NCBI GenBank assembly: GCA_029218445.1 | Contig: JAQXRI010000075.1 | Span: 1 to 57,881 of the forward strand | Source of the DNA: Prevotellaceae bacterium | GTDB taxonomy: Bacteria; Bacteroidota; Bacteroidia; Bacteroidales; Bacteroidaceae | Length of the DNA: 57,881 nucleotides | Direction of reading: 5' to 3' | Part shown: piece after piece, positions 1 through 57,881 of the stretch | Layout: each line of letters starts with the position of its first letter | How positions within the stretch are numbered: the first letter of the stretch is position 1 | Made by a program: the position numbers and the translations under genes | Notes under the pieces: model-generated | What the model was told of the DNA's origin: nothing | Database searches by the model: none | Seen by the model: only the letters and a program-made list of their open reading frames with translations

Positions 1-414
1 ATAAACGAAATTCAAGACGAAATAATCGACGAGTTCTCAGGATTCGACGATTGGATGGACAAATACCAACTGCTCATCGACCTCGGCAACGAACAGGAAC
101 CACTGGACGAGAAGTACAAAACAGAAAGCAACCTCATCGACGGTTGCCAGAGCCGAGTTTGGCTGCAGTGCGACTACGTGGATGGCAAGCTGAACTTCAC
201 CGCCGAAAGCGACGCACTGATAGTGAAAGGCATAGTGGCACTGCTCATCAGGGTGCTGAGCGGACATACTCCGCAGGAGATAATCGATGCCGACCTGTAC
301 TTCATCGACCAGATAGGACTGAAGGATCATCTCAGCCCTACACGCAGCAACGGATTGCTGGCCATGATGAAGCAGATGAAGATATATGCCGTGGGATACA
401 GCTTGAAGAATTAA
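1..414 (+). CDS. sufE: SufE-family Fe-S assembly protein, 5' end outside window
   Basis: SufE-type sulfur acceptor. In this family it takes persulfide from the cysteine desulfurase SufS and passes it on for Fe-S cluster assembly in the cytosol. The reading frame is open from base 1 (INEIQDEIIDEF...), so the true start lies upstream. The methionine at 55 is internal, because the residues before it (FSGFDDW) match the conserved N-terminal part of the family. The segment NLIDGCQSRVW holds the sulfur-accepting cysteine in the usual G-C-x-S-x-V-W context, and the C-terminal half (LSPTRSNGL) is also typical. It sits 18 bp before ychF and may be cotranscribed. The family assignment is firm; the missing start is the only gap. 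Confidence 0.9.
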   Translation: MNEIQDEIIDEFSGFDDWMDKYQLLIDLGNEQEPLDEKYKTESNLIDGCQSRVWLQCDYVDGKLNFTAESDALIVKGIVALLIRVLSGHTPQEIIDADLYFIDQIGLKDHLSPTRSNGLLAMMKQMKIYAVGYSLKN

Positions 415-432
415 AAATTAAAGAATAAAAAT

Positions 433-1536
433 ATGTCATTAAAATGTGGTATTGTAGGACTGCCTAACGTGGGCAAGTCAACGCTTTTCAACTGTTTGTC
501 GAGTGCCAAGGCACAGGCGGCAAACTTTCCTTTTTGTACTATTGAACCAAACGTAGGCGTGATAACCGTGCCGGACGAACGACTTACAAAACTGGCCGAA
601 CTGGTTCACCCTGGCCGAATAGTACCCGCAACATGCGAGATAGTAGATATAGCCGGACTTGTGAAAGGTGCAAGCAAGGGCGAAGGACTTGGAAACAAAT
701 TCCTTGGAAACATACGTGAAACAGACGCAATAATACACGTACTGCGCTGTTTCGAGGATGAAAACATAACTCACGTGGATGGAACCATCGACCCCGTACG
801 CGACAAGGAGATAATAGACACTGAGCTGCAGCTGAAAGACCTTGAGACAATAGAAAGCCGACTGCAGAAACAGCAGAAGATAGCCGCCATAGGCAACAAC
901 AAAGAGGCTAAGATAGAGGTAGCCGTACTGGAGGCATACAAAGAGGTTCTCGAACAGGGAAAGAACGCACGCACGGTGGAGTTTGAGTCGAAGGAAGAAC
1001 AGGATGCCGCCCGTAACCTCTTCCTGCTGACGGCCAAGCCAGTGCTATACGTATGCAACGTTGACGAGGCTTCGGCCAAGAGCGGCAACGAGTTTACAAA
1101 GAAGATAGAGGAACTGGCACGCGAGGAAGGCGCAGAAGCCATGGTGATTGCCGCAAAGACTGAAGAGGACATTGCCGAGCTGGAGTCGTATGAAGACAAG
1201 CAGCTGTTTCTTGAGGAACTGGGTCTTGAAGAGAGCGGAGTGAACCGCCTGATAAAGAAAGCCTACTCGCTATTGAACCTTGAGACATTCATCACGGCAG
1301 GCGAAATGGAAGTGAAGGCATGGACCTACCACAAGGGCTGGAAGGCTCCACAATGCGCCGGCGTTATCCACACCGACTTCGAAAAGGGATTTATCCGTGC
1401 TGAGGTTATCAAGTATGACGACTACATACAATATGGCTCGGAAGCTGCTGTACGCGAAGCAGGAAAGCTCGGCATAGAGGGCAAGGACTATGTAGTTCAG
1501 GACGGCGACATCATGCACTTCCGATTTAACGTTTAA
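433..1536 (+). CDS. ychF: YchF/OLA1-family redox-responsive ATPase
   Basis: A universally conserved Obg-related P-loop NTPase of 367 residues, the usual size. Family members prefer ATP over GTP and act at the ribosome and in stress responses. The P-loop GLPNVGKS lies at residues 9-16, followed by the [10 protein letters not shown] switch region and [17 protein letters not shown] (G3). The guanine-specificity motif is replaced by NVDE, as is characteristic of YchF. A TGS domain occupies the C-terminal ~85 residues and ends in [18 protein letters not shown], the family's standard ending. It follows sufE by 18 bp. The interval between them holds the A/T-rich string ATTAAAAATTAAAG, which recurs near 47.89 kb. 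Confidence 0.97.
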
Positions 1537-1565
1537 TTAGTTGACGAGTGAACTAAAAAAAATAT

Positions 1566-2384
1566 ATGGAACTATACATACACTGGAACCCAAGCCTCAC
1601 CACCATCTTCGGACTTCGATGGTACGGACTATGCTGGCTGTTGGGACTGTTGGGTGCCTACTTGATAACCAAGAAGTTGTATAAACAGCAGGGCTTGGGC
1701 GACGACAAGTTTGAGCCACTGTTCTTCTACTGCTTCTTCGGCATCATTATTGGCGCACGACTGGGCCATTGCATATTCTATCAGCCCGACTATTACCTCA
1801 CGTCGGCAAAAGCTTTCGTGGAGATGATTCTCCCCATACACTTCAAGGCCGAAGGCGGCTGGAAATTCACCGGTTATGAAGGTTTGGCAAGCCATGGCGG
1901 AACTATAGGCCTGATGACTGCACTGTGGCTGTATGTCAGGAAGACGAAGGTGGGCATATGGACAGTGCTCGACAACGTAGCCATAGCCACACCCATTGCC
2001 GCCTTCTTCATTAGAATAGGCAACCTGATGAACTCTGAGATAATTGGCAAGGTTACCGACGTGCCTTGGGCTTTCGTCTTCGAGCGTGTTGACACCTTCC
2101 CTCGTCATCCCGGACAGCTCTATGAAGCGTTGGCATACGCCTTGCTGCTGTTTATCGGCATCGCCATATACAAGAAACATCCGCAGCGAGTGGGCACAGG
2201 CTTTTACTTCGGCCTCTGTCTGACCTACATATTCACGGCCCGCTTCTTCATCGAATATACGAAGGAGATACAGGAGGCTTTCGAGGCCTCGATGCCTCTC
2301 GACATGGGACAGCTGCTCAGTATTCCGTTCATCATTCTCGGAATTGTCTGCATGATGAGATATAAGAAACAAATAAAAAAATAA
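1566..2384 (+). CDS. lgt: Prolipoprotein diacylglyceryl transferase
   Basis: Inner-membrane enzyme that transfers diacylglycerol from phosphatidylglycerol to the lipobox cysteine of prolipoproteins. The protein has 272 residues and about seven membrane segments. Signature stretches are visible: [11 protein letters not shown] (the conserved HGG), [12 protein letters not shown] (Lgt signature) and RHPGQLYEA. The N-terminal segment [11 protein letters not shown] is also typical. It lies 29 bp after ychF and 18 bp before a steroid-reductase-like gene. The gap to ychF holds one short copy of the GTTGACGAG-type intergenic repeat seen elsewhere in the window. The assignment is secure. Confidence 0.96.
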
Positions 2385-2402
2385 AATATTGAAGATTGAA
2401 AA

Positions 2403-3167
2403 ATGGGAGCAGAAACATATAGCATGGTGCTTTGGGCGATGGCAGGCATTGCCGTGTTCGTGTTCATCGCGCTCTATTTCATCAAGGCAGGCTATGGAAT
2501 ATTCCGCACCAAGGCGTGGGGACTGTCCATACCCAACAAGGCGGCATGGGTTCTGATGGAAGCTCCTGTGTTTTTCGTCATGCTTTGGCTATGGGCTGAC
2601 AGCGGCTATACTACAGAAATGCCTCAATTGCTATGCCTGCTGCTGTTCCAGCTCCACTATTTCCAGCGTTCATTCGTCTTTCCCTTCCTCATGAAGGGTA
2701 AGAGCCGAATGCCCATAGCCATCATGCTGATGGGCATAGTCTTCAATGTTATAAACGGCATACTGCAGGGTGGGGGCTTGTTCAGCTTCCCGCCCGCAGC
2801 CTATGCAGAAGGAGCAGCCTACCTGCTTCGTCCCAATGCCATTGTGGGCACAGTGGTGTTCTTTTTGGGAATGGCCATCAACATGCACTCCGACCATGTG
2901 ATACGCCATCTGCGCAAGCCTGGCGACACTCGCCATTATCTGCCTCAAAAGGGCTTTTACCGCTATGTCACCTCTGCCAACTATTTTGGTGAGTTGGTGG
3001 AATGGACAGGCTTCGCCATCCTTGCCGCAACTCCGGCAGCATGGCTCTTTGTCGTTTGGACGGCAGCCAATCTTGTGCCACGCGCCGCTGCCATCCACCG
3101 TCACTACCGCGAGGAGTTTGGCAATGCCGTGGGAACCAGAAAGAGAATCATTCCGTTTGTCTATTGA
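2403..3167 (+). CDS. Steroid 5-alpha-reductase-like membrane protein
   Basis: Polytopic membrane protein of 254 residues resembling the bacterial 3-oxo-5-alpha-steroid 4-dehydrogenase (DUF1295-like) group. The C-terminal third carries the family pattern: GFYRYVTSANYFGELVEW, then GFAILA, then LVPRAAAIHRHYREEFG, ending RKRIIPFVY. These match the NADPH-binding C-terminal half of steroid 5-alpha-reductases. About six hydrophobic segments are visible. The bacterial substrate is not known and a steroid substrate should not be assumed. It lies directly behind lgt, so the two may be cotranscribed. Confidence 0.85.
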   Translation: MGAETYSMVLWAMAGIAVFVFIALYFIKAGYGIFRTKAWGLSIPNKAAWVLMEAPVFFVMLWLWADSGYTTEMPQLLCLLLFQLHYFQRSFVFPFLMKGKSRMPIAIMLMGIVFNVINGILQGGGLFSFPPAAYAEGAAYLLRPNAIVGTVVFFLGMAINMHSDHVIRHLRKPGDTRHYLPQKGFYRYVTSANYFGELVEWTGFAILAATPAAWLFVVWTAANLVPRAAAIHRHYREEFGNAVGTRKRIIPFVY

Positions 3168-3188
3168 CCTGTCCGATAAAAGGCATAT

Positions 3189-4415
3189 ATGGAAAATCAT
3201 CCTGTTTATATTGAAGGAGAGGGATTTCGATATGGGATTAAGGAAAATCACTATCGTCGCCTTAGGGGTCATGACTACAGTGCCCCTGGGGTCTATATGC
3301 TTACTATTGTGACTGAAGGCAGGAAGCCGTTGTTTGGAATTGTTGAGGGAAATGTCAGAGCGGAAAGACTGTCGAAAGACTGGCCTCATTTGAGGCCCTC
3401 TCCACTTGGAAAGGCTGTAGTGGAAGAGGAGGCGAAAAAGATTACCGAGGTGTATCCTATGGTGGAGCTGTGGCGCATGACAGTTATGCCCGACCATATT
3501 CACATTATTATTTATATAAGGGAAAGGCTTCCTAAAGGGAGGACTTTAGGGAATGTCGTTGCCGGCTTTAAGGGCGGCTGCAGCAGGGCGTGGTTGCGGC
3601 TGCAGAAAGAGGGCAAAATGCCACTTGCCGCTGACGCGACAAGCACGGGAGCAGGGGGTGGCACTCTTGCCGCTGACGCGACAAGCATGGGAGCAGCCCC
3701 AGTGCAAGCGACGTCAGTCGCTTGTAAAAAAACCTTTCCCTCCCTCTTTTCCCCCGGCTACAACGACCGCGTGCTGAAAAACTCACGCCAACTCCAAATA
3801 TGGAAAGACTACCTCCTCGACAACCCTTACCGATTGCTCGTGCGCCACACTTTCCCCTCCCATTTCCAGCGCGGCCTGTGTATCGAAATATCAGGGAAAG
3901 AATACAGTGCCTTTGGCAATTTCCTCCTCTTGAAAAAACCGGAGAAGATGCAAGTGTTCTGCCATCGGAAAGCCCGCTATGGACAACTGACACAAGAAGA
4001 GCGCATGGCCAACAACATCCACTATCAGGCTATTGACGATGCCATCACGTGCATACCATACATGGAAACCCATGCCTTCGCCGACGAGAAAAACCGTCTT
4101 CTCGATGCTGCATGTTCCGGCATTCCACTCGTCACGCCAGGCATTTCCCCAGGCGAAAAGACAATAATGAACTTCTGTCTCGACAACCACCTGTCCTTAA
4201 TTCACATACAACAAGAAGTGATTACGCCACTGTGGAAACCTGAACGACGCCGTTTCAATGCGTGTGTCGCAGGCGACCTGCTCATAATAGCACCAATGGA
4301 CACTGAGGCGAAACAGGAAGGCTCTTATGCTCTTTTCCACAATCTCAACAACGTTGCAGCCTCATTTTGTGAATTGGATATGGCACAGACTACATTTAAG
4401 TATAAAACATTGTAA
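3189..4415 (+). CDS. REP-associated tyrosine transposase (RAYT) with C-terminal extension
   Basis: Y1/HUH-type transposase, 408 residues. The N-terminal half has the RAYT layout: GVYMLTIVTEGRKPLFG, then MPDHIHIIIYI carrying the HUH metal site (HxH), then NDRVLKNSRQLQIWKDYLLDNPYR with the region of the nucleophilic tyrosine. Residues about 145-180 are a low-complexity insert encoded by three REP-like palindromes listed separately. Residues about 235-408 form a second domain (CSGIPLVTPGISPGEKTIMNF, then TPLWKPERRRFNACVAGDLLIIAP), a segment I associate with Bacteroidota RAYT-like proteins; its role is unknown to me. RAYTs are domesticated IS200/IS605 relatives that act on REP palindromes. Its sites may include the two intergenic copies near 18.39 and 29.25 kb. 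The gene looks intact. Confidence 0.85.
   Translation: MENHPVYIEGEGFRYGIKENHYRRLRGHDYSAPGVYMLTIVTEGRKPLFGIVEGNVRAERLSKDWPHLRPSPLGKAVVEEEAKKITEVYPMVELWRMTVMPDHIHIIIYIRERLPKGRTLGNVVAGFKGGCSRAWLRLQKEGKMPLAADATSTGAGGGTLAADATSMGAAPVQATSVACKKTFPSLFSPGYNDRVLKNSRQLQIWKDYLLDNPYRLLVRHTFPSHFQRGLCIEISGKEYSAFGNFLLLKKPEKMQVFCHRKARYGQLTQEERMANNIHYQAIDDAITCIPYMETHAFADEKNRLLDAACSGIPLVTPGISPGEKTIMNFCLDNHLSLIHIQQEVITPLWKPERRRFNACVAGDLLIIAPMDTEAKQEGSYALFHNLNNVAASFCELDMAQTTFKYKTL
3624..3643 (-). repeat. REP-like palindrome, copy 1 (inside RAYT gene)
   Basis: CTTGCCGCTGACGCGACAAG: an 8-bp stem with one mismatch around a TGAC tetraloop. It is identical to copy 2 and in the opposite orientation to copies 3-5 (whose loop reads GTCA). 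It is translated as LAADATS. Confidence 0.75.
3666..3685 (-). repeat. REP-like palindrome, copy 2 (inside RAYT gene)
   Basis: An exact repeat of copy 1, 42 bp downstream, followed like copy 1 by CAYGGGAGCAG. The conserved flank shows that the repeat unit is longer than the palindrome. Confidence 0.75.
3705..3724 (+). repeat. REP-like palindrome, copy 3 (inside RAYT gene)
   Basis: CAAGCGACGTCAGTCGCTTG: a perfect 8-bp stem around a GTCA loop, preceded by GTG and followed by an A-tract. It is translated as ATSVAC. Its core, GCrACGTCAGTyG, is shared with the intergenic copies at 18386 and 29246. Confidence 0.78.
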
Positions 4416-4426
4416 ATCGTATTATC

Positions 4427-5653
4427 ATGGAATCGAAATTATTCACACCAGTAAAGATAGGGCCTTTGACCCTTCGCAACCGAACCATACGCTCGGCTGC
4501 ATTTGAAAGCATGTGTCCGGGCAATGTACCATCAAAGCAACTGCTTGACTATCATCATTCTGTGGCGAAGGGCGGCGTGGGCATGACGACGGTGGCATAC
4601 GCCGCCGTCTGCCAAAGTGGACTCTCGTTCGACCGCCAACTGTGGATGCGACCGGAGATTGTTCCCGGACTTAGGGAACTGACAGATGCTGTGCATAAAG
4701 AGGGGGCAGCCGCCTCAATTCAGTTGGGACATTGCGGCAACATGTCGCACAAGAGCATCTGCGGATGTCTGCCAGTAGGAGCCAGTGGTGGATTCAACCT
4801 CTATTCGCCAACTTTCGTACGCGGACTTCGTGCCGACGAGCTCCCGGCTATGGCAAAGGCCTACGGCGATTCAGTCCGCTTGGCAAGAGAGGCTGGTTTC
4901 GACGCTGTGGAGATTCATGCCGGTCACGGCTATCTCATAAGCCAGTTCCTATCGCCTTCGACAAACCATCGCAAGGACGACTTCGGCGGGTCGCTCAAGA
5001 ACCGCATGCGCTTCATGGACATGTGTATGGACGAGGTGATGAAGGCAGCAGGCAACGACATGGCAGTACTGGTGAAGATGAATATGCGCGACGGTTTCAA
5101 AGGCGGCATGGAACTCGACGAGACGCTACAAGTGGCCAAGCGGCTACAGGAGGAAGGAGCCCACGCACTGGTATTGAGCGGCGGCTTCGTGAGCAAGGCA
5201 CCCATGTATGTGATGCGAGGCGAGATGCCCATCCGCACCATGACGCACTACATGACATGCTGGTGGCTGAAATACGGAGTGAGGATGGTGGGCAAGATGA
5301 TGATACCTACCGTGCCGTTCAAAGAGGCTTATTTCCTCGACGATGCGCTGCAGTTCCGTGAGACTCTGCCCGACATGCCGCTCGTCTATGTAGGCGGACT
5401 TGTGGCGAGGAAGAAGATTGACGAGGTGCTCGACCTTGGCTTCGTTGCAGTGCAGATGGGACGCGCCCTGCTCAACGAGCCTGGCTTTGTCAACCGCATG
5501 AAAGCCGAAGAATATGCGCGCTGCAACTGCCGCCACAGCAACTACTGCATAGCTAGAATGTACACTCTCGACATGGCTTGCCACCAACACCTCAAGGAAG
5601 AACTGCCAAAATCACTGAAAGACGAAATAGAAAGTATAGAATCGAGAGGCTAA
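4427..5653 (+). CDS. Old yellow enzyme family NADH:flavin oxidoreductase
   Basis: FMN-dependent TIM-barrel oxidoreductase, 408 residues. It begins LFTPVKIGPLTLRNRTIRSA, the usual OYE start. EIHAGHGYLISQFLSPSTN followed by R-x-DDFGGSLKNRMRF is the family signature containing the substrate-anion-binding histidine and flavin contacts. The phosphate-binding end of the barrel is seen in LVYVGGLV and AVQMGRALLNEP. The C-terminal cysteines (CNCRHSNYC, then a further Cys about 11 residues on) may bind a 4Fe-4S cluster, as in dienoyl-CoA-reductase-like members. The FAD/NAD domain of those long enzymes is absent. The physiological substrate cannot be told. The gene starts 11 bp after the transposase gene. 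Confidence 0.9.
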   Translation: MESKLFTPVKIGPLTLRNRTIRSAAFESMCPGNVPSKQLLDYHHSVAKGGVGMTTVAYAAVCQSGLSFDRQLWMRPEIVPGLRELTDAVHKEGAAASIQLGHCGNMSHKSICGCLPVGASGGFNLYSPTFVRGLRADELPAMAKAYGDSVRLAREAGFDAVEIHAGHGYLISQFLSPSTNHRKDDFGGSLKNRMRFMDMCMDEVMKAAGNDMAVLVKMNMRDGFKGGMELDETLQVAKRLQEEGAHALVLSGGFVSKAPMYVMRGEMPIRTMTHYMTCWWLKYGVRMVGKMMIPTVPFKEAYFLDDALQFRETLPDMPLVYVGGLVARKKIDEVLDLGFVAVQMGRALLNEPGFVNRMKAEEYARCNCRHSNYCIARMYTLDMACHQHLKEELPKSLKDEIESIESRG

Positions 5654-5768
5654 AATACGTAAAAATGGATAAGCATGAAAGGGCTTGGTGACGTTAAAAG
5701 CATAAAAGCGCAAAAACGTGATAATCAACAAGAAAAACGGGCTGTTTAACACATTTTATGGTCTTTTG

Positions 5769-5800
5769 TTTGTTATTATTAACTTTTTGTTTTAATTTTG
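5769..5800 (+). promoter_or_regulatory. Bacteroidota promoter of the C10 protease gene
   Basis: TTTG at 5769-5772, a 20-bp spacer, and TAATTTTG at 5793-5800 match the Bacteroidota -33/-7 consensus (TTTG ... TAnnTTTG). The start codon is 35 bp downstream. The preceding bases from 5654 show no gene. Confidence 0.75.
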
Positions 5801-5835
5801 TAGCGGTTTAGTCAACTTCAATAAAATAATTGCTT

Positions 5836-8241
5836 ATGAGAAAGAATCTACTTCTAATGGTATTGCTGCTGTTTGCAGCCAATATGATGGCACAGCAGCT
5901 CACCGAGCAGGAAGCCAAGCAGCGCGCTATGGACTTCCTAAACAAGAGCAACCGTGCAAAGGGGTTCAACCAAGGAGCAAGGCAGCTGCGCAGCGTGAAG
6001 AGCAGCATGAGCAGGCTCTATGCCTTCAACGTAGATGGCGGTGGATACGTCATTGCCAGCGGAGACAGCCGTACACTGCCCATACTTGGTTACAGCGACG
6101 AGGGTGAGCTGGACTTCAACAACATGCCAGCCAACATGCAGGCGTGGCTCAAGGGCTACGAGACAGCCATTGCAGCACTCGGCGATGCCACCGACCTTGG
6201 CTCGCAGGAGCAGCCTGCCGCCAACAGGGCTGCCGTGGAGCCAATGCTGAAGACCCTGTGGTATCAGACCTTCCCCTACAACAACCTCTGCCCAGTGTTC
6301 GACGGCAATCTGAATCCCAAATGGGAAGGCCAGCGCGGAGTGACGGGCTGTGTGGCAACGGCAATGGCAATGCTGATGAAGTTCCACGAGTGGCCAAAAG
6401 AAGAGTGCAAGGCCATTCCGGCATACACCTTCTCCTACAGCGCCGACAACGTAACGTCTGAAAACATGACCCTTGAGGAATTGCCCCCAGTGAAGTTCGA
6501 CTGGGCAAACATGCTTGACCGTTATTCACTTGACGCATCAACCTCCACCGACACCGAAGTTCAGCAGAACGCCGTGGCAAAGCTGATGCAATACTGCGGA
6601 CAGGCAGTACACATGGGCTACACTCCCGACGAGTCGGGCGCACAAAGCGTGTTTATAGCCAAGGCGCTGGTGCAGTACTTCGACTACGACCGCAACCTTC
6701 GTTACGTCAGCCGCGCCTTCTACGGCATAGACGAGTGGGAAGACATGATCTACGGTGAACTCTCACAGGGAAGACCAGTGTTCTACGGCGGCTTTACCGA
6801 CACTGGCGGACATGCCTTCACCTGCGACGGCTACGACGGCGAAGGACTCTTCCACATCAACTGGGGATGGAACGGCTACAACGACGGTTACTTCCTGCTC
6901 TCAGTGCTCAACCCATACAACAACGAAAGCGTAGGCTCGTCAAGCTCAAGTCTTGGATTCTGCATCGACCAAGATGCCATACTCGGAATAAAACCTGCCG
7001 AACCAGGTTCGCCCGAGGCTGAGGACAAGCCTTATATTGAACTGGCGCGCGACATTGAATATGATGACGAGAAACAGCTTCTGGCAATATGTATTAACCA
7101 TCAGTGGCTCAAGAACGACAAGATAAACGTCGAGATGGCACTTTGCAGCATCGACGACGAGGGTAAGCTCGTCGAGCACTATGTAAGTATGCCGGGCACT
7201 ATTGATTCAAAATACTACAATACATTGACCGTGCCTTTGGCAGACATCAACCTTCAGGAAAACGTTCCTACCAAACTTTATCCCGTCGTGCGCAGCACGG
7301 AAAACGGACTGACGGAATGGGTGCGCCTCACTCCCGACTCCAAATACATCTTGGCAGAGCGCGATGGCGAAGAAACAAGCATACGCCTCATGCCTGAGCT
7401 GAACATGGAAATCGTAGATGCAAAACTCTCAGTAGAACCCGCCTGCCCACTTGAGAACAACTGGCTCAACCTGCAGATAAAGAACAACGGAGAGGAATTC
7501 AGCGGCGAGATGAATGTGACGGCAGTGTATATCGGAGATGCCGGACTTGATGATCTTGGAAACATCGAAATCAATGACAATTTTGAGCAGATGTCCGTAG
7601 GAGCATATCTGCGCAAAGACTCTACCACCGACGTCAGCCTGCCTTTCACACCGGCAACCAATGGCAATGTGGCACTGCTCATCAGCCGCGGCTCTGAAGA
7701 GCCAGTAGCTGCATACCTTATTAAGGTAACAGGCGAGTTCAAGGGCTTCTACGACCTTGAGGTGACGGACTATACCATAGAGTATCCAGAGAATGACATT
7801 TACATCAAGGTCAACCTTAAGATTAAGAACAACGACGAAAACGACTGGAACAGCAACAGCAACGCCGCCCTTGGCATCTACAAGATGCTGGAGTTCAGAC
7901 TCGACGACCCGGAGGCATTAGAACCAGGAGAAACAACTCCAGTTAATTTTTTAAGCATCGCAAGCGGCGAAACGGTCGAGATAGATGACAATAAAGACTA
8001 TATCGACATAATGCCCATGGCAAAGTCAGTAACTCTCTACTTCGACCAAGTTATAGGCAAAAACAGGAAGAATCTCCTGACAGTGCCTCTGACAGAGGGC
8101 AGTACAGCTACAGGCGTCAACACCATCAACACCGACAGCAATGCAGACGACAACTGCTATACATTAAAAGGCATACGCATAGCAACACCTAAACGTGCGG
8201 GCGTATATATCAAAAACAAGAAAACATTATTAATAAAATAA
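5836..8241 (+). CDS. Secreted C10-family cysteine protease (streptopain/interpain type)
   Basis: Secreted cysteine endopeptidase, 801 residues. The ATG at 5836 is preferred over an upstream TTG because it begins a clean signal peptide (MRKNLLLMVLLLFAANMMAQ). A propeptide follows (to about residue 140), with AFNVDGGGYVIASGDSRTLPILGYS typical of C10 prodomains. The catalytic domain shows Cys172 in VTGCVATAMAMLM, His326 in GGHAFTCDGY and the HINWGWNGYNDGYF stretch. Residues about 400-770 are beta-rich and Ig-like. The C-terminus (CYTLKGIRIATPKRAGVYIKN...LLIK) is the short sorting-like tail common on Prevotella secreted proteins, so export through the type IX route is likely. It has its own promoter, and a small lipoprotein gene follows 10 bp downstream. 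Confidence 0.92.
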   Translation: MRKNLLLMVLLLFAANMMAQQLTEQEAKQRAMDFLNKSNRAKGFNQGARQLRSVKSSMSRLYAFNVDGGGYVIASGDSRTLPILGYSDEGELDFNNMPANMQAWLKGYETAIAALGDATDLGSQEQPAANRAAVEPMLKTLWYQTFPYNNLCPVFDGNLNPKWEGQRGVTGCVATAMAMLMKFHEWPKEECKAIPAYTFSYSADNVTSENMTLEELPPVKFDWANMLDRYSLDASTSTDTEVQQNAVAKLMQYCGQAVHMGYTPDESGAQSVFIAKALVQYFDYDRNLRYVSRAFYGIDEWEDMIYGELSQGRPVFYGGFTDTGGHAFTCDGYDGEGLFHINWGWNGYNDGYFLLSVLNPYNNESVGSSSSSLGFCIDQDAILGIKPAEPGSPEAEDKPYIELARDIEYDDEKQLLAICINHQWLKNDKINVEMALCSIDDEGKLVEHYVSMPGTIDSKYYNTLTVPLADINLQENVPTKLYPVVRSTENGLTEWVRLTPDSKYILAERDGEETSIRLMPELNMEIVDAKLSVEPACPLENNWLNLQIKNNGEEFSGEMNVTAVYIGDAGLDDLGNIEINDNFEQMSVGAYLRKDSTTDVSLPFTPATNGNVALLISRGSEEPVAAYLIKVTGEFKGFYDLEVTDYTIEYPENDIYIKVNLKIKNNDENDWNSNSNAALGIYKMLEFRLDDPEALEPGETTPVNFLSIASGETVEIDDNKDYIDIMPMAKSVTLYFDQVIGKNRKNLLTVPLTEGSTATGVNTINTDSNADDNCYTLKGIRIATPKRAGVYIKNKKTLLIK

Positions 8242-8251
8242 ATAAAACACA

Positions 8252-8791
8252 ATGAAAACAAAAAAGTTCTTTTATGCTCTTGCAGCACTCTTCTGCTGCT
8301 TGTCATTAACATCTTGCGGCGACGATGACGACGATATACTGCCCGCAGAGAAAACCATTACTAAGGCGTACCTGTGCGTAACGGCAAAGCCGTCGGCAGA
8401 GCAACTCTCAGTGGCAGACCTCACATTGAAATACACCGACGCTGAAGGTAAGGAAATTACAGACGTAGTGAACGAGACAACCTGGGAGCGCAAGGTTACG
8501 GTTACAAAGTTTCCTGTAAATGCAACATTCACTTACAACTGCAAGAAAAAGGAAGGGGCAACCATCAACAGCGAGGCTTCATACAAGATGAGCCGACAGC
8601 TATTGATAAAGGTTATCGTTGACTATTCCGACGGTTCTACGGGAACCATCTGGGACGATAATATTCTCCCTTTCGATAACTACATTACAATAAATGGCAG
8701 CAAAGTAGAAAACTGGCTGACTAATCACGCCACTCTCGCCACAAAGAAAATTGCATTTGATGATAAAGGCAAAAACTTAAGTGTTAATTAA
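8252..8791 (+). CDS. Small surface lipoprotein downstream of C10 protease
   Basis: 179-residue lipoprotein of unrecognised family. A signal peptide ends in LSLTSC with lipid-accepting Cys22. It is followed by GDDDDD, an acidic stretch of the kind that acts as an outer-surface export signal in Bacteroidota lipoproteins. The rest is a predicted beta-rich domain (about residues 35-175) with no catalytic motif I can recognise. The 10-bp distance to the C10 protease gene and the shared terminator suggest cotranscription. C10 proteases are often encoded next to small inhibitor proteins (Spi in streptococci, Bfi in Bacteroides), so an inhibitor role is possible; this is inference from position only. 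Confidence 0.8.
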   Translation: MKTKKFFYALAALFCCLSLTSCGDDDDDILPAEKTITKAYLCVTAKPSAEQLSVADLTLKYTDAEGKEITDVVNETTWERKVTVTKFPVNATFTYNCKKKEGATINSEASYKMSRQLLIKVIVDYSDGSTGTIWDDNILPFDNYITINGSKVENWLTNHATLATKKIAFDDKGKNLSVN

Positions 8792-8827
8792 TTTGAGTTG
8801 ATTAAGTCAATAATAAATTCTTTATAC

Positions 8828-8870
8828 AAGAAGTCGGACAAGTCCATTGTGGCCTATCCGACTTCTTTTT
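8828..8870 (+). terminator. Rho-independent terminator
   Basis: AAGAAGTCGGA at 8828-8838 pairs perfectly with TCCGACTTCTT at 8857-8867 (11 bp) and is followed by a T-run. It closes the protease-lipoprotein unit. Confidence 0.85.
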
Positions 8871-8881
8871 AGTAACAAAAA

Positions 8882-9733
8882 ATGTCAATGAAGAAATTAG
8901 CGATAATAACGGGAGCTGATGGCTGTATGGGCTCTGAGATAGCAAGGGCTGTGGCCATTGAGGGCTACCATGTAATAATGGCTTGCAAAAACCTGCAGAG
9001 AGCCGAACAGAAGCGCAAGTGGATAATGTCTGAATCGAAAAACGAGGATGTAGAGATAATACCCATCGACTTGGCCTCGCTCAAGACTGTAAGGGCATTT
9101 GCCGACGAGATAAAGAGAAGGGGCGAAACCGTGGCCTTGCTCATGAACAACTCGGGTATACTGGAACAGGAAGGACGCACCATAACCGAAGACGGACTTG
9201 AGCGCACCGTAAGCGTCAACTACGTAGGACATTACCTGCTGACACGCCTGCTCATTCCACAAATGGAGCGCGGCAGCCGCATCGTTTCCATGACCTCGCT
9301 GACATACATGTGGGGACGCATCTACTTCCCATCGTTCTTCAAGACAGGATGCCGAGGATTCTTCTGGCGCATATTCCCCTACTGCAACTCGAAGCTCGCC
9401 ATCACCCTTTTTACTCTCAAACTTGCAAAAGAACTGAAAGACAAGAGCATCACCGTCAACTGTGCCGACCCCGGTGTAGTAGCCACCGACATAATATACT
9501 TCAAAATGTGGTTCGACCCTATCACCAAGGCCGTCTTCGCCCCAATCATCCGCACTCCTCGCCAAGGAGCCGCCACTGCCATCCATCTGCTCTTGTCGCC
9601 CGAAGTGGAAGGACAGACGGGCACGTTCAACCTCTCGTGCCACGTGAAGAAGCTAAAGCGCAAATATACCGAGCATCCACTGATGGAGGAACTGTGGCAA
9701 CGCACGGAAGACGTGGTGAGAAAATGGCTGTAA
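8882..9733 (+). CDS. Short-chain dehydrogenase/reductase family oxidoreductase
   Basis: NAD(P)-dependent SDR, 283 residues. The Rossmann glycine motif appears as TGADGCMG near residue 10, NNSG replaces the common NNAG, and the catalytic motif is YCNSK (Y-x3-K). The following PG motif reads CADPGVVATD. The arrangement (dinucleotide loop, DLASLKTVRAFADE, LLMNNSGIL, VNYVGHYLLTRLL) resembles retinol-dehydrogenase/WWOX-like SDRs. An ATG two codons downstream of the chosen start is equally possible. The substrate is unknown. The gene ends 1 bp before the convergent MATE gene, with no room for a terminator. Confidence 0.9.
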   Translation: MSMKKLAIITGADGCMGSEIARAVAIEGYHVIMACKNLQRAEQKRKWIMSESKNEDVEIIPIDLASLKTVRAFADEIKRRGETVALLMNNSGILEQEGRTITEDGLERTVSVNYVGHYLLTRLLIPQMERGSRIVSMTSLTYMWGRIYFPSFFKTGCRGFFWRIFPYCNSKLAITLFTLKLAKELKDKSITVNCADPGVVATDIIYFKMWFDPITKAVFAPIIRTPRQGAATAIHLLLSPEVEGQTGTFNLSCHVKKLKRKYTEHPLMEELWQRTEDVVRKWL

Positions 9734-9734
9734 A

Positions 9735-11066
9735 TCAAGCCTGTTGCAGCTTTGCAAGACTCCTTTTGAACACCCAATAATAGAGTATTCCCGCTACGGT
9801 AAGGCATACTGGGAAAGCACTCCATATACCTACAAGGCCAAAGCCAAGACAGATGCCGAGAAACCAGCTCAACGGCATTGACACGAGAAAATAAGAGAAG
9901 AAAGCCGCATACATCATGAGGCGCATCTCGCCAAGACCGCGAAGCGCATTGGCCAGACAACACTGGAAAGCATCGCTCAGCTGATAGAGAATGAGCGGAA
10001 TGATGGTCATGGCCACAAGCTCGCAAACAAGACCGTCAGACGTAAACATAAGCCCTACGTCGTGGCGAAGCAGAAAAACGGGTACGGCCATTGTCGCCGC
10101 AATGCCTATGATGATGAAAAAGCCGCTCTTTGTGACATCGACAATGGCCCTATGCTCGCGCATTCCCACAAAATGGCTCACGCGAATGCTTATGGCCGTG
10201 GCAATGCCGAGATAGATGTTGTAGAAGAACAGCGACATGGTTATCATTATCTGATGGGCGGCAAGAGGCTTGGTGCCCGTCCAACCCACGAATATGGCAA
10301 CAAGCGAAAAAGCTCCGCACTCGATGGTAGATTGTATGGCCGACAGCCATCCCAACGCGTTGACGCGGCTGAAAAACTCCTTCACCTCGTTGGCCGCAGC
10401 ACTCTTCACGCCACGATAGAACACGCTGAACTCACGGCGGAAGGCAAAGACGGCGCAGAACGATGCCGCCATAACAACACGCGACAATGCCGTTGACACG
10501 CCCGCACCCACAAGTCCCATCTCAGGCATTCCGAAATGGCCGTAGATGAGCATATAGTTGCCGATGATGTTGAGCAGATTGCCCGTAACAAGCACATACA
10601 TCGAGATGCGTGTACGCCCGATGGTGTCGAAAAACTGCTTGAACTGGCAGCCTACGACTACAAAGGGTATCGACAATATGTTGACCAAAAGATAGGGGCG
10701 CATCAACGGCAGCAACTCAGACGGCTGCCCCAGATGAGCCAGCGAGAAATAGAACAGCACCGACGCAAGCGTCAGAATAAGCATTAACAGCAGGTTGGCA
10801 TAAAACGCCGACCGCATGACTACTCCCACCTTTTCCTTCTCCTGTCGGCCAATGAAAGGTCCGACGATAGGAGTAAGGGCAAAGTTGAAGCCCATGGCGA
10901 ATATCACCGCGAGTACGAAGATGTTGTTTACGAAGCTTGCCGCAGCCAGTTCCATTGTCGAATGGTGGCCTATCATGAACGTATCGGCAAAGTTGAGCAC
11001 GAGGTTGCCTATTTGGCCAACCACCACAGGTGCTCCGAGTTTCAAGAGTGCTTTATAATGGTTCAA
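9735..11066 (-). CDS. MATE-family efflux transporter
   Basis: Multidrug/toxin extrusion family transporter of 443 residues with about twelve membrane helices. It starts [31 protein letters not shown], a typical MATE TM1 with the conserved Q and D. The two-fold internal repeat is visible (second half [38 protein letters not shown]). MATE proteins exchange Na+ or H+ for cationic or organic compounds; the substrate here is not predictable. Its ATG overlaps the mutS stop codon by 4 nt, so the two genes are translationally coupled. The C-terminus abuts the convergent SDR gene. Confidence 0.93.
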
Positions 11067-13675
11067 TTCAATATGCGTTTTATGTCGTTGAGTTTATTAA
11101 GGGCTTCCACGGGAGTGAGGTTGTTGATGTCGAGGCCGCGTATTTCGTCGCGTATCTGGCACAACACGGGGTCGTCGAGCTGGAAGAAGCTCAGCTGCAT
11201 TCCTTCGCTCTTCTTGGCCACCTCAATGGCAGGTCGTCCTGAACTGCCCACACCGGCATTGTCGGCTTCAAGCTGTTTCAATATGGTATTGGCGCGTTTC
11301 ACTATGCTTCGCGGCATTCCGGCAATCTCGGCCACATGAATACCAAAGGAGTGCTCGCTGCCTCCAGCCATCAACTTGCGCAGGAATATCACCTTTCCGT
11401 CAACCTCCTTTACGCTTACGTTATAGTTCTTTATGCGCTTGAAGTTCTTTTCCATCTCGTTCAGCTCATGATAGTGGGTGGCAAAGAGCGTACGTGCCTT
11501 CGCCTTCTGATGCTCGTGCAGGTATTCTACTATTGCCCACGCTATCGAGATGCCGTCGTAGGTTGACGTGCCTCTGCCAAGCTCGTCGAAAAGTACAAGC
11601 GACTTAGGCGTGACGTTGTTGAGAATGTTTGACGCCTCGGTCATCTCTACCATGAAGGTTGACTCGCCAAGCGAGATGTTGTCGCTTGCCCCCACACGAG
11701 TAAATATTTTGTCAACAAGACCTATGCGTGCGCTCTCGGCAGGAACGAAGCTGCCCACTTGCGCCATCAGCACTATCAGAGCCGTCTGTCGGAGCAAAGC
11801 CGACTTACCTGCCATGTTGGGTCCGGTGATTATCATTATCTGCTGGTTTTCCGAGTCAAGCATGATGTCGTTGGGCACATATTCCTCACCCAATGGAAGT
11901 TGGGTTTCTATCACGGGATGTCGGCCTTGTCGAATGTCTATCACGTCGGTCGAGTCAATCATCGGGCGGATGTAATGGTGTTCCTCCGCCGTCTTGGCAA
12001 ACGACAGCAGGCAGTCGATGTTGGCTATGAGGTTGGCGTTAATCTGTATCTGTGGTATAAACTCCTGCATGGCCACTATCAGGTCGTTGAACAACTTCAT
12101 TTCCATGGAGAGTATTTTCTCCTCAGCCCCGAGTATCGTCTCTTCATATTCCTTCAGCTCCTGCGTGATGTATCGCTCTGCCTGCGCCAGTGTCTGCTTC
12201 CTTATCCATGTGTCGGGCACAAGTTCCTTGTAGGTGTTGCGCACTTCGAGATAGTATCCGAACACGTTGTTGTAGCCCACCTTGAGACTCTGAATGCCGG
12301 TTTCCTTCGACTCCCGCTCTTGTATTTTCATCAGGTAGTCCTTGCCGTGGTAAGCCACTTGTCGCAGTCGGTCGAGTTCTTCGTCAACTCCGTCGCGTAT
12401 CACTCCGCCCTTGTTCAGCAGCTGCGGCGAGTCAGGCTCTATCTCGCGGTTTATCCTCTCCCTCATCGACTCACACAGGTTGAGCCTCTCCCCCACCCTC
12501 TTCAGTGCGTCGTTCTTGGCATGCAGGCACGCTGTCCTTATGGGTTGTATGGCTTCAAGTGCGGTCTTCAGCTGCACCACCTCGCGCGGCGACACTCGTC
12601 CGACGGCCACCTTTGATATTATGCGTTCAAGGTCGCCTATGCGATGCAGCTGCTCGTCGGTAAGTTCGCGGAATTCCGGTTCGCGGAAGAAATATTCCAC
12701 CATGTCAAGGCGGTCGTTAATGCTGCGCTCATTCTTCAATGGGAATACGAGCCAACGGCGCAACATTCTGCCTCCCATGGGCGTAACCGTCTGATCAACA
12801 ACATCCAACAGCGAAGCTCCGTCGTCCTGCAGCGTCTGCACGAGTTCAAGGCTGCGCACGGTAAACTTGTCCAACCTCACATATTTGTCTTCCTCTATGC
12901 GTGCTATTGAGGTAATGTGGCCAATGTTGGTGTGTTGGGTCATCTCAAGGTATTGCAGTATGGCTCCTGAGGCCACTATGCCGTTTTTCAGGTGGTCAAT
13001 GCCGAAGCCCTTGAGGTTTTTCACGGCGAAATGGTGGGTCAGCTTTCCTGTGGCCGACTGTTCGGTAAAAATCCAGTCGTCGAGTTCGTATGTAAAGTAT
13101 TTTTGTCCGAACTGGTTTTCAAAGTCCTTCTTCCTTACCCTGTTGACAAGTATCTCGCGCGGCTCAAGGTTGGTCAATAGTTTTTCAATATAGTCGGGAG
13201 TGCCTTCTCCAGTAAGGAACTCGCCTGTTGAAATGTCGAGAAACGACACTCCCATTGCCGTCTTCCCGAAATGCACTGCCGCTAAGAAGTTGTTCTCCTT
13301 GTAGTTCAGCACATTGTCGTTCATGGCCACTCCTGGCGTTACGAGTTCGGTAATGCCGCGCTTCACCAGCTTCTTCGTCAGCTTAGGGTCTTCCAACTGG
13401 TCGCAAATGGCCACTCTCCTGCCCGCCCTGACGAGTTTAGGCAAATAAGTGTCGAGGGCATGATGTGGAAATCCTGCCATTTCTGAACCGGCTGAAGCGC
13501 CGTTGTTGCGTCGTGTAAGCGTTATTCCGAGTATTTTTGAAGCCACTATGGCGTCTTCGCAATAGGTCTCGTAGAAGTCGCCACAACGGAAAAGCAGCAC
13601 TGCGTCGGGATGTTTCGCCTTGAGGTCGAAAAACTGCTTCATCATCGGAGTAAGTTCGTTGTCTTTCTTTGCCAT
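11063..13675 (-). CDS. mutS: DNA mismatch repair protein MutS
   Basis: Mismatch-recognition ATPase, 870 residues, full length. The N-terminal mismatch-binding motif is present ([11 protein letters not shown], with the Phe-x-Glu reading head). The connector, core and clamp regions follow. The C-terminal ATPase has Walker [26 protein letters not shown] (signature), Walker [17 protein letters not shown] and the ATHYHEL switch. The short C-terminal helix-turn-helix tail is also present. A minus-strand Bacteroidota promoter lies at 13703-13733. The gene is divergent from leuS and overlaps the downstream MATE gene by 4 nt. Confidence 0.98.
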
Positions 13676-13702
13676 AAACTATCAAAAATTTACTTGGGAG
13701 TG

Positions 13703-13733
13703 CAAAATTACTGAATGTTAGGCGAAAAACAAA
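13703..13733 (-). promoter_or_regulatory. mutS promoter
   Basis: On the minus strand, TTTG (13733-13730), a 19-bp spacer and TAATTTTG (13710-13703) match the Bacteroidota -33/-7 consensus, about 28 bp before the mutS ATG. Confidence 0.65.
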
Positions 13734-13796
13734 ACAAAAACAGGAAAAAAAGATAAATTTTCGCATAGTAATACATCTTATATTAAGAAATAATTG

Positions 13797-13804
13797 TAAC
13801 TTTG
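13797..13804 (+). promoter_or_regulatory. -7 element upstream of leuS
   Basis: TAACTTTG matches TAnnTTTG and lies 45 bp before the leuS start. No good TTTG is found at the expected distance upstream, so the promoter is only half supported. Confidence 0.45.
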
Positions 13805-13849
13805 CACTCACAAGGCACTAAAATAGCGAAACTTAATATTAAAATATAA

Positions 13850-16699
13850 ATGGAATACAATTTTAGAGACATCGAGAAAAGATGGCAAAAGAATTGGGTT
13901 GACAATAAAACCTACAAGGTTGTAGAAGACCCAAAACGCAAAAAGTATTACGTGCTGAACATGTTCCCATATCCCTCAGGAGCAGGCCTGCACGTCGGAC
14001 ATCCGCTTGGCTATATCGCAAGCGACATTTATGCACGCTACAAGCGTCTCAACGGATTCAACGTGCTCAACCCTATGGGTTACGACGCCTATGGACTTCC
14101 CGCCGAACAATATGCCATACAAACAGGACAGCATCCTGAAGTAACCACAGTGGCCAACATCAACCACTATCGCGAGCAGCTTGACAAGATAGGCTTCTCG
14201 TTTGACTGGGACCGCGAGGTACGCACCTGCGACCCTGCCTACTACCACTGGACACAATGGGCTTTCATACGCATGTTCAAGTCGTACTACAGCCTTGCGT
14301 CAAAGAAGGCACAGCCTATAATTAAGCTCATCGAGCATTTTGAGCTTATGGGTACTGAAAACATATCGGCCGCCTGCTCCGAAGAACTGCATTTCACGGC
14401 AAGCGAGTGGAAGTCGTTCTCAGAGAAGAAGAAGCAGGAAGTACTTATGAACTACCGTATAGCTTATCTCGGCGAGACAATGGTCAACTGGTGTGCCGGT
14501 CTTGGCACAGTGCTTGCCAACGACGAGGTGGTTGACGGAGTGAGCGTGCGTGGAGGTTATCCAGTGGTGCAGAAGAAGATGCGCCAATGGTGCCTGCGCG
14601 TTTCAGCCTACGCACAGCGCCTGCTCGACGGTCTTGACACCATCGACTGGACAGAGTCGCTGAAGGAGACGCAGCGCAACTGGATAGGACGCTCGGAAGG
14701 TACTGAGATGGAGTTCTCGGTAAAGGACAGCGACGTCAAGTTCACCATATTCACCACACGTGCCGACACCATCTTCGGCGTAACCTTCATGGTTCTTGCA
14801 CCTGAGAGCGAGTATGTTGCACAGGTTACTACCGACGAGCAGCGTGCCGCCGTTGACGAATACATCTCATACGTGAAGAAGCGCACCGAGCGCGACCGCA
14901 TCAGCGACCACAAGGTAACCGGCGTGTTCTCAGGCTCTTACGCCATCAATCCTTTCACGGGCGAAAATATTCCTATCTGGATTTCCGAATATGTCTTGGC
15001 CGGCTACGGCACAGGAGCCATCATGGCCGTGCCTGCCCACGACTCGCGCGACTATGCCTTTGCCAAGCACTTCAACTTGCCGATTGTTCCACTTATCCAG
15101 GGTGCAGATGTCAGCGAGCAGAGCTTCGACGCCAAGGAGGGTATCGTGGAGAACTCGCCAAAGAGTGGGGTAGAGGCACTCAACGGTTTCTCTCTCAATG
15201 GTCTTACCGTTAAGGAGGCTATTGCAGCAACAAAGAAATTCGTAACTGAAAACAACCTTGGCCGCGTGAAGGTCAACTACCGTCTGCGCGACGCCATCTT
15301 CTCACGTCAGAGATATTGGGGCGAGCCGTTCCCCGTATATTACAAGGACGACATGCCTTACATGATACCTAAGGACAAGCTGCCTCTGCTACTGCCCGAA
15401 ATCGACGAATACAAGCCTACAGAGTCGGGCGAGCCGCCATTGGGACGCGCCAAGAAGTGGGCTTGGGACACCGTTAAGGAAGAGGTGGTTGACAAGTCGC
15501 TCATCGACCATAAGACCGTCTTCCCCTTGGAACTCAACACCATGCCAGGCTTTGCCGGCTCGTCGGCCTACTATCTGCGCTACATGGACCCAACAAACAA
15601 TAAGGCCCTCGTGGGCAAAGACGCCGATGAATATTGGAAGAGCGTTGACCTGTATGTTGGAGGCACCGAGCACGCCACAGGCCATCTCATCTACAGCCGC
15701 TTCTGGAACAAGTTCCTCTACGACAGCGGCTACTCATGCAGCGACGAGCCATTCCAGAAGCTCGTCAACCAAGGCATGATACAAGGCCGTTCAAACTTCG
15801 TCTATCGCATCAACGAGGAGGGTGCCGACCATCCTACCTTCGTTTCACTCGGCTTGAAGGACAAATACGAGGTGACGCCGATACACGTAGATGTAAACAT
15901 CGTCAGCAACGACGTCCTCGACATAGAGGCCTTCAAGGCTTGGCGTCCTGAATACGCTAACGCCGAGTTCATACTCGAAGACGACAAGTACATCTGCGGA
16001 TGGGCCGTAGAGAAGATGTCGAAGTCGATGTTCAACGTTGTCAACCCCGACATGATTGTCGAGAAATACGGCGCCGACACTCTGCGCCTCTACGAAATGT
16101 TCCTTGGCCCTGTCGAGCAGTCAAAGCCTTGGGACACCAACGGCATCGACGGCTGTCACCGCTTCCTGAAGAAGCTCTGGGCACTGTTCTACAGCCGCAA
16201 CGACGAGTTCCTGCCCAACGACGACGAAGCAACGCCCGAGCAGCTCAAGAGCCTGCACAAGCTGATAAAGAAAGTGTCGCACGACATCGAGACCTTCTCT
16301 TACAACACCAGCATCTCGGCATTCATGATTTGCGTGGGCGAACTGGCTCAGCTGAAGTGCCGCAACCGCCAGCTGCTGAAAGACCTCGTTGTACTGATAG
16401 CACCATTCGCTCCCCATATTGCCGAAGAATTGTGGCATGCACTTGGCGAAAAAGCATCTGTTTGCGACGCTCAATGGCCACAGTGCGACGAGAGTTATCT
16501 CGTAGAAAGCCAAATCCAGCTCACCATCTCCTTCAATGGCAAAGCCCGCTTCCAAATGCAGTTTGCCGCCGATGCCGACAACAATACCATCGAACAGGCA
16601 GTTCTTGCCGACGAGAAATCGGCGAAGTACATTGGCGACAAAAAGGTGATGAAAGTAATCATCGTGCCTAAGAAGATAGTAAATGTTGTAATAAAATAG
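13850..16699 (+). CDS. leuS: Leucyl-tRNA synthetase
   Basis: Class I aminoacyl-tRNA synthetase charging tRNA-Leu, 949 residues. The HIGH-type motif appears as [10 protein letters not shown] near residue 45. The CP1 editing domain contains [11 protein letters not shown] and a [15 protein letters not shown] stretch, both needed for hydrolysis of mischarged tRNA. The KMSKS loop is EKMSKSMFN, and the anticodon-binding helical domain follows. The length and domain order are those of bacterial LeuRS. It is the divergent neighbour of mutS. A cluster of GTTGAC/GTCAAC repeats follows its stop codon. Confidence 0.98.
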
Positions 16700-16708
16700 T
16701 TGATTTCA

Positions 16709-16810
16709 GTTGACGAGTTGACGTGTTATATGCGAAAGCAGTAACAACTCGTCAACTTGTTCACTTGTCAACTCGTCAACTTGTCAACTAAAAGAAACAA
16801 CTCGTCAACC
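16709..16810. repeat. GTTGACGAG / CTCGTCAAC short-repeat cluster
   Basis: This stretch, in the gap between leuS and the next gene, is built mostly from AGTTGACGAGTTGACG and its complement AACTCGTCAACTTGTCAACT, repeated with a 9-10 bp rhythm. The inverted halves can fold into long imperfect hairpins. Related short copies lie at 1539-1555, 31804-31838 and 36572-36606. Confidence 0.8.
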
Positions 16811-16818
16811 AAAAAAAT

Positions 16819-17748
16819 ATGACCCGCGAAGCAATATTATACGAAGTAAAAGACTATGTAAACATCACCATCGGACTGATGTTATACACCTTCGGCTTCA
16901 CCGTATTTCTTCTGCCCTACGAAATCGTCACAGGAGGAATATCGGGTATAGGAGCCATAATATTCTATGCCACGAAATTTCCCGTACAATACACCTTCTT
17001 CATCATCAACGCCGTGCTTATAGTAGCGGCACTGAAGATACTGGGATGGAAATTCCTTACCAAAACCATCTACGCCACCTTCATGCTCACCTTCTTCCTC
17101 GAAGTGGCGCAGGAAATAGTAAAAATGCCCGACGGACACTTCTACAAACTGCTTGGCGAAGGCAACGACTTCATGTCTCTCGTCATAGGATGTATGATAA
17201 CGGGTACAGCCCTCGCCGTCGTTTTCCTTAACAACGGAAGTACAGGAGGAACAGACATAGTAGCCGCCGTACTCAACAAATTCCACAACATCACCCTCGG
17301 CAAAGCCCTGATAGCCATCGACGTTTGCATCATCAGCAGCTGTCTCTTCATCGACAACTTCGGACAAATACAAGACCGCTGCCAAATGGTGGTCTTCGGC
17401 CTCTGCACCATGGTCATCGAGTGTCTAATGCTCGACTATGTAATGTATTGGCAGCGACAGTCGGTGCAGTTCCTCATCTTCTCAAAGAAATATCAGGAAA
17501 TAGCCTACGCCATAACGCGCGAAACCGACCACACTCTCACCATTCTCGACGGCCACGGCTACTGGACAGGACAACCCATGAAGGTCATCTGCCTTCTGGC
17601 CAAAAAGCGCGAGAGCCTGCAAATATTCCGACTCATAAAGACCATCGACCCTAATGCCTTTGTAAGCCAAAGCTCAGTAATCGGAGTATATGGCGAAGGA
17701 TTCGACGCTATAAAAGTAAAAGTAAAGAAACAGGAAGAAAAAAAATGA
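16819..17748 (+). CDS. YitT-family membrane protein (DUF161/DUF2179)
   Basis: 309-residue membrane protein of the YitT family. Five hydrophobic segments occupy the first ~210 residues (from [27 protein letters not shown]). A cytoplasmic DUF2179 domain follows, with [26 protein letters not shown] and [11 protein letters not shown], a fold seen in other ligand-sensing membrane proteins. The biochemical role of this family is not established. The gene overlaps rdgB by 4 nt (ATGA), so the two are translationally coupled. Confidence 0.9.
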
Positions 17749-18377
17749 AAATAGTATTCGCTACAAACAACAAGCATAAGCTCGACGAAATCCGCCACAT
17801 ACTCGGCGGCGAGTTTGAAGTGCTGTCACTCAACGACATAGGCTGCCACGACGACATTCCCGAAACAGGAACAACGCTCGAAGAGAACGCCCGCCAAAAA
17901 GCAGAATACATCTACAACAAATACCACCTAAACGTATTTGCCGACGACACAGGCCTCGAAGTAGAGGCACTCGGCGGCAAGCCAGGCGTTTACAGCGCAC
18001 GCTACGCAGCCATCAAAAACCCTACGGCCGAAAGTCACGACTCAGAGGCCAACATGTCAACACTATTAAGTGAACTGAAAGGAACGGACAACCGCAAAGC
18101 CCGCTTCCGCACCGTCATCGCCCTAATCCTCACCCCCAACCCCTCACCTCTCACCTCACACCCCTCACCTCTCACCTCTATATATGAAGGCATTGTCAAC
18201 GGCACCATCATAAACGAGCGCAGGGGAGGCGAAGGCTTCGGCTACGACCCCATTTTCCAGCCCGAAGGCTACGACAAGACCTTTGCCGAACTGGGCAACG
18301 ACATCAAGAACACCATCAGCCACCGCGCCCGCGCCGTAACCAAGCTTGCAGAATATCTCACCCAATCAATCCAATAG
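17745..18377 (+). CDS. rdgB: Non-canonical purine NTP pyrophosphatase with repeat insert
   Basis: RdgB/HAM1 house-cleaning enzyme that hydrolyses dITP, ITP and XTP to monophosphates, 210 residues. Motifs are [10 protein letters not shown] (substrate P-loop), [24 protein letters not shown] (catalytic Asp), [10 protein letters not shown] and SHRARA, in the usual order. Residues about 129-144 ([17 protein letters not shown]) are a proline/serine-rich insertion between RFRTVIALI and [10 protein letters not shown], where I would expect only a short loop. This insert is encoded by two 18-bp direct repeats described separately. The insert keeps the frame and all catalytic motifs survive, so the enzyme may still work. 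It is coupled to the upstream YitT gene. Confidence 0.95.
18140..18178. repeat. Direct repeat inserted in-frame in rdgB
   Basis: CCCCTCACCTCTCACCTC occurs at 18140-18157 and again at 18161-18178, separated by ACA (21-bp period). A degenerate part-copy lies just before it. The composition is unlike the rest of the gene. Confidence 0.85.
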
Positions 18378-18385
18378 CCCCCATG

Positions 18386-18405
18386 CCTGCAACGTCAGTT
18401 GCAGG
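18386..18405 (+). repeat. REP-like palindrome, copy 4 (rdgB-porZ gap)
   Basis: CCTGCAACGTCAGTTGCAGG: a perfect 8-bp stem around GTCA, followed by an A-tract like copy 3. It fills most of the 47-bp gap between rdgB and porZ and could form a hairpin in the mRNA. Confidence 0.75.
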
Positions 18406-18424
18406 TCCCAAAAAAAGAAAAAAA

Positions 18425-20434
18425 ATGAAAAAAGCACTCCTCCTCATCCTGACTCTAACAATAGCGACAGCCGCCCATGCAGCCATTGGCGACTGGAAAA
18501 TATACATGTCATACAGCGAACCACAGCAAATAGAAAGGGTAGGGGAGCAGCTCTTCGTCCGCGCCTCCAACTCTCTGTATCTTTACAACAAGGCAGACCA
18601 AAGCATACAGACCTTCGACAAGACTACAGGGCTAAACGACGTGACAATCACCAACATAGGCTGGAACACTACAGCCAAGCGCCTTGTCATCATCTACGAC
18701 AACTCCAACATCGACCTCATCGACCTTCAAGGAAACGTGACAAACATCTCCGACCTCTACAACAAGACAATGACCGACGACAAAAACGTCAACAGCTTAA
18801 CCATGAGCGGCCCCTACGCCTACCTCGCCACCAACTTCGGCGGCGTAAAGCTCGACGTCAGCCGCCTCGAAATTTCCGAATCCTACATTCTCGGGCTTCA
18901 GGTGAGCAAGATAGGAGTTGACAACACCCACATCTACGCCCTCACCTCACAAAACAAAGCCTACAAGGCCACTTTGACCTCAAACTTGATAGACAAGTCC
19001 AACTGGACTCAAACAACCTCATATCCTCAAAACATTTTCGCCACTGACACCTCAGCCTACGACGAGAACATCGATCTCGTGAAAACCCTAAAGCCAGGAG
19101 GTCCGAAATACAACTACTTCGGATTTCTTAAGATACACGACAACAAACTCTTTACATGCAATGGACAAGGTTGGGATGCCAAGAAGCCAGCTTCCATACA
19201 AATATTTGACATCAACAATGATGTTTGGACAACATATAACAATGAAGGGATAGCCGACAAATTGGGTGTCAAATATCAAGATATTATGACTATAGATGTG
19301 GATCCAAAGGATACACGACATGTTGTTGCTGGTGCACAGTCAGGATTATTCGAATTTTATGATGGAGCACTGACAAAACATTGGAATAACTCTAACAGTC
19401 CTATCTATTCTCATTTTAATGTACGGCCTGGACACTTAAACTATCAAGTAATTACGTCAGTATTATACGACAACTATGGAAATCTTTGGGTAGCAAATAC
19501 AGGAAGCACCAAAGGTACATTATTAAAACTAACCAATGGAAACACATGGAGCATACCAACCAACACCATAAGTGCCGAAAGGGCTGATTTCCTAAAAATC
19601 ATGGGATTCGACCGTAACGGCTATTTGTGGATGTACAACAACGCCTGGGAAACAGCAGCCGCTTACCGCTACGACACCCAAAACGAGACAATCACAGAGT
19701 ATTCAAAATTCACAAACGAAGATGGAATAACTTACACCAACATTGAAGGGTGCCGAGCATTGGCTGAAGACAAGGAAGGAAACATTTGGGTTGGAATATC
19801 ACAAGGATTGTTTGTATTGACACAAGAATATCAAAACGACCCCGACAAAGGATTTTATCAGATAAAAGTGCCACGCAACGACGGCACGAACTACGCCGAC
19901 TACTTGCTTTCAGGCATTGACATTACAGCCATAGCAATAGACAATGCCAATCGCAAGTGGATAGGCACAAACGGCAATGGAGTCTATCTCATAAGCTCAG
20001 ACAATATGGTGGAAGAACATCATTTCACTACCTCAAATAGTTCTCTCTTGTCTAACATAATTCAGAGTATCACCATCGACAATAATAGCGGCATTGTTTA
20101 TATTGGCACTGAAAAAGGACTCTGCTCTTACCAAAGTGAAGCCACACAGACAAACGAAGTGATGGACAGCGACAACGTGTGGGCTTATCCCAATCCCGTC
20201 ACTCCCGAATATAAGGGAATGATAACCATCACAGGACTCTCGCTGAACTCCGACATCAAAATAACCTCATCCAACGGCGCACTTGTAGCCCAAGGCCGAA
20301 GCACTGGCGGCTCATTCCAATGGAACGGCAAAGACCTTGAAGGCAATCGTGTGGCTTCAGGAGTATATATGGTAAATGCAGCAACGAGCGATGGCAAGAA
20401 AGGCACTGTATGTAAAGTTGTAATAGTAAACTGA
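18425..20434 (+). CDS. porZ: PorZ-like type IX secretion protein (beta-propellers plus C-terminal domain)
   Basis: Secreted cell-surface protein, 669 residues. The ATG at 18425 is chosen because it begins a signal peptide (MKKALLLILTLTIATAAHA). An upstream ATG at 18383 would put the REP-like palindrome into the protein. The mature protein starts IGDWKIYMSYSEPQQIERVGEQ, as in PorZ. Propeller-type repeats follow (GNLWVANTGS, GYLWMYNNAWE, GNIWVGISQGLF, RKWIGTNGNGVYLI). The last ~80 residues (WAYPNPVTPEYKGMITITG to GVYMVNA...VCKVVIVN) are a type A C-terminal sorting domain. In Porphyromonas, PorZ belongs to the attachment complex that links cargo to A-LPS. It lies just upstream of a surface-glycan cluster. 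Confidence 0.78.
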   Translation: MKKALLLILTLTIATAAHAAIGDWKIYMSYSEPQQIERVGEQLFVRASNSLYLYNKADQSIQTFDKTTGLNDVTITNIGWNTTAKRLVIIYDNSNIDLIDLQGNVTNISDLYNKTMTDDKNVNSLTMSGPYAYLATNFGGVKLDVSRLEISESYILGLQVSKIGVDNTHIYALTSQNKAYKATLTSNLIDKSNWTQTTSYPQNIFATDTSAYDENIDLVKTLKPGGPKYNYFGFLKIHDNKLFTCNGQGWDAKKPASIQIFDINNDVWTTYNNEGIADKLGVKYQDIMTIDVDPKDTRHVVAGAQSGLFEFYDGALTKHWNNSNSPIYSHFNVRPGHLNYQVITSVLYDNYGNLWVANTGSTKGTLLKLTNGNTWSIPTNTISAERADFLKIMGFDRNGYLWMYNNAWETAAAYRYDTQNETITEYSKFTNEDGITYTNIEGCRALAEDKEGNIWVGISQGLFVLTQEYQNDPDKGFYQIKVPRNDGTNYADYLLSGIDITAIAIDNANRKWIGTNGNGVYLISSDNMVEEHHFTTSNSSLLSNIIQSITIDNNSGIVYIGTEKGLCSYQSEATQTNEVMDSDNVWAYPNPVTPEYKGMITITGLSLNSDIKITSSNGALVAQGRSTGGSFQWNGKDLEGNRVASGVYMVNAATSDGKKGTVCKVVIVN

Positions 20435-20448
20435 TGACAATGTAATAA

Positions 20449-21867
20449 ATGATGAAAAAAATAAAACTCAACCCTCTGATTACTGTCATTATCATCCTCT
20501 CGCCAATCATTGCATACTGGCTCACACTACTTTTGCCTACATTTGACGATTGGGGTTATTTCACCACACCTGATTATGACTTTGGAGATAGTTTTTATCA
20601 ACACCTAATACCACGCTACACTTACTGGCGACCATGGGATGGTATCATAGGATATGTATTAAGCCTAAAGCCTTCATGGTTTCCTACACTAAACCACATT
20701 ATAGTTTACATGGCTCATTTGGGCGGAACAATCATTGTCTATAACATAGCAAATGAACTGAAGTTCAGCAGGTTTGCCTGCAACATTACTGCCCTTTACT
20801 TCTTCATCTCACCAGCCATGTTGGGTACGGTGTTAGGCATCGACTCTCCCAATCAGGCTTACGCTTCCTTTTGGGGATTACTGTCAACACTCGCCTACCT
20901 GCGTCTCGGCCGACCTTATAACTTGCTACTTTGGCTCACATGCGCCTTGATAGGAACATTTGCCAAGGAAAATGCCATTGTCTTCTTTGTCATTCCCCAA
21001 ATTATAGCTTTTGCCTTTAGGCGCATCACGTTGTCGCAGGCTTTGAAAGACACCGTTTGGGCAATAGCGGTTGTAGCAACTTATTTCATATTCAGAAAAT
21101 TGTTGACGACTGATGTTGTTTACATTAACGACGAATATTTTGAAAACACATTTGCACGCAAGTTTAAGAACGTCTGCGTATTCCTTGGAATGACATGGTT
21201 GCCGCTCGACTTTGTGAGCCTCGTGCATCCTCCATGCAGAAACATACCTTTAACCATAGCAACTATCCTGCTGTCATTCCCTTTCATGATAGCTGTGTTT
21301 GCAAACAAGAGCAAGCATTGGCTGAACCTTCAGTTTGCTGCTCTTATAGTGTGTTTGTTGGCAGCGGCTTCGCCCCATCTTGTCACTCTTTTCACTGCCA
21401 TGCACCCTTACGCTGCACTTGGAATGGCGGCACTAATAGTGGGTTATATGGCCGACAAGTCAGAACGTACAGCCCTGCTCAAGAAACTTCTTCCAATGTT
21501 CATCTTATCATGTATTTTCATCGATTGGCATCATTGGCAAAAATCATACGAGTCAGGACTCATAGGCAAAAGAATGGCTCAAGACATTGTCAACGCCACT
21601 CCAAAGCCTGTCAATCGCGTCTTCCTCATCATCGTCAATGACGATACACCTAAATATTCTTCTTTCTGCGTCATTCCAAGGGATGCTTTCGGACGTGGAA
21701 AATCCGTTTGTGCGCTCAACGGATATGAATGGCCTAAAGACATTGAGATTGCCGACCTTGAAGAATACGAGGCATACAAGATAGACAGTATAGCTGACAA
21801 AGCAGTGGTTGACCATTACGAGGCTGTATGGCTTGTACAGGAAGACGTGGCAAAAGTAATTCGATAA
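20449..21867 (+). CDS. Polytopic membrane protein, GT-C glycosyltransferase-like
   Basis: 472-residue protein with about ten membrane helices. After the first helix comes the loop LPTFDDWGYFTTPDYD, whose acidic residues recall the first-loop acidic motif of GT-C (lipid-linked sugar) glycosyltransferases. A large soluble domain of ~110 residues closes the protein (from HWQKSYESGLIG). No specific family can be named from sequence alone. The position, ahead of an acyltransferase and two GT2 genes, points to assembly of a surface glycan. It lies 14 bp downstream of porZ. Confidence 0.7.
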   Translation: MMKKIKLNPLITVIIILSPIIAYWLTLLLPTFDDWGYFTTPDYDFGDSFYQHLIPRYTYWRPWDGIIGYVLSLKPSWFPTLNHIIVYMAHLGGTIIVYNIANELKFSRFACNITALYFFISPAMLGTVLGIDSPNQAYASFWGLLSTLAYLRLGRPYNLLLWLTCALIGTFAKENAIVFFVIPQIIAFAFRRITLSQALKDTVWAIAVVATYFIFRKLLTTDVVYINDEYFENTFARKFKNVCVFLGMTWLPLDFVSLVHPPCRNIPLTIATILLSFPFMIAVFANKSKHWLNLQFAALIVCLLAAASPHLVTLFTAMHPYAALGMAALIVGYMADKSERTALLKKLLPMFILSCIFIDWHHWQKSYESGLIGKRMAQDIVNATPKPVNRVFLIIVNDDTPKYSSFCVIPRDAFGRGKSVCALNGYEWPKDIEIADLEEYEAYKIDSIADKAVVDHYEAVWLVQEDVAKVIR

Positions 21868-21881
21868 GAAAGTGTAAAACA

Positions 21882-22904
21882 ATGGAAAGAGACGTTCAAT
21901 TGGATTGTTACCGCTCAATGACTATGATGTACATTGTATGCATCATACATCCAATGTTATGGTTCAGTTTCGACGTTTTCGGCTTCGACCCTACCATGCT
22001 ACTCGAAATGCCTGTCATTTTCTTCATTGCAGGAGCATCAAAACATTATACACCACGCCGAACACTCGTCGAGACAATCAGAAACCGTTCGCTCCGCGTG
22101 CTTATGCCCTATTATGTCGCGCTTTGCTTCATTCTCCTTTTCATGCTTGCAGCCACACTGTTTCGCCTCTCTTTCGAAGGCGAACTACTCGACATAAGGC
22201 AGATAGGAATGTCTGGAATCATTAAACTGCTGCTTACGGGCGGCAGCCAGCACATTCCTTATTTTGGCTACACATGGTTCATTTCAACATATATGATTAT
22301 CTCCTGCTCGCTGCCTTTGCAACAGTGGGCAATGGGAAAAATTGGCGGAAAGAAATATATGCTTTTACTTCTTGCATGTTTCGCATGTTGGAAATCAATG
22401 GGAATAACATCACCCGAAAACATCGTTGAAAACGTCATGAGCTACAATGTGTTCTACGTCCTTGGCTATGTAACATACAAAAGGGCAACCACAAAATGGG
22501 TTCTTGCAGCCGCAGCGGCCATTGTCTGCCTATATCTCATCATTTCTGGCATTGCCTTGCCATTCGGCAATCACAAGTTCCCGTCCGACATGGTTTACAT
22601 TGCCTATAGTATAGTAAACCTTTACATTCTGACCTTTATATTCAGCCGCATAAACATAAAATATGGCACTCTTATTCGTCTGTGGAACGAAAGAGGTTAC
22701 ACCATATACCTCTATCAATGCATAAGCCATTTCATTGTTTACAAAATAATTGAAACATGGCTTACATCTTTCCACAACGACCTGCTGACATTCATCATAG
22801 CGGCAATATTGGCTTTCACAATTGCAACGGCACTAAGCTACATCACTATTGTGCCTGAAAAATTCATACTCAACAATATTCATAAATTAAAAGGCAAAAA
22901 ATGA
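21882..22904 (+). CDS. Acyltransferase family 3 membrane protein
   Basis: 340-residue integral membrane acyltransferase of the acyltransferase-3 type, which usually O-acylates surface sugars. The ATG at 21882 is chosen over an upstream in-frame start that would overlap the preceding gene. The N-terminal segment LDCYRSMTMMYIVCIIHPML corresponds to the family's R-x-x-A-x-x-x-V-x-x-x-H pattern, with the catalytic His at the end of the first helix. FIAGASKHYTPRR and ILLFM helices follow; about ten TMs in total. Its stop overlaps the next gene by 4 nt. The acyl group and acceptor are unknown. Confidence 0.82.
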   Translation: MERDVQLDCYRSMTMMYIVCIIHPMLWFSFDVFGFDPTMLLEMPVIFFIAGASKHYTPRRTLVETIRNRSLRVLMPYYVALCFILLFMLAATLFRLSFEGELLDIRQIGMSGIIKLLLTGGSQHIPYFGYTWFISTYMIISCSLPLQQWAMGKIGGKKYMLLLLACFACWKSMGITSPENIVENVMSYNVFYVLGYVTYKRATTKWVLAAAAAIVCLYLIISGIALPFGNHKFPSDMVYIAYSIVNLYILTFIFSRINIKYGTLIRLWNERGYTIYLYQCISHFIVYKIIETWLTSFHNDLLTFIIAAILAFTIATALSYITIVPEKFILNNIHKLKGKK

Positions 22905-23596
22905 TTTCAGTTTGCATAGCCACATACAATGGCGAGAAATACATAAGGCAGCAGATTGAATCAATCGTCTGCCAGTTGAGCCCCACCGACGAGATAGTCA
23001 TCTCCGACGATGGCTCGACAGACAATACTCTTGCCATTGTAAAAGCCATTGGCGACAAAAGGATAAGAATCATCAAAGGCCCTCGGAAACACTCGCCTAC
23101 ATTCAACTTCGAATATGCACTGAAAGCCGCCAAAGGCGACTATATATTCCTTGCCGACCAAGACGACGTGTGGAAACCAAACAAAGTGGAGGTATGCATG
23201 AAATGGTTGCAAAAATATTACTGCGTGGTGAGCGATGCAGAAGTTACCGACAGCAGCCTTAATACACTGTTTCCTTCGCTTTACAGGCTGTTAGGGGTTA
23301 GACAGGGAAAGTTATACAACACCCTGTGGAAAAACGGCTACACAGGCTGCTGCATGGCATTTAGACGAAATGTTCTTGAAGTCTCATTGCCTTTTCCAAA
23401 AAACATTCCAATGCACGACATATGGATAGGCAATGTTGCTGCATATAAATATAATGTGAAATTCATATCAGACAAGCTTATTTTTTTCCGCAGACATAAA
23501 GATACCATATCTTGCAATGGAAAGGGAAGTAAATTCTCGTGGTGGCAACAACTGCTGTTCAGAATAAACACCATAAAGAATCTAATAAAGTTGTGA
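22901..23596 (+). CDS. GT2-family glycosyltransferase
   Basis: 231-residue GT-A fold glycosyltransferase. It starts MISVCIATYNGEKYIRQQIESI, with EIVISDDGSTDNT (nucleotide-sugar site) and YIFLADQDDVW (DxD-type metal site). HDIWIGNVAAYKYNVKFI corresponds to the catalytic-base helix region. It resembles small rhamnosyl- or galactosyl-transferase-like GT2 enzymes of O-antigen clusters. No membrane segment is visible, so it probably acts on the cytoplasmic face. It is coupled to the acyltransferase by a 4-nt overlap, and its stop is 2 bp before the next GT2 gene. Confidence 0.9.
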   Translation: MISVCIATYNGEKYIRQQIESIVCQLSPTDEIVISDDGSTDNTLAIVKAIGDKRIRIIKGPRKHSPTFNFEYALKAAKGDYIFLADQDDVWKPNKVEVCMKWLQKYYCVVSDAEVTDSSLNTLFPSLYRLLGVRQGKLYNTLWKNGYTGCCMAFRRNVLEVSLPFPKNIPMHDIWIGNVAAYKYNVKFISDKLIFFRRHKDTISCNGKGSKFSWWQQLLFRINTIKNLIKL

Positions 23597-23598
23597 AC

Positions 23599-24519
23599 AT
23601 GAAACTGAGCATCATCATCACCATATATAATAACGAGGACACGCTCTTTCGTTGCGTAGAAAGCGTAGTGGCGCAAAATGTCGATAATTGCGAGATTATC
23701 ATTATCGACGACGGCTCAACCGACGGAAGTGGGGCTTTGGCGGACAAATGGGCAAAGAACGACGAAAGAATAGCCGTTGTCCACAAGCCTAACGGCGGCA
23801 CTTCTGATGCCAAAAACCACGCTTTGGACGTTGTCAAAGGCGATTATGTCACCTTTGTCGATAGCGACGACGAACTATCTCCCAACACCCTTCAGCCTCT
23901 CATGCAAATGCTTCATGAACACCCTGAATACGACATACTTGAGTATTCCGTGCTGCAAAACGTAGGAAGCGGTCACGAGTGTCCTCTCACCCTTAACAAC
24001 CACCTCTACCACAATGCCCTCGATTGGCTTTCCGTTAACGGATGCAGCCATTGCTGGATGTGGAACAAAATATTCAAACGAAAGATGTTCGACAATCTCA
24101 GGTTTCCTGTCGAGCGAAGAAGATTTGAAGACATGTGGATGATGAGCGAACTGATTGCAAAGAATCCAGTTATTGCCACCACCTCGCATGGAACATACAA
24201 ATACTATTTCAACGCCAAAGGTCAAATGGCGACAATGACCAATCACTGCGCTTTAATTAATTCACAGATGGACATTATCCACAAACACTCCATCAACACT
24301 CGCGAAAAGCGTTGGCACAAGCTCTATATGGACATCTTCAACATTCAGCTCTACGTATATGTTCAGACAGGGCAGATCTTAATTCCCTCGCAAACGGTAG
24401 TACCACGCTTTTATGGCGGCATTGCAGGCCTCATAAAATCGTTGGCACTCGACATTCTTGGGCTTAGGCTTTCCTGCAAATTATTTAAAGTGTTTCGAAG
24501 GTTGAACAGTAATATATAA
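23599..24519 (+). CDS. GT2-family glycosyltransferase
   Basis: 306-residue GT2 enzyme. The ATG at 23599 is used because MKLSIIITIYNNEDTLFRCVESV is the canonical GT2 beginning; a longer upstream reading would overlap the preceding gene by about 60 bp. EIIIIDDGSTDGSG and YVTFVDSDDEL give the nucleotide-sugar and metal sites, and RRFEDMWMMSELIAKNP carries the ED catalytic motif. It lies in the same operon as the neighbouring GT2 and acyltransferase. The sugar specificity is not predictable. Confidence 0.9.
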   Translation: MKLSIIITIYNNEDTLFRCVESVVAQNVDNCEIIIIDDGSTDGSGALADKWAKNDERIAVVHKPNGGTSDAKNHALDVVKGDYVTFVDSDDELSPNTLQPLMQMLHEHPEYDILEYSVLQNVGSGHECPLTLNNHLYHNALDWLSVNGCSHCWMWNKIFKRKMFDNLRFPVERRRFEDMWMMSELIAKNPVIATTSHGTYKYYFNAKGQMATMTNHCALINSQMDIIHKHSINTREKRWHKLYMDIFNIQLYVYVQTGQILIPSQTVVPRFYGGIAGLIKSLALDILGLRLSCKLFKVFRRLNSNI

Positions 24520-24529
24520 AATAATAGTA

Positions 24530-25984
24530 ATGAAGAAAATCTTTCATATATCGTTGTTTTTTATCATCCCATTGCTTTCATTCTCCCAAACACAATGGGA
24601 AAAGGCAATTGACAACTATACCGACCAGTCGCTGCCATTGGTAAACGTTTCTGTTGATGTTGAAAAACTATCGAAAGAAAACTATATAAAAGGTGAAATT
24701 ACAATATATGACAAAGAAAAACGAACAGAAGACAATGAACTTGCCAACTTCTTTTGCAAGGTAAGGTATCGTGGCTCTTCTTCGTTGAAATATGACAAAA
24801 AGTCGCTTGCCATTAAACTTATTGATGTAGAAGGCGAAGACCTTGATGCCAATGTCTTTGGCATCAGGAAAGAGAACGACTGGATTCTTGATGCTATGGC
24901 CATCGACAGAATAAGAATGAGAAACAGGGTGTTGTTTGATATATGGAACGATATTAGCAAGACACCATACGAAACTGATTTCAATGGCAGAAACGGCACT
25001 TTAGGTCAGTTTGTCGAACTGTATCTTAATGGCGAATACCACGGATTATATTGCATGACAGACAAAATCGACCGCAAACTATTAGGCCTTAAAAAAGCGA
25101 AGGAACAAACCGACGGAAGCATTTATGTAAGGGGTGTCATGTATAAAGGTGATGCATGGACAGATGCAACGAGACTCTCGAGTTATGACAGCAAAGAACC
25201 ATTTGACACCGAATTGTGGAACGGTTGGGAACTTCAGCATCCTGACGATTATCCTTGCCTTGAATCGTGGAAGCCGATTGTTAATCTGATAGACTTTAGC
25301 AACACAGACATTATCTCGTTTAAAACCAATTATCGTAAATATTGTTATCATGATAATGTAGTTGATTATGCGTTGTTCATACTCGCATACAACATTATCG
25401 ACAATTGTATGAAAAATACGTTTTTAAGTTGTCCCGACATTAACGTGAACAATGTGTTTTTAATTACTCCATGGGATCTCGACTGCTCCATCGGAGGATT
25501 GTATGACGGAAGTCATTTTGAATATTATATGGATATTAATACTTTGATAAACAATAAGTTGTATTACAATTTATATGAAAACAACATCGACGACTTTCAT
25601 GGGACAATGAAGAAAAGATGGCAGGAATTGTCGTCAAACACAATGTCTCCCGAGTCGTTCAACAGGCGTCTCGACAATTATGCCCTCTCATTCAAATCAT
25701 CAGGAGCTTGGCAGCGAGAGTGTGAAAAATGGAACAATAATCCTGTTCCGTTGAACATTGACGACGAATTGGATTATGTAAAAAACTGGTACGCCAACAA
25801 TGTCAATGAGCTGAACAAATTGTTAGGCGTTTCATCAGGCATTAATAAATTGAACCAGAATGTTAGCAATATAGAAGCCAAAACATATACAATAGATGGA
25901 ATCATGCGTTCAGCCAACAACAACAGTGTAATAAACATTTCATGCAAGAAGAAATATATTAACAGAAAAGGAAACTGTAAATAA
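24530..25984 (+). CDS. Secreted CotH-kinase-family protein
   Basis: 484 residues with a signal peptide (MKKIFHISLFFIIPLLSFSQ). It belongs to the CotH group, atypical secreted kinases; CotH of Bacillus phosphorylates spore-coat proteins. Visible motifs are VRYRGSSSLKYDKKS (phosphate-binding part with the family's RGSSS), KENDWILDAMAIDRIRMRN, GLYCMTDKIDRKLLG (adenine-pocket strand) and the metal-binding ITPWDLDCSIGG. The C-terminal ~35 residues (KTYTIDGIMRSANNNS... ending basic) resemble the short tails of Prevotella exported proteins. It ends the plus-strand glycan operon, and its stop codon directly abuts that of the convergent GT gene. The substrate is unknown; a surface protein is plausible. 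Confidence 0.85.
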   Translation: MKKIFHISLFFIIPLLSFSQTQWEKAIDNYTDQSLPLVNVSVDVEKLSKENYIKGEITIYDKEKRTEDNELANFFCKVRYRGSSSLKYDKKSLAIKLIDVEGEDLDANVFGIRKENDWILDAMAIDRIRMRNRVLFDIWNDISKTPYETDFNGRNGTLGQFVELYLNGEYHGLYCMTDKIDRKLLGLKKAKEQTDGSIYVRGVMYKGDAWTDATRLSSYDSKEPFDTELWNGWELQHPDDYPCLESWKPIVNLIDFSNTDIISFKTNYRKYCYHDNVVDYALFILAYNIIDNCMKNTFLSCPDINVNNVFLITPWDLDCSIGGLYDGSHFEYYMDINTLINNKLYYNLYENNIDDFHGTMKKRWQELSSNTMSPESFNRRLDNYALSFKSSGAWQRECEKWNNNPVPLNIDDELDYVKNWYANNVNELNKLLGVSSGINKLNQNVSNIEAKTYTIDGIMRSANNNSVINISCKKKYINRKGNCK

Positions 25985-27061
25985 TCATAAATCAATTATT
26001 TGCATCCACTTTCCGAAAACGTTTTCCTTCAGGTAGCGTTGGCCTACGTTGAGGGCATTGGTGCCGTATTCCTTTCTTAATGCTTCCGACGATAGCATCT
26101 TCTCCATTGCATCACTAAACAGCCGGCAGTCGTTTTGCTTTACTAAAAGTCCGTTGTGTCCGCTCGTCACAACGTCGCTTGCACCATATTTAAAGTTGAA
26201 TACAACTGACGGCAAGCCACAAGATTGAGCCTCAATAAGGGTCATTGGAAGACCCTCGTAGCGTGAGGTCATCAGGTGGAGGCTATATTGCGGATAAACT
26301 TCCATAATGTTGTCGTTACGGCCGCAGAGCCTTACCTTATCCTGCAGCTTCAAAGTATTTATTTGCTGCTGCAACTGCTCTCTCATAGAACCTTCACCAT
26401 AAATATGAAGCTGCCACTCGGGATATTGCATGGCAACTGTCTGCCAACAGTTGATTAGAAGGTCAAAGCCCTTCTGATGTTCAAGCCTTCCAACGGCTAT
26501 TGCCTTCTTTACGCCATAGTCAACGACGTGTTGAGTTGCACTGTTAATATAGTTTGGTATTACGTTTACTTTTCTTGCGTATTTAAATTCACAGGCATCA
26601 TCCTTTGTTAGGCAAATTATTCTTTCAGCCGATAATTCTGTGAGAAAAAACAAACGATTGAATGGATTGAAAATTCTTGCCAAATGCGACTCGTATATCT
26701 TCCTTGCCTTAGTGAGGCAGAAGGGCAGAAGTATAGCTCCAAGCGTTGTGGTAAAGAATATTATGTCGGGATTGAGTTTTCTGACGGCTCTATTCAGTCT
26801 ATACACGGCAATAAACATTGTCTTTAAACGACTTAATAACCTTACCAAAGCATTATTCGCCCTTTGGGCAAAAGGAACATCAAGCTGTATGAAACTTACG
26901 CTTTCATGCAGCTTGTAGCGTTGTGGGCGGCTGTCACGATAAACGGTTATCAGCGTAACCTCATGCTGTAACTCCGTGGCAAGCGTGTTTGCCTTGTCGC
27001 TCACAATGCGCTCAACGCCACCGTTTTCCGAGAAATCCTCTACTACATATACTATTCTCAT
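25985..27061 (-). CDS. GT4-family glycosyltransferase
   Basis: 358-residue GT-B fold glycosyltransferase. The start at 27061 is preferred, since MRIVYVVEDFSENGGVERIVSD is the standard GT4 N-terminus. It also gives a 4-nt ATGA overlap with the upstream acyltransferase. KKAIAVGRLEHQKGFDLLINCW, LHIYGEGSMREQL and MTSRYEGLPMTLIEAQSCGLP (E-x7-E motif with the EGLPMTLIEA core) are diagnostic. It resembles the GalNAc/glucosyl transferases of O-antigen and capsule loci. It is the last gene of a three-gene minus-strand operon (28104-29207, 27058-28107, this gene). Confidence 0.92.
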   Translation of the reverse strand: MRIVYVVEDFSENGGVERIVSDKANTLATELQHEVTLITVYRDSRPQRYKLHESVSFIQLDVPFAQRANNALVRLLSRLKTMFIAVYRLNRAVRKLNPDIIFFTTTLGAILLPFCLTKARKIYESHLARIFNPFNRLFFLTELSAERIICLTKDDACEFKYARKVNVIPNYINSATQHVVDYGVKKAIAVGRLEHQKGFDLLINCWQTVAMQYPEWQLHIYGEGSMREQLQQQINTLKLQDKVRLCGRNDNIMEVYPQYSLHLMTSRYEGLPMTLIEAQSCGLPSVVFNFKYGASDVVTSGHNGLLVKQNDCRLFSDAMEKMLSSEALRKEYGTNALNVGQRYLKENVFGKWMQIIDL

Positions 27062-28107
27062 TGCCCTATCTGTTTTTTTTCTATCCTCAACCTCAACCAA
27101 TTGCATAACTCATTTGTAAAATGCGACAATACTACAAGTAGTGTCGTAAACAATAAAAAATGTATCGTGGATTGGTTGTCAATGCCTAAACTTATTGATA
27201 TACTATTGAATATCCTTAGCACTGGAGCATGTATCATATATATGACGAACGAGATATTGCCCAACCACAACATTACCTTACACCGAAGACACCTCGACAT
27301 TACACCACAGCTCTTGTCAGCCATTGCAAAAAAATAAACAAACAGTGGTATTGCTATCCAAAACAACGATGCGGTTCTTACTCTTTGGGGAAGGTGAGGG
27401 TAGGCGAGGGCGGTGGCAACAACCAACATTAATGCCGACAATTCTAATGTTGAAACCACAAGCGGTGAACTGCCATTGAGCCTATTCCTTAACGAAACGC
27501 CTTTGTCAGACACATACATCTTATACAGCAAAACGCCAATGGCGAAATCCAAAAGTCTCGTCAATGGATTGGCATACAATATAGGATTGACCAAATGAGA
27601 CGGCAAAAGGCACATCAGACATATATAAAGACACAACAAAACAATACCGAATGACAATATTTTTCCATTGCCTGCACGTAATATGCACTTGTTCAACGCA
27701 GAAAATACCAAATAGAAAAACATTATGTCACACAGAAACCACGACGGACTATTGGCCACAAAATAAAAACTGTCGGCAGGAACCCAACTTTGCAGCAAAA
27801 GGGCATTTGCAACGGCGGCAACTGGGTCGCAGTATTTCCCAAGCCTCAAGTCAAGCACAAACATCATCACGAATGTCACGACGTGCAATGGATAAATCTT
27901 TATCCACTGCTTCACTACGAATGGCCTTGTGCTGAACGAACCGTCAGCTATCCTTTCACTATACGCCAATGAAAGCACAAAACCACTCAAAATGAAGAAG
28001 AACGACACACCGCATTCTCCTCCAAAATCAAAACTCTGGCCTATGTAGTGCGACAACACTACAAGCATAATGAAAACAAACCTAAGCGACTGTAATGTGC
28101 GTATCAT
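27058..28107 (-). CDS. Acyltransferase family 3 (OafA/YrhL-like)
   Basis: 349-residue integral membrane acyltransferase. The start MIRTLQSLRFVFIMLVVLSHY holds the family's R(F)-x-x-hydrophobic-H pattern, followed by GGECGVSFFFILSGFVLSLAY, the most conserved stretch in OafA-type proteins. About ten TMs are visible; no C-terminal SGNH domain. It probably O-acetylates a polysaccharide built by the neighbouring glycosyltransferases. It overlaps both neighbours by 4 nt, so the three genes are coupled. This is the second acyltransferase of the region, on the opposite strand to the first. Confidence 0.9.
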   Translation of the reverse strand: MIRTLQSLRFVFIMLVVLSHYIGQSFDFGGECGVSFFFILSGFVLSLAYSERIADGSFSTRPFVVKQWIKIYPLHVVTFVMMFVLDLRLGKYCDPVAAVANALLLQSWVPADSFYFVANSPSWFLCDIMFFYLVFSALNKCILRAGNGKILSFGIVLLCLYICLMCLLPSHLVNPILYANPLTRLLDFAIGVLLYKMYVSDKGVSLRNRLNGSSPLVVSTLELSALMLVVATALAYPHLPQRVRTASLFWIAIPLFVYFFAMADKSCGVMSRCLRCKVMLWLGNISFVIYMIHAPVLRIFNSISISLGIDNQSTIHFLLFTTLLVVLSHFTNELCNWLRLRIEKKQIGQ

Positions 28108-29207
28108 ATAATAATATTTTCGTACATCGCCAAATACTCCCTGCTCACCTTCATGTAGTCGTGATGCTTCCTTACGAAAGCTATGCTCTCGCGCGACAGG
28201 CGGCTTACCATTCCGGGCGTGAGCAAGGCCTCGCTCAGCACTCTCAGGTTGTAGTTGTCCTGTTCAGGGCGCACGTTTATAATCGGACGCAGCTCACTCT
28301 CGCCAATGAAGTCGTAATATTCCTCCTCGCCTCCGCCTATCACCACCGTGCCGCGAGCCATGGCGGCAAGCGAGTTCATCGACGGAGTGTAGGAATACAA
28401 CTGATCAACCAACACGTCGGCCTCTGCAAGCATACGGCAGTAATCGCCGTAAGGCACGTCGTAAACTTTTTTGGTCACCACCTTGTCGGGATGTTCCGCT
28501 GCTATCCTGTCCACAAGATTGGCTATTATGGCAGCACCCTTTATGTAATCCCTACGCGATTGTATGCCTACAAGCACTTTTATGGGCCACTCTGTGCCCT
28601 TAACATCACTCTCTGAAGGAATCTCCATCGGCAGCGGCAGATAATGCAGCCTCTCACGATATTCCTCCCTGTCGTAATATTTGTAATATTCATAAAGACA
28701 TGCGGCAAAGGCGTCCACATGGCTGTTTACATGCCTGAAACAACTAACAAACTCCGGCAGCTGCTGCTCTTCCATTCTCCATCGGTTCGCGTCAACATTA
28801 ATGGGCTTTGTGCCAATGTGGGTGTCCGAATAGGCAAGTACGCCCTTCGCCTGAGCGTCGAAAACGACATTGTCGTCGCCCCAACAGCCCCTTACCACCC
28901 GCTTGTTCCACCGCTTGATGAAGCGGAAGAAAAGCTCGTTCCACTTCAATTTCAGAGGCATAGTGTGGAAATCGTTCATCTGAACGATGTCGTTGCCCAC
29001 AAACAACTTAATATGGCTCAATATTTTCCATATAACCTTCAGCCCGCTCAACTTACCCCAGCGCATGTTGCGGCTCACGTCTATGTCACGCGGACAGTCT
29101 CTCACACACCCGGCCGACACCAGCGTCACCTCGTGTCCCAACTCCTCAAAGCCCCTCCTCAGAGTACTCTGCACAAAACTCGCCTCGCCCAACAGCAATA
29201 TCTTCAT
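28104..29207 (-). CDS. GT-B-type glycosyltransferase
   Basis: 367-residue soluble glycosyltransferase of GT-B appearance. The N-terminus MKILLLGEASFVQSTLRRGFEELGHEVTLVS is a nucleotide-sugar-enzyme-like Rossmann start. The C-terminal half has IKVLVGIQSRRDYIKGA, ADVLVDQLYSYTPSMNSLAAMARGTVVIGGGEEEYY (the acceptor/donor site region with a conserved glutamate) and a closing helix. It is a more distant family member than its neighbour, and the exact GT family is uncertain. It is the first gene of the minus-strand glycan operon. A REP-like palindrome lies 39 bp upstream of its ATG. Confidence 0.82.
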   Translation of the reverse strand: MKILLLGEASFVQSTLRRGFEELGHEVTLVSAGCVRDCPRDIDVSRNMRWGKLSGLKVIWKILSHIKLFVGNDIVQMNDFHTMPLKLKWNELFFRFIKRWNKRVVRGCWGDDNVVFDAQAKGVLAYSDTHIGTKPINVDANRWRMEEQQLPEFVSCFRHVNSHVDAFAACLYEYYKYYDREEYRERLHYLPLPMEIPSESDVKGTEWPIKVLVGIQSRRDYIKGAAIIANLVDRIAAEHPDKVVTKKVYDVPYGDYCRMLAEADVLVDQLYSYTPSMNSLAAMARGTVVIGGGEEEYYDFIGESELRPIINVRPEQDNYNLRVLSEALLTPGMVSRLSRESIAFVRKHHDYMKVSREYLAMYENIII

Positions 29208-29245
29208 GATGCAAAAACAGTAAAAATAAATCCAACCTCCGTGCC

Positions 29246-29261
29246 CGCAACGTCAGTTGTG
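29246..29261 (+). repeat. REP-like palindrome, copy 5
   Basis: CGCAACGTCAGTTGTG: a 6-bp stem (one G-T pair) around GTCA, preceded by GTGCC and followed by an A-tract as in copies 3 and 4. It is a degenerate copy located between divergently placed ends of two minus-strand genes. Confidence 0.6.
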
Positions 29262-29336
29262 AGTGAAAAAAAAATGTCCACCTGCCGAAAAACCTCAGTA
29301 CAGATGGACAATATCTTCTAATAAAAAACCACGTCC

Positions 29337-30257
29337 TTACTCTACCGAGAAGTCAAAGCCGAAAGGCTGAGCCTGGAAGTACTTGTTTGACAAGCCGCTC
29401 TTGTAGAAGAAGCAATATTCGCCCGGCTCAAGAGGCTCTGCAAAGGTCACCTCAAACGTGTTGTTGTTTATCGTGTTTATCTCAAAGTTCACCATCTCGC
29501 GCGTGCTCGCGTTGCTGCCGCTGAATCCTGCAACGGTGTAAGACATCGACGTTGGGAAAATGCGCCTTCCGCCCTTCTTGTTATCCTTCACCGTCATCTT
29601 GATGAGCTGAAACTCGTTGGGACTCTGAATGTCGTTCATGCACATCTCATACCAGTTGGCATGCTCAGAATTGAAGCTCTCGTTCTCAGCCTTCTTGAAG
29701 AAAAACCTGAACACCGGCTGTCGGCTTGTCACTATCTTTGCCTTCGATCCTGGTATCATCAGCTTCTGAATGTCCTTGCCCGACGATGCCATCAACGTAA
29801 GTCCCGCTGTTACACCGGCCGCCTCGGTTCCGCTCACGTTCCTTCCGCTCACTAAAGTGCCCACGCCATACGAGGCACCGGCTATTGCAGCCACCGTTCC
29901 GAGGTTGAATCCCTTCTGCTCCTTCTCGAAGTTGGTGCGATATATTTTCACCGGCTTGCCGCCACCTACAGGATTCCACAATATCACGCCCTCATAGCCG
30001 TTATCCACCTTGGCTATCTTCTGCAAGTAGGAAGTGAGGCTGCTGTCAGCTCCCGCTGCCTTCAGTTGACGCATGAAGTTGATGTCGAAAGTTATCACAC
30101 GCGTCGTACTGTTCTCGATAGCACCAATAATTTCCTCAGACGTGAAACCCTCTTTCAGCAGGTCAAGCACCGTCTGGTTGTTCACCTCATCGTTCTGTGC
30201 ATTTGCCGAAACCAGCGAGCAGATGAACATTGCAATAATAAATAGTCCCTTTTTCAT
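29337..30257 (-). CDS. Secreted protein of unknown function
   Basis: 306 residues. The start at 30257 gives a clean signal peptide (MKKGLFIIAMFICSLVSANAQ). The first ~60 mature residues contain TVLDLLKEGFTSEEIIGAIEN ... FMRQLKAAGADSSLTSYLQK, a helical repeat pattern often found at the N-terminus of exported Bacteroidota proteins. A glycine/alanine-rich possible membrane-associated stretch follows (TVAAIAGASYGVGTLVSG). The C-terminal half is beta-rich and ends EPGEYCFFYKSGLSNKYFQAQPFGFDFSVE. I do not recognise a function. It is transcribed alone, with a minus-strand -7 element 30 bp upstream. Confidence 0.8.
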   Translation of the reverse strand: MKKGLFIIAMFICSLVSANAQNDEVNNQTVLDLLKEGFTSEEIIGAIENSTTRVITFDINFMRQLKAAGADSSLTSYLQKIAKVDNGYEGVILWNPVGGGKPVKIYRTNFEKEQKGFNLGTVAAIAGASYGVGTLVSGRNVSGTEAAGVTAGLTLMASSGKDIQKLMIPGSKAKIVTSRQPVFRFFFKKAENESFNSEHANWYEMCMNDIQSPNEFQLIKMTVKDNKKGGRRIFPTSMSYTVAGFSGSNASTREMVNFEINTINNNTFEVTFAEPLEPGEYCFFYKSGLSNKYFQAQPFGFDFSVE

Positions 30258-30526
30258 AATAATTGAAATAATTAAATAATGTGCTGCAAAAATAACCTTT
30301 TTTTCTCTTTTATGAAAGAAAAAAGGTTTTTTTTTCTGCAATACTCTATATTTTAACTTATTTTCATATTACTGAAACTCTACGTAACTATTCAGTTGTT
30401 ATCTAAAAATGAGCCTACAAACACTATAGAGATTTTGCAAAGGTCGAGAAACGACGGAGAATTTGGTTCTGTGCCAATTCTTCCACGTTATCAATCTTTG
30501 GTTAATCTCCTGCTGCCGAGCCACAT

Positions 30527-30606
30527 CTTCATCCGAAGGCTTCTGACATACATCCGAAGCCTTCTGACGTACATCAGAAGCTTTCTGACGTACATCCGAA
30601 GGCTTT
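30527..30606. repeat. 21-bp tandem repeats
   Basis: Three full units (30541-30561, 30562-30582, 30583-30603) of the type TTCTGACGTACATCCGAAGGC, preceded by a partial unit (30527-30540). Each unit holds a small GAAGGCTTC/GAAGCCTTC palindrome at its junction. Confidence 0.85.
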
Positions 30607-30635
30607 GAACGGAAAATTTCAAGGAAAGGAATGAA

Positions 30636-30737
30636 TGAGTTCGACTAAATTCAACCATCATTATAACAGCCTACAATCGACGAATTGTTTTAAACCGTCA
30701 AATCGCCGATGTAGGGGCGGGAAATTAGTCGAACTCA
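30636..30737. mobile_element. Small element with 17-bp terminal inverted repeats (MITE-like)
   Basis: The left end, TGAGTTCGACTAAATTC (30636-30652), and the complement of the right end (30721-30737) differ at one base. The 68 bp between them code for nothing. No clear target duplication is visible. It could equally serve as the terminator hairpin of nadA, whose stop codon is 7 bp away. Confidence 0.45.
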
Positions 30738-30743
30738 CGTTAG

Positions 30744-31736
30744 TTATATAGACAATTCCAGCATTCTCTTTATCGGCTTCACCGCCTCTTTTGCCACTTC
30801 CGGCTCTACCTCCACCGACGGCCACTCATGCTTCAGGGCGTTGTAAATCTTCAAGAGCGTGTTCATCTTCATGTAGTCGCATTCGTTACAACTGCATCCA
30901 GCGCCGCCTTCGCTTATCTCAGGCGGTACGGGGTGGAACTGGGTGGTGGGGCAGGCGCGCTGCATCTCGTGCAGGATGCCGGCTTCGGTGGCCACGATGT
31001 ATTCGTTTTCGGGGTGCTCGGTGGCGTATTTCAGCAGCACGGCGGTGGAGCCTACAACGTCGGCGGCGGCCAGGACTGGGCCTTTACACTCTGGATGGGC
31101 AAGCACCAAGGCGTTGGGGTGCTGCTGTTTCAGCTTGGCTATCTCGGACACTGAGAAACGCTCGTGTACGTGGCAGCCGCCGTTCCACAGGAGCATCTTC
31201 CTTCCCGTCACCTCATTTATATATGAACCGAGGTTGTAGTCGGGTCCGAATATCAGCTTCTCGTCCTGTGGGAATGTATCCACTACCTTCTTCGCATTGC
31301 CGCTGGTCACTACCACGTCGGTCAGTGCCTTCACGGCGGCAGTGGTGTTGACGTAGCTCACCACTTTGTAGCCGGGATGTTCCTCCTTAAACTTCTTCAG
31401 GTCGTCGGCCTTGCACGAGTCGGCAAGCGAGCATCCGGCGTTGAGGTCGGGAGCGAGCACAAGCTTGTCGGGACTTAGTATCTTGCATGTCTCGGCCATG
31501 AAGTGCACGCCGCACATCACGATTATTTTGGCGTCGGTCGCGGCGGCCTTTTGCGCCAGTGCCAGCGAGTCGCCTATGAAGTCGGCCACTTCCTGTATTT
31601 CGCCTCGTGTGTAGTAGTGGGCCAGGATTATGGCATCCTTTTCCGCGCAGAGTTTCCTAATTTCAGCCTTCAGGTCAGTGCCTTCAGCCGCAGGTTCATC
31701 AATAAACCCTTTCTTCTTCCATTCTTCCTTTATCAT
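30744..31736 (-). CDS. nadA: Quinolinate synthase A
   Basis: 4Fe-4S enzyme that condenses iminoaspartate with dihydroxyacetone phosphate to quinolinate in NAD synthesis, 330 residues. The start at 31736 (MIKEEWKKKGF) is preferred over an upstream methionine that would add 33 atypical residues. Cluster-ligand cysteines are visible in IIVMCGVHFMAE, in HPECKGPV and in GAGCSCNECDYM. The typical AIILAHYY start, YVNTTAAVKA and FGPDYNLGSY segments are present. nadB and nadC are not in the window. The gene stands alone on the minus strand, next to the DnaA-box cluster. Confidence 0.97.
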   Translation of the reverse strand: MIKEEWKKKGFIDEPAAEGTDLKAEIRKLCAEKDAIILAHYYTRGEIQEVADFIGDSLALAQKAAATDAKIIVMCGVHFMAETCKILSPDKLVLAPDLNAGCSLADSCKADDLKKFKEEHPGYKVVSYVNTTAAVKALTDVVVTSGNAKKVVDTFPQDEKLIFGPDYNLGSYINEVTGRKMLLWNGGCHVHERFSVSEIAKLKQQHPNALVLAHPECKGPVLAAADVVGSTAVLLKYATEHPENEYIVATEAGILHEMQRACPTTQFHPVPPEISEGGAGCSCNECDYMKMNTLLKIYNALKHEWPSVEVEPEVAKEAVKPIKRMLELSI

Positions 31737-32413
31737 TGCTTTATTTATTTTGTTTTTAATTGTCTTTTTAATATTAAGTGAGTTCAATGAAACCCAACAG
31801 TCAGTAAACAACTCGTCAACTTGTTTACTCGTCAACTATCATAAATATATTCTTTTTTTCTTTTTTTTAAAAAATAGAATTTAAAGTATGATGGTGTGTG
31901 GATTGGTGAAAAAGTTTTTGGGCTTTTCCTTGGCCATTTCAATGTCAACACGGGGTGATGAGTTATCTACACTAACGGTTTACATCTTTTGTCTGACTCT
32001 TAGTTCAATGGCTCAGTTATCCACATTTTTGTATTTCGGTGCAAAATTAATAAGTTTATATCTTTTTCCATCAAAAAAGTGTTGAAATCTTCATAAAAAC
32101 TTAATAATAACTATGTTGATAACCCTCTTGGCGGGGCTTCGAAAGGGTAGAGTGTGGATTTGTGGATAACTTTTTTGCGTTATCCACACGGTTATCCACA
32201 TGGTTGTCAACAGTGGCGTTTTTTGTTTCAAACGAGTTTCAATATAGCAGCAAATATGCAAAAAAGCATTAATTATGGTGTTTTTTTTATTATTTGATAA
32301 AACTTTTGCTCTTTTGGAGTGTCGATTTGTTATTTTTTTCTTATCTTTGCGGCTGATAATTATCATTTTAGGCAAATAACCCTTACATTTAGTATATACA
32401 GAAAGATAAAATA
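31737..32413. other. Candidate replication origin: DnaA-box cluster with A/T-rich flanks
   Basis: 677 bp without a gene, between divergent nadA and tssH. Perfect TTATCCACA boxes lie at 32017-32025, 32180-32188 and 32192-32200, with a reverse copy at 32161-32169. Near-matches are TTATCTACA (31963-31971), TGTGGATTG (31897-31905), TGTGGATTT (32153-32161) and TTGTCAACA (32204-32212). A/T-rich tracts lie at 31842-31890 and 32214-32341 and could serve for unwinding. A GTTGAC-type repeat copy lies at 31804-31838. The dense, bidirectional clustering is what a bacterial oriC shows. dnaA itself is not in the window. Confidence 0.6.
32313..32349 (+). promoter_or_regulatory. T6SS operon promoter with shared box layout
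   Basis: The -7 element TATCTTTG at 32342-32349 is preceded by TTTG at 32326-32329 and at 32313-32316, giving TTTG-N9-TTTG-N12-TATCTTTG. The same layout precedes the second vgrG (55126-55162). The tssH start is 64 bp downstream. Confidence 0.6.
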
Positions 32414-34642
32414 ATGAGTGACGCATTGTTAAACATAGCTCAATCATTCGCAGAAGAATATTGCAGCAATGCCGTTTATCCTGCTCATCTTTTCAAGGCA
32501 GTATTGCACAAAGATGTCGGGTTGGTGAAGTTTGTCGAGGTAGAACTCGACAAGGACTACTATTATCTTCAGGACTGGGCCGACGTGCAGATGCAGCTTG
32601 CGCCAAGGGCGGTAAGGCCCATGCGCAACCTCGAACTGTCTGACGAGGCGCAGAACGTGATGGACGAAGCCGACGAGTACAAGCTGAAGTTTGGCCTCGA
32701 CGAGACTAATGCCGTGTGCATCTTGGCGGCGTTGGTCACTCCGGGTGTGGGTTTCAGCTTCGACCAGCTGAAGACGCTGCCCCTCACGGCGGCCGAAATC
32801 AGCGAGAAGATGGGCGCTGGGGCAGAGGTCTCTACGCCGTGCTACGAGCCACAGCCGGGCGTTGGCCCCAAGGGCAGCACGTCGGGTGCCGACGCTTACC
32901 TTATAGATAAGGTGAAGCAGGCGCGCGAGGGCAAGATAGGCGTGATAGTGGGTTTTGACAACGAGCTTGAGACGGTGTTTGAAACGCTTGGCAGAAAGTC
33001 GAAGTCCAACCTTCTCATCACGGGCGAAGCCGGTGTGGGAAAGACAGCCCTGCTGGAAGCCTTCGCCACACGCATGGCCAACAACGAGGTGCCCGACTTC
33101 CTGAAGGACGCCGCCGTATTGGAGCTTGACCTTGCGGCAATAAGTGCCGACGCGCAGTATAAGGGCGAGGTGGAAAACCGTTTCAAGAGCGTCCTCCAGG
33201 CCATGAATGAGCGCAGAGGAAGCGGCAGTGCGGTACTCATTATTGAGAGCATCGACAAGCTGTTTGACAAGCAAGGTTCGCTCTACGGATGCTCTTCGAT
33301 GCTGAAGCAGGAGCTTACGCGTGGACAGCTGCAGCTGCTCTCGACGGCCAGCATCGACGGATTTACCAAGAACATTGAAACCGACAAGGAGATGACCAGC
33401 AAGCTGGAGAAGCTCACTGTTGAGGAGCCTTCGGCCGACCTGTGCCTTGAGATACTCAAGGGCGCACTGCCCGCCTACGAGCAGTTCCACAACATAACGA
33501 TAGCCGACGAGGTGATGAGCGACGCCATTCGACTGGCCAAGCGCTATCTGAGCGAGAAAGCACTGCCCGACTCGGCCTTCGACCTTATCGACCGCTCGAT
33601 GGCGGCACTGAAGATAAAGAACAACAAAGAGGCCGACGAGAGCCAGCGACGCTCAGAGCTTGAAACGGCCGACATGGAGGCTGTGGTGGCCAAGCAGACG
33701 GGAATACCTCTTGGCAAGGTGCAGACCTCGGAGCGCGACCGACTGTTGGGTGCTGAAGACACGCTGAAGGCGCGCGTGGTGGGTCAGGACCATGCCATAA
33801 AGAAGGTGCTCGACAGTGTGTTCGAGTCGCGTTCGGGACTTAACAAGAAGGGACAGCCAATGGGTTCGTTCTTCTTCCTCGGCCCTACCGGAACCGGTAA
33901 GACAGAGTTGTCGAAAGCCCTTGCGGCATTCCTCTTCGGCGACGAGTCGGCACTGGTGCGTTTCGACATGTCGGAGTTTAAGGAAGAGCACTCCGTGGCA
34001 TTGCTCTACGGTGCGCCTCCGGGATATGTGGGATATGAGGAAGGTGGACTCTTGGTAAACAAGATACGTCAGAACCCCTATAGCGTAGTGCTGTTCGACG
34101 AGATAGAGAAGGCCCACAAGTCGGTGTTCGACCTCTTCCTTCAGATTCTCGACGAGGGCAAGCTGCACGACCGTCTTGGCCGTGTCGGCGACTTCTCCAA
34201 CGCACTTATACTCTTCACGTCAAACATTGGCAGCCAGTATATAGCCAAGAAGTTCCAGGAAGGCGTCATCCCGACCAACACCGAGATGATGGACATCATG
34301 CAGCAGCACTTCCGTCCTGAGTTCCTTGCCCGACTTACCGAGATTGTTCCGTTCTCGCCCATTACCGAGCAGACGGTTGTCAAGATATTCGACATCCACC
34401 TCAAAGGTCTCTTGAAGCTGCTTGCCGAGCAGGACATGAAGCTCGAAATGGCCCACGAGGTAAAGGCCAACATAGCCATGCGCGGCTTCGACCCACAGTA
34501 TGGCGCACGCCAAATCATCGGCAACATACGCAAATACCTCCGCCACCCGCTGTCGAAGCTGATAATAGCCGGCAAAGTGAAGGGCGGCGACACCATTGTG
34601 GCCAGCCTTGATGGAGATGAGATAAAGTTTGAGGTGAAATAA
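32414..34642 (+). CDS. tssH: T6SS sheath-recycling AAA+ ATPase TssH (ClpV), short form
   Basis: ClpB/ClpV-type double AAA+ unfoldase, 742 residues, which in T6SS disassembles contracted TssBC sheaths. An N-terminal Clp-N-like helical domain spans residues 1-150. D1 has Walker A GEAGVGKT at 204-211, but its Walker B reads VLIIESID (Glu278-Ser279) rather than D-E. D2 has Walker A GPTGTGKT at 490-497, Walker B VVLFDEIE (Asp562-Glu563) and GAPPGYVGYEEGG (pore loop). Between D1 and D2 there are only about 25 residues where ClpB has its long coiled-coil M domain, so that domain is missing. It is the first gene of the T6SS operon, followed by tssB after 77 bp. Confidence 0.92.
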   Translation: MSDALLNIAQSFAEEYCSNAVYPAHLFKAVLHKDVGLVKFVEVELDKDYYYLQDWADVQMQLAPRAVRPMRNLELSDEAQNVMDEADEYKLKFGLDETNAVCILAALVTPGVGFSFDQLKTLPLTAAEISEKMGAGAEVSTPCYEPQPGVGPKGSTSGADAYLIDKVKQAREGKIGVIVGFDNELETVFETLGRKSKSNLLITGEAGVGKTALLEAFATRMANNEVPDFLKDAAVLELDLAAISADAQYKGEVENRFKSVLQAMNERRGSGSAVLIIESIDKLFDKQGSLYGCSSMLKQELTRGQLQLLSTASIDGFTKNIETDKEMTSKLEKLTVEEPSADLCLEILKGALPAYEQFHNITIADEVMSDAIRLAKRYLSEKALPDSAFDLIDRSMAALKIKNNKEADESQRRSELETADMEAVVAKQTGIPLGKVQTSERDRLLGAEDTLKARVVGQDHAIKKVLDSVFESRSGLNKKGQPMGSFFFLGPTGTGKTELSKALAAFLFGDESALVRFDMSEFKEEHSVALLYGAPPGYVGYEEGGLLVNKIRQNPYSVVLFDEIEKAHKSVFDLFLQILDEGKLHDRLGRVGDFSNALILFTSNIGSQYIAKKFQEGVIPTNTEMMDIMQQHFRPEFLARLTEIVPFSPITEQTVVKIFDIHLKGLLKLLAEQDMKLEMAHEVKANIAMRGFDPQYGARQIIGNIRKYLRHPLSKLIIAGKVKGGDTIVASLDGDEIKFEVK

Positions 34643-34719
34643 GGAAGTTAAACCTCCTTACCTTTCTCAAAAAAATAGAAATACATTAATAACAACAATA
34701 ATAAAAAAGCAATAAACTT

Positions 34720-35178
34720 ATGGCAATAAGAGAAAATTTCATCTCTATGGCTCCCGATGAGGAGTCAAGTGCAAAAGTGTCGTTGATTGACAACAACAAG
34801 ACTCTGATGATTGACCAATACACATCAGACGTCGAGCCAGGCAATCCTGAACTGGTAGAGGACATCCGCAACATTAACGATGCCTTTGAGCATTTCAAGC
34901 CAAGTGTTGAGGTTGACTTCATCGACGAGGAAGGCGGCTCAGTAAACGAGAAGCTCCACTTCTCTGAAATTCGCGACTTTGAGGCCAACGGCGGCAAAGG
35001 CCGTCTGGTTGAGAACAGCGCATTCCTCTCGGGCGTGAAGAGCAAGATAGACACCAACGTGAAAATTCGCAAGAGCATCGAGCAAAACCGCAAGCTGCGC
35101 GACATTCTGAAGGAAGCCGGCTCGCGCGCCGAGCTGAAGCAGATGCTCGAAGCTATGTTGGAAGAGTTGGGAGAATAG
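34720..35178 (+). CDS. tssB: T6SS contractile sheath small subunit TssB
   Basis: 152-residue TssB/VipA-type sheath protein. With TssC it forms the cytoplasmic contractile sheath around the Hcp tube. Family features are an N-terminal beta segment (AKVSLIDNNKTLMIDQY), the acidic helix-strand region FKPSVEVDFIDEEGGS, LHFSEIRDFE, and C-terminal helices (LRDILKEAGSRAELKQMLEAM) that include the ClpV-contact region. The N-terminus (MAIRENFISMAPDEESSA) is of the Bacteroidota type. It lies directly ahead of tssC with 26 bp between, the invariant gene pair of T6SS loci. Confidence 0.9.
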   Translation: MAIRENFISMAPDEESSAKVSLIDNNKTLMIDQYTSDVEPGNPELVEDIRNINDAFEHFKPSVEVDFIDEEGGSVNEKLHFSEIRDFEANGGKGRLVENSAFLSGVKSKIDTNVKIRKSIEQNRKLRDILKEAGSRAELKQMLEAMLEELGE

Positions 35179-35204
35179 AATAAAAATTAAAAAAATATAA
35201 GAAA

Positions 35205-36566
35205 ATGGCAGACACAGAAATGCAAAAAGCACCTCAGGCAGCCGTTGAACAACAAGGCGCAGCCCGTGAGGCAAAAGTACAAGATACTTCAAAGCTGTTG
35301 GCTTCGTTTGGCGGCTTCAACGCCATTCGCGGATTCCTTCCCGACGCCGACAACCTCAATCCGGCACGTAAGGCAGCCAAGAACGTGTTCCTTACCGACA
35401 AGCGTTTCGCCGACAAGCGCGAGTCGCTGAAGAAGGATATCAAGGGATGGCTCGCACTGCTCGACGAAGACCACTCTACGGCTACGGAGTTTGCCGAGTC
35501 GTGCAAGGAAAAGGAAGAGAAATACACCAACGTGCTCAAGCAGGGCATTACCGACGCCCTCTACGCCACACAAAACCTTGAGCGTTCTTACCGCGAGCTC
35601 GACTCGTTCTTCAAGACGGCCAACACCGACAAGGTGAAGAACCTGCGCATCATCAACGTGGTGAAGGAAGACATTGCCGACCCCGACTCAGGCTTTGCCG
35701 GCGAAGTTGAAAACCTGCTGCGCAACGGCTTCGACCGCCTCTCGCTGAAAGACTGCTACAGCCTCGTCTGCATTCCTGGCAACGTGTTCCAGGACAAGGT
35801 CACACTGCTGCAGTGGGCTAAGATAGCATTCAAATACAAGGTGATGCTCATAACCGACCATGCCGACGAATACTCGTTTGACGACCTCCAGGCCAACACC
35901 GAGATTTACAAGGACAGCGATGCCGAGCTGCAGAACGTTATCATGACGGCCAACTGGATTGTAGGCCGCGACGCCGAGAAGATGTCGGCCGACGAGGAAG
36001 ACGCCAACGCCTTCTACATCGCACCATCGGCAGCACTCTGCGGAAAGCTCTACGACGAGACGGCCAACATGGCCCAGGGCGCAGGCGGAAAGAAATACGG
36101 TACGATTGACGGCGTGAAGGGCGTGAAGCTCGACCTGCTGAAGAGCGAGATAGCCGCACTGATGGACAATCAGGTAATACCTATGGTATATAGCGAGGGA
36201 CGCGTGATGGCATTCAACAACACCACTCTCTACAACGGCGACAACACCGCTATGAAGGAATACCCCATCGTGCGCGTGTTTGACTGGGTGAAGAAGGTGC
36301 TGATGAACTTCGTTCACGAGGTGGCACTCGAAAACTGGGATCCCTACAACTCTCCAAAGAACCTCAAGGCAAAGATTCAGGCCTTCCTCAACGAGTTTAA
36401 GGGTTATGGCAACCTCTTCCAGAACTATGAGATAAAGGAGCCTACACAAGACCCAATTACCAAGCGCATCACTTGCGACATCAGCCTCACTCCATTCTAT
36501 TCGGCCAAGAACTTCATCATCAAGGTGAGCGCCGACAAGAAGGACAAGGAAGCTGCAATGGCTTGA
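35205..36566 (+). CDS. tssC: T6SS contractile sheath large subunit TssC
   Basis: 453-residue TssC/VipB-type protein. After a disordered N-terminus come LLASFGGFNAIRGFLPDADNLNP and KRFADKRESLKKDIKGWLALLDEDHS. The conserved core follows, with YRELDSFFKTANTDKVKNLRIINVVKEDI, DCYSLVCIPGN, ALCGKLYDETANMAQGAGGKKYG, FNNTTLYNGDNTAMKEYPIVRVFDWVKKVLMNFVHEVALENWDP and a closing ISLTPFYSAKNFIIKVSADK. Together with TssB it builds the sheath whose contraction drives the tube. The gene is followed by a repeat-bearing 143-bp gap with a strong hairpin before the tube genes. Confidence 0.9.
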   Translation: MADTEMQKAPQAAVEQQGAAREAKVQDTSKLLASFGGFNAIRGFLPDADNLNPARKAAKNVFLTDKRFADKRESLKKDIKGWLALLDEDHSTATEFAESCKEKEEKYTNVLKQGITDALYATQNLERSYRELDSFFKTANTDKVKNLRIINVVKEDIADPDSGFAGEVENLLRNGFDRLSLKDCYSLVCIPGNVFQDKVTLLQWAKIAFKYKVMLITDHADEYSFDDLQANTEIYKDSDAELQNVIMTANWIVGRDAEKMSADEEDANAFYIAPSAALCGKLYDETANMAQGAGGKKYGTIDGVKGVKLDLLKSEIAALMDNQVIPMVYSEGRVMAFNNTTLYNGDNTAMKEYPIVRVFDWVKKVLMNFVHEVALENWDPYNSPKNLKAKIQAFLNEFKGYGNLFQNYEIKEPTQDPITKRITCDISLTPFYSAKNFIIKVSADKKDKEAAMA

Positions 36567-36571
36567 TGATT

Positions 36572-36651
36572 TAGTTGACAAGTTGACGAGTTGTTTGCAA
36601 GTTGACTTACATATACCGCTGATTGTGGCGGGCGGACCAATGTGTCCGCCC
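36572..36651 (+). promoter_or_regulatory. Repeat and strong hairpin between tssC and tssD
   Basis: A GTTGAC-type repeat copy (36572-36606) is followed by a perfect hairpin, GGGCGGAC (36630-36637) with loop CAATGT and GTCCGCCC (36644-36651), without a T-run. It could attenuate transcription or stabilise the mRNA between the sheath and tube genes. Confidence 0.5.
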
Positions 36652-36709
36652 CTACAACGGGCGGCTTTTGAAAATTGAATATTTGAAAAAAAATAAACAC
36701 TGACTTACG

Positions 36710-37147
36710 ATGAACATCATCGCCCACCTTCAGTTCGGTGACAACGAAACGCAGCTCTACAGCAAGGAATACCTCGTGGTGAAGTGCCGCACGCATGTAC
36801 ACCGTTCACACAATTCCTTCCACCCCGACAGCGAGCCAACATGCGAAGCCATCGAGGTAACCGTGGTGTCGCCACACAAGGACGACCACTATCTCTACGA
36901 GTGGTATCTTGCCAACCTGAAGTCAAGCGGCTGCCTGCAGTTCGACATCGACGACGTGAGGCGGTCGGGAGGCGAAGTGTGCAAGCGATACCTCTATTTC
37001 GAGGGAGCGCAATGCTTCTCCATACACGAGAACTACGACATACAGAGTTCAAGCCGCCGACTGCTCACTCTCTACATCACCGCCGACCACTTTACGGCCG
37101 ACAATGTGGGCATAGGCAGCGACATGGACGACACTTATTCATTCTGA
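36710..37147 (+). CDS. tssD: T6SS tube protein TssD (Hcp), first copy
   Basis: 145-residue Hcp-like tube protein of the Bacteroidota TssD family. The sequence (IIAHLQFGDNETQLYSKEYLVVKC, RSHNSFHPDSEPTCEAIEVTVVSP, LYEWYLANLKSSGCLQFDI, RYLYFEGAQCFSIHENYD) shows the TssD pattern of a two-sheet barrel with a short helix. Hcp hexamers stack into the inner tube and are also exported. It contains five cysteines, more than I would expect for a tube subunit. The downstream gene encodes a second, divergent TssD. Which one forms the main tube is not clear. Confidence 0.82.
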   Translation: MNIIAHLQFGDNETQLYSKEYLVVKCRTHVHRSHNSFHPDSEPTCEAIEVTVVSPHKDDHYLYEWYLANLKSSGCLQFDIDDVRRSGGEVCKRYLYFEGAQCFSIHENYDIQSSSRRLLTLYITADHFTADNVGIGSDMDDTYSF

Positions 37148-37171
37148 AAAAATATATACAGTTAAGCAATA

Positions 37172-37639
37172 ATGCCAAAATTATCTAACCATACAAAGGC
37201 TGTACTGTTTGACGAGAACATCATCGAACAGAACATTCTCCGACGCGAGAGCGCAAACGTAGTTCAGAGGCTCGACTACACGCTGAGCCGACCGCGCAAC
37301 GACTTCGGCAAGCCCTACGGACGCATGTCGGGCTCAGAGATGGCCATAGTAACACTCATTGGCACCCACGACACAAAGGAATACTACGAGCGCCTTGTGA
37401 GCGACGAGAGCCAGACGTTCTCGCTCGTGTTCAACGCCATCTACGACGAAAACAACATCCTCTGCAGCTTCGACAGCGCAATGGTGGTTGAAGGCTACAT
37501 TGTGGATGTCGTAGAGCTGTATGACAATGATGCGGCAAGCGAAGGCAACCAGATGTCGCTGGAGTTTTCGTTCCTTCTTACGTCGATAACCTATATTGGC
37601 GAAGATGAACGCCATCTGAGGCTCGATTTTGTTAACTGA
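37172..37639 (+). CDS. tssD: T6SS tube protein TssD (Hcp), second copy
   Basis: 155-residue TssD-family protein. Diagnostic stretches are VQRLDYTLSRPRNDFGKPYGRMSGSEMAIVTLIGT, YERLVSDESQTFSLVFNAIYDENN and VEGYIVDVVELYDN. It shares the fold pattern but little direct sequence with the preceding TssD, so the two are old paralogs. It may be a cap or adaptor ring between the tube and VgrG, or a cargo-bearing tube variant; this is inference. It lies 24 bp after the first tssD and 34 bp before the VgrG start. Confidence 0.8.
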   Translation: MPKLSNHTKAVLFDENIIEQNILRRESANVVQRLDYTLSRPRNDFGKPYGRMSGSEMAIVTLIGTHDTKEYYERLVSDESQTFSLVFNAIYDENNILCSFDSAMVVEGYIVDVVELYDNDAASEGNQMSLEFSFLLTSITYIGEDERHLRLDFVN

Positions 37640-37673
37640 CATTTTTTTACCTATAAAATATTCTAATGGTGCA

Positions 37674-40600
37674 ATGAAACATCTTTTAATATTTACTGAT
37701 AACATAAAAAACGGAAGCTACATATCCGAAAAGCTAAAAAGCTTTTACCCCGATACTGACTTAACGGAGGCAAACTTAGTGTTTCCGGAAGGAGCGGCGG
37801 GCGAGGCAGGATATTTGCAGCGCTATGGCGGCGACAACTTCAGCAACTTGGAGTATGTGGCTCTCGGCGACGCCAACAACCCCATATACGTGAGGGAGAA
37901 TAAGGGCGACACCAACAGCATTATGAAGTTTGTCGTCAGCGAAATAAAATATGACAAAAAGTTGTTCCGCCCGGGCGAAATGACCATCAAGATGTCCATC
38001 ACGCCCGACAAGGACGCCAACCTCACCAACAAAGACTATATACAATATATTAAAAAGGTGTTTCTCAACGTCGCTGACGGCAAGGCCAATCCTATAACGG
38101 TGAGCGTAGTGGGAGTGGCAGGCTTTAAAGAACAGACTTTCGAAGGTACGACGATAATAGATTACCAACTGGTGAACATTGCCGTAAAGTATCTCGTGTT
38201 CAGCTTCAACCTGTCGTTAGTAGGTACAACACGCTACGTCACCCTTCAGTGCTACAGTCCCGACAAGAAGCTCGAATTGGGCAAATACAGCAAGGTGTAT
38301 TGCGGCATGCAGTTTGCTGAGGAAATAGTGAAGGGCGAGATGACGTCGCGATTCATGTTCGACAAGTCGCAGATAGAATGCAGCGCCAACCGTCTGCGCA
38401 ACCTCAGAATGGGCAACGAGGAATATGCGAAAATAAAGATTTTAAACGACAGTTCAACAGCCGCTGTGGACAGTACACGCGAGCTGGTGCAGCCTTATCT
38501 CGTGCAGTACAACGAGTCGTTCTACGACTTCATCAGGCGTGTGGCTGTGCGTTGCGGCGAGTTTATGTGCTACCGCGACGGCAAGTTCTGCATAGGACTG
38601 CCAAGCAACATAAAACCCAAAAAACTCACGGGCAAGCAGATTTTCATTTATCCTGACGTGACGATAGAGTCAAACATTGCCCTGACTGTTGACAGTTTTG
38701 CAAGCGACTATACAGAATCGGAGAAGTTGATAGATGAAAGAAACAAGGGTAAGAGCAAAGAAGATTTAGATAAGGAACAGAAAGAAAAGGAAAAGAAACT
38801 CTATTATGTGTCTGACTACGTAGATGACGAACAACAGCACATTCTTTGCAAAAAGAACGACTACGTCGATAGTCGCGCATGTTGGTTTTCTGCAATGGTT
38901 TACGACACAGTGTGCAAGATACTGCCTTCAGCAAAGGATCTTACCGACATTGCCTCCACCGGCGCTGCCTTGGCAAAGGATTTGATTTCAAGAGGCTTAT
39001 TCAAACAATCGTCCGAAAAGAATTTCGACACCCTCGAAACTGTTTATCCAGAGGATATGGGCATCCAGCGCAAGGGGTGGGATGATTTAGGCAAAGATAA
39101 AAAAATGGAGGGATACACCATTCTCGACGAGACAAAGAAGAAATTCCTCAACCAGTTCTATTACAACATAGAGCAGGGTGAGCTTGCCGTGGAGCGTGCC
39201 AAGGTCGATATCAACTTCTCAAGCGAAGTGCCCGACCTCGACCTCACAGATGCCATTGACCTCGACGACGGTATAGCCAACTACTACATCGTAAGCCGAA
39301 TGTATGGCAGTTTCATAAATAACAACAACGGCAAGGGCACCCTGAAAAATCATGCCATTGAGGTGGTACCGACCCTCGACGACAAACTAAAGCCCAATGT
39401 GGCTTCTAAGGACAGCGTAGTGGCACTGCCGCCCCACTGCGGCATCCCACACATACTGAAAGCCACGGCACAAGAGGCCGTGGTGGTTGACACTAAAGAC
39501 CCTCTGCAGATAGGACGAGTAAGGGTGAGGTATCTGTGGCAAATGAACAACAAGGTGTTGTCGCCATGGATTCGCGTCCTCGTACCTTTCACTTGCGGAG
39601 GCGGTGGAATGCTGATGACTCCCGCAGCTCAAGACCATGTGATGATAAACTACACTGGCGGCAACATCGAGCGTCCTTATGTCAGCGGCTTCCTCTACAC
39701 TGCGGAGCGCTTCCCAAACAAGGGAGTGGCCGCAGCCGACAAGCGAATCGACTACAAATACACTCCACGAGCCATAACGTCAGGCAACGGACACTCTATA
39801 ACATTCAATGACGACACACCCAAGTCATTCATGAATTTCCTTATTCCACCGTTGGCGGCATCATGGAATATCGTATCGACTATTGATAAAGGAATAAAAG
39901 ACAAGACACTTGAAAATCTAAAGGAAGAATGCGATAAGGCTGAAGAGGCATATCACGAAAAAGCAAATGAACAGAATCTGCAAAGCTGGAAGACAGCAAA
40001 AGAAAAATATAACAACGAAAAAAAGAACAGCAAATATATTAAAAAGTGGGAGGATGTGACCGCATGCCCACTCAATGGTGGTATAATATTAAAAGATGTC
40101 AACGGATTCTACGAGATAAACATGTCGGCTTCTAAGCGCAACATCAGCATAAAGAGCCCAGTGGGCGACATAAAGATGAATGCGTTTACGGGCATCAGCA
40201 TAAGTGCGCCCAACGGCGACATCAACATCACGGGAAAGAACGTGAACATTAAGGCGGGCAACAACGTCAGCATAACCAGCGGAACCAACATCAAGAAAGA
40301 CAACTCGAAAGACTATCTTGGCACTTGGACAACATTGGGCATAAAGCAATTTGTAACGCAATCAACAAGCCTTTTAGTCGAGGCTGTGAAAGCTGCATCA
40401 CCAGCGGCAAAAGGTGTTTGGGACGAGATGAAGAACTTCACCGACTTGTCGTTCATCCGGAGTTGCTGGGAAATAATCATGCGCCCTGTTGAAGGTACAC
40501 TGACATTACAGTCGAAACGCAACGTTCTCGTAATGGCTGGTGTAGGAAAGGCATGGGTGCCAACGTCACTGTTGTCAAAGGCAGGAACATCTCTGGAATC

Positions 40601-41756
40601 AAAAAAGCCAAGCAAATGGATTCCTTCTTTACCTACAACAAAAGTAACTGGAGAAGAAGCAAGCCAAAATCTTGACGATCAAGGTTTTGCCATCATTTCG
40701 CTGTTAAGATATACCAAGCAGGAAGTAAAGGCTTTTTACAAGAATTTCAAAAAAGATTTGGAAGAAGTTAAAACAAAATATGAGAAAATTGCACCGCATT
40801 TAAGCTCTATACCAAATTGGGCTTTCTTGGATAGTTTCAAAAAAATAATAGACATTACTAAACAAGAATCAATATTAGAGGCTGCTTGGAACAACAAGGA
40901 GGTAGGAAACTATGAGAAAGTATTGAATGTAAAAGAACTCAAATCAAAAAACAATGATAAAAAGTTAATAAGAAACGCAAAAGAATTTGCAGATACTTAC
41001 AAGCAAATAAAAGAAACAGTACAGAGATTCAAGAGCACATATTGTGACGGGGACGATACTCTGTTCAAGAACCTCGAAAAACACTGGAAGAGGGAGGCTT
41101 ATAGTGGGAAGGATGATTATGGTAAAGATAAGTTCATTCCGCCAGCAGCTGGCTTGGTTTCAAACAAAAAAATCATGGGCTTTGAAATAAAAAGTTATGA
41201 TGACTTTAAGGCACAGGTGGTAAATCCTGCCAATTTCACTGGTGATAATGAAATCAAGACCATGAAAGTATGCATCTTTAATGTGCTGAACGGCTTCAAG
41301 GAAGCAAAATTCTTTGTTTTTGACCCTAACAGCAAGACGGGAGATGCTCTCATTAATGGTAACTATGCCGATTGGCAGGCGATGGTCAATGGAATAACAA
41401 AATATGAAAAGTCTGATGACGAGAAAGAAGCAGATGAATCGAAGAAGAAAAGGAAAGAATGGCTGGCAGCCACTTTAGGACCTGTTCTTTCTGACTTTGG
41501 AATTGAGTTTAAAGGCGACTCTTGGAGCATTCCATCAATAAATGGACTTATCAACAGGAAAGGCGCTGCAGGACCTCGAGCATTTTGCGAATATGAAGGT
41601 GCCGGCAGCATTCTAATGTCGAGCGACAAGGGTTTCACCCAAAAAATCGGCGGTAAAGGAAATGGCATTGAGACACTGTGTAATCCTGACCTTGACGCAG
41701 TAAAAACATATCTGAATAAGGTGTTCGACGATGTGGAGCCTTTGGTAATAACATAA
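37674..41756 (+). CDS. vgrG: T6SS spike protein VgrG (TssI), very long form
   Basis: 1360-residue spike protein. The ATG at 37674 is chosen because a TTG-initiated longer reading would overlap tssD. The N-terminal gp27-like part includes YDKKLFRPGEMTIKM and LVQYNESFYDFIRRVAVRCGEFMCY. A gp5-like OB fold lies at about 600-680 (DPLQIGRVRVRYLW, PYVSGFLY). A triple-stranded beta-helix segment lies at about 805-880 (ISIKSPVGD, ISISAPNGDINITG, AGNNVSITSG). Beyond about residue 990 is a ~370-residue extension rich in Lys/Glu helices, ending in a cysteine-bearing globular part; it may be an effector or an effector-carrier domain. Internal A/T-rich stretches suggest a mosaic. It is a paralog of the second VgrG. 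Confidence 0.9.
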   Translation: MKHLLIFTDNIKNGSYISEKLKSFYPDTDLTEANLVFPEGAAGEAGYLQRYGGDNFSNLEYVALGDANNPIYVRENKGDTNSIMKFVVSEIKYDKKLFRPGEMTIKMSITPDKDANLTNKDYIQYIKKVFLNVADGKANPITVSVVGVAGFKEQTFEGTTIIDYQLVNIAVKYLVFSFNLSLVGTTRYVTLQCYSPDKKLELGKYSKVYCGMQFAEEIVKGEMTSRFMFDKSQIECSANRLRNLRMGNEEYAKIKILNDSSTAAVDSTRELVQPYLVQYNESFYDFIRRVAVRCGEFMCYRDGKFCIGLPSNIKPKKLTGKQIFIYPDVTIESNIALTVDSFASDYTESEKLIDERNKGKSKEDLDKEQKEKEKKLYYVSDYVDDEQQHILCKKNDYVDSRACWFSAMVYDTVCKILPSAKDLTDIASTGAALAKDLISRGLFKQSSEKNFDTLETVYPEDMGIQRKGWDDLGKDKKMEGYTILDETKKKFLNQFYYNIEQGELAVERAKVDINFSSEVPDLDLTDAIDLDDGIANYYIVSRMYGSFINNNNGKGTLKNHAIEVVPTLDDKLKPNVASKDSVVALPPHCGIPHILKATAQEAVVVDTKDPLQIGRVRVRYLWQMNNKVLSPWIRVLVPFTCGGGGMLMTPAAQDHVMINYTGGNIERPYVSGFLYTAERFPNKGVAAADKRIDYKYTPRAITSGNGHSITFNDDTPKSFMNFLIPPLAASWNIVSTIDKGIKDKTLENLKEECDKAEEAYHEKANEQNLQSWKTAKEKYNNEKKNSKYIKKWEDVTACPLNGGIILKDVNGFYEINMSASKRNISIKSPVGDIKMNAFTGISISAPNGDINITGKNVNIKAGNNVSITSGTNIKKDNSKDYLGTWTTLGIKQFVTQSTSLLVEAVKAASPAAKGVWDEMKNFTDLSFIRSCWEIIMRPVEGTLTLQSKRNVLVMAGVGKAWVPTSLLSKAGTSLESKKPSKWIPSLPTTKVTGEEASQNLDDQGFAIISLLRYTKQEVKAFYKNFKKDLEEVKTKYEKIAPHLSSIPNWAFLDSFKKIIDITKQESILEAAWNNKEVGNYEKVLNVKELKSKNNDKKLIRNAKEFADTYKQIKETVQRFKSTYCDGDDTLFKNLEKHWKREAYSGKDDYGKDKFIPPAAGLVSNKKIMGFEIKSYDDFKAQVVNPANFTGDNEIKTMKVCIFNVLNGFKEAKFFVFDPNSKTGDALINGNYADWQAMVNGITKYEKSDDEKEADESKKKRKEWLAATLGPVLSDFGIEFKGDSWSIPSINGLINRKGAAGPRAFCEYEGAGSILMSSDKGFTQKIGGKGNGIETLCNPDLDAVKTYLNKVFDDVEPLVIT

Positions 41757-41780
41757 CGAATAGTGAAGGAGTAACGATAT

Positions 41781-43586
41781 ATGGAATATATTTTAGACGT
41801 ATTGAAAGCCGCTCTCGACGACTACAACTCGAAAATGGAAGGCGAGCTGGAAGAGCTGCACAAGTGCAAGCGCGAGGTGCAGGAACTGAAAAACCAGATT
41901 GCCGAAATCTCCGAGAGCATAAAATATGTGCGCGACGACAACATGCTCGTCATCTCTGCGCCGAAGATTTTGATTGGCAACGTTGACCCCAACGGTGTGC
42001 TATTTCCCGGCGGTTCGGACGTGACACTGCGCGCTACAAACATTTCGCTCGAAGGCGTGGGCACTGACGAGGAAAAAGGCGGCACAATAAGACAACGGGC
42101 AGCAAGCATCAGTTCCATTGCCGTTGACCCCGGCATCGACGGAAGGGAAAGCGTTCTGCTCGACTCGTCGAGCATCGTGTTCCAGGCAAAGGGCATCACG
42201 CTGCAGAGCGAAGACAGCAAGGGCGTGTTTGTGGAGCCAGCTCCCGTAGGCAACGGACTGACACTCAACTCCGACACAAACATCAACATTCACGCCACTC
42301 CGTCAAACAAGACGAAGAAGGACAAGATAGACGCCATAAAGGCTGAACTGACCAATGCCGGCTCTGCCATAAAGGGCAGCGTGGACAAATACAAGAGCAA
42401 CGTCAATGATATGTTTGAGAAGATTACAAACATTCTTGAAGAGAGCTACGAATTGTATGACTCGGAAGAGTCGGCACGCACCAACCACATGGAAATACGC
42501 GAGCTGCAAGAGACAATACAGGGAACAATCACTGCCTTGGTCAATTCGCTCAACCACTACATCGCCTCGATGGCCAACTATGCAGAGGTGAAAAGGCGCG
42601 AAAAGGCTCTTGACGACATCAAGACGGAACTCGACAACAATTCTTCAGCCTTTGAGGAAGACTCCGACGAGGCTGTAAACTCGTCAATATCACTCGTGGC
42701 GGAGGCGGTGGACATTACCGCAAGGGACGGCGACGGCAACCTGCGCACCAACGAGGAGGCGGGAATGTCGATACACATGCCGGCACTGAGGTTCAACGCC
42801 GTAAAGGACGACAACTCACTGCTCGAAAAGGGACTGCTGCAGGTGAACGCTCAAACCATGGAGCTTTCGACGGCTGACTACACCGTAAACCCCGACGACT
42901 TGAAGAACGGCGACAGGCCGGCAAAGGGCGACGTGACGATAACCACCAAGACCTTCTCAGTGCAGGCCATCGACAACGAGCTGAAAGACGAAAAGATAGA
43001 AGAGAAGGCGCTGACAGCCGAAGGCAAAATAGTGTTCCGCGCAGAAACCATAGGCATGGACTCTACCGACACCGAGGGCAACGCGTCGGGCAGCATCTCA
43101 ATGAACGCCAAGAACATCAGGGCGGCTTCAATAAACGTTGACAAGGAGAAGCGCACCGACAAGGAACTGGCCAAGGACAGCCAAATGGTGCTTTTGTCCG
43201 ACAAGATGTTTGTGGGAAAGACCGACAAGGACAACACGAGCCAACTGGTGCAGGTGGGCTCCGACAAGGTGGCCGTGTTTGCCACCACCACGGCCGAAAT
43301 GCAGCAAGGCGAGGCAAAGGCCGTAGTGACACTCGACGGAAGCAACGTGACCATAGGAGGCGACAAGGTGGCTACAAAGGGAGACACCACCATTGGCGGA
43401 AAGGCCACCATAAAGGGCGAGACGACAGGACCAAAGGCGAAGTTCGACAATCTCGAAGCCGGCTCGGCGTTCAAGTCGCCTAACATCTCCGACGGAATGG
43501 GAGCCGGAGGAGGCGGCTCGGCAGAGAAGCCCGAGGCAAAGCTGAAGGAAGAGGAAGTGAAGAAAAACGATGGCGGAAACGCATAA
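41781..43586 (+). CDS. Beta-rich spike-associated protein, unknown family
   Basis: 601 residues, not a family I can name. A coiled coil lies at about residues 15-50 (EELHKCKREVQELKNQIAEI). It is followed by alternating-hydrophobic beta repeats (ISAPKILIGNVDPNG, VTLRATNISLEG, IVFQAKGITLQSED) like those of VgrG beta-helices. A helical section spans about 175-300. A second long beta-repeat section runs to about 560 (VDITARDGDG, VTITTKTFSVQA, IRAASINVD, VVTLDGSNVTIGGDK, ATIKGETTGPKAKF). It ends with GAGGGGS and a charged tail. It is probably a trimeric fibre or sleeve around the spike, or an adaptor for cargo. It lies 24 bp after vgrG and is cotranscribed. Confidence 0.75.
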   Translation: MEYILDVLKAALDDYNSKMEGELEELHKCKREVQELKNQIAEISESIKYVRDDNMLVISAPKILIGNVDPNGVLFPGGSDVTLRATNISLEGVGTDEEKGGTIRQRAASISSIAVDPGIDGRESVLLDSSSIVFQAKGITLQSEDSKGVFVEPAPVGNGLTLNSDTNINIHATPSNKTKKDKIDAIKAELTNAGSAIKGSVDKYKSNVNDMFEKITNILEESYELYDSEESARTNHMEIRELQETIQGTITALVNSLNHYIASMANYAEVKRREKALDDIKTELDNNSSAFEEDSDEAVNSSISLVAEAVDITARDGDGNLRTNEEAGMSIHMPALRFNAVKDDNSLLEKGLLQVNAQTMELSTADYTVNPDDLKNGDRPAKGDVTITTKTFSVQAIDNELKDEKIEEKALTAEGKIVFRAETIGMDSTDTEGNASGSISMNAKNIRAASINVDKEKRTDKELAKDSQMVLLSDKMFVGKTDKDNTSQLVQVGSDKVAVFATTTAEMQQGEAKAVVTLDGSNVTIGGDKVATKGDTTIGGKATIKGETTGPKAKFDNLEAGSAFKSPNISDGMGAGGGGSAEKPEAKLKEEEVKKNDGGNA

Positions 43587-43608
43587 AAAATAGAAAGGAA
43601 CACGACTG

Positions 43609-44310
43609 ATGAAAATAAAAATATCAAACGTACTGATCGAGACGCAGGAACGACTGTTGGGCTTTGTCACCGAGATGTCGTACGGCTACGCACAGCTGTG
43701 CGTCAAGGCCGACCCGTCGTCGTTGTTGGGCTTTGAGGAGACAGTGGATGGAAAGACATGCAAGATGGAGGAATTGGCGAGGGTGTTGGTACACGACGAG
43801 GAAGGCGACGACGACAAGATAGACCTTTACCCCATTGAGATAGGCTACATTCAGACGCTTATAACCGGAATGATGAAGGTTCATCCCGAGTTTAAGATAA
43901 CGATGGAGAAATATGAAGAGGCGGAGGAGGACGACGAAAGCCCCGAACTGAAATTCATTAGGCTCACCATGCCAAAGGTGAACAAGGAACGCCGCGATTT
44001 CATGTTGACGGCAATTGACGCTCTTGACACCTACTGTAAGGGCCGCCTTGAGAAAATGAGGGTGAAATACAGTGCCCAGCTGACAAAAGTGTGCCTCGGC
44101 GAGAAGCCGGAGGCTGTTGACGAGGCTAAAAACGTGATGGACGCGCTGATGAAAAAATACGGCGACATGCGTGAGCAATTGACCACCAAGAAGAAGGAGG
44201 AAGTGGAAAACGCCTATCAGCGCTACCTGCAGGAAGAAGCACAGAAGGAAGGCATCAACCGCGACGCCGACGGCAATCCTATAGGTTCAACCCTGAAAAT
44301 GGAAGAATAG
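43609..44310 (+). CDS. T6SS-cluster protein of unknown function, helical C-terminus
   Basis: 233 residues, soluble and acidic, no signal peptide. The N-terminal half is mixed alpha/beta (MKIKISNVLIETQERLLGFV). The C-terminal half is helical: IRLTMPKVNKERRDFMLTAIDAL, then LEKMRVKYSAQLTKV, then MKKYGDMREQLTTKKKEEVENAY. This order recalls the end of ribosome recycling factor (leucine/proline segment, TEERR-like turn, two long helices), but the likeness is weak. It lies 22 bp after the beta-rich spike gene and 21 bp before the E1-like gene, so it may be a spike chaperone or a partner of the conjugation enzymes. Function unassigned. Confidence 0.7.
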   Translation: MKIKISNVLIETQERLLGFVTEMSYGYAQLCVKADPSSLLGFEETVDGKTCKMEELARVLVHDEEGDDDKIDLYPIEIGYIQTLITGMMKVHPEFKITMEKYEEAEEDDESPELKFIRLTMPKVNKERRDFMLTAIDALDTYCKGRLEKMRVKYSAQLTKVCLGEKPEAVDEAKNVMDALMKKYGDMREQLTTKKKEEVENAYQRYLQEEAQKEGINRDADGNPIGSTLKMEE

Positions 44311-44331
44311 CCTCACACCGGAAGCAACCTG

Positions 44332-45405
44332 ATGGACATTGACTACGACAAGTTGCGCCATGCAACAGTGATGGTGATAGGATGCGGGGCATTGGGCAAC
44401 GAAGTGCTGAAAAACCTTGTGCTCATGGGCATAGGCCGTCTGACGATAGTTGACTTCGACTATGTGGAGCAAGGCAACCTCACACGCTCTATACTGTTCA
44501 GAAAGAGCGACGTGGGAAAGCGAAAGGTGGATGCCGCGGCAAGCGGAATGAAGGACATCAACCCCGATGTGGAGGTGAACGCCGTGTTTGGCGACGTGGC
44601 CTACGACGTTGGCCTCGGACTGTTCAGAGAGGCCGACGTAGTGGTGGGATGCGTCGATAGCCGTTGGGCAAGATACTGCATACAGCGCCTCGCGCTCAGG
44701 GCGGGCAAGACGTGGATTGACGGCGGAATAATAGAACTGGAAGGCACCGCACGCGTGTTTGAGCCAGGCCACAACTGCTACGCCTGCAGCCTTGGAACAG
44801 TGGGCATCGACGAACTGCGCCGCCGAATGCCCTGTTCGGGAGTAATCAGACGGAAGGAGCAGGCGGGACATGCGCCCACGACTCCCATAATAGCCAGCAT
44901 CATTGGAGCAGTGCAGGCGCAGGAGGCAGTGAAGGTGGCGGCAGGCATGAAGGCCGCACAAAGGATGCTGTACTACGAAGGCGAGCATCTGACGGCACGC
45001 ATAATTGACCACCGGGCATGGGACGACGACTGTCCGCTGCACGAGACGTGGCAACCCATTGAGACAATCGAGGGCATCAGCCTCGACACCACGGTGGAAG
45101 AAGTGCTGAAACATGGCGACATGCTGCTCAACGAGCCTTACGTTGACTACATAACCGACCGCGCCACCGACGAAAAGACGATGGTGATGTGCGCCGCCCA
45201 CCTCGTAGAGGACTTTGTGGAGCGGCATGAAAAGCTGAGATACAAGCCCTTGGGCGACTTCTATCAGCACGAATATACAACCATCGACACGGCGTTTCCC
45301 TACAAACGTCTGACACTGCGCTCGCTCGGCCTGCCTGAGCACGACGTAATCAGATTGTGCAAGGGCGACGCATTGCGATATGTTGAAATAATTAACACCT
45401 ATTAA
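44332..45405 (+). CDS. ThiF/E1-like ubiquitin-activating-type enzyme
   Basis: 357-residue adenylyltransferase of the ThiF/MoeB/E1 family, which activates the C-terminal glycine of ubiquitin-like proteins with ATP. Visible motifs are VMVIGCGALGNEVLKNLVLMG (GxGxxG), LTIVDFDYVEQGNLTRSILF (Asp and Arg of the ATP site), DVGKRK, and VVVGCVDSRWARYCIQRLA. HNCYACSLG and MPCSGVIRRKEQAGHAPTTPI give a CxxC metal-site half and a candidate catalytic cysteine. After about residue 240 comes a C-terminal domain closing with LTLRSLGLPEHDVIRLCKGDALRYVEI, which looks like a beta-grasp or ubiquitin-fold domain. It lies inside the T6SS operon, 12 bp before the tssG-like gene. Confidence 0.9.
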   Translation: MDIDYDKLRHATVMVIGCGALGNEVLKNLVLMGIGRLTIVDFDYVEQGNLTRSILFRKSDVGKRKVDAAASGMKDINPDVEVNAVFGDVAYDVGLGLFREADVVVGCVDSRWARYCIQRLALRAGKTWIDGGIIELEGTARVFEPGHNCYACSLGTVGIDELRRRMPCSGVIRRKEQAGHAPTTPIIASIIGAVQAQEAVKVAAGMKAAQRMLYYEGEHLTARIIDHRAWDDDCPLHETWQPIETIEGISLDTTVEEVLKHGDMLLNEPYVDYITDRATDEKTMVMCAAHLVEDFVERHEKLRYKPLGDFYQHEYTTIDTAFPYKRLTLRSLGLPEHDVIRLCKGDALRYVEIINTY

Positions 45406-45417
45406 ATAACATAATAT

Positions 45418-46200
45418 ATGAACAAAGAGGTAAGTGCAGAAATGCTGCTCGGGCATCTTTTCCCAGAGTATGAGCTGCTGTGGACGGTGCGCAGCCGCGG
45501 AACCTTCTACCGCAACTACTCCGCCGATGTAATGGACATCGACGAAGACGAGCTGACCATCGACATCGCCCGCGACGGCATACTGAAACTGCTGCCTCCA
45601 GCTTTGCTCACGGGCGACTTTGAGCTGACAAAGAACAATGCCGAAGGACAAAAGCACCGCAAGGACTTCAAGGCGCGGTATGACGAAATGAAGCGACGGC
45701 TGCACTTGCTCGAAGAGGCCTTCCTGCCCATCGACACCTTCAACTTCAGGAAAAACCTCGCCACCGAGCGATACATTGAGGAAATACTGGAGATAAAGGT
45801 GGAGCATGTGCTGAAGCAATATTTCAACTTCGACATCTCAAAAGAAAACGACCCGCTCGTGAAAAAAGCCGCCCTGCTGCTGCCCTTTGTGACCAATAGA
45901 AGGGGCGACATACGATTCATAAAGCGACTGATAGAGAACATTGCCGACAGAAAGGTGAAAATAAGGAAATCGGCCTACAGCGACACCGACAACTCGCTCT
46001 ACTGGATGCAGAAAATTGACTTCGACATCGTCGTTGACAACCTCAACGAGGAAACCTACAGGGACGAGGAGAAAAGACTCGAAGGGCTGCTGCAGTTCAT
46101 AGGCAACTACCTCGTGCCTATCGACATCTTCTGCAGTTTCAACATCGTTGGCAAAAATACTGACGTTAAACTTCTAAACTATAATACGAATGTTCTATAA
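45418..46200 (+). CDS. tssG: Probable T6SS baseplate subunit TssG-like
   Basis: 260-residue soluble protein without a motif I can name for certain. The call rests on context. It directly precedes tssK (with an 11-nt overlap) and lies in the same block as tssE and tssF, where TssG is expected. In baseplates, one TssG pairs with two TssF to form the wedge core. Its middle section, AALLLPFVTNRRGDIRFIKRLIENIADRKVKIRK, resembles the central region of gpI/TssG-like wedge proteins in general shape. The N-terminus (LLGHLFPEYELLWTVRSRGTFYRNYS) is unlike Proteobacterial TssG. Confidence is moderate. Confidence 0.5.
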   Translation: MNKEVSAEMLLGHLFPEYELLWTVRSRGTFYRNYSADVMDIDEDELTIDIARDGILKLLPPALLTGDFELTKNNAEGQKHRKDFKARYDEMKRRLHLLEEAFLPIDTFNFRKNLATERYIEEILEIKVEHVLKQYFNFDISKENDPLVKKAALLLPFVTNRRGDIRFIKRLIENIADRKVKIRKSAYSDTDNSLYWMQKIDFDIVVDNLNEETYRDEEKRLEGLLQFIGNYLVPIDIFCSFNIVGKNTDVKLLNYNTNVL

Positions 46201-47413
46201 CGCTAAAATACACTGGAGACCGGGAATGGCTCTCACCGACGCCGTGTTCCGCAACTTTGAGGCAAGCCTTGACTCGCGACAAAGGCTTGTCGTGAGGACG
46301 GCATTGTCTGACGGCAGGATAGGACTGCTGCCCGACTGTCCGTTTGAAGCCGAAGGCTCATTTGTGGGAAGAACATACGAAATCAACTCGTTGGCCTGTA
46401 CGGCTTTGCTTCCATCGGGAAGGATTGTTGACGTCAATGGCCAACTGAAAATATCCATTCCTAAGCTCACCGAGAAGGAATACTTCCTGTGTGTGGGATT
46501 TGCCGAGAGCGAGCCGCGCCTGTTTGAGCGCGAGGGAGTGCCTTTTGAGGAACCTGCCTACGAGCTTTCGCTGCACACTATAGACGAAATAACCGCCGCC
46601 GACGTAGTGCCTATAAAGAGGTTTGTAATAACCGACGGCACGCTGTCCATCGACAGCGACTACATTCCGCCTGTGGTGACCGTAGGGTCCGACAAGAGGT
46701 ACGACGGCTATCTGACGACAATAGTCAGCGACCTCGACGCTATACTCTCCCACCAAAACCTCGACAACGGCGAAGGCAAGCGCATGCTGCGCAACCTGCT
46801 GTTCAGGCTCAGGAATTTCAACAGGATGCGCTCGTCAAGAAATCTTGTCAATCTGTTGCAGGAAGTGGCCTACGCCGTGGAGTACTACATCGTGGCAAGC
46901 AAGGAACGCGAGCTGAAGTTAGGGCTGATAAAGGAGAGAAGGGAAGGCGCAATAGCCGAAATGAAAAACGGACAGCTGGCTCTCGTTTGGGACGACGAGA
47001 GGCGCGAGCCGTCGATGCTCAACATCGTGAGCTTCATGAAGTGGATGCACGAGTGGCTCAAGGCGCAGCTCCCGTTGCTCGACGTGGTGGAGATTGTTGA
47101 CAACACCATCGACTACGACCAGCTGAAACGCGAGATAAAGGAAGAGGTGTATCAGCAGCTGAGGGAGGAGATATACGAAAAGATGATAGCCGAGATGTAC
47201 GAAAAGCTGCACAACAGGCTTACCTCTGAGCTGACCGACACCATTAAGACCTTCATCGACAACGAGGTGATACCGAGAATAAAGCAGGAGATAACCGACG
47301 AGCTGCGCACCACGCTCTACGACCGCCTCTACGAAGCTCTCTTCAAGGCTCTCTACGACGAACTGTATCGTCCGGAAGACGACAAGGAAGAGGAGTTTAT
47401 GCCGATGATATAA
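46190..47413 (+). CDS. tssK: T6SS baseplate-membrane connector TssK
   Basis: 407 residues. It begins NAKIHWRPGMALTDAVFRNFEASLDSR, matching the conserved TssK start (V-x-W-x-x-G-M-x-L, then a segment where Proteobacteria have PQHF). A shoulder-like beta domain follows, then a long helical neck, and a C-terminal coiled-coil-rich head from about residue 300 (KREIKEEVYQQLREEIYEKMIAEMYEKL and repeats of that type). TssK trimers join the TssEFG wedges to the membrane complex. The highly regular Tyr/Leu/Glu heptads in the last 100 residues are unusual and may adapt the head to the different membrane partner of this system. It overlaps the tssG-like gene by 11 nt. Confidence 0.78.
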   Translation: MFYNAKIHWRPGMALTDAVFRNFEASLDSRQRLVVRTALSDGRIGLLPDCPFEAEGSFVGRTYEINSLACTALLPSGRIVDVNGQLKISIPKLTEKEYFLCVGFAESEPRLFEREGVPFEEPAYELSLHTIDEITAADVVPIKRFVITDGTLSIDSDYIPPVVTVGSDKRYDGYLTTIVSDLDAILSHQNLDNGEGKRMLRNLLFRLRNFNRMRSSRNLVNLLQEVAYAVEYYIVASKERELKLGLIKERREGAIAEMKNGQLALVWDDERREPSMLNIVSFMKWMHEWLKAQLPLLDVVEIVDNTIDYDQLKREIKEEVYQQLREEIYEKMIAEMYEKLHNRLTSELTDTIKTFIDNEVIPRIKQEITDELRTTLYDRLYEALFKALYDELYRPEDDKEEEFMPMI

Positions 47414-47444
47414 GGGTAACAACTTGTCACTAAAAAAAACATTT

Positions 47445-47882
47445 ATGCCACATTTGCTGACACCGCTGCGCATCAATAAAGGCGCATTGAATCATACCGA
47501 CGACATAAAGGAGTCGCTGAACCTCTCAATCGAGTTGCTGCTCAACACGCCACTCGGTTGCGTGCCGTCTGACCCTGAATTCGGCTTTGTGTTCACAGGA
47601 CTGAAGTTTGAGATTTTTGAAGAGAACAACGGCACCATACACACAGAGTCTAACGACCTCACTCCCATATACAAGAAGAAGGTGTCCGGCTCGTCGAAAA
47701 ACATCCAGACCTTTGCGTCGGAACTCAACGAAACCATACGCCAATATGAGCCGCGACTGCGCGACACGGCTACCGTAATGACCTACATACGCGAGAAAAA
47801 GGAAATACTCGTGGCCGTGAGAGGCGTAATCCTCGCCACCCTCGAGCCTTACGAATATCGGACGTCGATAAAAGTATGGTAG
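47445..47882 (+). CDS. tssE: T6SS baseplate protein TssE (gp25-like)
   Basis: 145-residue gp25-like protein. The ATG at 47445 is preferred over an upstream TTG. The family pattern is clear: SLNLSIELLLNTPLGCVPSDPEFGF (I-x-x-L-L-N-T-x-x-G-x-x-x-x-x-P-x-(Y/F)G), then ELNETIRQYEPRLRDTATV (the E-P-R sheath-contact motif). TssE/gp25 initiates sheath polymerisation at the baseplate. It follows tssK by 31 bp. The gap to tssF (47883-47965) carries an ATTAAAAATTAAAG string like that before ychF. Confidence 0.9.
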   Translation: MPHLLTPLRINKGALNHTDDIKESLNLSIELLLNTPLGCVPSDPEFGFVFTGLKFEIFEENNGTIHTESNDLTPIYKKKVSGSSKNIQTFASELNETIRQYEPRLRDTATVMTYIREKKEILVAVRGVILATLEPYEYRTSIKVW

Positions 47883-47965
47883 GGGAAAAAGAATTAAAAA
47901 TTAAAGTTCGTTTGAGGAGTTAAGACGTTTGTTTGACGGCTGACAATTCCGAAAAAATATATATT

Positions 47966-49681
47966 ATGAAACAAAACATATTTGAGATACAGCAACGCAC
48001 GGATGACCTTATTGTCCAGGCAATGGAGATATGGAAACGCAGCGACATGAGCGAGCAATTGGAAGGGCTGGACACCGACCCCGTCTTCCGACTCATCATG
48101 TCAACGCTTGCATATCAGGCCAACGAGCACGACGCCAACCTCGAACAGCTGAAGACCGAAATACTTCAGGAGTTTGAGCAGCAGTTGGTGTTCGACGATG
48201 CAGGAAAGGCTCTGCCCGCCACGGCTGTGATAAAGACTGCACTCAACCGCAACATCAGCGCCACCAATGTTGACTCGAAGAATGTGTTCTATTTGGGTGC
48301 CGACAACCGCTATCCCTTCGAGCCTCTGCTCTCCACACGCGTGTTTAACGTCACAGTGAAGAACATCTCGCAGCTCGACGGCCGCCGATGGCTCGTGAGC
48401 CTCGACTTCGGCAACTTCCCCGTCAACAACCTCAAGGGCTTCGCCTTTGTCGTGACCAACCCGATGTTCCACGACGTCAGCGCCTCAATAGCCGACAACG
48501 GCATGGAACTGCCGCTCATTGCGCCATGGGACTATGCCAATCTGCCCATGTCCAACCACTTCTCGCTCGACAACATCGTTTACAACCGAAGCTGCGGCCA
48601 CAGCGGTCTTGGAGGCATGGAGTCGTTTACCGACTACTGCGCCATGGACCTCTTTGCACGTCAGGACGTGAGATACTTTGTGGTTGACGAGATGGAAAAC
48701 TTTGACGACAGTACACGGCTCGACATACTGTTTGAGTTTGAAGGCCTTTCGCATGGCTTCATCTTCAACAGCGACACGTTCCACATCAACACCATCATCC
48801 TCGCCAACGTAGGCCACTACACTGTAACGCTGTCGAGGACAGCGCCAATAGCGCGCCTTGCCGGCAACCTTGGCAACAACACCCGCAGCAAGCAGTTTGT
48901 ACAGCTGCTGCGCCCAAGCGTCGAGCAGCTCTACTCCGACAGCGAGATAATGATACGCCGCTTGGGAGCCGACCGCTTCAACCAAGGCCGACTGACAAAG
49001 CTGCTGTTCAACCTCTACACGAAATACACTTCCGACCTTTATGCTTTCCAAAATGTGGGCATGAAGAACAACGACGCCGTAATGTCGTCGATAAGAAAAG
49101 CCATTGCCGAACTCAACAACATGGTGAGGGGCAATGCGATAGTGTCGGAAGGCGTTTATGCAGTGCTGAAGAACAAGGAAAACATCGACACCTCGCTCGA
49201 ACTCGACTATCTTGCCACCGACGGAACAGCCGTAAACACACTGCTGAAAAAGGAGGCGAAGTTCACCATGTCGCATGAGTTTGACCCCGACATGACGGTG
49301 CAGATATGCGAACCGTCGGAAGGCATCGACGAACTTCACGACCAGCAGGCACTGAAACAGCTCAAACGCTACGCCTTAGCCACAGGCGGACGCATAGTGA
49401 CCGAGAACGACATAAAACTCTTCTGCCAAACTGAACTGATGTCGCGCTTCGGAGTGGTTCACGACCTGATAAAGTCGATAAGACTGAAGCGTCAGCACCG
49501 CAGTGAAGGCACGTTCCACACCTACGAGATATTCGTTAAGATAACCCTTACAAGCAACATCTACACCCAACGCGCCTTTGCCGCAAAGGAAACCTCAGTG
49601 GAAACTTATCTGCAGAAGATGATTGAGGTGAGAATGATGGGCATCTATCCCGTTAGGGTGCAGTTGATTTTGGAGGATTAG
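47966..49681 (+). CDS. tssF: T6SS baseplate subunit TssF
   Basis: 571 residues. The start at 47966 is chosen for its simple N-terminus (MKQNIFEIQQRTDDLIVQAM). TssF-like features are EGLDTDPVFRLIMSTLAYQANEHDANLEQLKTEI (the helical start where baseplate TssF proteins state their D-P-x-x-x-x-L-I-E segment) and a large beta-rich centre. The C-terminal gp6/J-like domain reads ALKQLKRYALATGGRIVTENDIKLFCQTEL ... YEIFVKITLTSN ... IGIYPVRVQL-type ending. The protein forms the baseplate wedge with TssG. It is followed by a 101-bp gap and the ubiquitin-like gene. Confidence 0.78.
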   Translation: MKQNIFEIQQRTDDLIVQAMEIWKRSDMSEQLEGLDTDPVFRLIMSTLAYQANEHDANLEQLKTEILQEFEQQLVFDDAGKALPATAVIKTALNRNISATNVDSKNVFYLGADNRYPFEPLLSTRVFNVTVKNISQLDGRRWLVSLDFGNFPVNNLKGFAFVVTNPMFHDVSASIADNGMELPLIAPWDYANLPMSNHFSLDNIVYNRSCGHSGLGGMESFTDYCAMDLFARQDVRYFVVDEMENFDDSTRLDILFEFEGLSHGFIFNSDTFHINTIILANVGHYTVTLSRTAPIARLAGNLGNNTRSKQFVQLLRPSVEQLYSDSEIMIRRLGADRFNQGRLTKLLFNLYTKYTSDLYAFQNVGMKNNDAVMSSIRKAIAELNNMVRGNAIVSEGVYAVLKNKENIDTSLELDYLATDGTAVNTLLKKEAKFTMSHEFDPDMTVQICEPSEGIDELHDQQALKQLKRYALATGGRIVTENDIKLFCQTELMSRFGVVHDLIKSIRLKRQHRSEGTFHTYEIFVKITLTSNIYTQRAFAAKETSVETYLQKMIEVRMMGIYPVRVQLILED

Positions 49682-49782
49682 GGAGTTAATAAAGGAGTTA
49701 AAGAGTTAAGACAAATGCTTGAGCCGAGAAATACTTTTGCTTGAACTCCAATAAAAAAATAAATATATAAAAAAACAGAAAT

Positions 49783-50100
49783 ATGGACGATTTTTTTATT
49801 AATATAGTTTATAAGGACAAGCATGTGAAGTTTCGCATTGCAAACCCCATGTCGCCATTGGGCACTCTGATGAACAATCTGAGGCACAGTGTGGGTCAGG
49901 ACGGAAGGCTGATATTCGACTTCCCGTCGGTTGACTCCACAGGTGCGCCACTCGACTATTTCTTCGGAAAGGAAGATCCTGAGGTGCATGAGATTAGGGT
50001 GATGCGTCCGCGAATAGGACGCACCGAACAAACCTTGGCCGACTATAACGTGAAAAATGGTGATACAGTATTCCTCGTGCCCGACCCCTTCCCAGGTTAA
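49783..50100 (+). CDS. Ubiquitin-like modifier with exposed C-terminal glycine
   Basis: 105-residue beta-grasp protein. The layout follows ubiquitin: beta hairpin (FFINIVYKDKHVKFRI), helix (PLGTLMNNLRHSV), beta strand (GRLIFDF, compare RLIFAG in ubiquitin), an inserted loop of ~35 residues, and RTEQTLADYNVKNGDTVFLV, directly comparable to RTLSDYNIQKESTLHLV. The chain ends VPDPFPG and a stop, so the terminal glycine needs no trimming. It could be adenylated by the E1-like enzyme of the same operon and passed to the E2-like protein, whose gene overlaps its 3' end by 44 nt. A structural role as in the YukD/EsaB ubiquitin-fold proteins of type VII secretion is the alternative. Confidence 0.85.
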   Translation: MDDFFINIVYKDKHVKFRIANPMSPLGTLMNNLRHSVGQDGRLIFDFPSVDSTGAPLDYFFGKEDPEVHEIRVMRPRIGRTEQTLADYNVKNGDTVFLVPDPFPG

Positions 50101-50617
50101 GGGCCGCCAGCGGCGGCTGCTGAGCGAATGGACGGAGATTGTCGAAAGGCTTTCCGGGCGCAGCGACATCACTGTCAGGGTGGGGCGCACCAACCAGGCC
50201 GCACTGCCTACGGAGTACGTCGTGAAATACGACATACGAAGCATTTGCGGCATCGACGCCTCTGGAATGCCACTGTTTGCGCCATGCTTCACCATGAAGA
50301 TAACGCTTCCGCCCGACTATCCGCAAATCGACGCTCCACCTGAGTTCCGCTTTGTAGAAGCCGACGGTTCACGCCATCTGCCTTGGCACCCCAACATACG
50401 CTACTATGGCGACATGGCCGGACGAGTGTGCCTCAACAGGCTCAACACCTTCACAAGCATCGCTTGGGGCATTGAGCGGGTGGCCATGTATCTGAGATAC
50501 GAACTCTACCACGCACTGCCTACACCACCTTATCCCGAAGACCTGAAAGTGGCCGAATGGGTGAGAAAGCAGGGCGAACCAAACGAATGGATATTTTTTG
50601 ATCAAGACAACAGATGA
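50057..50617 (+). CDS. E2-like ubiquitin-conjugating enzyme
   Basis: 186 residues with the UBC fold pattern. An N-terminal helix (RRLLSEWTEIVERLSG) leads to four strands including YVVKYDIRSICGI and CFTMKITLPPDYPQIDAPPEFRFVEADGS (compare the F-P-x-x-Y-P-x-x-x-P-P signature). The active-site segment is WHPNIRYYGDMAGRVCLNRL, with HPN at 111-113 and candidate catalytic Cys125. WGIERVAMYLRYELYHALPTPPYPEDLKVAEW follows as the usual W-x-(h)x(3)-L-x-x-h helix and tail. The distance from HPN to Cys is a few residues longer than in eukaryotic E2s. The only good start is ATG 50057 (GTG 50060 alternative), inside the ubiquitin-like gene. It overlaps the next gene by 4 nt. Confidence 0.88.
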   Translation: MVIQYSSCPTPSQVKGRQRRLLSEWTEIVERLSGRSDITVRVGRTNQAALPTEYVVKYDIRSICGIDASGMPLFAPCFTMKITLPPDYPQIDAPPEFRFVEADGSRHLPWHPNIRYYGDMAGRVCLNRLNTFTSIAWGIERVAMYLRYELYHALPTPPYPEDLKVAEWVRKQGEPNEWIFFDQDNR

Positions 50618-51831
50618 GACATATATTGACATTACTATTGCTTGTGATGGCAGCATGCGGCAAGGCCAATGCGCAGCAGGCAAGGGAACAACAGACAAAG
50701 GAAGCCGTAGTGGCCGACCAAAGCCTCTACGAGGACATCGTCAACATACCCTTCGACGACAAGGGGCTTGACCTTGTGCTCCACCTCACTTTCGACGAGA
50801 ACAACAACGAGCTTACAATGTCGCTCGTAGGTTCGCGTCAGCTGCTGGTGTTCCTGCAGGACATACAGCGCAAGAAGGTGTTCACTGGCTTCTGGAGTCG
50901 CCGCAAGTTCCGTCCTGAGCGTCTTCCCTACGCCACCCTCATCGAGCCAAAGACAAAGTATAAGCTCACCACACCTGTTGTCAAGTCGTTCAGCAAGCCG
51001 CGCACTAAGCACTTGTTTAACAAGTGGATAACCAACATCTCGCCCTCGCTCACGCTGAAGGAGCAAGGCGTCAGCCAGCTCACTCCCGACTCGATAGTGC
51101 TGAAGTTCAGCGTCGATGCCGAGGCTACCAAGGCATCGTTCACGCTGCGCAACATTCTTGTGCTCGAACCCAAGGAAGAACAGGCCGTGGCGGCAATGAA
51201 GCGCAACAAGGGAAAGACGATACACTACAGGTTTGTGCTCGACCACGACCTCGCCACAACCTACAATGTCAGCATCAAGCGCAATCCGTGTTTCGCCATG
51301 CAGCCTGTCACCGACAGCATCAACCGCCGCGTGGCCGCTATACGCAACTCCTACAGGCGGCTGCTGAAGTCGTGCCCCACGGGCAAGGCCACAAGCCAAA
51401 CCGAGGTGAACATCTTCAACCAGCACCGCCAGTACCTGCTGGCGCAGTATTCACCCATTGCCGACTCGACAAAGTGCAGCACACTGATGCAGGCCTACAA
51501 TGCCTACAACCACTACATCGACTCAATAGCCAATGCACCCTGCATCTACATCCCCGTTGACAACAGCCCGCAGGCCATTTCTTCGAGCATAGGCGTGAGC
51601 GAAGAAACCTTGCTCTCGGCGGCAAAGCGTCTTGACGACATAGTGTCAAGCATAATGGTGTCGCACGACAAGACGGAGATAAGAGACCTGCGCAACCTTG
51701 GCCGCGACATCATACGCGTGGTCAACGCCAACGTGTCGGGCAAGAGGCTCCGCGACGAGTCGCAGCGCAAGGCCTTCGCCATATTCAGAAAAGCTGAAGA
51801 GTATTTCTATTCCGTAACAATGAAACTATGA
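50614..51831 (+). CDS. Exported T6SS-cluster protein of unknown function
   Basis: 405 residues with an N-terminal export signal (MRHILTLLLLVMAACGKANAQ). It could be cut by signal peptidase I after ANA, or lipidated at Cys15 in MAAC. The mature part begins with a beta-rich domain (DLVLHLTFDENNNELTMSLVGSRQLLVFLQ) and SLTLKEQGVSQLTPDSIVLKFSVDAEATKASFTLRNILVLEPKE. It continues as a helical domain (RRVAAIRNSYRRLLKSC, KRLDDIVSSIMVSHDKTEIRDLRNLGRDIIRVVNANVSG). No family is recognised. With 4-nt overlaps on both sides it is coupled to the E2-like gene and to the large membrane protein. It is a good candidate for a periplasmic or outer-membrane part of the trans-envelope complex, replacing TssJ. Confidence 0.75.
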   Translation: MRHILTLLLLVMAACGKANAQQAREQQTKEAVVADQSLYEDIVNIPFDDKGLDLVLHLTFDENNNELTMSLVGSRQLLVFLQDIQRKKVFTGFWSRRKFRPERLPYATLIEPKTKYKLTTPVVKSFSKPRTKHLFNKWITNISPSLTLKEQGVSQLTPDSIVLKFSVDAEATKASFTLRNILVLEPKEEQAVAAMKRNKGKTIHYRFVLDHDLATTYNVSIKRNPCFAMQPVTDSINRRVAAIRNSYRRLLKSCPTGKATSQTEVNIFNQHRQYLLAQYSPIADSTKCSTLMQAYNAYNHYIDSIANAPCIYIPVDNSPQAISSSIGVSEETLLSAAKRLDDIVSSIMVSHDKTEIRDLRNLGRDIIRVVNANVSGKRLRDESQRKAFAIFRKAEEYFYSVTMKL

Positions 51832-54800
51832 GAAGAAAACTGTTCATATACACAGTGTTGCAGCTTGCCTGCTTAGTCGTCTTTGCCGTCGCGCCACAGC
51901 CTGCCTTTGCCGACAGCGAAGAGGAGGACGACGTGGAGGCGGAAGGAACCGGCCAGCAAGGCTCTCAAGAGAGTATGGTTGACGAGGTGGTGCTCGTGGA
52001 GATTTCGGGTGTGATGGAGGGTTACATCAGCGAACTCAACTCCATAGCGTCGGCCATACCAAAGTCGAAGAACGCCAAGATAGCCATGCTCAACCAAAAG
52101 CTCACCAGCGTCAACGTGAGATGGGACGCCTACTCAAAGCTGACGGAGGCTGAAATATCGCAGAGTGAGGTGCTGCTCGAACTGGTGTCGCAGTTCAAGA
52201 GCATGTCGCAGGCCGTTGCCGACTCGTTGGCCAAACAAAAGGAGAGGGCCGACGCCATGGTCAATTTCGAGAAGTTTGAGAAAGCACTGCCGTCGTTCAT
52301 AAAGAAATACGACAAACTCTACAAGCAGGCCACCGAGTTCTCGCTCATACCGCAGACGGCGCAGCAGTTGGCAAGGGTGAAAACCGAGGAACAGCTGCTC
52401 ACGCAAGACCTCGACGCACAGTTTGCCGAAGCCAAAAACGCCGCACAGCTCGTGCCGCAGTTGAAAGGGCAGATGCACAAGGTCAACGAGAAATACATGA
52501 GCCTGAAGGAAAAGTCGGAGGCCATACAGGCGGCCGAATACAAGCCGCTGATAGAACGAGTGAAGGACTATATACTCACTTTTGCGGGAGTGGCCATCAT
52601 ACTGATGTTCATTACCATGGTGCAGAGCAAAATAAAGGAAATGAAGGCGGCCAGGGAGGCGGCCAAACAATACAAAGAGATGATGATGAAAAACAACAAC
52701 GAGATACCCACAATATGCCTCGTCATGTTTGCAATGCTGCTGACGGCATGTGAGTCGAGGGTGAAAAACGTGATGACGCAGGTGACGCCTGAGTCGGACG
52801 GCATGGAGATAACGTCGGTGAAAGTGTCGGACGATTGCCGCACGTTGGAGCTTAGGGCAAGAATCAACGGCGAGACAGAGCAGGCCGACCTTGCCGACTC
52901 GTCGCTCTACAACATCGAGGTAAAGGAGTTCAGAAAGAACCTCATTCCTTGTTCAAAGGAGGTTTATCCAAAGTTTGTGTCAATAAAGAGCATTGGAGCC
53001 GAGCAGGTGTGGAAGCGCGGACTGGTGATGCACGTCTTGATCGACCTCACCCAGCCGGTGAAGGTAATGTCGCAGCAGCGCGAGATGGTGATGACGATAA
53101 AGAAGCTGTTCTGCCACGACAACCTCTTCCTCACGTTCATGCTCTCCGAGGGAAAGATATCGCCCACCATGGCGGCCACCGACTATGTCATAAACAACTA
53201 TATCTCGCCGCAGTCGCCGCTGCGTTCAAGCATTTACGACAAGGACGGCGAAGTGCAGCCGCCTTACGTCTATGCCTCCGTGTCGGAAATGCTCGACCGC
53301 CTGTCGGCGGACAACGACACTGTAAGCAGCATGGCCAACTACAAGCTGCTGATGCTCTTCACCGACGGCGTCGTGTACGACGAGGACGACTACCCCTTCG
53401 ACCCCAACCACTTTGCCATGCAGGAACGTCTGATACGCCAGGCACGCTCGCTGCCCGAAAACATCTCGGTGTTCTATCTTGACCTCATTGCCAACGAAGA
53501 CAACGAAATCAACGAGAACAACATGCTGAGAATGGTGTGTCAGAACACCAACGGCAAGAGCCTCTCGTCGGTGAACCCCGCCGTGCTTGACGACCTCATT
53601 CTCTCGTCGTTCAACATCGAATACGACGACTACATCATAACGCTGCGCAACCCCGAGGAGAAATACTACTTTGGCGACATGCGCTATGTCAACGTCATCT
53701 TCAAGAACATGAACGACAGCCTCGCGGTCTCGGCCTTCGGCAAATACTCCATAGCCGACATCCACAGCCCCAAGCACATTGGCGACCGCCCGCTTGCCAG
53801 CATAGCCATCGAGGGCATTCTGATGGGGCTGTTGGTCATGCTCGTTTGTTACGTTGCCATGCAGATAGTGTGGCCTTTCGTCAGCTATGTGCTCTTCCGC
53901 CGCCAGTATGTGATGAAATACACCGGGCCCAACATGAGCGTTGACAACATCATGGTTCCCGGCGAGTGCTATCTGTGCAAGGCTCCATTCGTGCTTGGCG
54001 ACCGGATAGTGGTGAAGTGCAAGCACGTCACCCACGCCGACTGCTGGGACGAGAACGGCCACCGCTGTCCCGAGCACGGCATTCACTGTCCTGAAGGCTC
54101 CCACTACTACAACCAGTCAAACATATTCGACATCCGCAACGCCAGCTTCTACATGAAGTGGATATTGCTTGCCATCTTGGTGTCGGTGTTGAGCTGGTCG
54201 TGCTACGTGCTGTTCCACCACACGATTCTTTACAACGTGCTGAATGCGCTTGCGGGCATCGACGAGCCCATCTCGGCGCGTCTCTACCATCTGCCCGTTT
54301 TCGGCCTCTACATATCGTTCTTCCTTACCATCGTGTTCTCGACGCTCACCATCCACCGCAGGCAATGGTATCTCATGGTGGCCGAAATAGTGTGCCGCGC
54401 GATGGTTACAGGAGTGCTGGCGCTGCTGTTCTTCGCCCTTGAGTGCGGCATTGTCAATGTGGGCGAGCTGTATGACGGAACCGTGATATTCGACTTCATC
54501 CCTTGGACCTTGTCGGCCGTGGCCATCGCCCTCTGCTCGACGTGGCGCACCCGACTGCGCCCTCAAAAGCGCCACCTGCTCTACTCGTTGGGAGTGGGCT
54601 GTGCAAGCACGCTGATATGGGGAGTGTTCTGCGAAATGGAAAACGTCACGCAGATGGTGCTCATGCTCCTTGCCTACATAGCCTTCGGAGTGGGCATTGC
54701 CGTGAGCATTGCCAAAGACATGCCGCGCAGCGAACATTATTTCCTGCGCGTGTCGGGACCTATAAAGGAAATGGACATCGCACTCTACAAATGGCTGCGA

Positions 54801-55052
54801 ACGTCGCCCAACACGGTGGTGACAATAGGAAAGTCTATCAACTGCATGTTGCAGATTACGTGGGACTTGCAGAGCGACATCGCCCCGGAGCAGGCCGAGA
54901 TAAAGTTAGTGGGCGGTGTGCCGCGACTGTATGCTGTTGATGGCGATGTGTATGTGGGCAACAAGGTTATGCCTGTCGGCAGCAGCAAGACGCTGTATCA
55001 CGGCGACAAATTCCAGATAGGATTGACTCATTTCTGCTATCTCGAAACTTAG
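51828..55052 (+). CDS. Membrane protein with VWA-like, RING-H2-like and FHA-like domains
   Basis: 1074 residues. Signal peptide 1-29 is followed by an acidic linker, a helical periplasmic part (about 48-240), TM about 248-268, and a second hydrophobic stretch at 294-307 ending LLTAC (Cys308). A VWA-like domain lies at about 400-560 (VLIDLTQP with Asp406; LFTDG with Asp513; MIDAS degenerate). TM about 655-690 leads to a Cys/His cluster C714-x2-C717-x13-C731-x-H733-x2-H736-x2-C739-x7-C747-x2-H750 (or C754), of RING-H2 type. Five or six TMs (778-965) follow, then an FHA-like domain (985-1074; TVVTIGKSINCMLQI, QAEIKL, LYHGDKFQIG). The topology puts RING and FHA in the cytosol and VWA in the periplasm. 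It is probably the membrane anchor and E3-like component. Confidence 0.85.
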   Translation: MRRKLFIYTVLQLACLVVFAVAPQPAFADSEEEDDVEAEGTGQQGSQESMVDEVVLVEISGVMEGYISELNSIASAIPKSKNAKIAMLNQKLTSVNVRWDAYSKLTEAEISQSEVLLELVSQFKSMSQAVADSLAKQKERADAMVNFEKFEKALPSFIKKYDKLYKQATEFSLIPQTAQQLARVKTEEQLLTQDLDAQFAEAKNAAQLVPQLKGQMHKVNEKYMSLKEKSEAIQAAEYKPLIERVKDYILTFAGVAIILMFITMVQSKIKEMKAAREAAKQYKEMMMKNNNEIPTICLVMFAMLLTACESRVKNVMTQVTPESDGMEITSVKVSDDCRTLELRARINGETEQADLADSSLYNIEVKEFRKNLIPCSKEVYPKFVSIKSIGAEQVWKRGLVMHVLIDLTQPVKVMSQQREMVMTIKKLFCHDNLFLTFMLSEGKISPTMAATDYVINNYISPQSPLRSSIYDKDGEVQPPYVYASVSEMLDRLSADNDTVSSMANYKLLMLFTDGVVYDEDDYPFDPNHFAMQERLIRQARSLPENISVFYLDLIANEDNEINENNMLRMVCQNTNGKSLSSVNPAVLDDLILSSFNIEYDDYIITLRNPEEKYYFGDMRYVNVIFKNMNDSLAVSAFGKYSIADIHSPKHIGDRPLASIAIEGILMGLLVMLVCYVAMQIVWPFVSYVLFRRQYVMKYTGPNMSVDNIMVPGECYLCKAPFVLGDRIVVKCKHVTHADCWDENGHRCPEHGIHCPEGSHYYNQSNIFDIRNASFYMKWILLAILVSVLSWSCYVLFHHTILYNVLNALAGIDEPISARLYHLPVFGLYISFFLTIVFSTLTIHRRQWYLMVAEIVCRAMVTGVLALLFFALECGIVNVGELYDGTVIFDFIPWTLSAVAIALCSTWRTRLRPQKRHLLYSLGVGCASTLIWGVFCEMENVTQMVLMLLAYIAFGVGIAVSIAKDMPRSEHYFLRVSGPIKEMDIALYKWLRTSPNTVVTIGKSINCMLQITWDLQSDIAPEQAEIKLVGGVPRLYAVDGDVYVGNKVMPVGSSKTLYHGDKFQIGLTHFCYLET

Positions 55053-55125
55053 CAAGTGTCGCAAAAAAAGCCATTTTAGAAGCAAATTTTTCTTTTTTGG
55101 TTAATTTTGATGTTTTTTTTGTTAG

Positions 55126-55162
55126 TTTGACACGTTGGTTTGGATATTTATCCTTATCTTTG
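55126..55162 (+). promoter_or_regulatory. Promoter of second vgrG with the tssH box layout
   Basis: TTTG (55126-55129), N9, TTTG (55139-55142), N12, TATCTTTG (55155-55162): the same spacing as upstream of tssH. TTG at 55135-55137 also gives a 17-bp spacing. The vgrG ATG is 29 bp downstream. Confidence 0.6.
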
Positions 55163-55191
55163 TGGCGACTTTCTAAGAACAAGTATAATGT

Positions 55192-57881
55192 ATGAAGAAT
55201 ATTGTCGTTGTTTCGCATGAAGCGAATGTGGATAGAGTTGCTTTGTGTAGTAAAATTAATGCTTTTACAGGCAATTGTTTTACTACATCTGTAGATGCCG
55301 GTAATAACAAATATATAAACTACGGCACTTCGACACCTACTAACGATGCACTCACTGAAAAACAAATCTCGCAGGGCAAGACGCCTATCACGTCGGTTTT
55401 GTTCTGTGTGGGCAACGGATTAGGCTGGAAATTGACTGTCTCCAACAAGACAGTCGAGTTGAAGGTCGTGTCGTTGAGTTACGACAAAAGGATATTCAAG
55501 CCAGGAGAACTTCATATAGCAATGTCGTGCGTTTGCACCGACAACACTAAGCCCAACCGCAAAGCACTGGTGGAAGTACTGAAGACGGAATTCTACAATT
55601 CCGCCGACAACAGCTACACTCTCGTTGACTTCTTGGGATATTCAGGCACCAACAGCGACACTGATGTCGGTCTTCTTGGCCACACTTGCAAAGACTACTA
55701 TGTCCATGACTTCAGTGTTGACAGCAATGGCGACGGCACCACAGTGACGCTCCATTGCTACAGCCTCGACAATCTTCTTACGCTCGACAAATATTCAAAG
55801 GTGTATTGCGGCGAATCTTTCATGGAGGCATTGTTCTACAAGATGAAATACAAGCCCTCCAAACTTGAGCTCGCTTATGGTGATTTCAACCACTGCATGT
55901 TTAAGGATGATGATAGTTTAACCGCCGTAAGGTTTCCGTTCCTCGTGCAGTACAACGAGAGCTTCTACGATTTCCTGACTCGCATTGCCGTGCGTTGTGG
56001 CGAATACTTGTATTATGAAGACGGCACGCTGAAAATTGGAACAGACAAAACAAATACTGTCGTTAATGAATCGACCGTCAAAGTAGTTTATCCCAATGTG
56101 AGGCTCATGCACAGCGCAGGCGTTGACGTGGGACTCCTGCCAGGCTCATGCCTGAAAAGCGAGGCAGGCAACAGTACGTCGTCGCCCAACTACAACATGG
56201 AATACACCAGCGACGACTTCCTCAAAGTACTGGCTGACGACGACAACGACAAGATATACAATGCCTTGTTTGCCTGGGAGAAGTACTTCTATGGTTCGGC
56301 AGGCTTCGCACTGTCGAAGGGAGAGTCCATCGACGATGCCTTGACGAAGTTCCTCACCGGATTCACCTCGCCCGTAATCGACTCGTTGATAAACAGGAAA
56401 GTCCTCAAGGACGACTTTAAGAAAGTGGTGAAGGATTATTGCGACTCGGTGGGAATCAACAGTTCGAAGGTGCTCGTCAATAAAGACTACTACACGATAG
56501 AGCAGGATGAAAACAATGCGCAGGACAACCTTGTGAAGATTGAATACTCGTCGGCGATACCCTCGTTGAGACTCGGCGCAATCGTTACTCTCAGCGACGT
56601 CAAGTATGCCGTGTGCCACGTCTATGGCAGCATAACCTCTACTGACAAAGGCCAGAATCGCGAGAATTTTGCCGAAGTGGCGCCGGGTAATGCTACCGGC
56701 ATGTTCATACCTCCACATTACAACGTGCAGCGAATACGCAAAGCCGAGCCACAGGAAGCCGTGGTAAAGGACGTCAACGACCCTCTGCTCTTGGGAAGAG
56801 TGAGGGTGAAGTTTCTTTGGCAGGCAAAAGACGAAGATGAAGAAGAAAAGGTACAAGTATATGAGAAAGGCAAGGATGTTGAAAAGAAAAGGAAAAACTA
56901 TTCGCCTTGGCTTAGGGTGACGGTACCTTACGTAGGAGGAAAGGGCGGAGGCATGAACATGATGCCTGAGCCAGGCGACCACGTGATGGTTGACTATGTG
57001 GGCGGCAACGTCGATTTCCCCTATGTCAGCGGATTCCTTTTCACTCGTTCCACCATGCCAGCGCCCGGTGCCGGCATAATCAAGAACAAGCTCGGACCCA
57101 GTTTCCACCGCAAGGTGATAGCTTCGTCGAAGGGCCACTCCATAACCTTTTCCGACATTGCCGACAAGTCGTCGATACTCAACATGGTGTGCCCTCCAGT
57201 AGCCGCCGTGCTCAACGTTTATCAGGGCATTTCAAAGCAGTTTTGCGGACAAACCGGCTCTCGCCCTTGGGACGAGAACTTTGCTCCTTTCAGCGGCGGC
57301 ATCACCCTTCGCGACTCCAACGGCATCTACGAGCTTGACCTCTCGGCCAAGACACGCTCGATAAACGTCAACAGTCCTTTCGGCACCGTCAACATCTCGG
57401 CCTTCACGGGAATAACCATCGACGCTCCCAACGGCGACGTGAAGATAAGGGGAAAGAACGTTTCGATAGAGGCGGGCAACAACGTCACCATAACCTCTGG
57501 CAAGAACATCAAGGACCACGACTATGCCGATGGCGAATGGAAGAAGTTGGCGGGAGCGTCGGCCTTGAAAACGGTGTATGGACTCGCTGGCAAGACATTG
57601 ACCTCAGGACTGCCTTGGATGGCCGAGATGGTGAAACTCACCGACTTTGCCTTCCTGCGCAGCTCGTGGGAAGTGATAATGCGTCCTGTGGAAGGCTCGT
57701 TGAGGCTTGGCTCCAAGCGCAACATGATGATTACCACAGGCAAAGGCAACGTCACGGTGCCACAGCAGGCCGTGTCTGACTCGCTGATAAAGAACTCGTC
57801 AGGCAAAAAACTCAAGTATTCCGAAACACGCAGCAATTTATACATGTTGAATGTACTTGTAGGCAAGCTCATCGACCATCA
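55192..57881 (+). CDS. vgrG: Second VgrG (TssI) spike protein, 3' end outside window
   Basis: The frame opens with ATG 55192 (MKNIVVVSHEANVDRVALC) and stays open to the last base (896 codons). It matches the first VgrG segment by segment: SYDKRIFKPGELHIAM, LVQYNESFYDFLTRIAVRCGEYLYY, EAVVKDVNDPLLLGRVRVKFLWQ (OB fold, about residue 520), YVSGFLFT, then the beta-helix SINVNSPFGTVNISAFTGITIDAPNGD (about 710-775), then WEVIMRPVEGSLRLGSKRNMMITTG. The region between the gp27-like and OB parts lacks the A/T-rich inserts of the first VgrG. A C-terminal extension probably follows outside the window. It has its own promoter, 139 bp after the RING-FHA gene. Confidence 0.88.
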   Translation, partial: MKNIVVVSHEANVDRVALCSKINAFTGNCFTTSVDAGNNKYINYGTSTPTNDALTEKQISQGKTPITSVLFCVGNGLGWKLTVSNKTVELKVVSLSYDKRIFKPGELHIAMSCVCTDNTKPNRKALVEVLKTEFYNSADNSYTLVDFLGYSGTNSDTDVGLLGHTCKDYYVHDFSVDSNGDGTTVTLHCYSLDNLLTLDKYSKVYCGESFMEALFYKMKYKPSKLELAYGDFNHCMFKDDDSLTAVRFPFLVQYNESFYDFLTRIAVRCGEYLYYEDGTLKIGTDKTNTVVNESTVKVVYPNVRLMHSAGVDVGLLPGSCLKSEAGNSTSSPNYNMEYTSDDFLKVLADDDNDKIYNALFAWEKYFYGSAGFALSKGESIDDALTKFLTGFTSPVIDSLINRKVLKDDFKKVVKDYCDSVGINSSKVLVNKDYYTIEQDENNAQDNLVKIEYSSAIPSLRLGAIVTLSDVKYAVCHVYGSITSTDKGQNRENFAEVAPGNATGMFIPPHYNVQRIRKAEPQEAVVKDVNDPLLLGRVRVKFLWQAKDEDEEEKVQVYEKGKDVEKKRKNYSPWLRVTVPYVGGKGGGMNMMPEPGDHVMVDYVGGNVDFPYVSGFLFTRSTMPAPGAGIIKNKLGPSFHRKVIASSKGHSITFSDIADKSSILNMVCPPVAAVLNVYQGISKQFCGQTGSRPWDENFAPFSGGITLRDSNGIYELDLSAKTRSINVNSPFGTVNISAFTGITIDAPNGDVKIRGKNVSIEAGNNVTITSGKNIKDHDYADGEWKKLAGASALKTVYGLAGKTLTSGLPWMAEMVKLTDFAFLRSSWEVIMRPVEGSLRLGSKRNMMITTGKGNVTVPQQAVSDSLIKNSSGKKLKYSETRSNLYMLNVLVGKLIDH

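What the first reader, a model, noticed from the sequence alone, without database searches (positions are those of the whole stretch)
32414..55052. T6SS operon with a built-in E1-Ubl-E2-RING conjugation set
The sequence shows sheath, tube, spike and baseplate genes interleaved on one strand with a ThiF/E1-like enzyme (44332), a ubiquitin-like protein ending in Gly (49783), an E2-like protein with HPN and Cys (50057) and a membrane protein with a RING-H2-like cluster (51828). The interleaving (E1 between spike and baseplate genes, Ubl/E2 after tssF) argues against chance neighbourhood. Bacterial E1/E2/Ubl operons are known, notably in antiphage defence (Bil- and Bub-type systems), but I know of no described case that is an integral part of a T6SS. 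The inference is that protein modification controls assembly, firing or cargo of the injection machine.
Basis: partly seen in the sequence, partly recalled or inferred. Interest (0 to 1): 0.95.

Follow-up and report, generated by a model that had tools for sequence, protein, structure and literature searches.

The report
Injection machine with own ubiquitin system
The operon for a syringe-like injection machine in a Bacteroidales bacterium also encodes relatives of the ubiquitin tag, its activating and conjugating enzymes and a membrane RING protein, which are predicted to attach the tag to proteins and so likely control when the machine assembles or fires.

Summary
A type VI secretion (T6SS) operon at 32414-55052 contains an E1 (44332), a ubiquitin-like protein ending in Gly (49783), an HPN/Cys E2 (50057) and a membrane RING protein (51828). 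Ubl and E2 models are confident beta-grasp and UBC folds. Nearest solved relatives by profile are ubiquitin, UBA7/UBA6/UBA1 and UBE2K. E1 and E2 catalytic positions are invariant in the 15 and 19 compared. The link is conserved: in 393 Bacteroidales genomes all 5 solid Ubl hits lie within 15 kb of TssC; in 201 family genomes all 6 E2-positive ones carry TssC. Ten canonical T6SS stretches show none of the four genes. Two things go beyond the finding. A sister architecture adds a membrane JAMM protease (nearest solved relative Rpn11). Two genomes outside the order carry a related set, with a degenerate RING, on the contig of an extracellular contractile injection system (eCIS). I read it as a ubiquitin-type relay built into contractile injection machines. 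Conjugation and its target are untested. The set is rare across the phylum (1 of 25 TssC genomes), the window's clade lacks JAMM, and 5 of 11 family genomes with the same sheath group lack E2.

The parts
32414..34642 (+). tssH/ClpV-like AAA ATPase, first gene of the operon
   Evidence: PF07724 2.2e-59, PF10431 5.6e-18; tssH profile in T6SS loci
34720..35178 (+). TssB-like sheath protein
   Evidence: T6SS_VipA 0.16 only; its profile scores in canonical T6SS loci next to tssC
35205..36566 (+). TssC sheath protein of the divergent group
   Evidence: PF17541 3.2e-105; 353.6 bits against 745-759 for the five highest family genomes
36710..37639 (+). two Hcp/TssD-like tube proteins (36710-37147, 37172-37639)
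   Evidence: PF17642 9.7e-09 and 0.055
37680..41756 (+). VgrG spike
   Evidence: PF04717 3.1e-14
41781..44310 (+). two proteins of unknown function (601 aa and 233 aa)
   Evidence: No Pfam family over its cut-off. 601 aa homologues in L002, L003, L057, L060; 233 aa homologues in L002, L003, L006, L060; the 233 aa profile also scores 158 bits in L019, an architecture II genome
44332..45405 (+). E1 (ThiF fold) with ATP site, zinc ligands and invariant C168
   Evidence: PF00899 6.8e-53; PDB best UBA7 2.2e-37; 13 of 13 tested positions kept in 15 of 15 E1s
45418..46200 (+). TssG-position baseplate gene, directly after E1
   Evidence: Its profile scores in canonical T6SS loci; named by position
46190..47413 (+). 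TssK baseplate protein
   Evidence: T6SS_VasE 0.0014 and NCBIfam TssK 3e-09, both below cut-off
47424..47882 (+). TssE/gp25 baseplate protein
   Evidence: PF04965 1.1e-08
47933..49681 (+). TssF-position baseplate gene
   Evidence: Its profile scores in canonical T6SS loci; named by position, no T6SS model hit
49783..50100 (+). Ubl, 105 aa, C-terminus PFPG
   Evidence: 120 of 120 listed homologues end in P[FI]PG; AF2 pLDDT 92.5; PDB profile best ubiquitin
50057..50617 (+). E2 with HPN and Cys125
50614..51831 (+). 405 aa protein with a signal-peptide-like start (by eye), unknown function, between E2 and the RING genes in architecture I
   Evidence: Homologues in L001-L007, L057, L060; no Pfam family
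51828..52685 (+). N-terminal part of the fused ORF: signal-like start and one TM; a separate gene in L001-L007
   Evidence: five other fused homologues of 1069-1080 aa among 120 listed
52686..55052 (+). Membrane RING protein: lipobox-like segment, vWA-like region, TM, RING (C714 C717 C731 H733 H736 C739 C747 C754), about six TMs, FHA-like C-terminus
   Evidence: VWA passes its Pfam cut-off in L021 and L042, FHA in L042, neither in the window

Best explanation
This T6SS operon encodes a ubiquitin-type relay by homology - E1, Ubl ending in Gly, E2 and membrane RING - that is predicted to attach the Ubl to a part of the injection machine at the inner membrane and so likely to control its assembly or firing. 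Shown by sequence: the four genes sit among sheath, spike and baseplate genes; their catalytic and metal-binding positions are kept across the T6SS loci compared; in the surveys they occur only with contractile machines. Shown by model: Ubl is beta-grasp and E2 is a UBC fold. Inferred steps: the E1 adenylates the Ubl C-terminal Gly and takes it on C168; the charge passes to E2 Cys125; the RING protein, placed in the inner membrane with a periplasmic vWA-like region and cytosolic RING and FHA regions, senses the envelope and recruits charged E2 to the tail assembly site; a lysine of a baseplate, tube or spike protein is modified. In the sister architecture a membrane JAMM protease would remove the tag. 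The layout recalls the T6SS threonine phosphorylation switch, in which the kinase PpkA carries a sensor vWA domain and its target Fha1 an FHA domain; here ligation would replace phosphorylation.
For: Gene order and interleaving. E1, E2, Ubl and RING identities. Catalytic positions kept: E1 13 of 13 in 15 of 15, E2 HPN and Cys in 19 of 19; RING pattern in 120 of 120 listed homologues and eight ligands in 15 of 15 T6SS-type RING proteins; Ubl terminal Gly in 120 of 120 listed. Co-occurrence; ten canonical stretches without the set. E1, E2, Ubl and RING distances track TssG- and TssK-gene distances across 12 genomes, r 0.80-0.90, each at the floor of 999 permutations. JAMM protease in 6 of 6 complete architecture II loci, nearest solved relative Rpn11 2.2e-11. 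A related set on an eCIS contig in 2 genomes. PpkA vWA and Fha1 FHA switch: PMC3224232 passages.
Against: No conjugate, activity or target is shown. The set is rare: E2 in 1 of 25 TssC genomes of the phylum sample, Ubl in 5 of 18 in the order sample, E2 in 6 of 16 in the family sample, and 5 of 11 family genomes with the divergent TssC have no E2, so the machine can do without it. The window and its architecture I relatives show no JAMM gene. In the window the vWA metal motif is not found and the FHA-like region has GK and Q where the eCIS relative has GR and RH; neither domain passes Pfam there. The eCIS RING-like region keeps only 3 Cys of the 8 ligand positions in that alignment. Membrane topology is from hydropathy only. 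Ubls of L009 and G550 end two residues past the Gly. Across 12 genomes the Ubl is not the best conserved part: median identity 39 percent against 44 for E1 and 43 for E2.
Confidence: 0.58

Rival explanations
1. The relay tags cargo rather than the machine: the Ubl is attached to effectors or the spike before loading, as a sorting or safety tag, and is removed or carried along on firing.
For: In G456 the set lies beside eCIS_core-domain cargo genes and a PAAR gene by Pfam, with similar-looking genes in G550; in architecture II the Ubl and E2 genes follow the vgrG region, where cargo genes often sit (recalled).
Against: In architecture I the E1 sits among baseplate genes and Ubl/E2 right after the tssF-position gene, not beside a recognised cargo gene.
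Confidence: 0.2
2. The relay targets proteins outside the machine, such as phage structural proteins (as in Bil) or cell proteins, and is only co-inherited with T6SS.
For: Bacterial Ubl systems are known in antiphage defence; a review says Bil attaches its Ubl to the phage central tail fibre (PMC12948488 passages). E1 matches PADLOC E1-E2 models in the ThiF region, best 2.3e-21.
Against: No E2, Ubl or RING match in PADLOC at E 0.01; interleaving with baseplate genes and distance tracking with TssG and TssK; every solid hit in three overlapping surveys lies in a genome with a contractile machine, on the same contig in all but G785, where E2 shares its contig with baseplate genes.
Confidence: 0.1
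3. The Ubl and E2 are scaffolds: the beta-grasp protein docks the baseplate to the membrane, as proposed for the TssN Ub-like domain, and no covalent conjugation takes place.
For: TssN carries a Ub-like domain proposed to dock the baseplate (PMC10781749 passages); TssN is not found in the 5 Ub-carrying genomes tested; the EccD5 Ub-like domain is among the top structural matches.
Against: E1 and E2 catalytic positions and the Ubl Gly are kept; JAMM proteases are present in relatives.
Confidence: 0.08

Closest known systems
Tri-ligase Ubl systems of bacteria (Iyer 2006, PMC1779556; Burroughs 2011, not held; FtsH-ternary systems, PMC7159879)
   Same: E1, E2, Ubl, prokaryotic RING and JAB encoded together; PMC7159879 passages describe JAB, E1, RING and a Ubl-E2 protein in one operon.
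   Different: There with vWA-MoxR/FtsH conflict systems; here inside T6SS or on an eCIS contig, with Ubl and E2 on separate genes and a multi-pass RING membrane protein with vWA-like and FHA-like regions. Iyer type 6d E2-like proteins lack the classical His (passages); here HPN is kept.
Bil and Bub antiphage systems
   Same: Bacterial E1, E2 and Ubl set (recalled). Two bacterial Ubl structures, 8tyx and 8tyz, whose system the call does not name, are among the Foldseek hits.
   Different: E1 profile matches Citrobacter BubCD far more weakly (7.7e-11) than UBA7 (2.2e-37). Gene contents of Bil and Bub are recalled; the one primary paper I asked for was not held.
Bacteroidota T6SS-iii, including architectures GA1-3 (PMC10781749, PMC4714493)
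   Same: PF17541 TssC with Hcp, VgrG, baseplate and ClpV-like genes.
   Different: Ten canonical stretches show no E1/E2/Ubl/RING; the 5 Ub-carrying genomes tested show no TssN.
T6SS threonine phosphorylation pathway (PpkA, PppA, Fha1)
   Same: Post-translational switch with a sensor vWA and an FHA domain (PMC3224232 passages).
   Different: No kinase among the 17 scanned window T6SS-operon proteins; ligase parts instead.
Extracellular contractile injection systems
   Same: G456 and G550 carry E1-Ubl-E2-JAMM-RING-like genes on the contig of an eCIS; sheath match to E2 distance about 23 kb and 46 kb. In G456 Pfam names tape measure, gp25, spike, tube, sheath C-terminus, PAAR and eCIS_core genes.
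   Different: The RING-like region there has lost most zinc ligands; the window machine is a T6SS.
Crinalium plasmid E1-E2-JAB set (L010)
   Same: E1 32 percent identical over the alignment; E2 and Mov34/JAB annotated beside it.
   Different: E1 scores 229 bits against 424-426 for the eCIS E1s with the T6SS E1 profile; its E2 and one of its small proteins gave no meaningful alignment with the window's; no T6SS gene is annotated in the stretch shown.

Membership tests
Ubiquitin-type conjugation system | E1 with ATP site and catalytic Cys | tested here: met
   13 of 13 positions, C168 included, in 15 of 15; that C168 is the catalytic Cys is by recalled comparison
Ubiquitin-type conjugation system | E2 with UBC fold, HPN and catalytic Cys | tested here: met
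Ubiquitin-type conjugation system | Beta-grasp modifier with C-terminal Gly | tested here: met
   terminal in 15 of 16 loci
Ubiquitin-type conjugation system | RING E3 with eight zinc ligands | tested here: met
   120 of 120 listed homologues fit the pattern; 15 of 15 T6SS-type proteins, 0 of 2 eCIS ones
Ubiquitin-type conjugation system | Covalent Ubl-substrate product | not testable with these tools
   Needs biochemistry
Tri-ligase Ubl systems with JAB | JAB/JAMM protease in the locus | tested here: not met
   Not found in the window or the architecture I loci scanned; present in 6 of 6 complete architecture II loci and 2 of 2 eCIS loci
Bil or Bub systems | Family-specific sequence relationship | tested here: inconclusive
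   BubCD 7.7e-11 in the profile search; E1 matches PADLOC E1-E2 models, E2 and Ubl match none at E 0.01
Bacteroidota T6SS-iii | TssC of PF17541 with tube, spike and baseplate genes | tested here: met
Bacteroidota T6SS-iii | TssN membrane complex core | tested here: inconclusive
   PF17555: 0 of 5 Ub-carrying genomes, 0 of 1 (G258), 7 of 11 canonical genomes; the model misses some canonical ones
T6SS threonine phosphorylation pathway | Ser/Thr kinase and phosphatase pair | tested here: not met
   No kinase or phosphatase family among the 17 scanned window T6SS-operon proteins (for the first only the best 25 of 50 AAA-type families are shown); elsewhere in the genome not tested
Prok-RING_1 | Pfam score over the curated cut-off | tested here: not met
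   14.3 bits against 29.1 in the window; 17.1 in L021

The most novel reading that the evidence does not exclude
Contractile injection machines of Bacteroidota, both T6SS and eCIS, carry a ubiquitin system of their own whose parts resemble the eukaryotic ones most: an E1 nearest UBA7/UBA1, an E2 nearest UBE2K, a tag nearest ubiquitin and, in some, an eraser nearest Rpn11, run from a membrane vWA-RING-FHA platform. It is a new, reversible class of control for injection machines in which ligation takes the place of the phosphorylation switch.
Probability: 0.45. Interest if true: 0.95.

Novelty: new variant of a known kind. Interest (0 to 1): 0.88.

Why it matters
Bacterial ubiquitin-like ligation has been tied mainly to defence. 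A set built into injection machines would give a tractable case in which the likely client is a defined nanomachine, and would open a testable question: what replaces the phosphorylation switch and the TssN membrane complex in these T6SS. It would also add an E1-E2-RING-Ubl-JAMM set whose parts look most like the eukaryotic ones to the record of how ubiquitin systems arose.

Tried and rejected
Antiphage island by chance neighbourhood: judged unlikely from co-occurrence and interleaving. Assembly error behind the fused RING ORF: unlikely, five other fused homologues of 1069-1080 aa. Weak Ubl hit in G049 (5.8e-4, in a 424 aa frame, no TssC): dropped as chance before counting. Homology between the architecture I TM gene and the architecture II JAMM membrane protein: no support by profile comparison, so I do not claim that the window lost a JAMM domain from that gene. 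Own-genome JAMM search empty; the tool notes that an empty answer alone shows nothing, and the genome is 86.85 percent complete. RING-protein profile against the PDB: no match at E 0.01. E1 against plasmids: 301 records matched, 20 listed, none covering 80 percent of the E1; only the Crinalium one was opened. The TssC fragment in G273 was put in neither sheath group. Of the 11 canonical TssC genomes of the order sample, stretches of 9 were fetched (10 loci, 6 to 20 kb each); G239 and G270 were not. Locus L050 and L051 were fetched and not analysed.
Full report
Observation. The window is C75:1-57881 of a genome that is 86.85 percent complete. On the + strand from 32414 to 55052 lie ClpV-like, TssB-like, TssC, two Hcp-like, VgrG, two unknown genes, E1, TssG-position, TssK, TssE, TssF-position, Ubl, E2, an unknown 405 aa protein and the RING ORF. 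Of nine upstream proteins scanned, seven have Pfam families and look like housekeeping, surface or secreted proteins (MutS, a leucyl-tRNA synthetase domain, YchF, PorZ, a C10 peptidase, a glycosyltransferase, an acyltransferase).

Conservation. Of the 560 Ubl homologues found, the 120 listed all end in P[FI]PG; of 458 E2 homologues, the 120 listed all have HPN. Across loci, 13 E1 positions are kept in 15 of 15 E1s, HPN and Cys in 19 of 19 E2s, and the Gly is terminal in 15 of 16 T6SS-type Ubls, L009 ending PGAK. The eCIS Ubls end LVPG and LVPGGK. Against six close loci (L001-L003, L005-L007) the window Ubl is 67-75 percent identical and the four baseplate genes 27-46 percent. Over 12 more diverse genomes this does not hold: median Ubl identity is 39 percent, below E1 (44) and E2 (43), though above the RING protein (26), TssG (24) and TssK (22).

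Co-occurrence. In 393 Bacteroidales genomes the Ubl profile hits 6; one (G049, 5.8e-4) was dropped as chance; the other 5 have TssC within about 15 kb on the same contig. TssC is in 18 of 393. In 201 family genomes E2 hits 6 and TssC 16; all 6 E2 genomes have TssC, on the same contig in 5; in G785 they lie on separate contigs, and its E2 contig holds the tssG, K, E and F genes. The 5 family genomes with canonical TssC (745 bits or more) have no E2; of the 11 with divergent TssC (441 bits or less) 6 have it. In 395 phylum genomes E2 hits 3, the window genome and two without PF17541 TssC, and TssC hits 25, of which only the window genome has E2. The three samples overlap. A separate scan gave 9 loci, one of them (L008) apparently the same contig as in G178 by length and matches. 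Counting distinct genomes outside the eCIS type, 17 carry the E2; 13 have all four genes on the stretches read and 4 (L004, L005, L007, G242) are cut by contig ends, L004 and L007 showing no T6SS structural gene. Controls: 10 canonical T6SS stretches of 6-20 kb from 9 genomes have none of the four at E 1e-3. Against the reading, about 40 kb around TssC in each of G258, G972 and G944 shows none of the four.

Architectures. Architecture I (window, L001-L003, L006, G785, G810, and by its remains L004, L005, L007): E1-tssG-K-E-F-Ubl-E2-405 aa-TM gene-RING. Architecture II (G178, L009, G388, G046, G889, G898): Ubl-E2, then a membrane JAMM protein, RING, E1 and tssG onward; in G388, G046, G178, G889 and G898 this follows the vgrG region. 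The JAMM profile and motif hit 6 of 6 complete architecture II loci; JAB passes its Pfam cut-off in L022 and L009 and not in L021 or L018 (L061 and L064 were not scanned with Pfam). The family profile, built from four T6SS and one eCIS domain, finds Rpn11 at 2.2e-11. It finds nothing in the window or in L001-L007 and L057-L060 up to E 10.

eCIS link. G456 and G550 carry E1-Ubl-E2-JAMM-(vWA/RING-like/FHA) after an NTPase gene (nSTAND1 by Pfam in G456) on the contig of an eCIS; the sheath match lies about 23 kb and 46 kb from the E2. In G456 Pfam finds tape measure, gp25, spike OB domain, tube and sheath C-terminal domain over cut-off, plus PAAR and eCIS_core cargo; G550 has the matching gene run. 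The sheath PF04984 match is just under cut-off in G456 and over it in G550. In G456 JAB is 34.0 bits (cut-off 22.5), FHA 34.3 (20.7) and VWA_2 32.4 (27). The RING-like region keeps Cys at 3 of the 8 ligand positions. The E1s score 424-426 bits with the T6SS E1 profile against 229 for the Crinalium plasmid E1.

Mechanism. Hydropathy suggests a TM before the RING and about six TMs between RING and the FHA-like C-terminus, so RING and FHA would be cytosolic and the vWA-like region periplasmic; this is inference. VWA passes its cut-off in L021 and G456 but not in the window. PMC3224232 (passages) describes PpkA with an extracellular vWA sensor domain and Fha1 phosphorylation recruiting T6SS parts to the inner membrane. 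TssN, the proposed membrane-complex core of T6SS-iii (PMC10781749, passages), is found in 0 of 5 Ub-carrying genomes and 7 of 11 canonical ones, so the RING protein may stand at the place of a membrane platform; G258, with the divergent TssC and no Ub set nearby, also lacks a TssN match, and the model's limited reach keeps this tentative.

Co-inheritance. Across 12 genomes the distance matrices of E1, E2, Ubl and RING correlate with those of the TssG-position gene and TssK, r 0.80-0.90, each at the floor of 999 permutations. Shared ancestry of the hosts contributes to this.

Literature. Searches in an open-licence library without preprints listed no paper whose title or abstract start describes a Ubl-ligation set in a T6SS or eCIS. 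Several of these lists were capped (20 of 33, 20 of 139, 25 of 3,495, 15 of 1,269, 12 of 33). Passages were read in PMC10781749, PMC3482391, PMC1779556, PMC7159879, PMC4714493, PMC11354881, PMC3224232, PMC12948488 and PMC8616854; none was read whole. The main text of PMC4714493 has no word starting with ubiquitin, ThiF, RING, FHA or von Willebrand. Burroughs 2011, the most likely place for an earlier listing, was not held and is known to me only by recall and citation. Novelty is therefore stated for these searches only.

None of these changed an odds figure.

Noticed in passing
window 55189-57879: A second VgrG-like ORF follows the RING gene and runs to the end of the contig.
   Followed up: no
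window 51828-55052: The TM gene and the RING gene are fused in frame here, separate in L001-L007; five other fused homologues of 1069-1080 aa exist among 120 listed.
   Followed up: partly
L026-L027 (G258), L065-L066 (G972), L067-L068 (G944): T6SS loci with the same divergent TssC group but no Ub set within about 40 kb; G258 also shows no TssN, so its membrane complex is unclear.
   Followed up: partly
L041 15837-17561 and L043 15726-17498: An NTPase gene (nSTAND1 by Pfam in L041) lies directly before the E1 of the eCIS-linked set.
   Followed up: no
L010 9950-15168: A Crinalium plasmid carries E1, two small proteins, an annotated E2 and a Mov34/JAB gene next to a type IV conjugative-transfer gene.
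   Followed up: partly
window 41781-44310: Two unknown proteins (601 and 233 aa) lie between VgrG and E1; homologues are mostly in architecture I loci.
   Followed up: no
L009 9291-9596 and the G550 Ubl (L043-L044 junction): These Ubls end two residues past the Gly, in loci that have a JAMM protease, which hints at C-terminal processing.
   Followed up: partly
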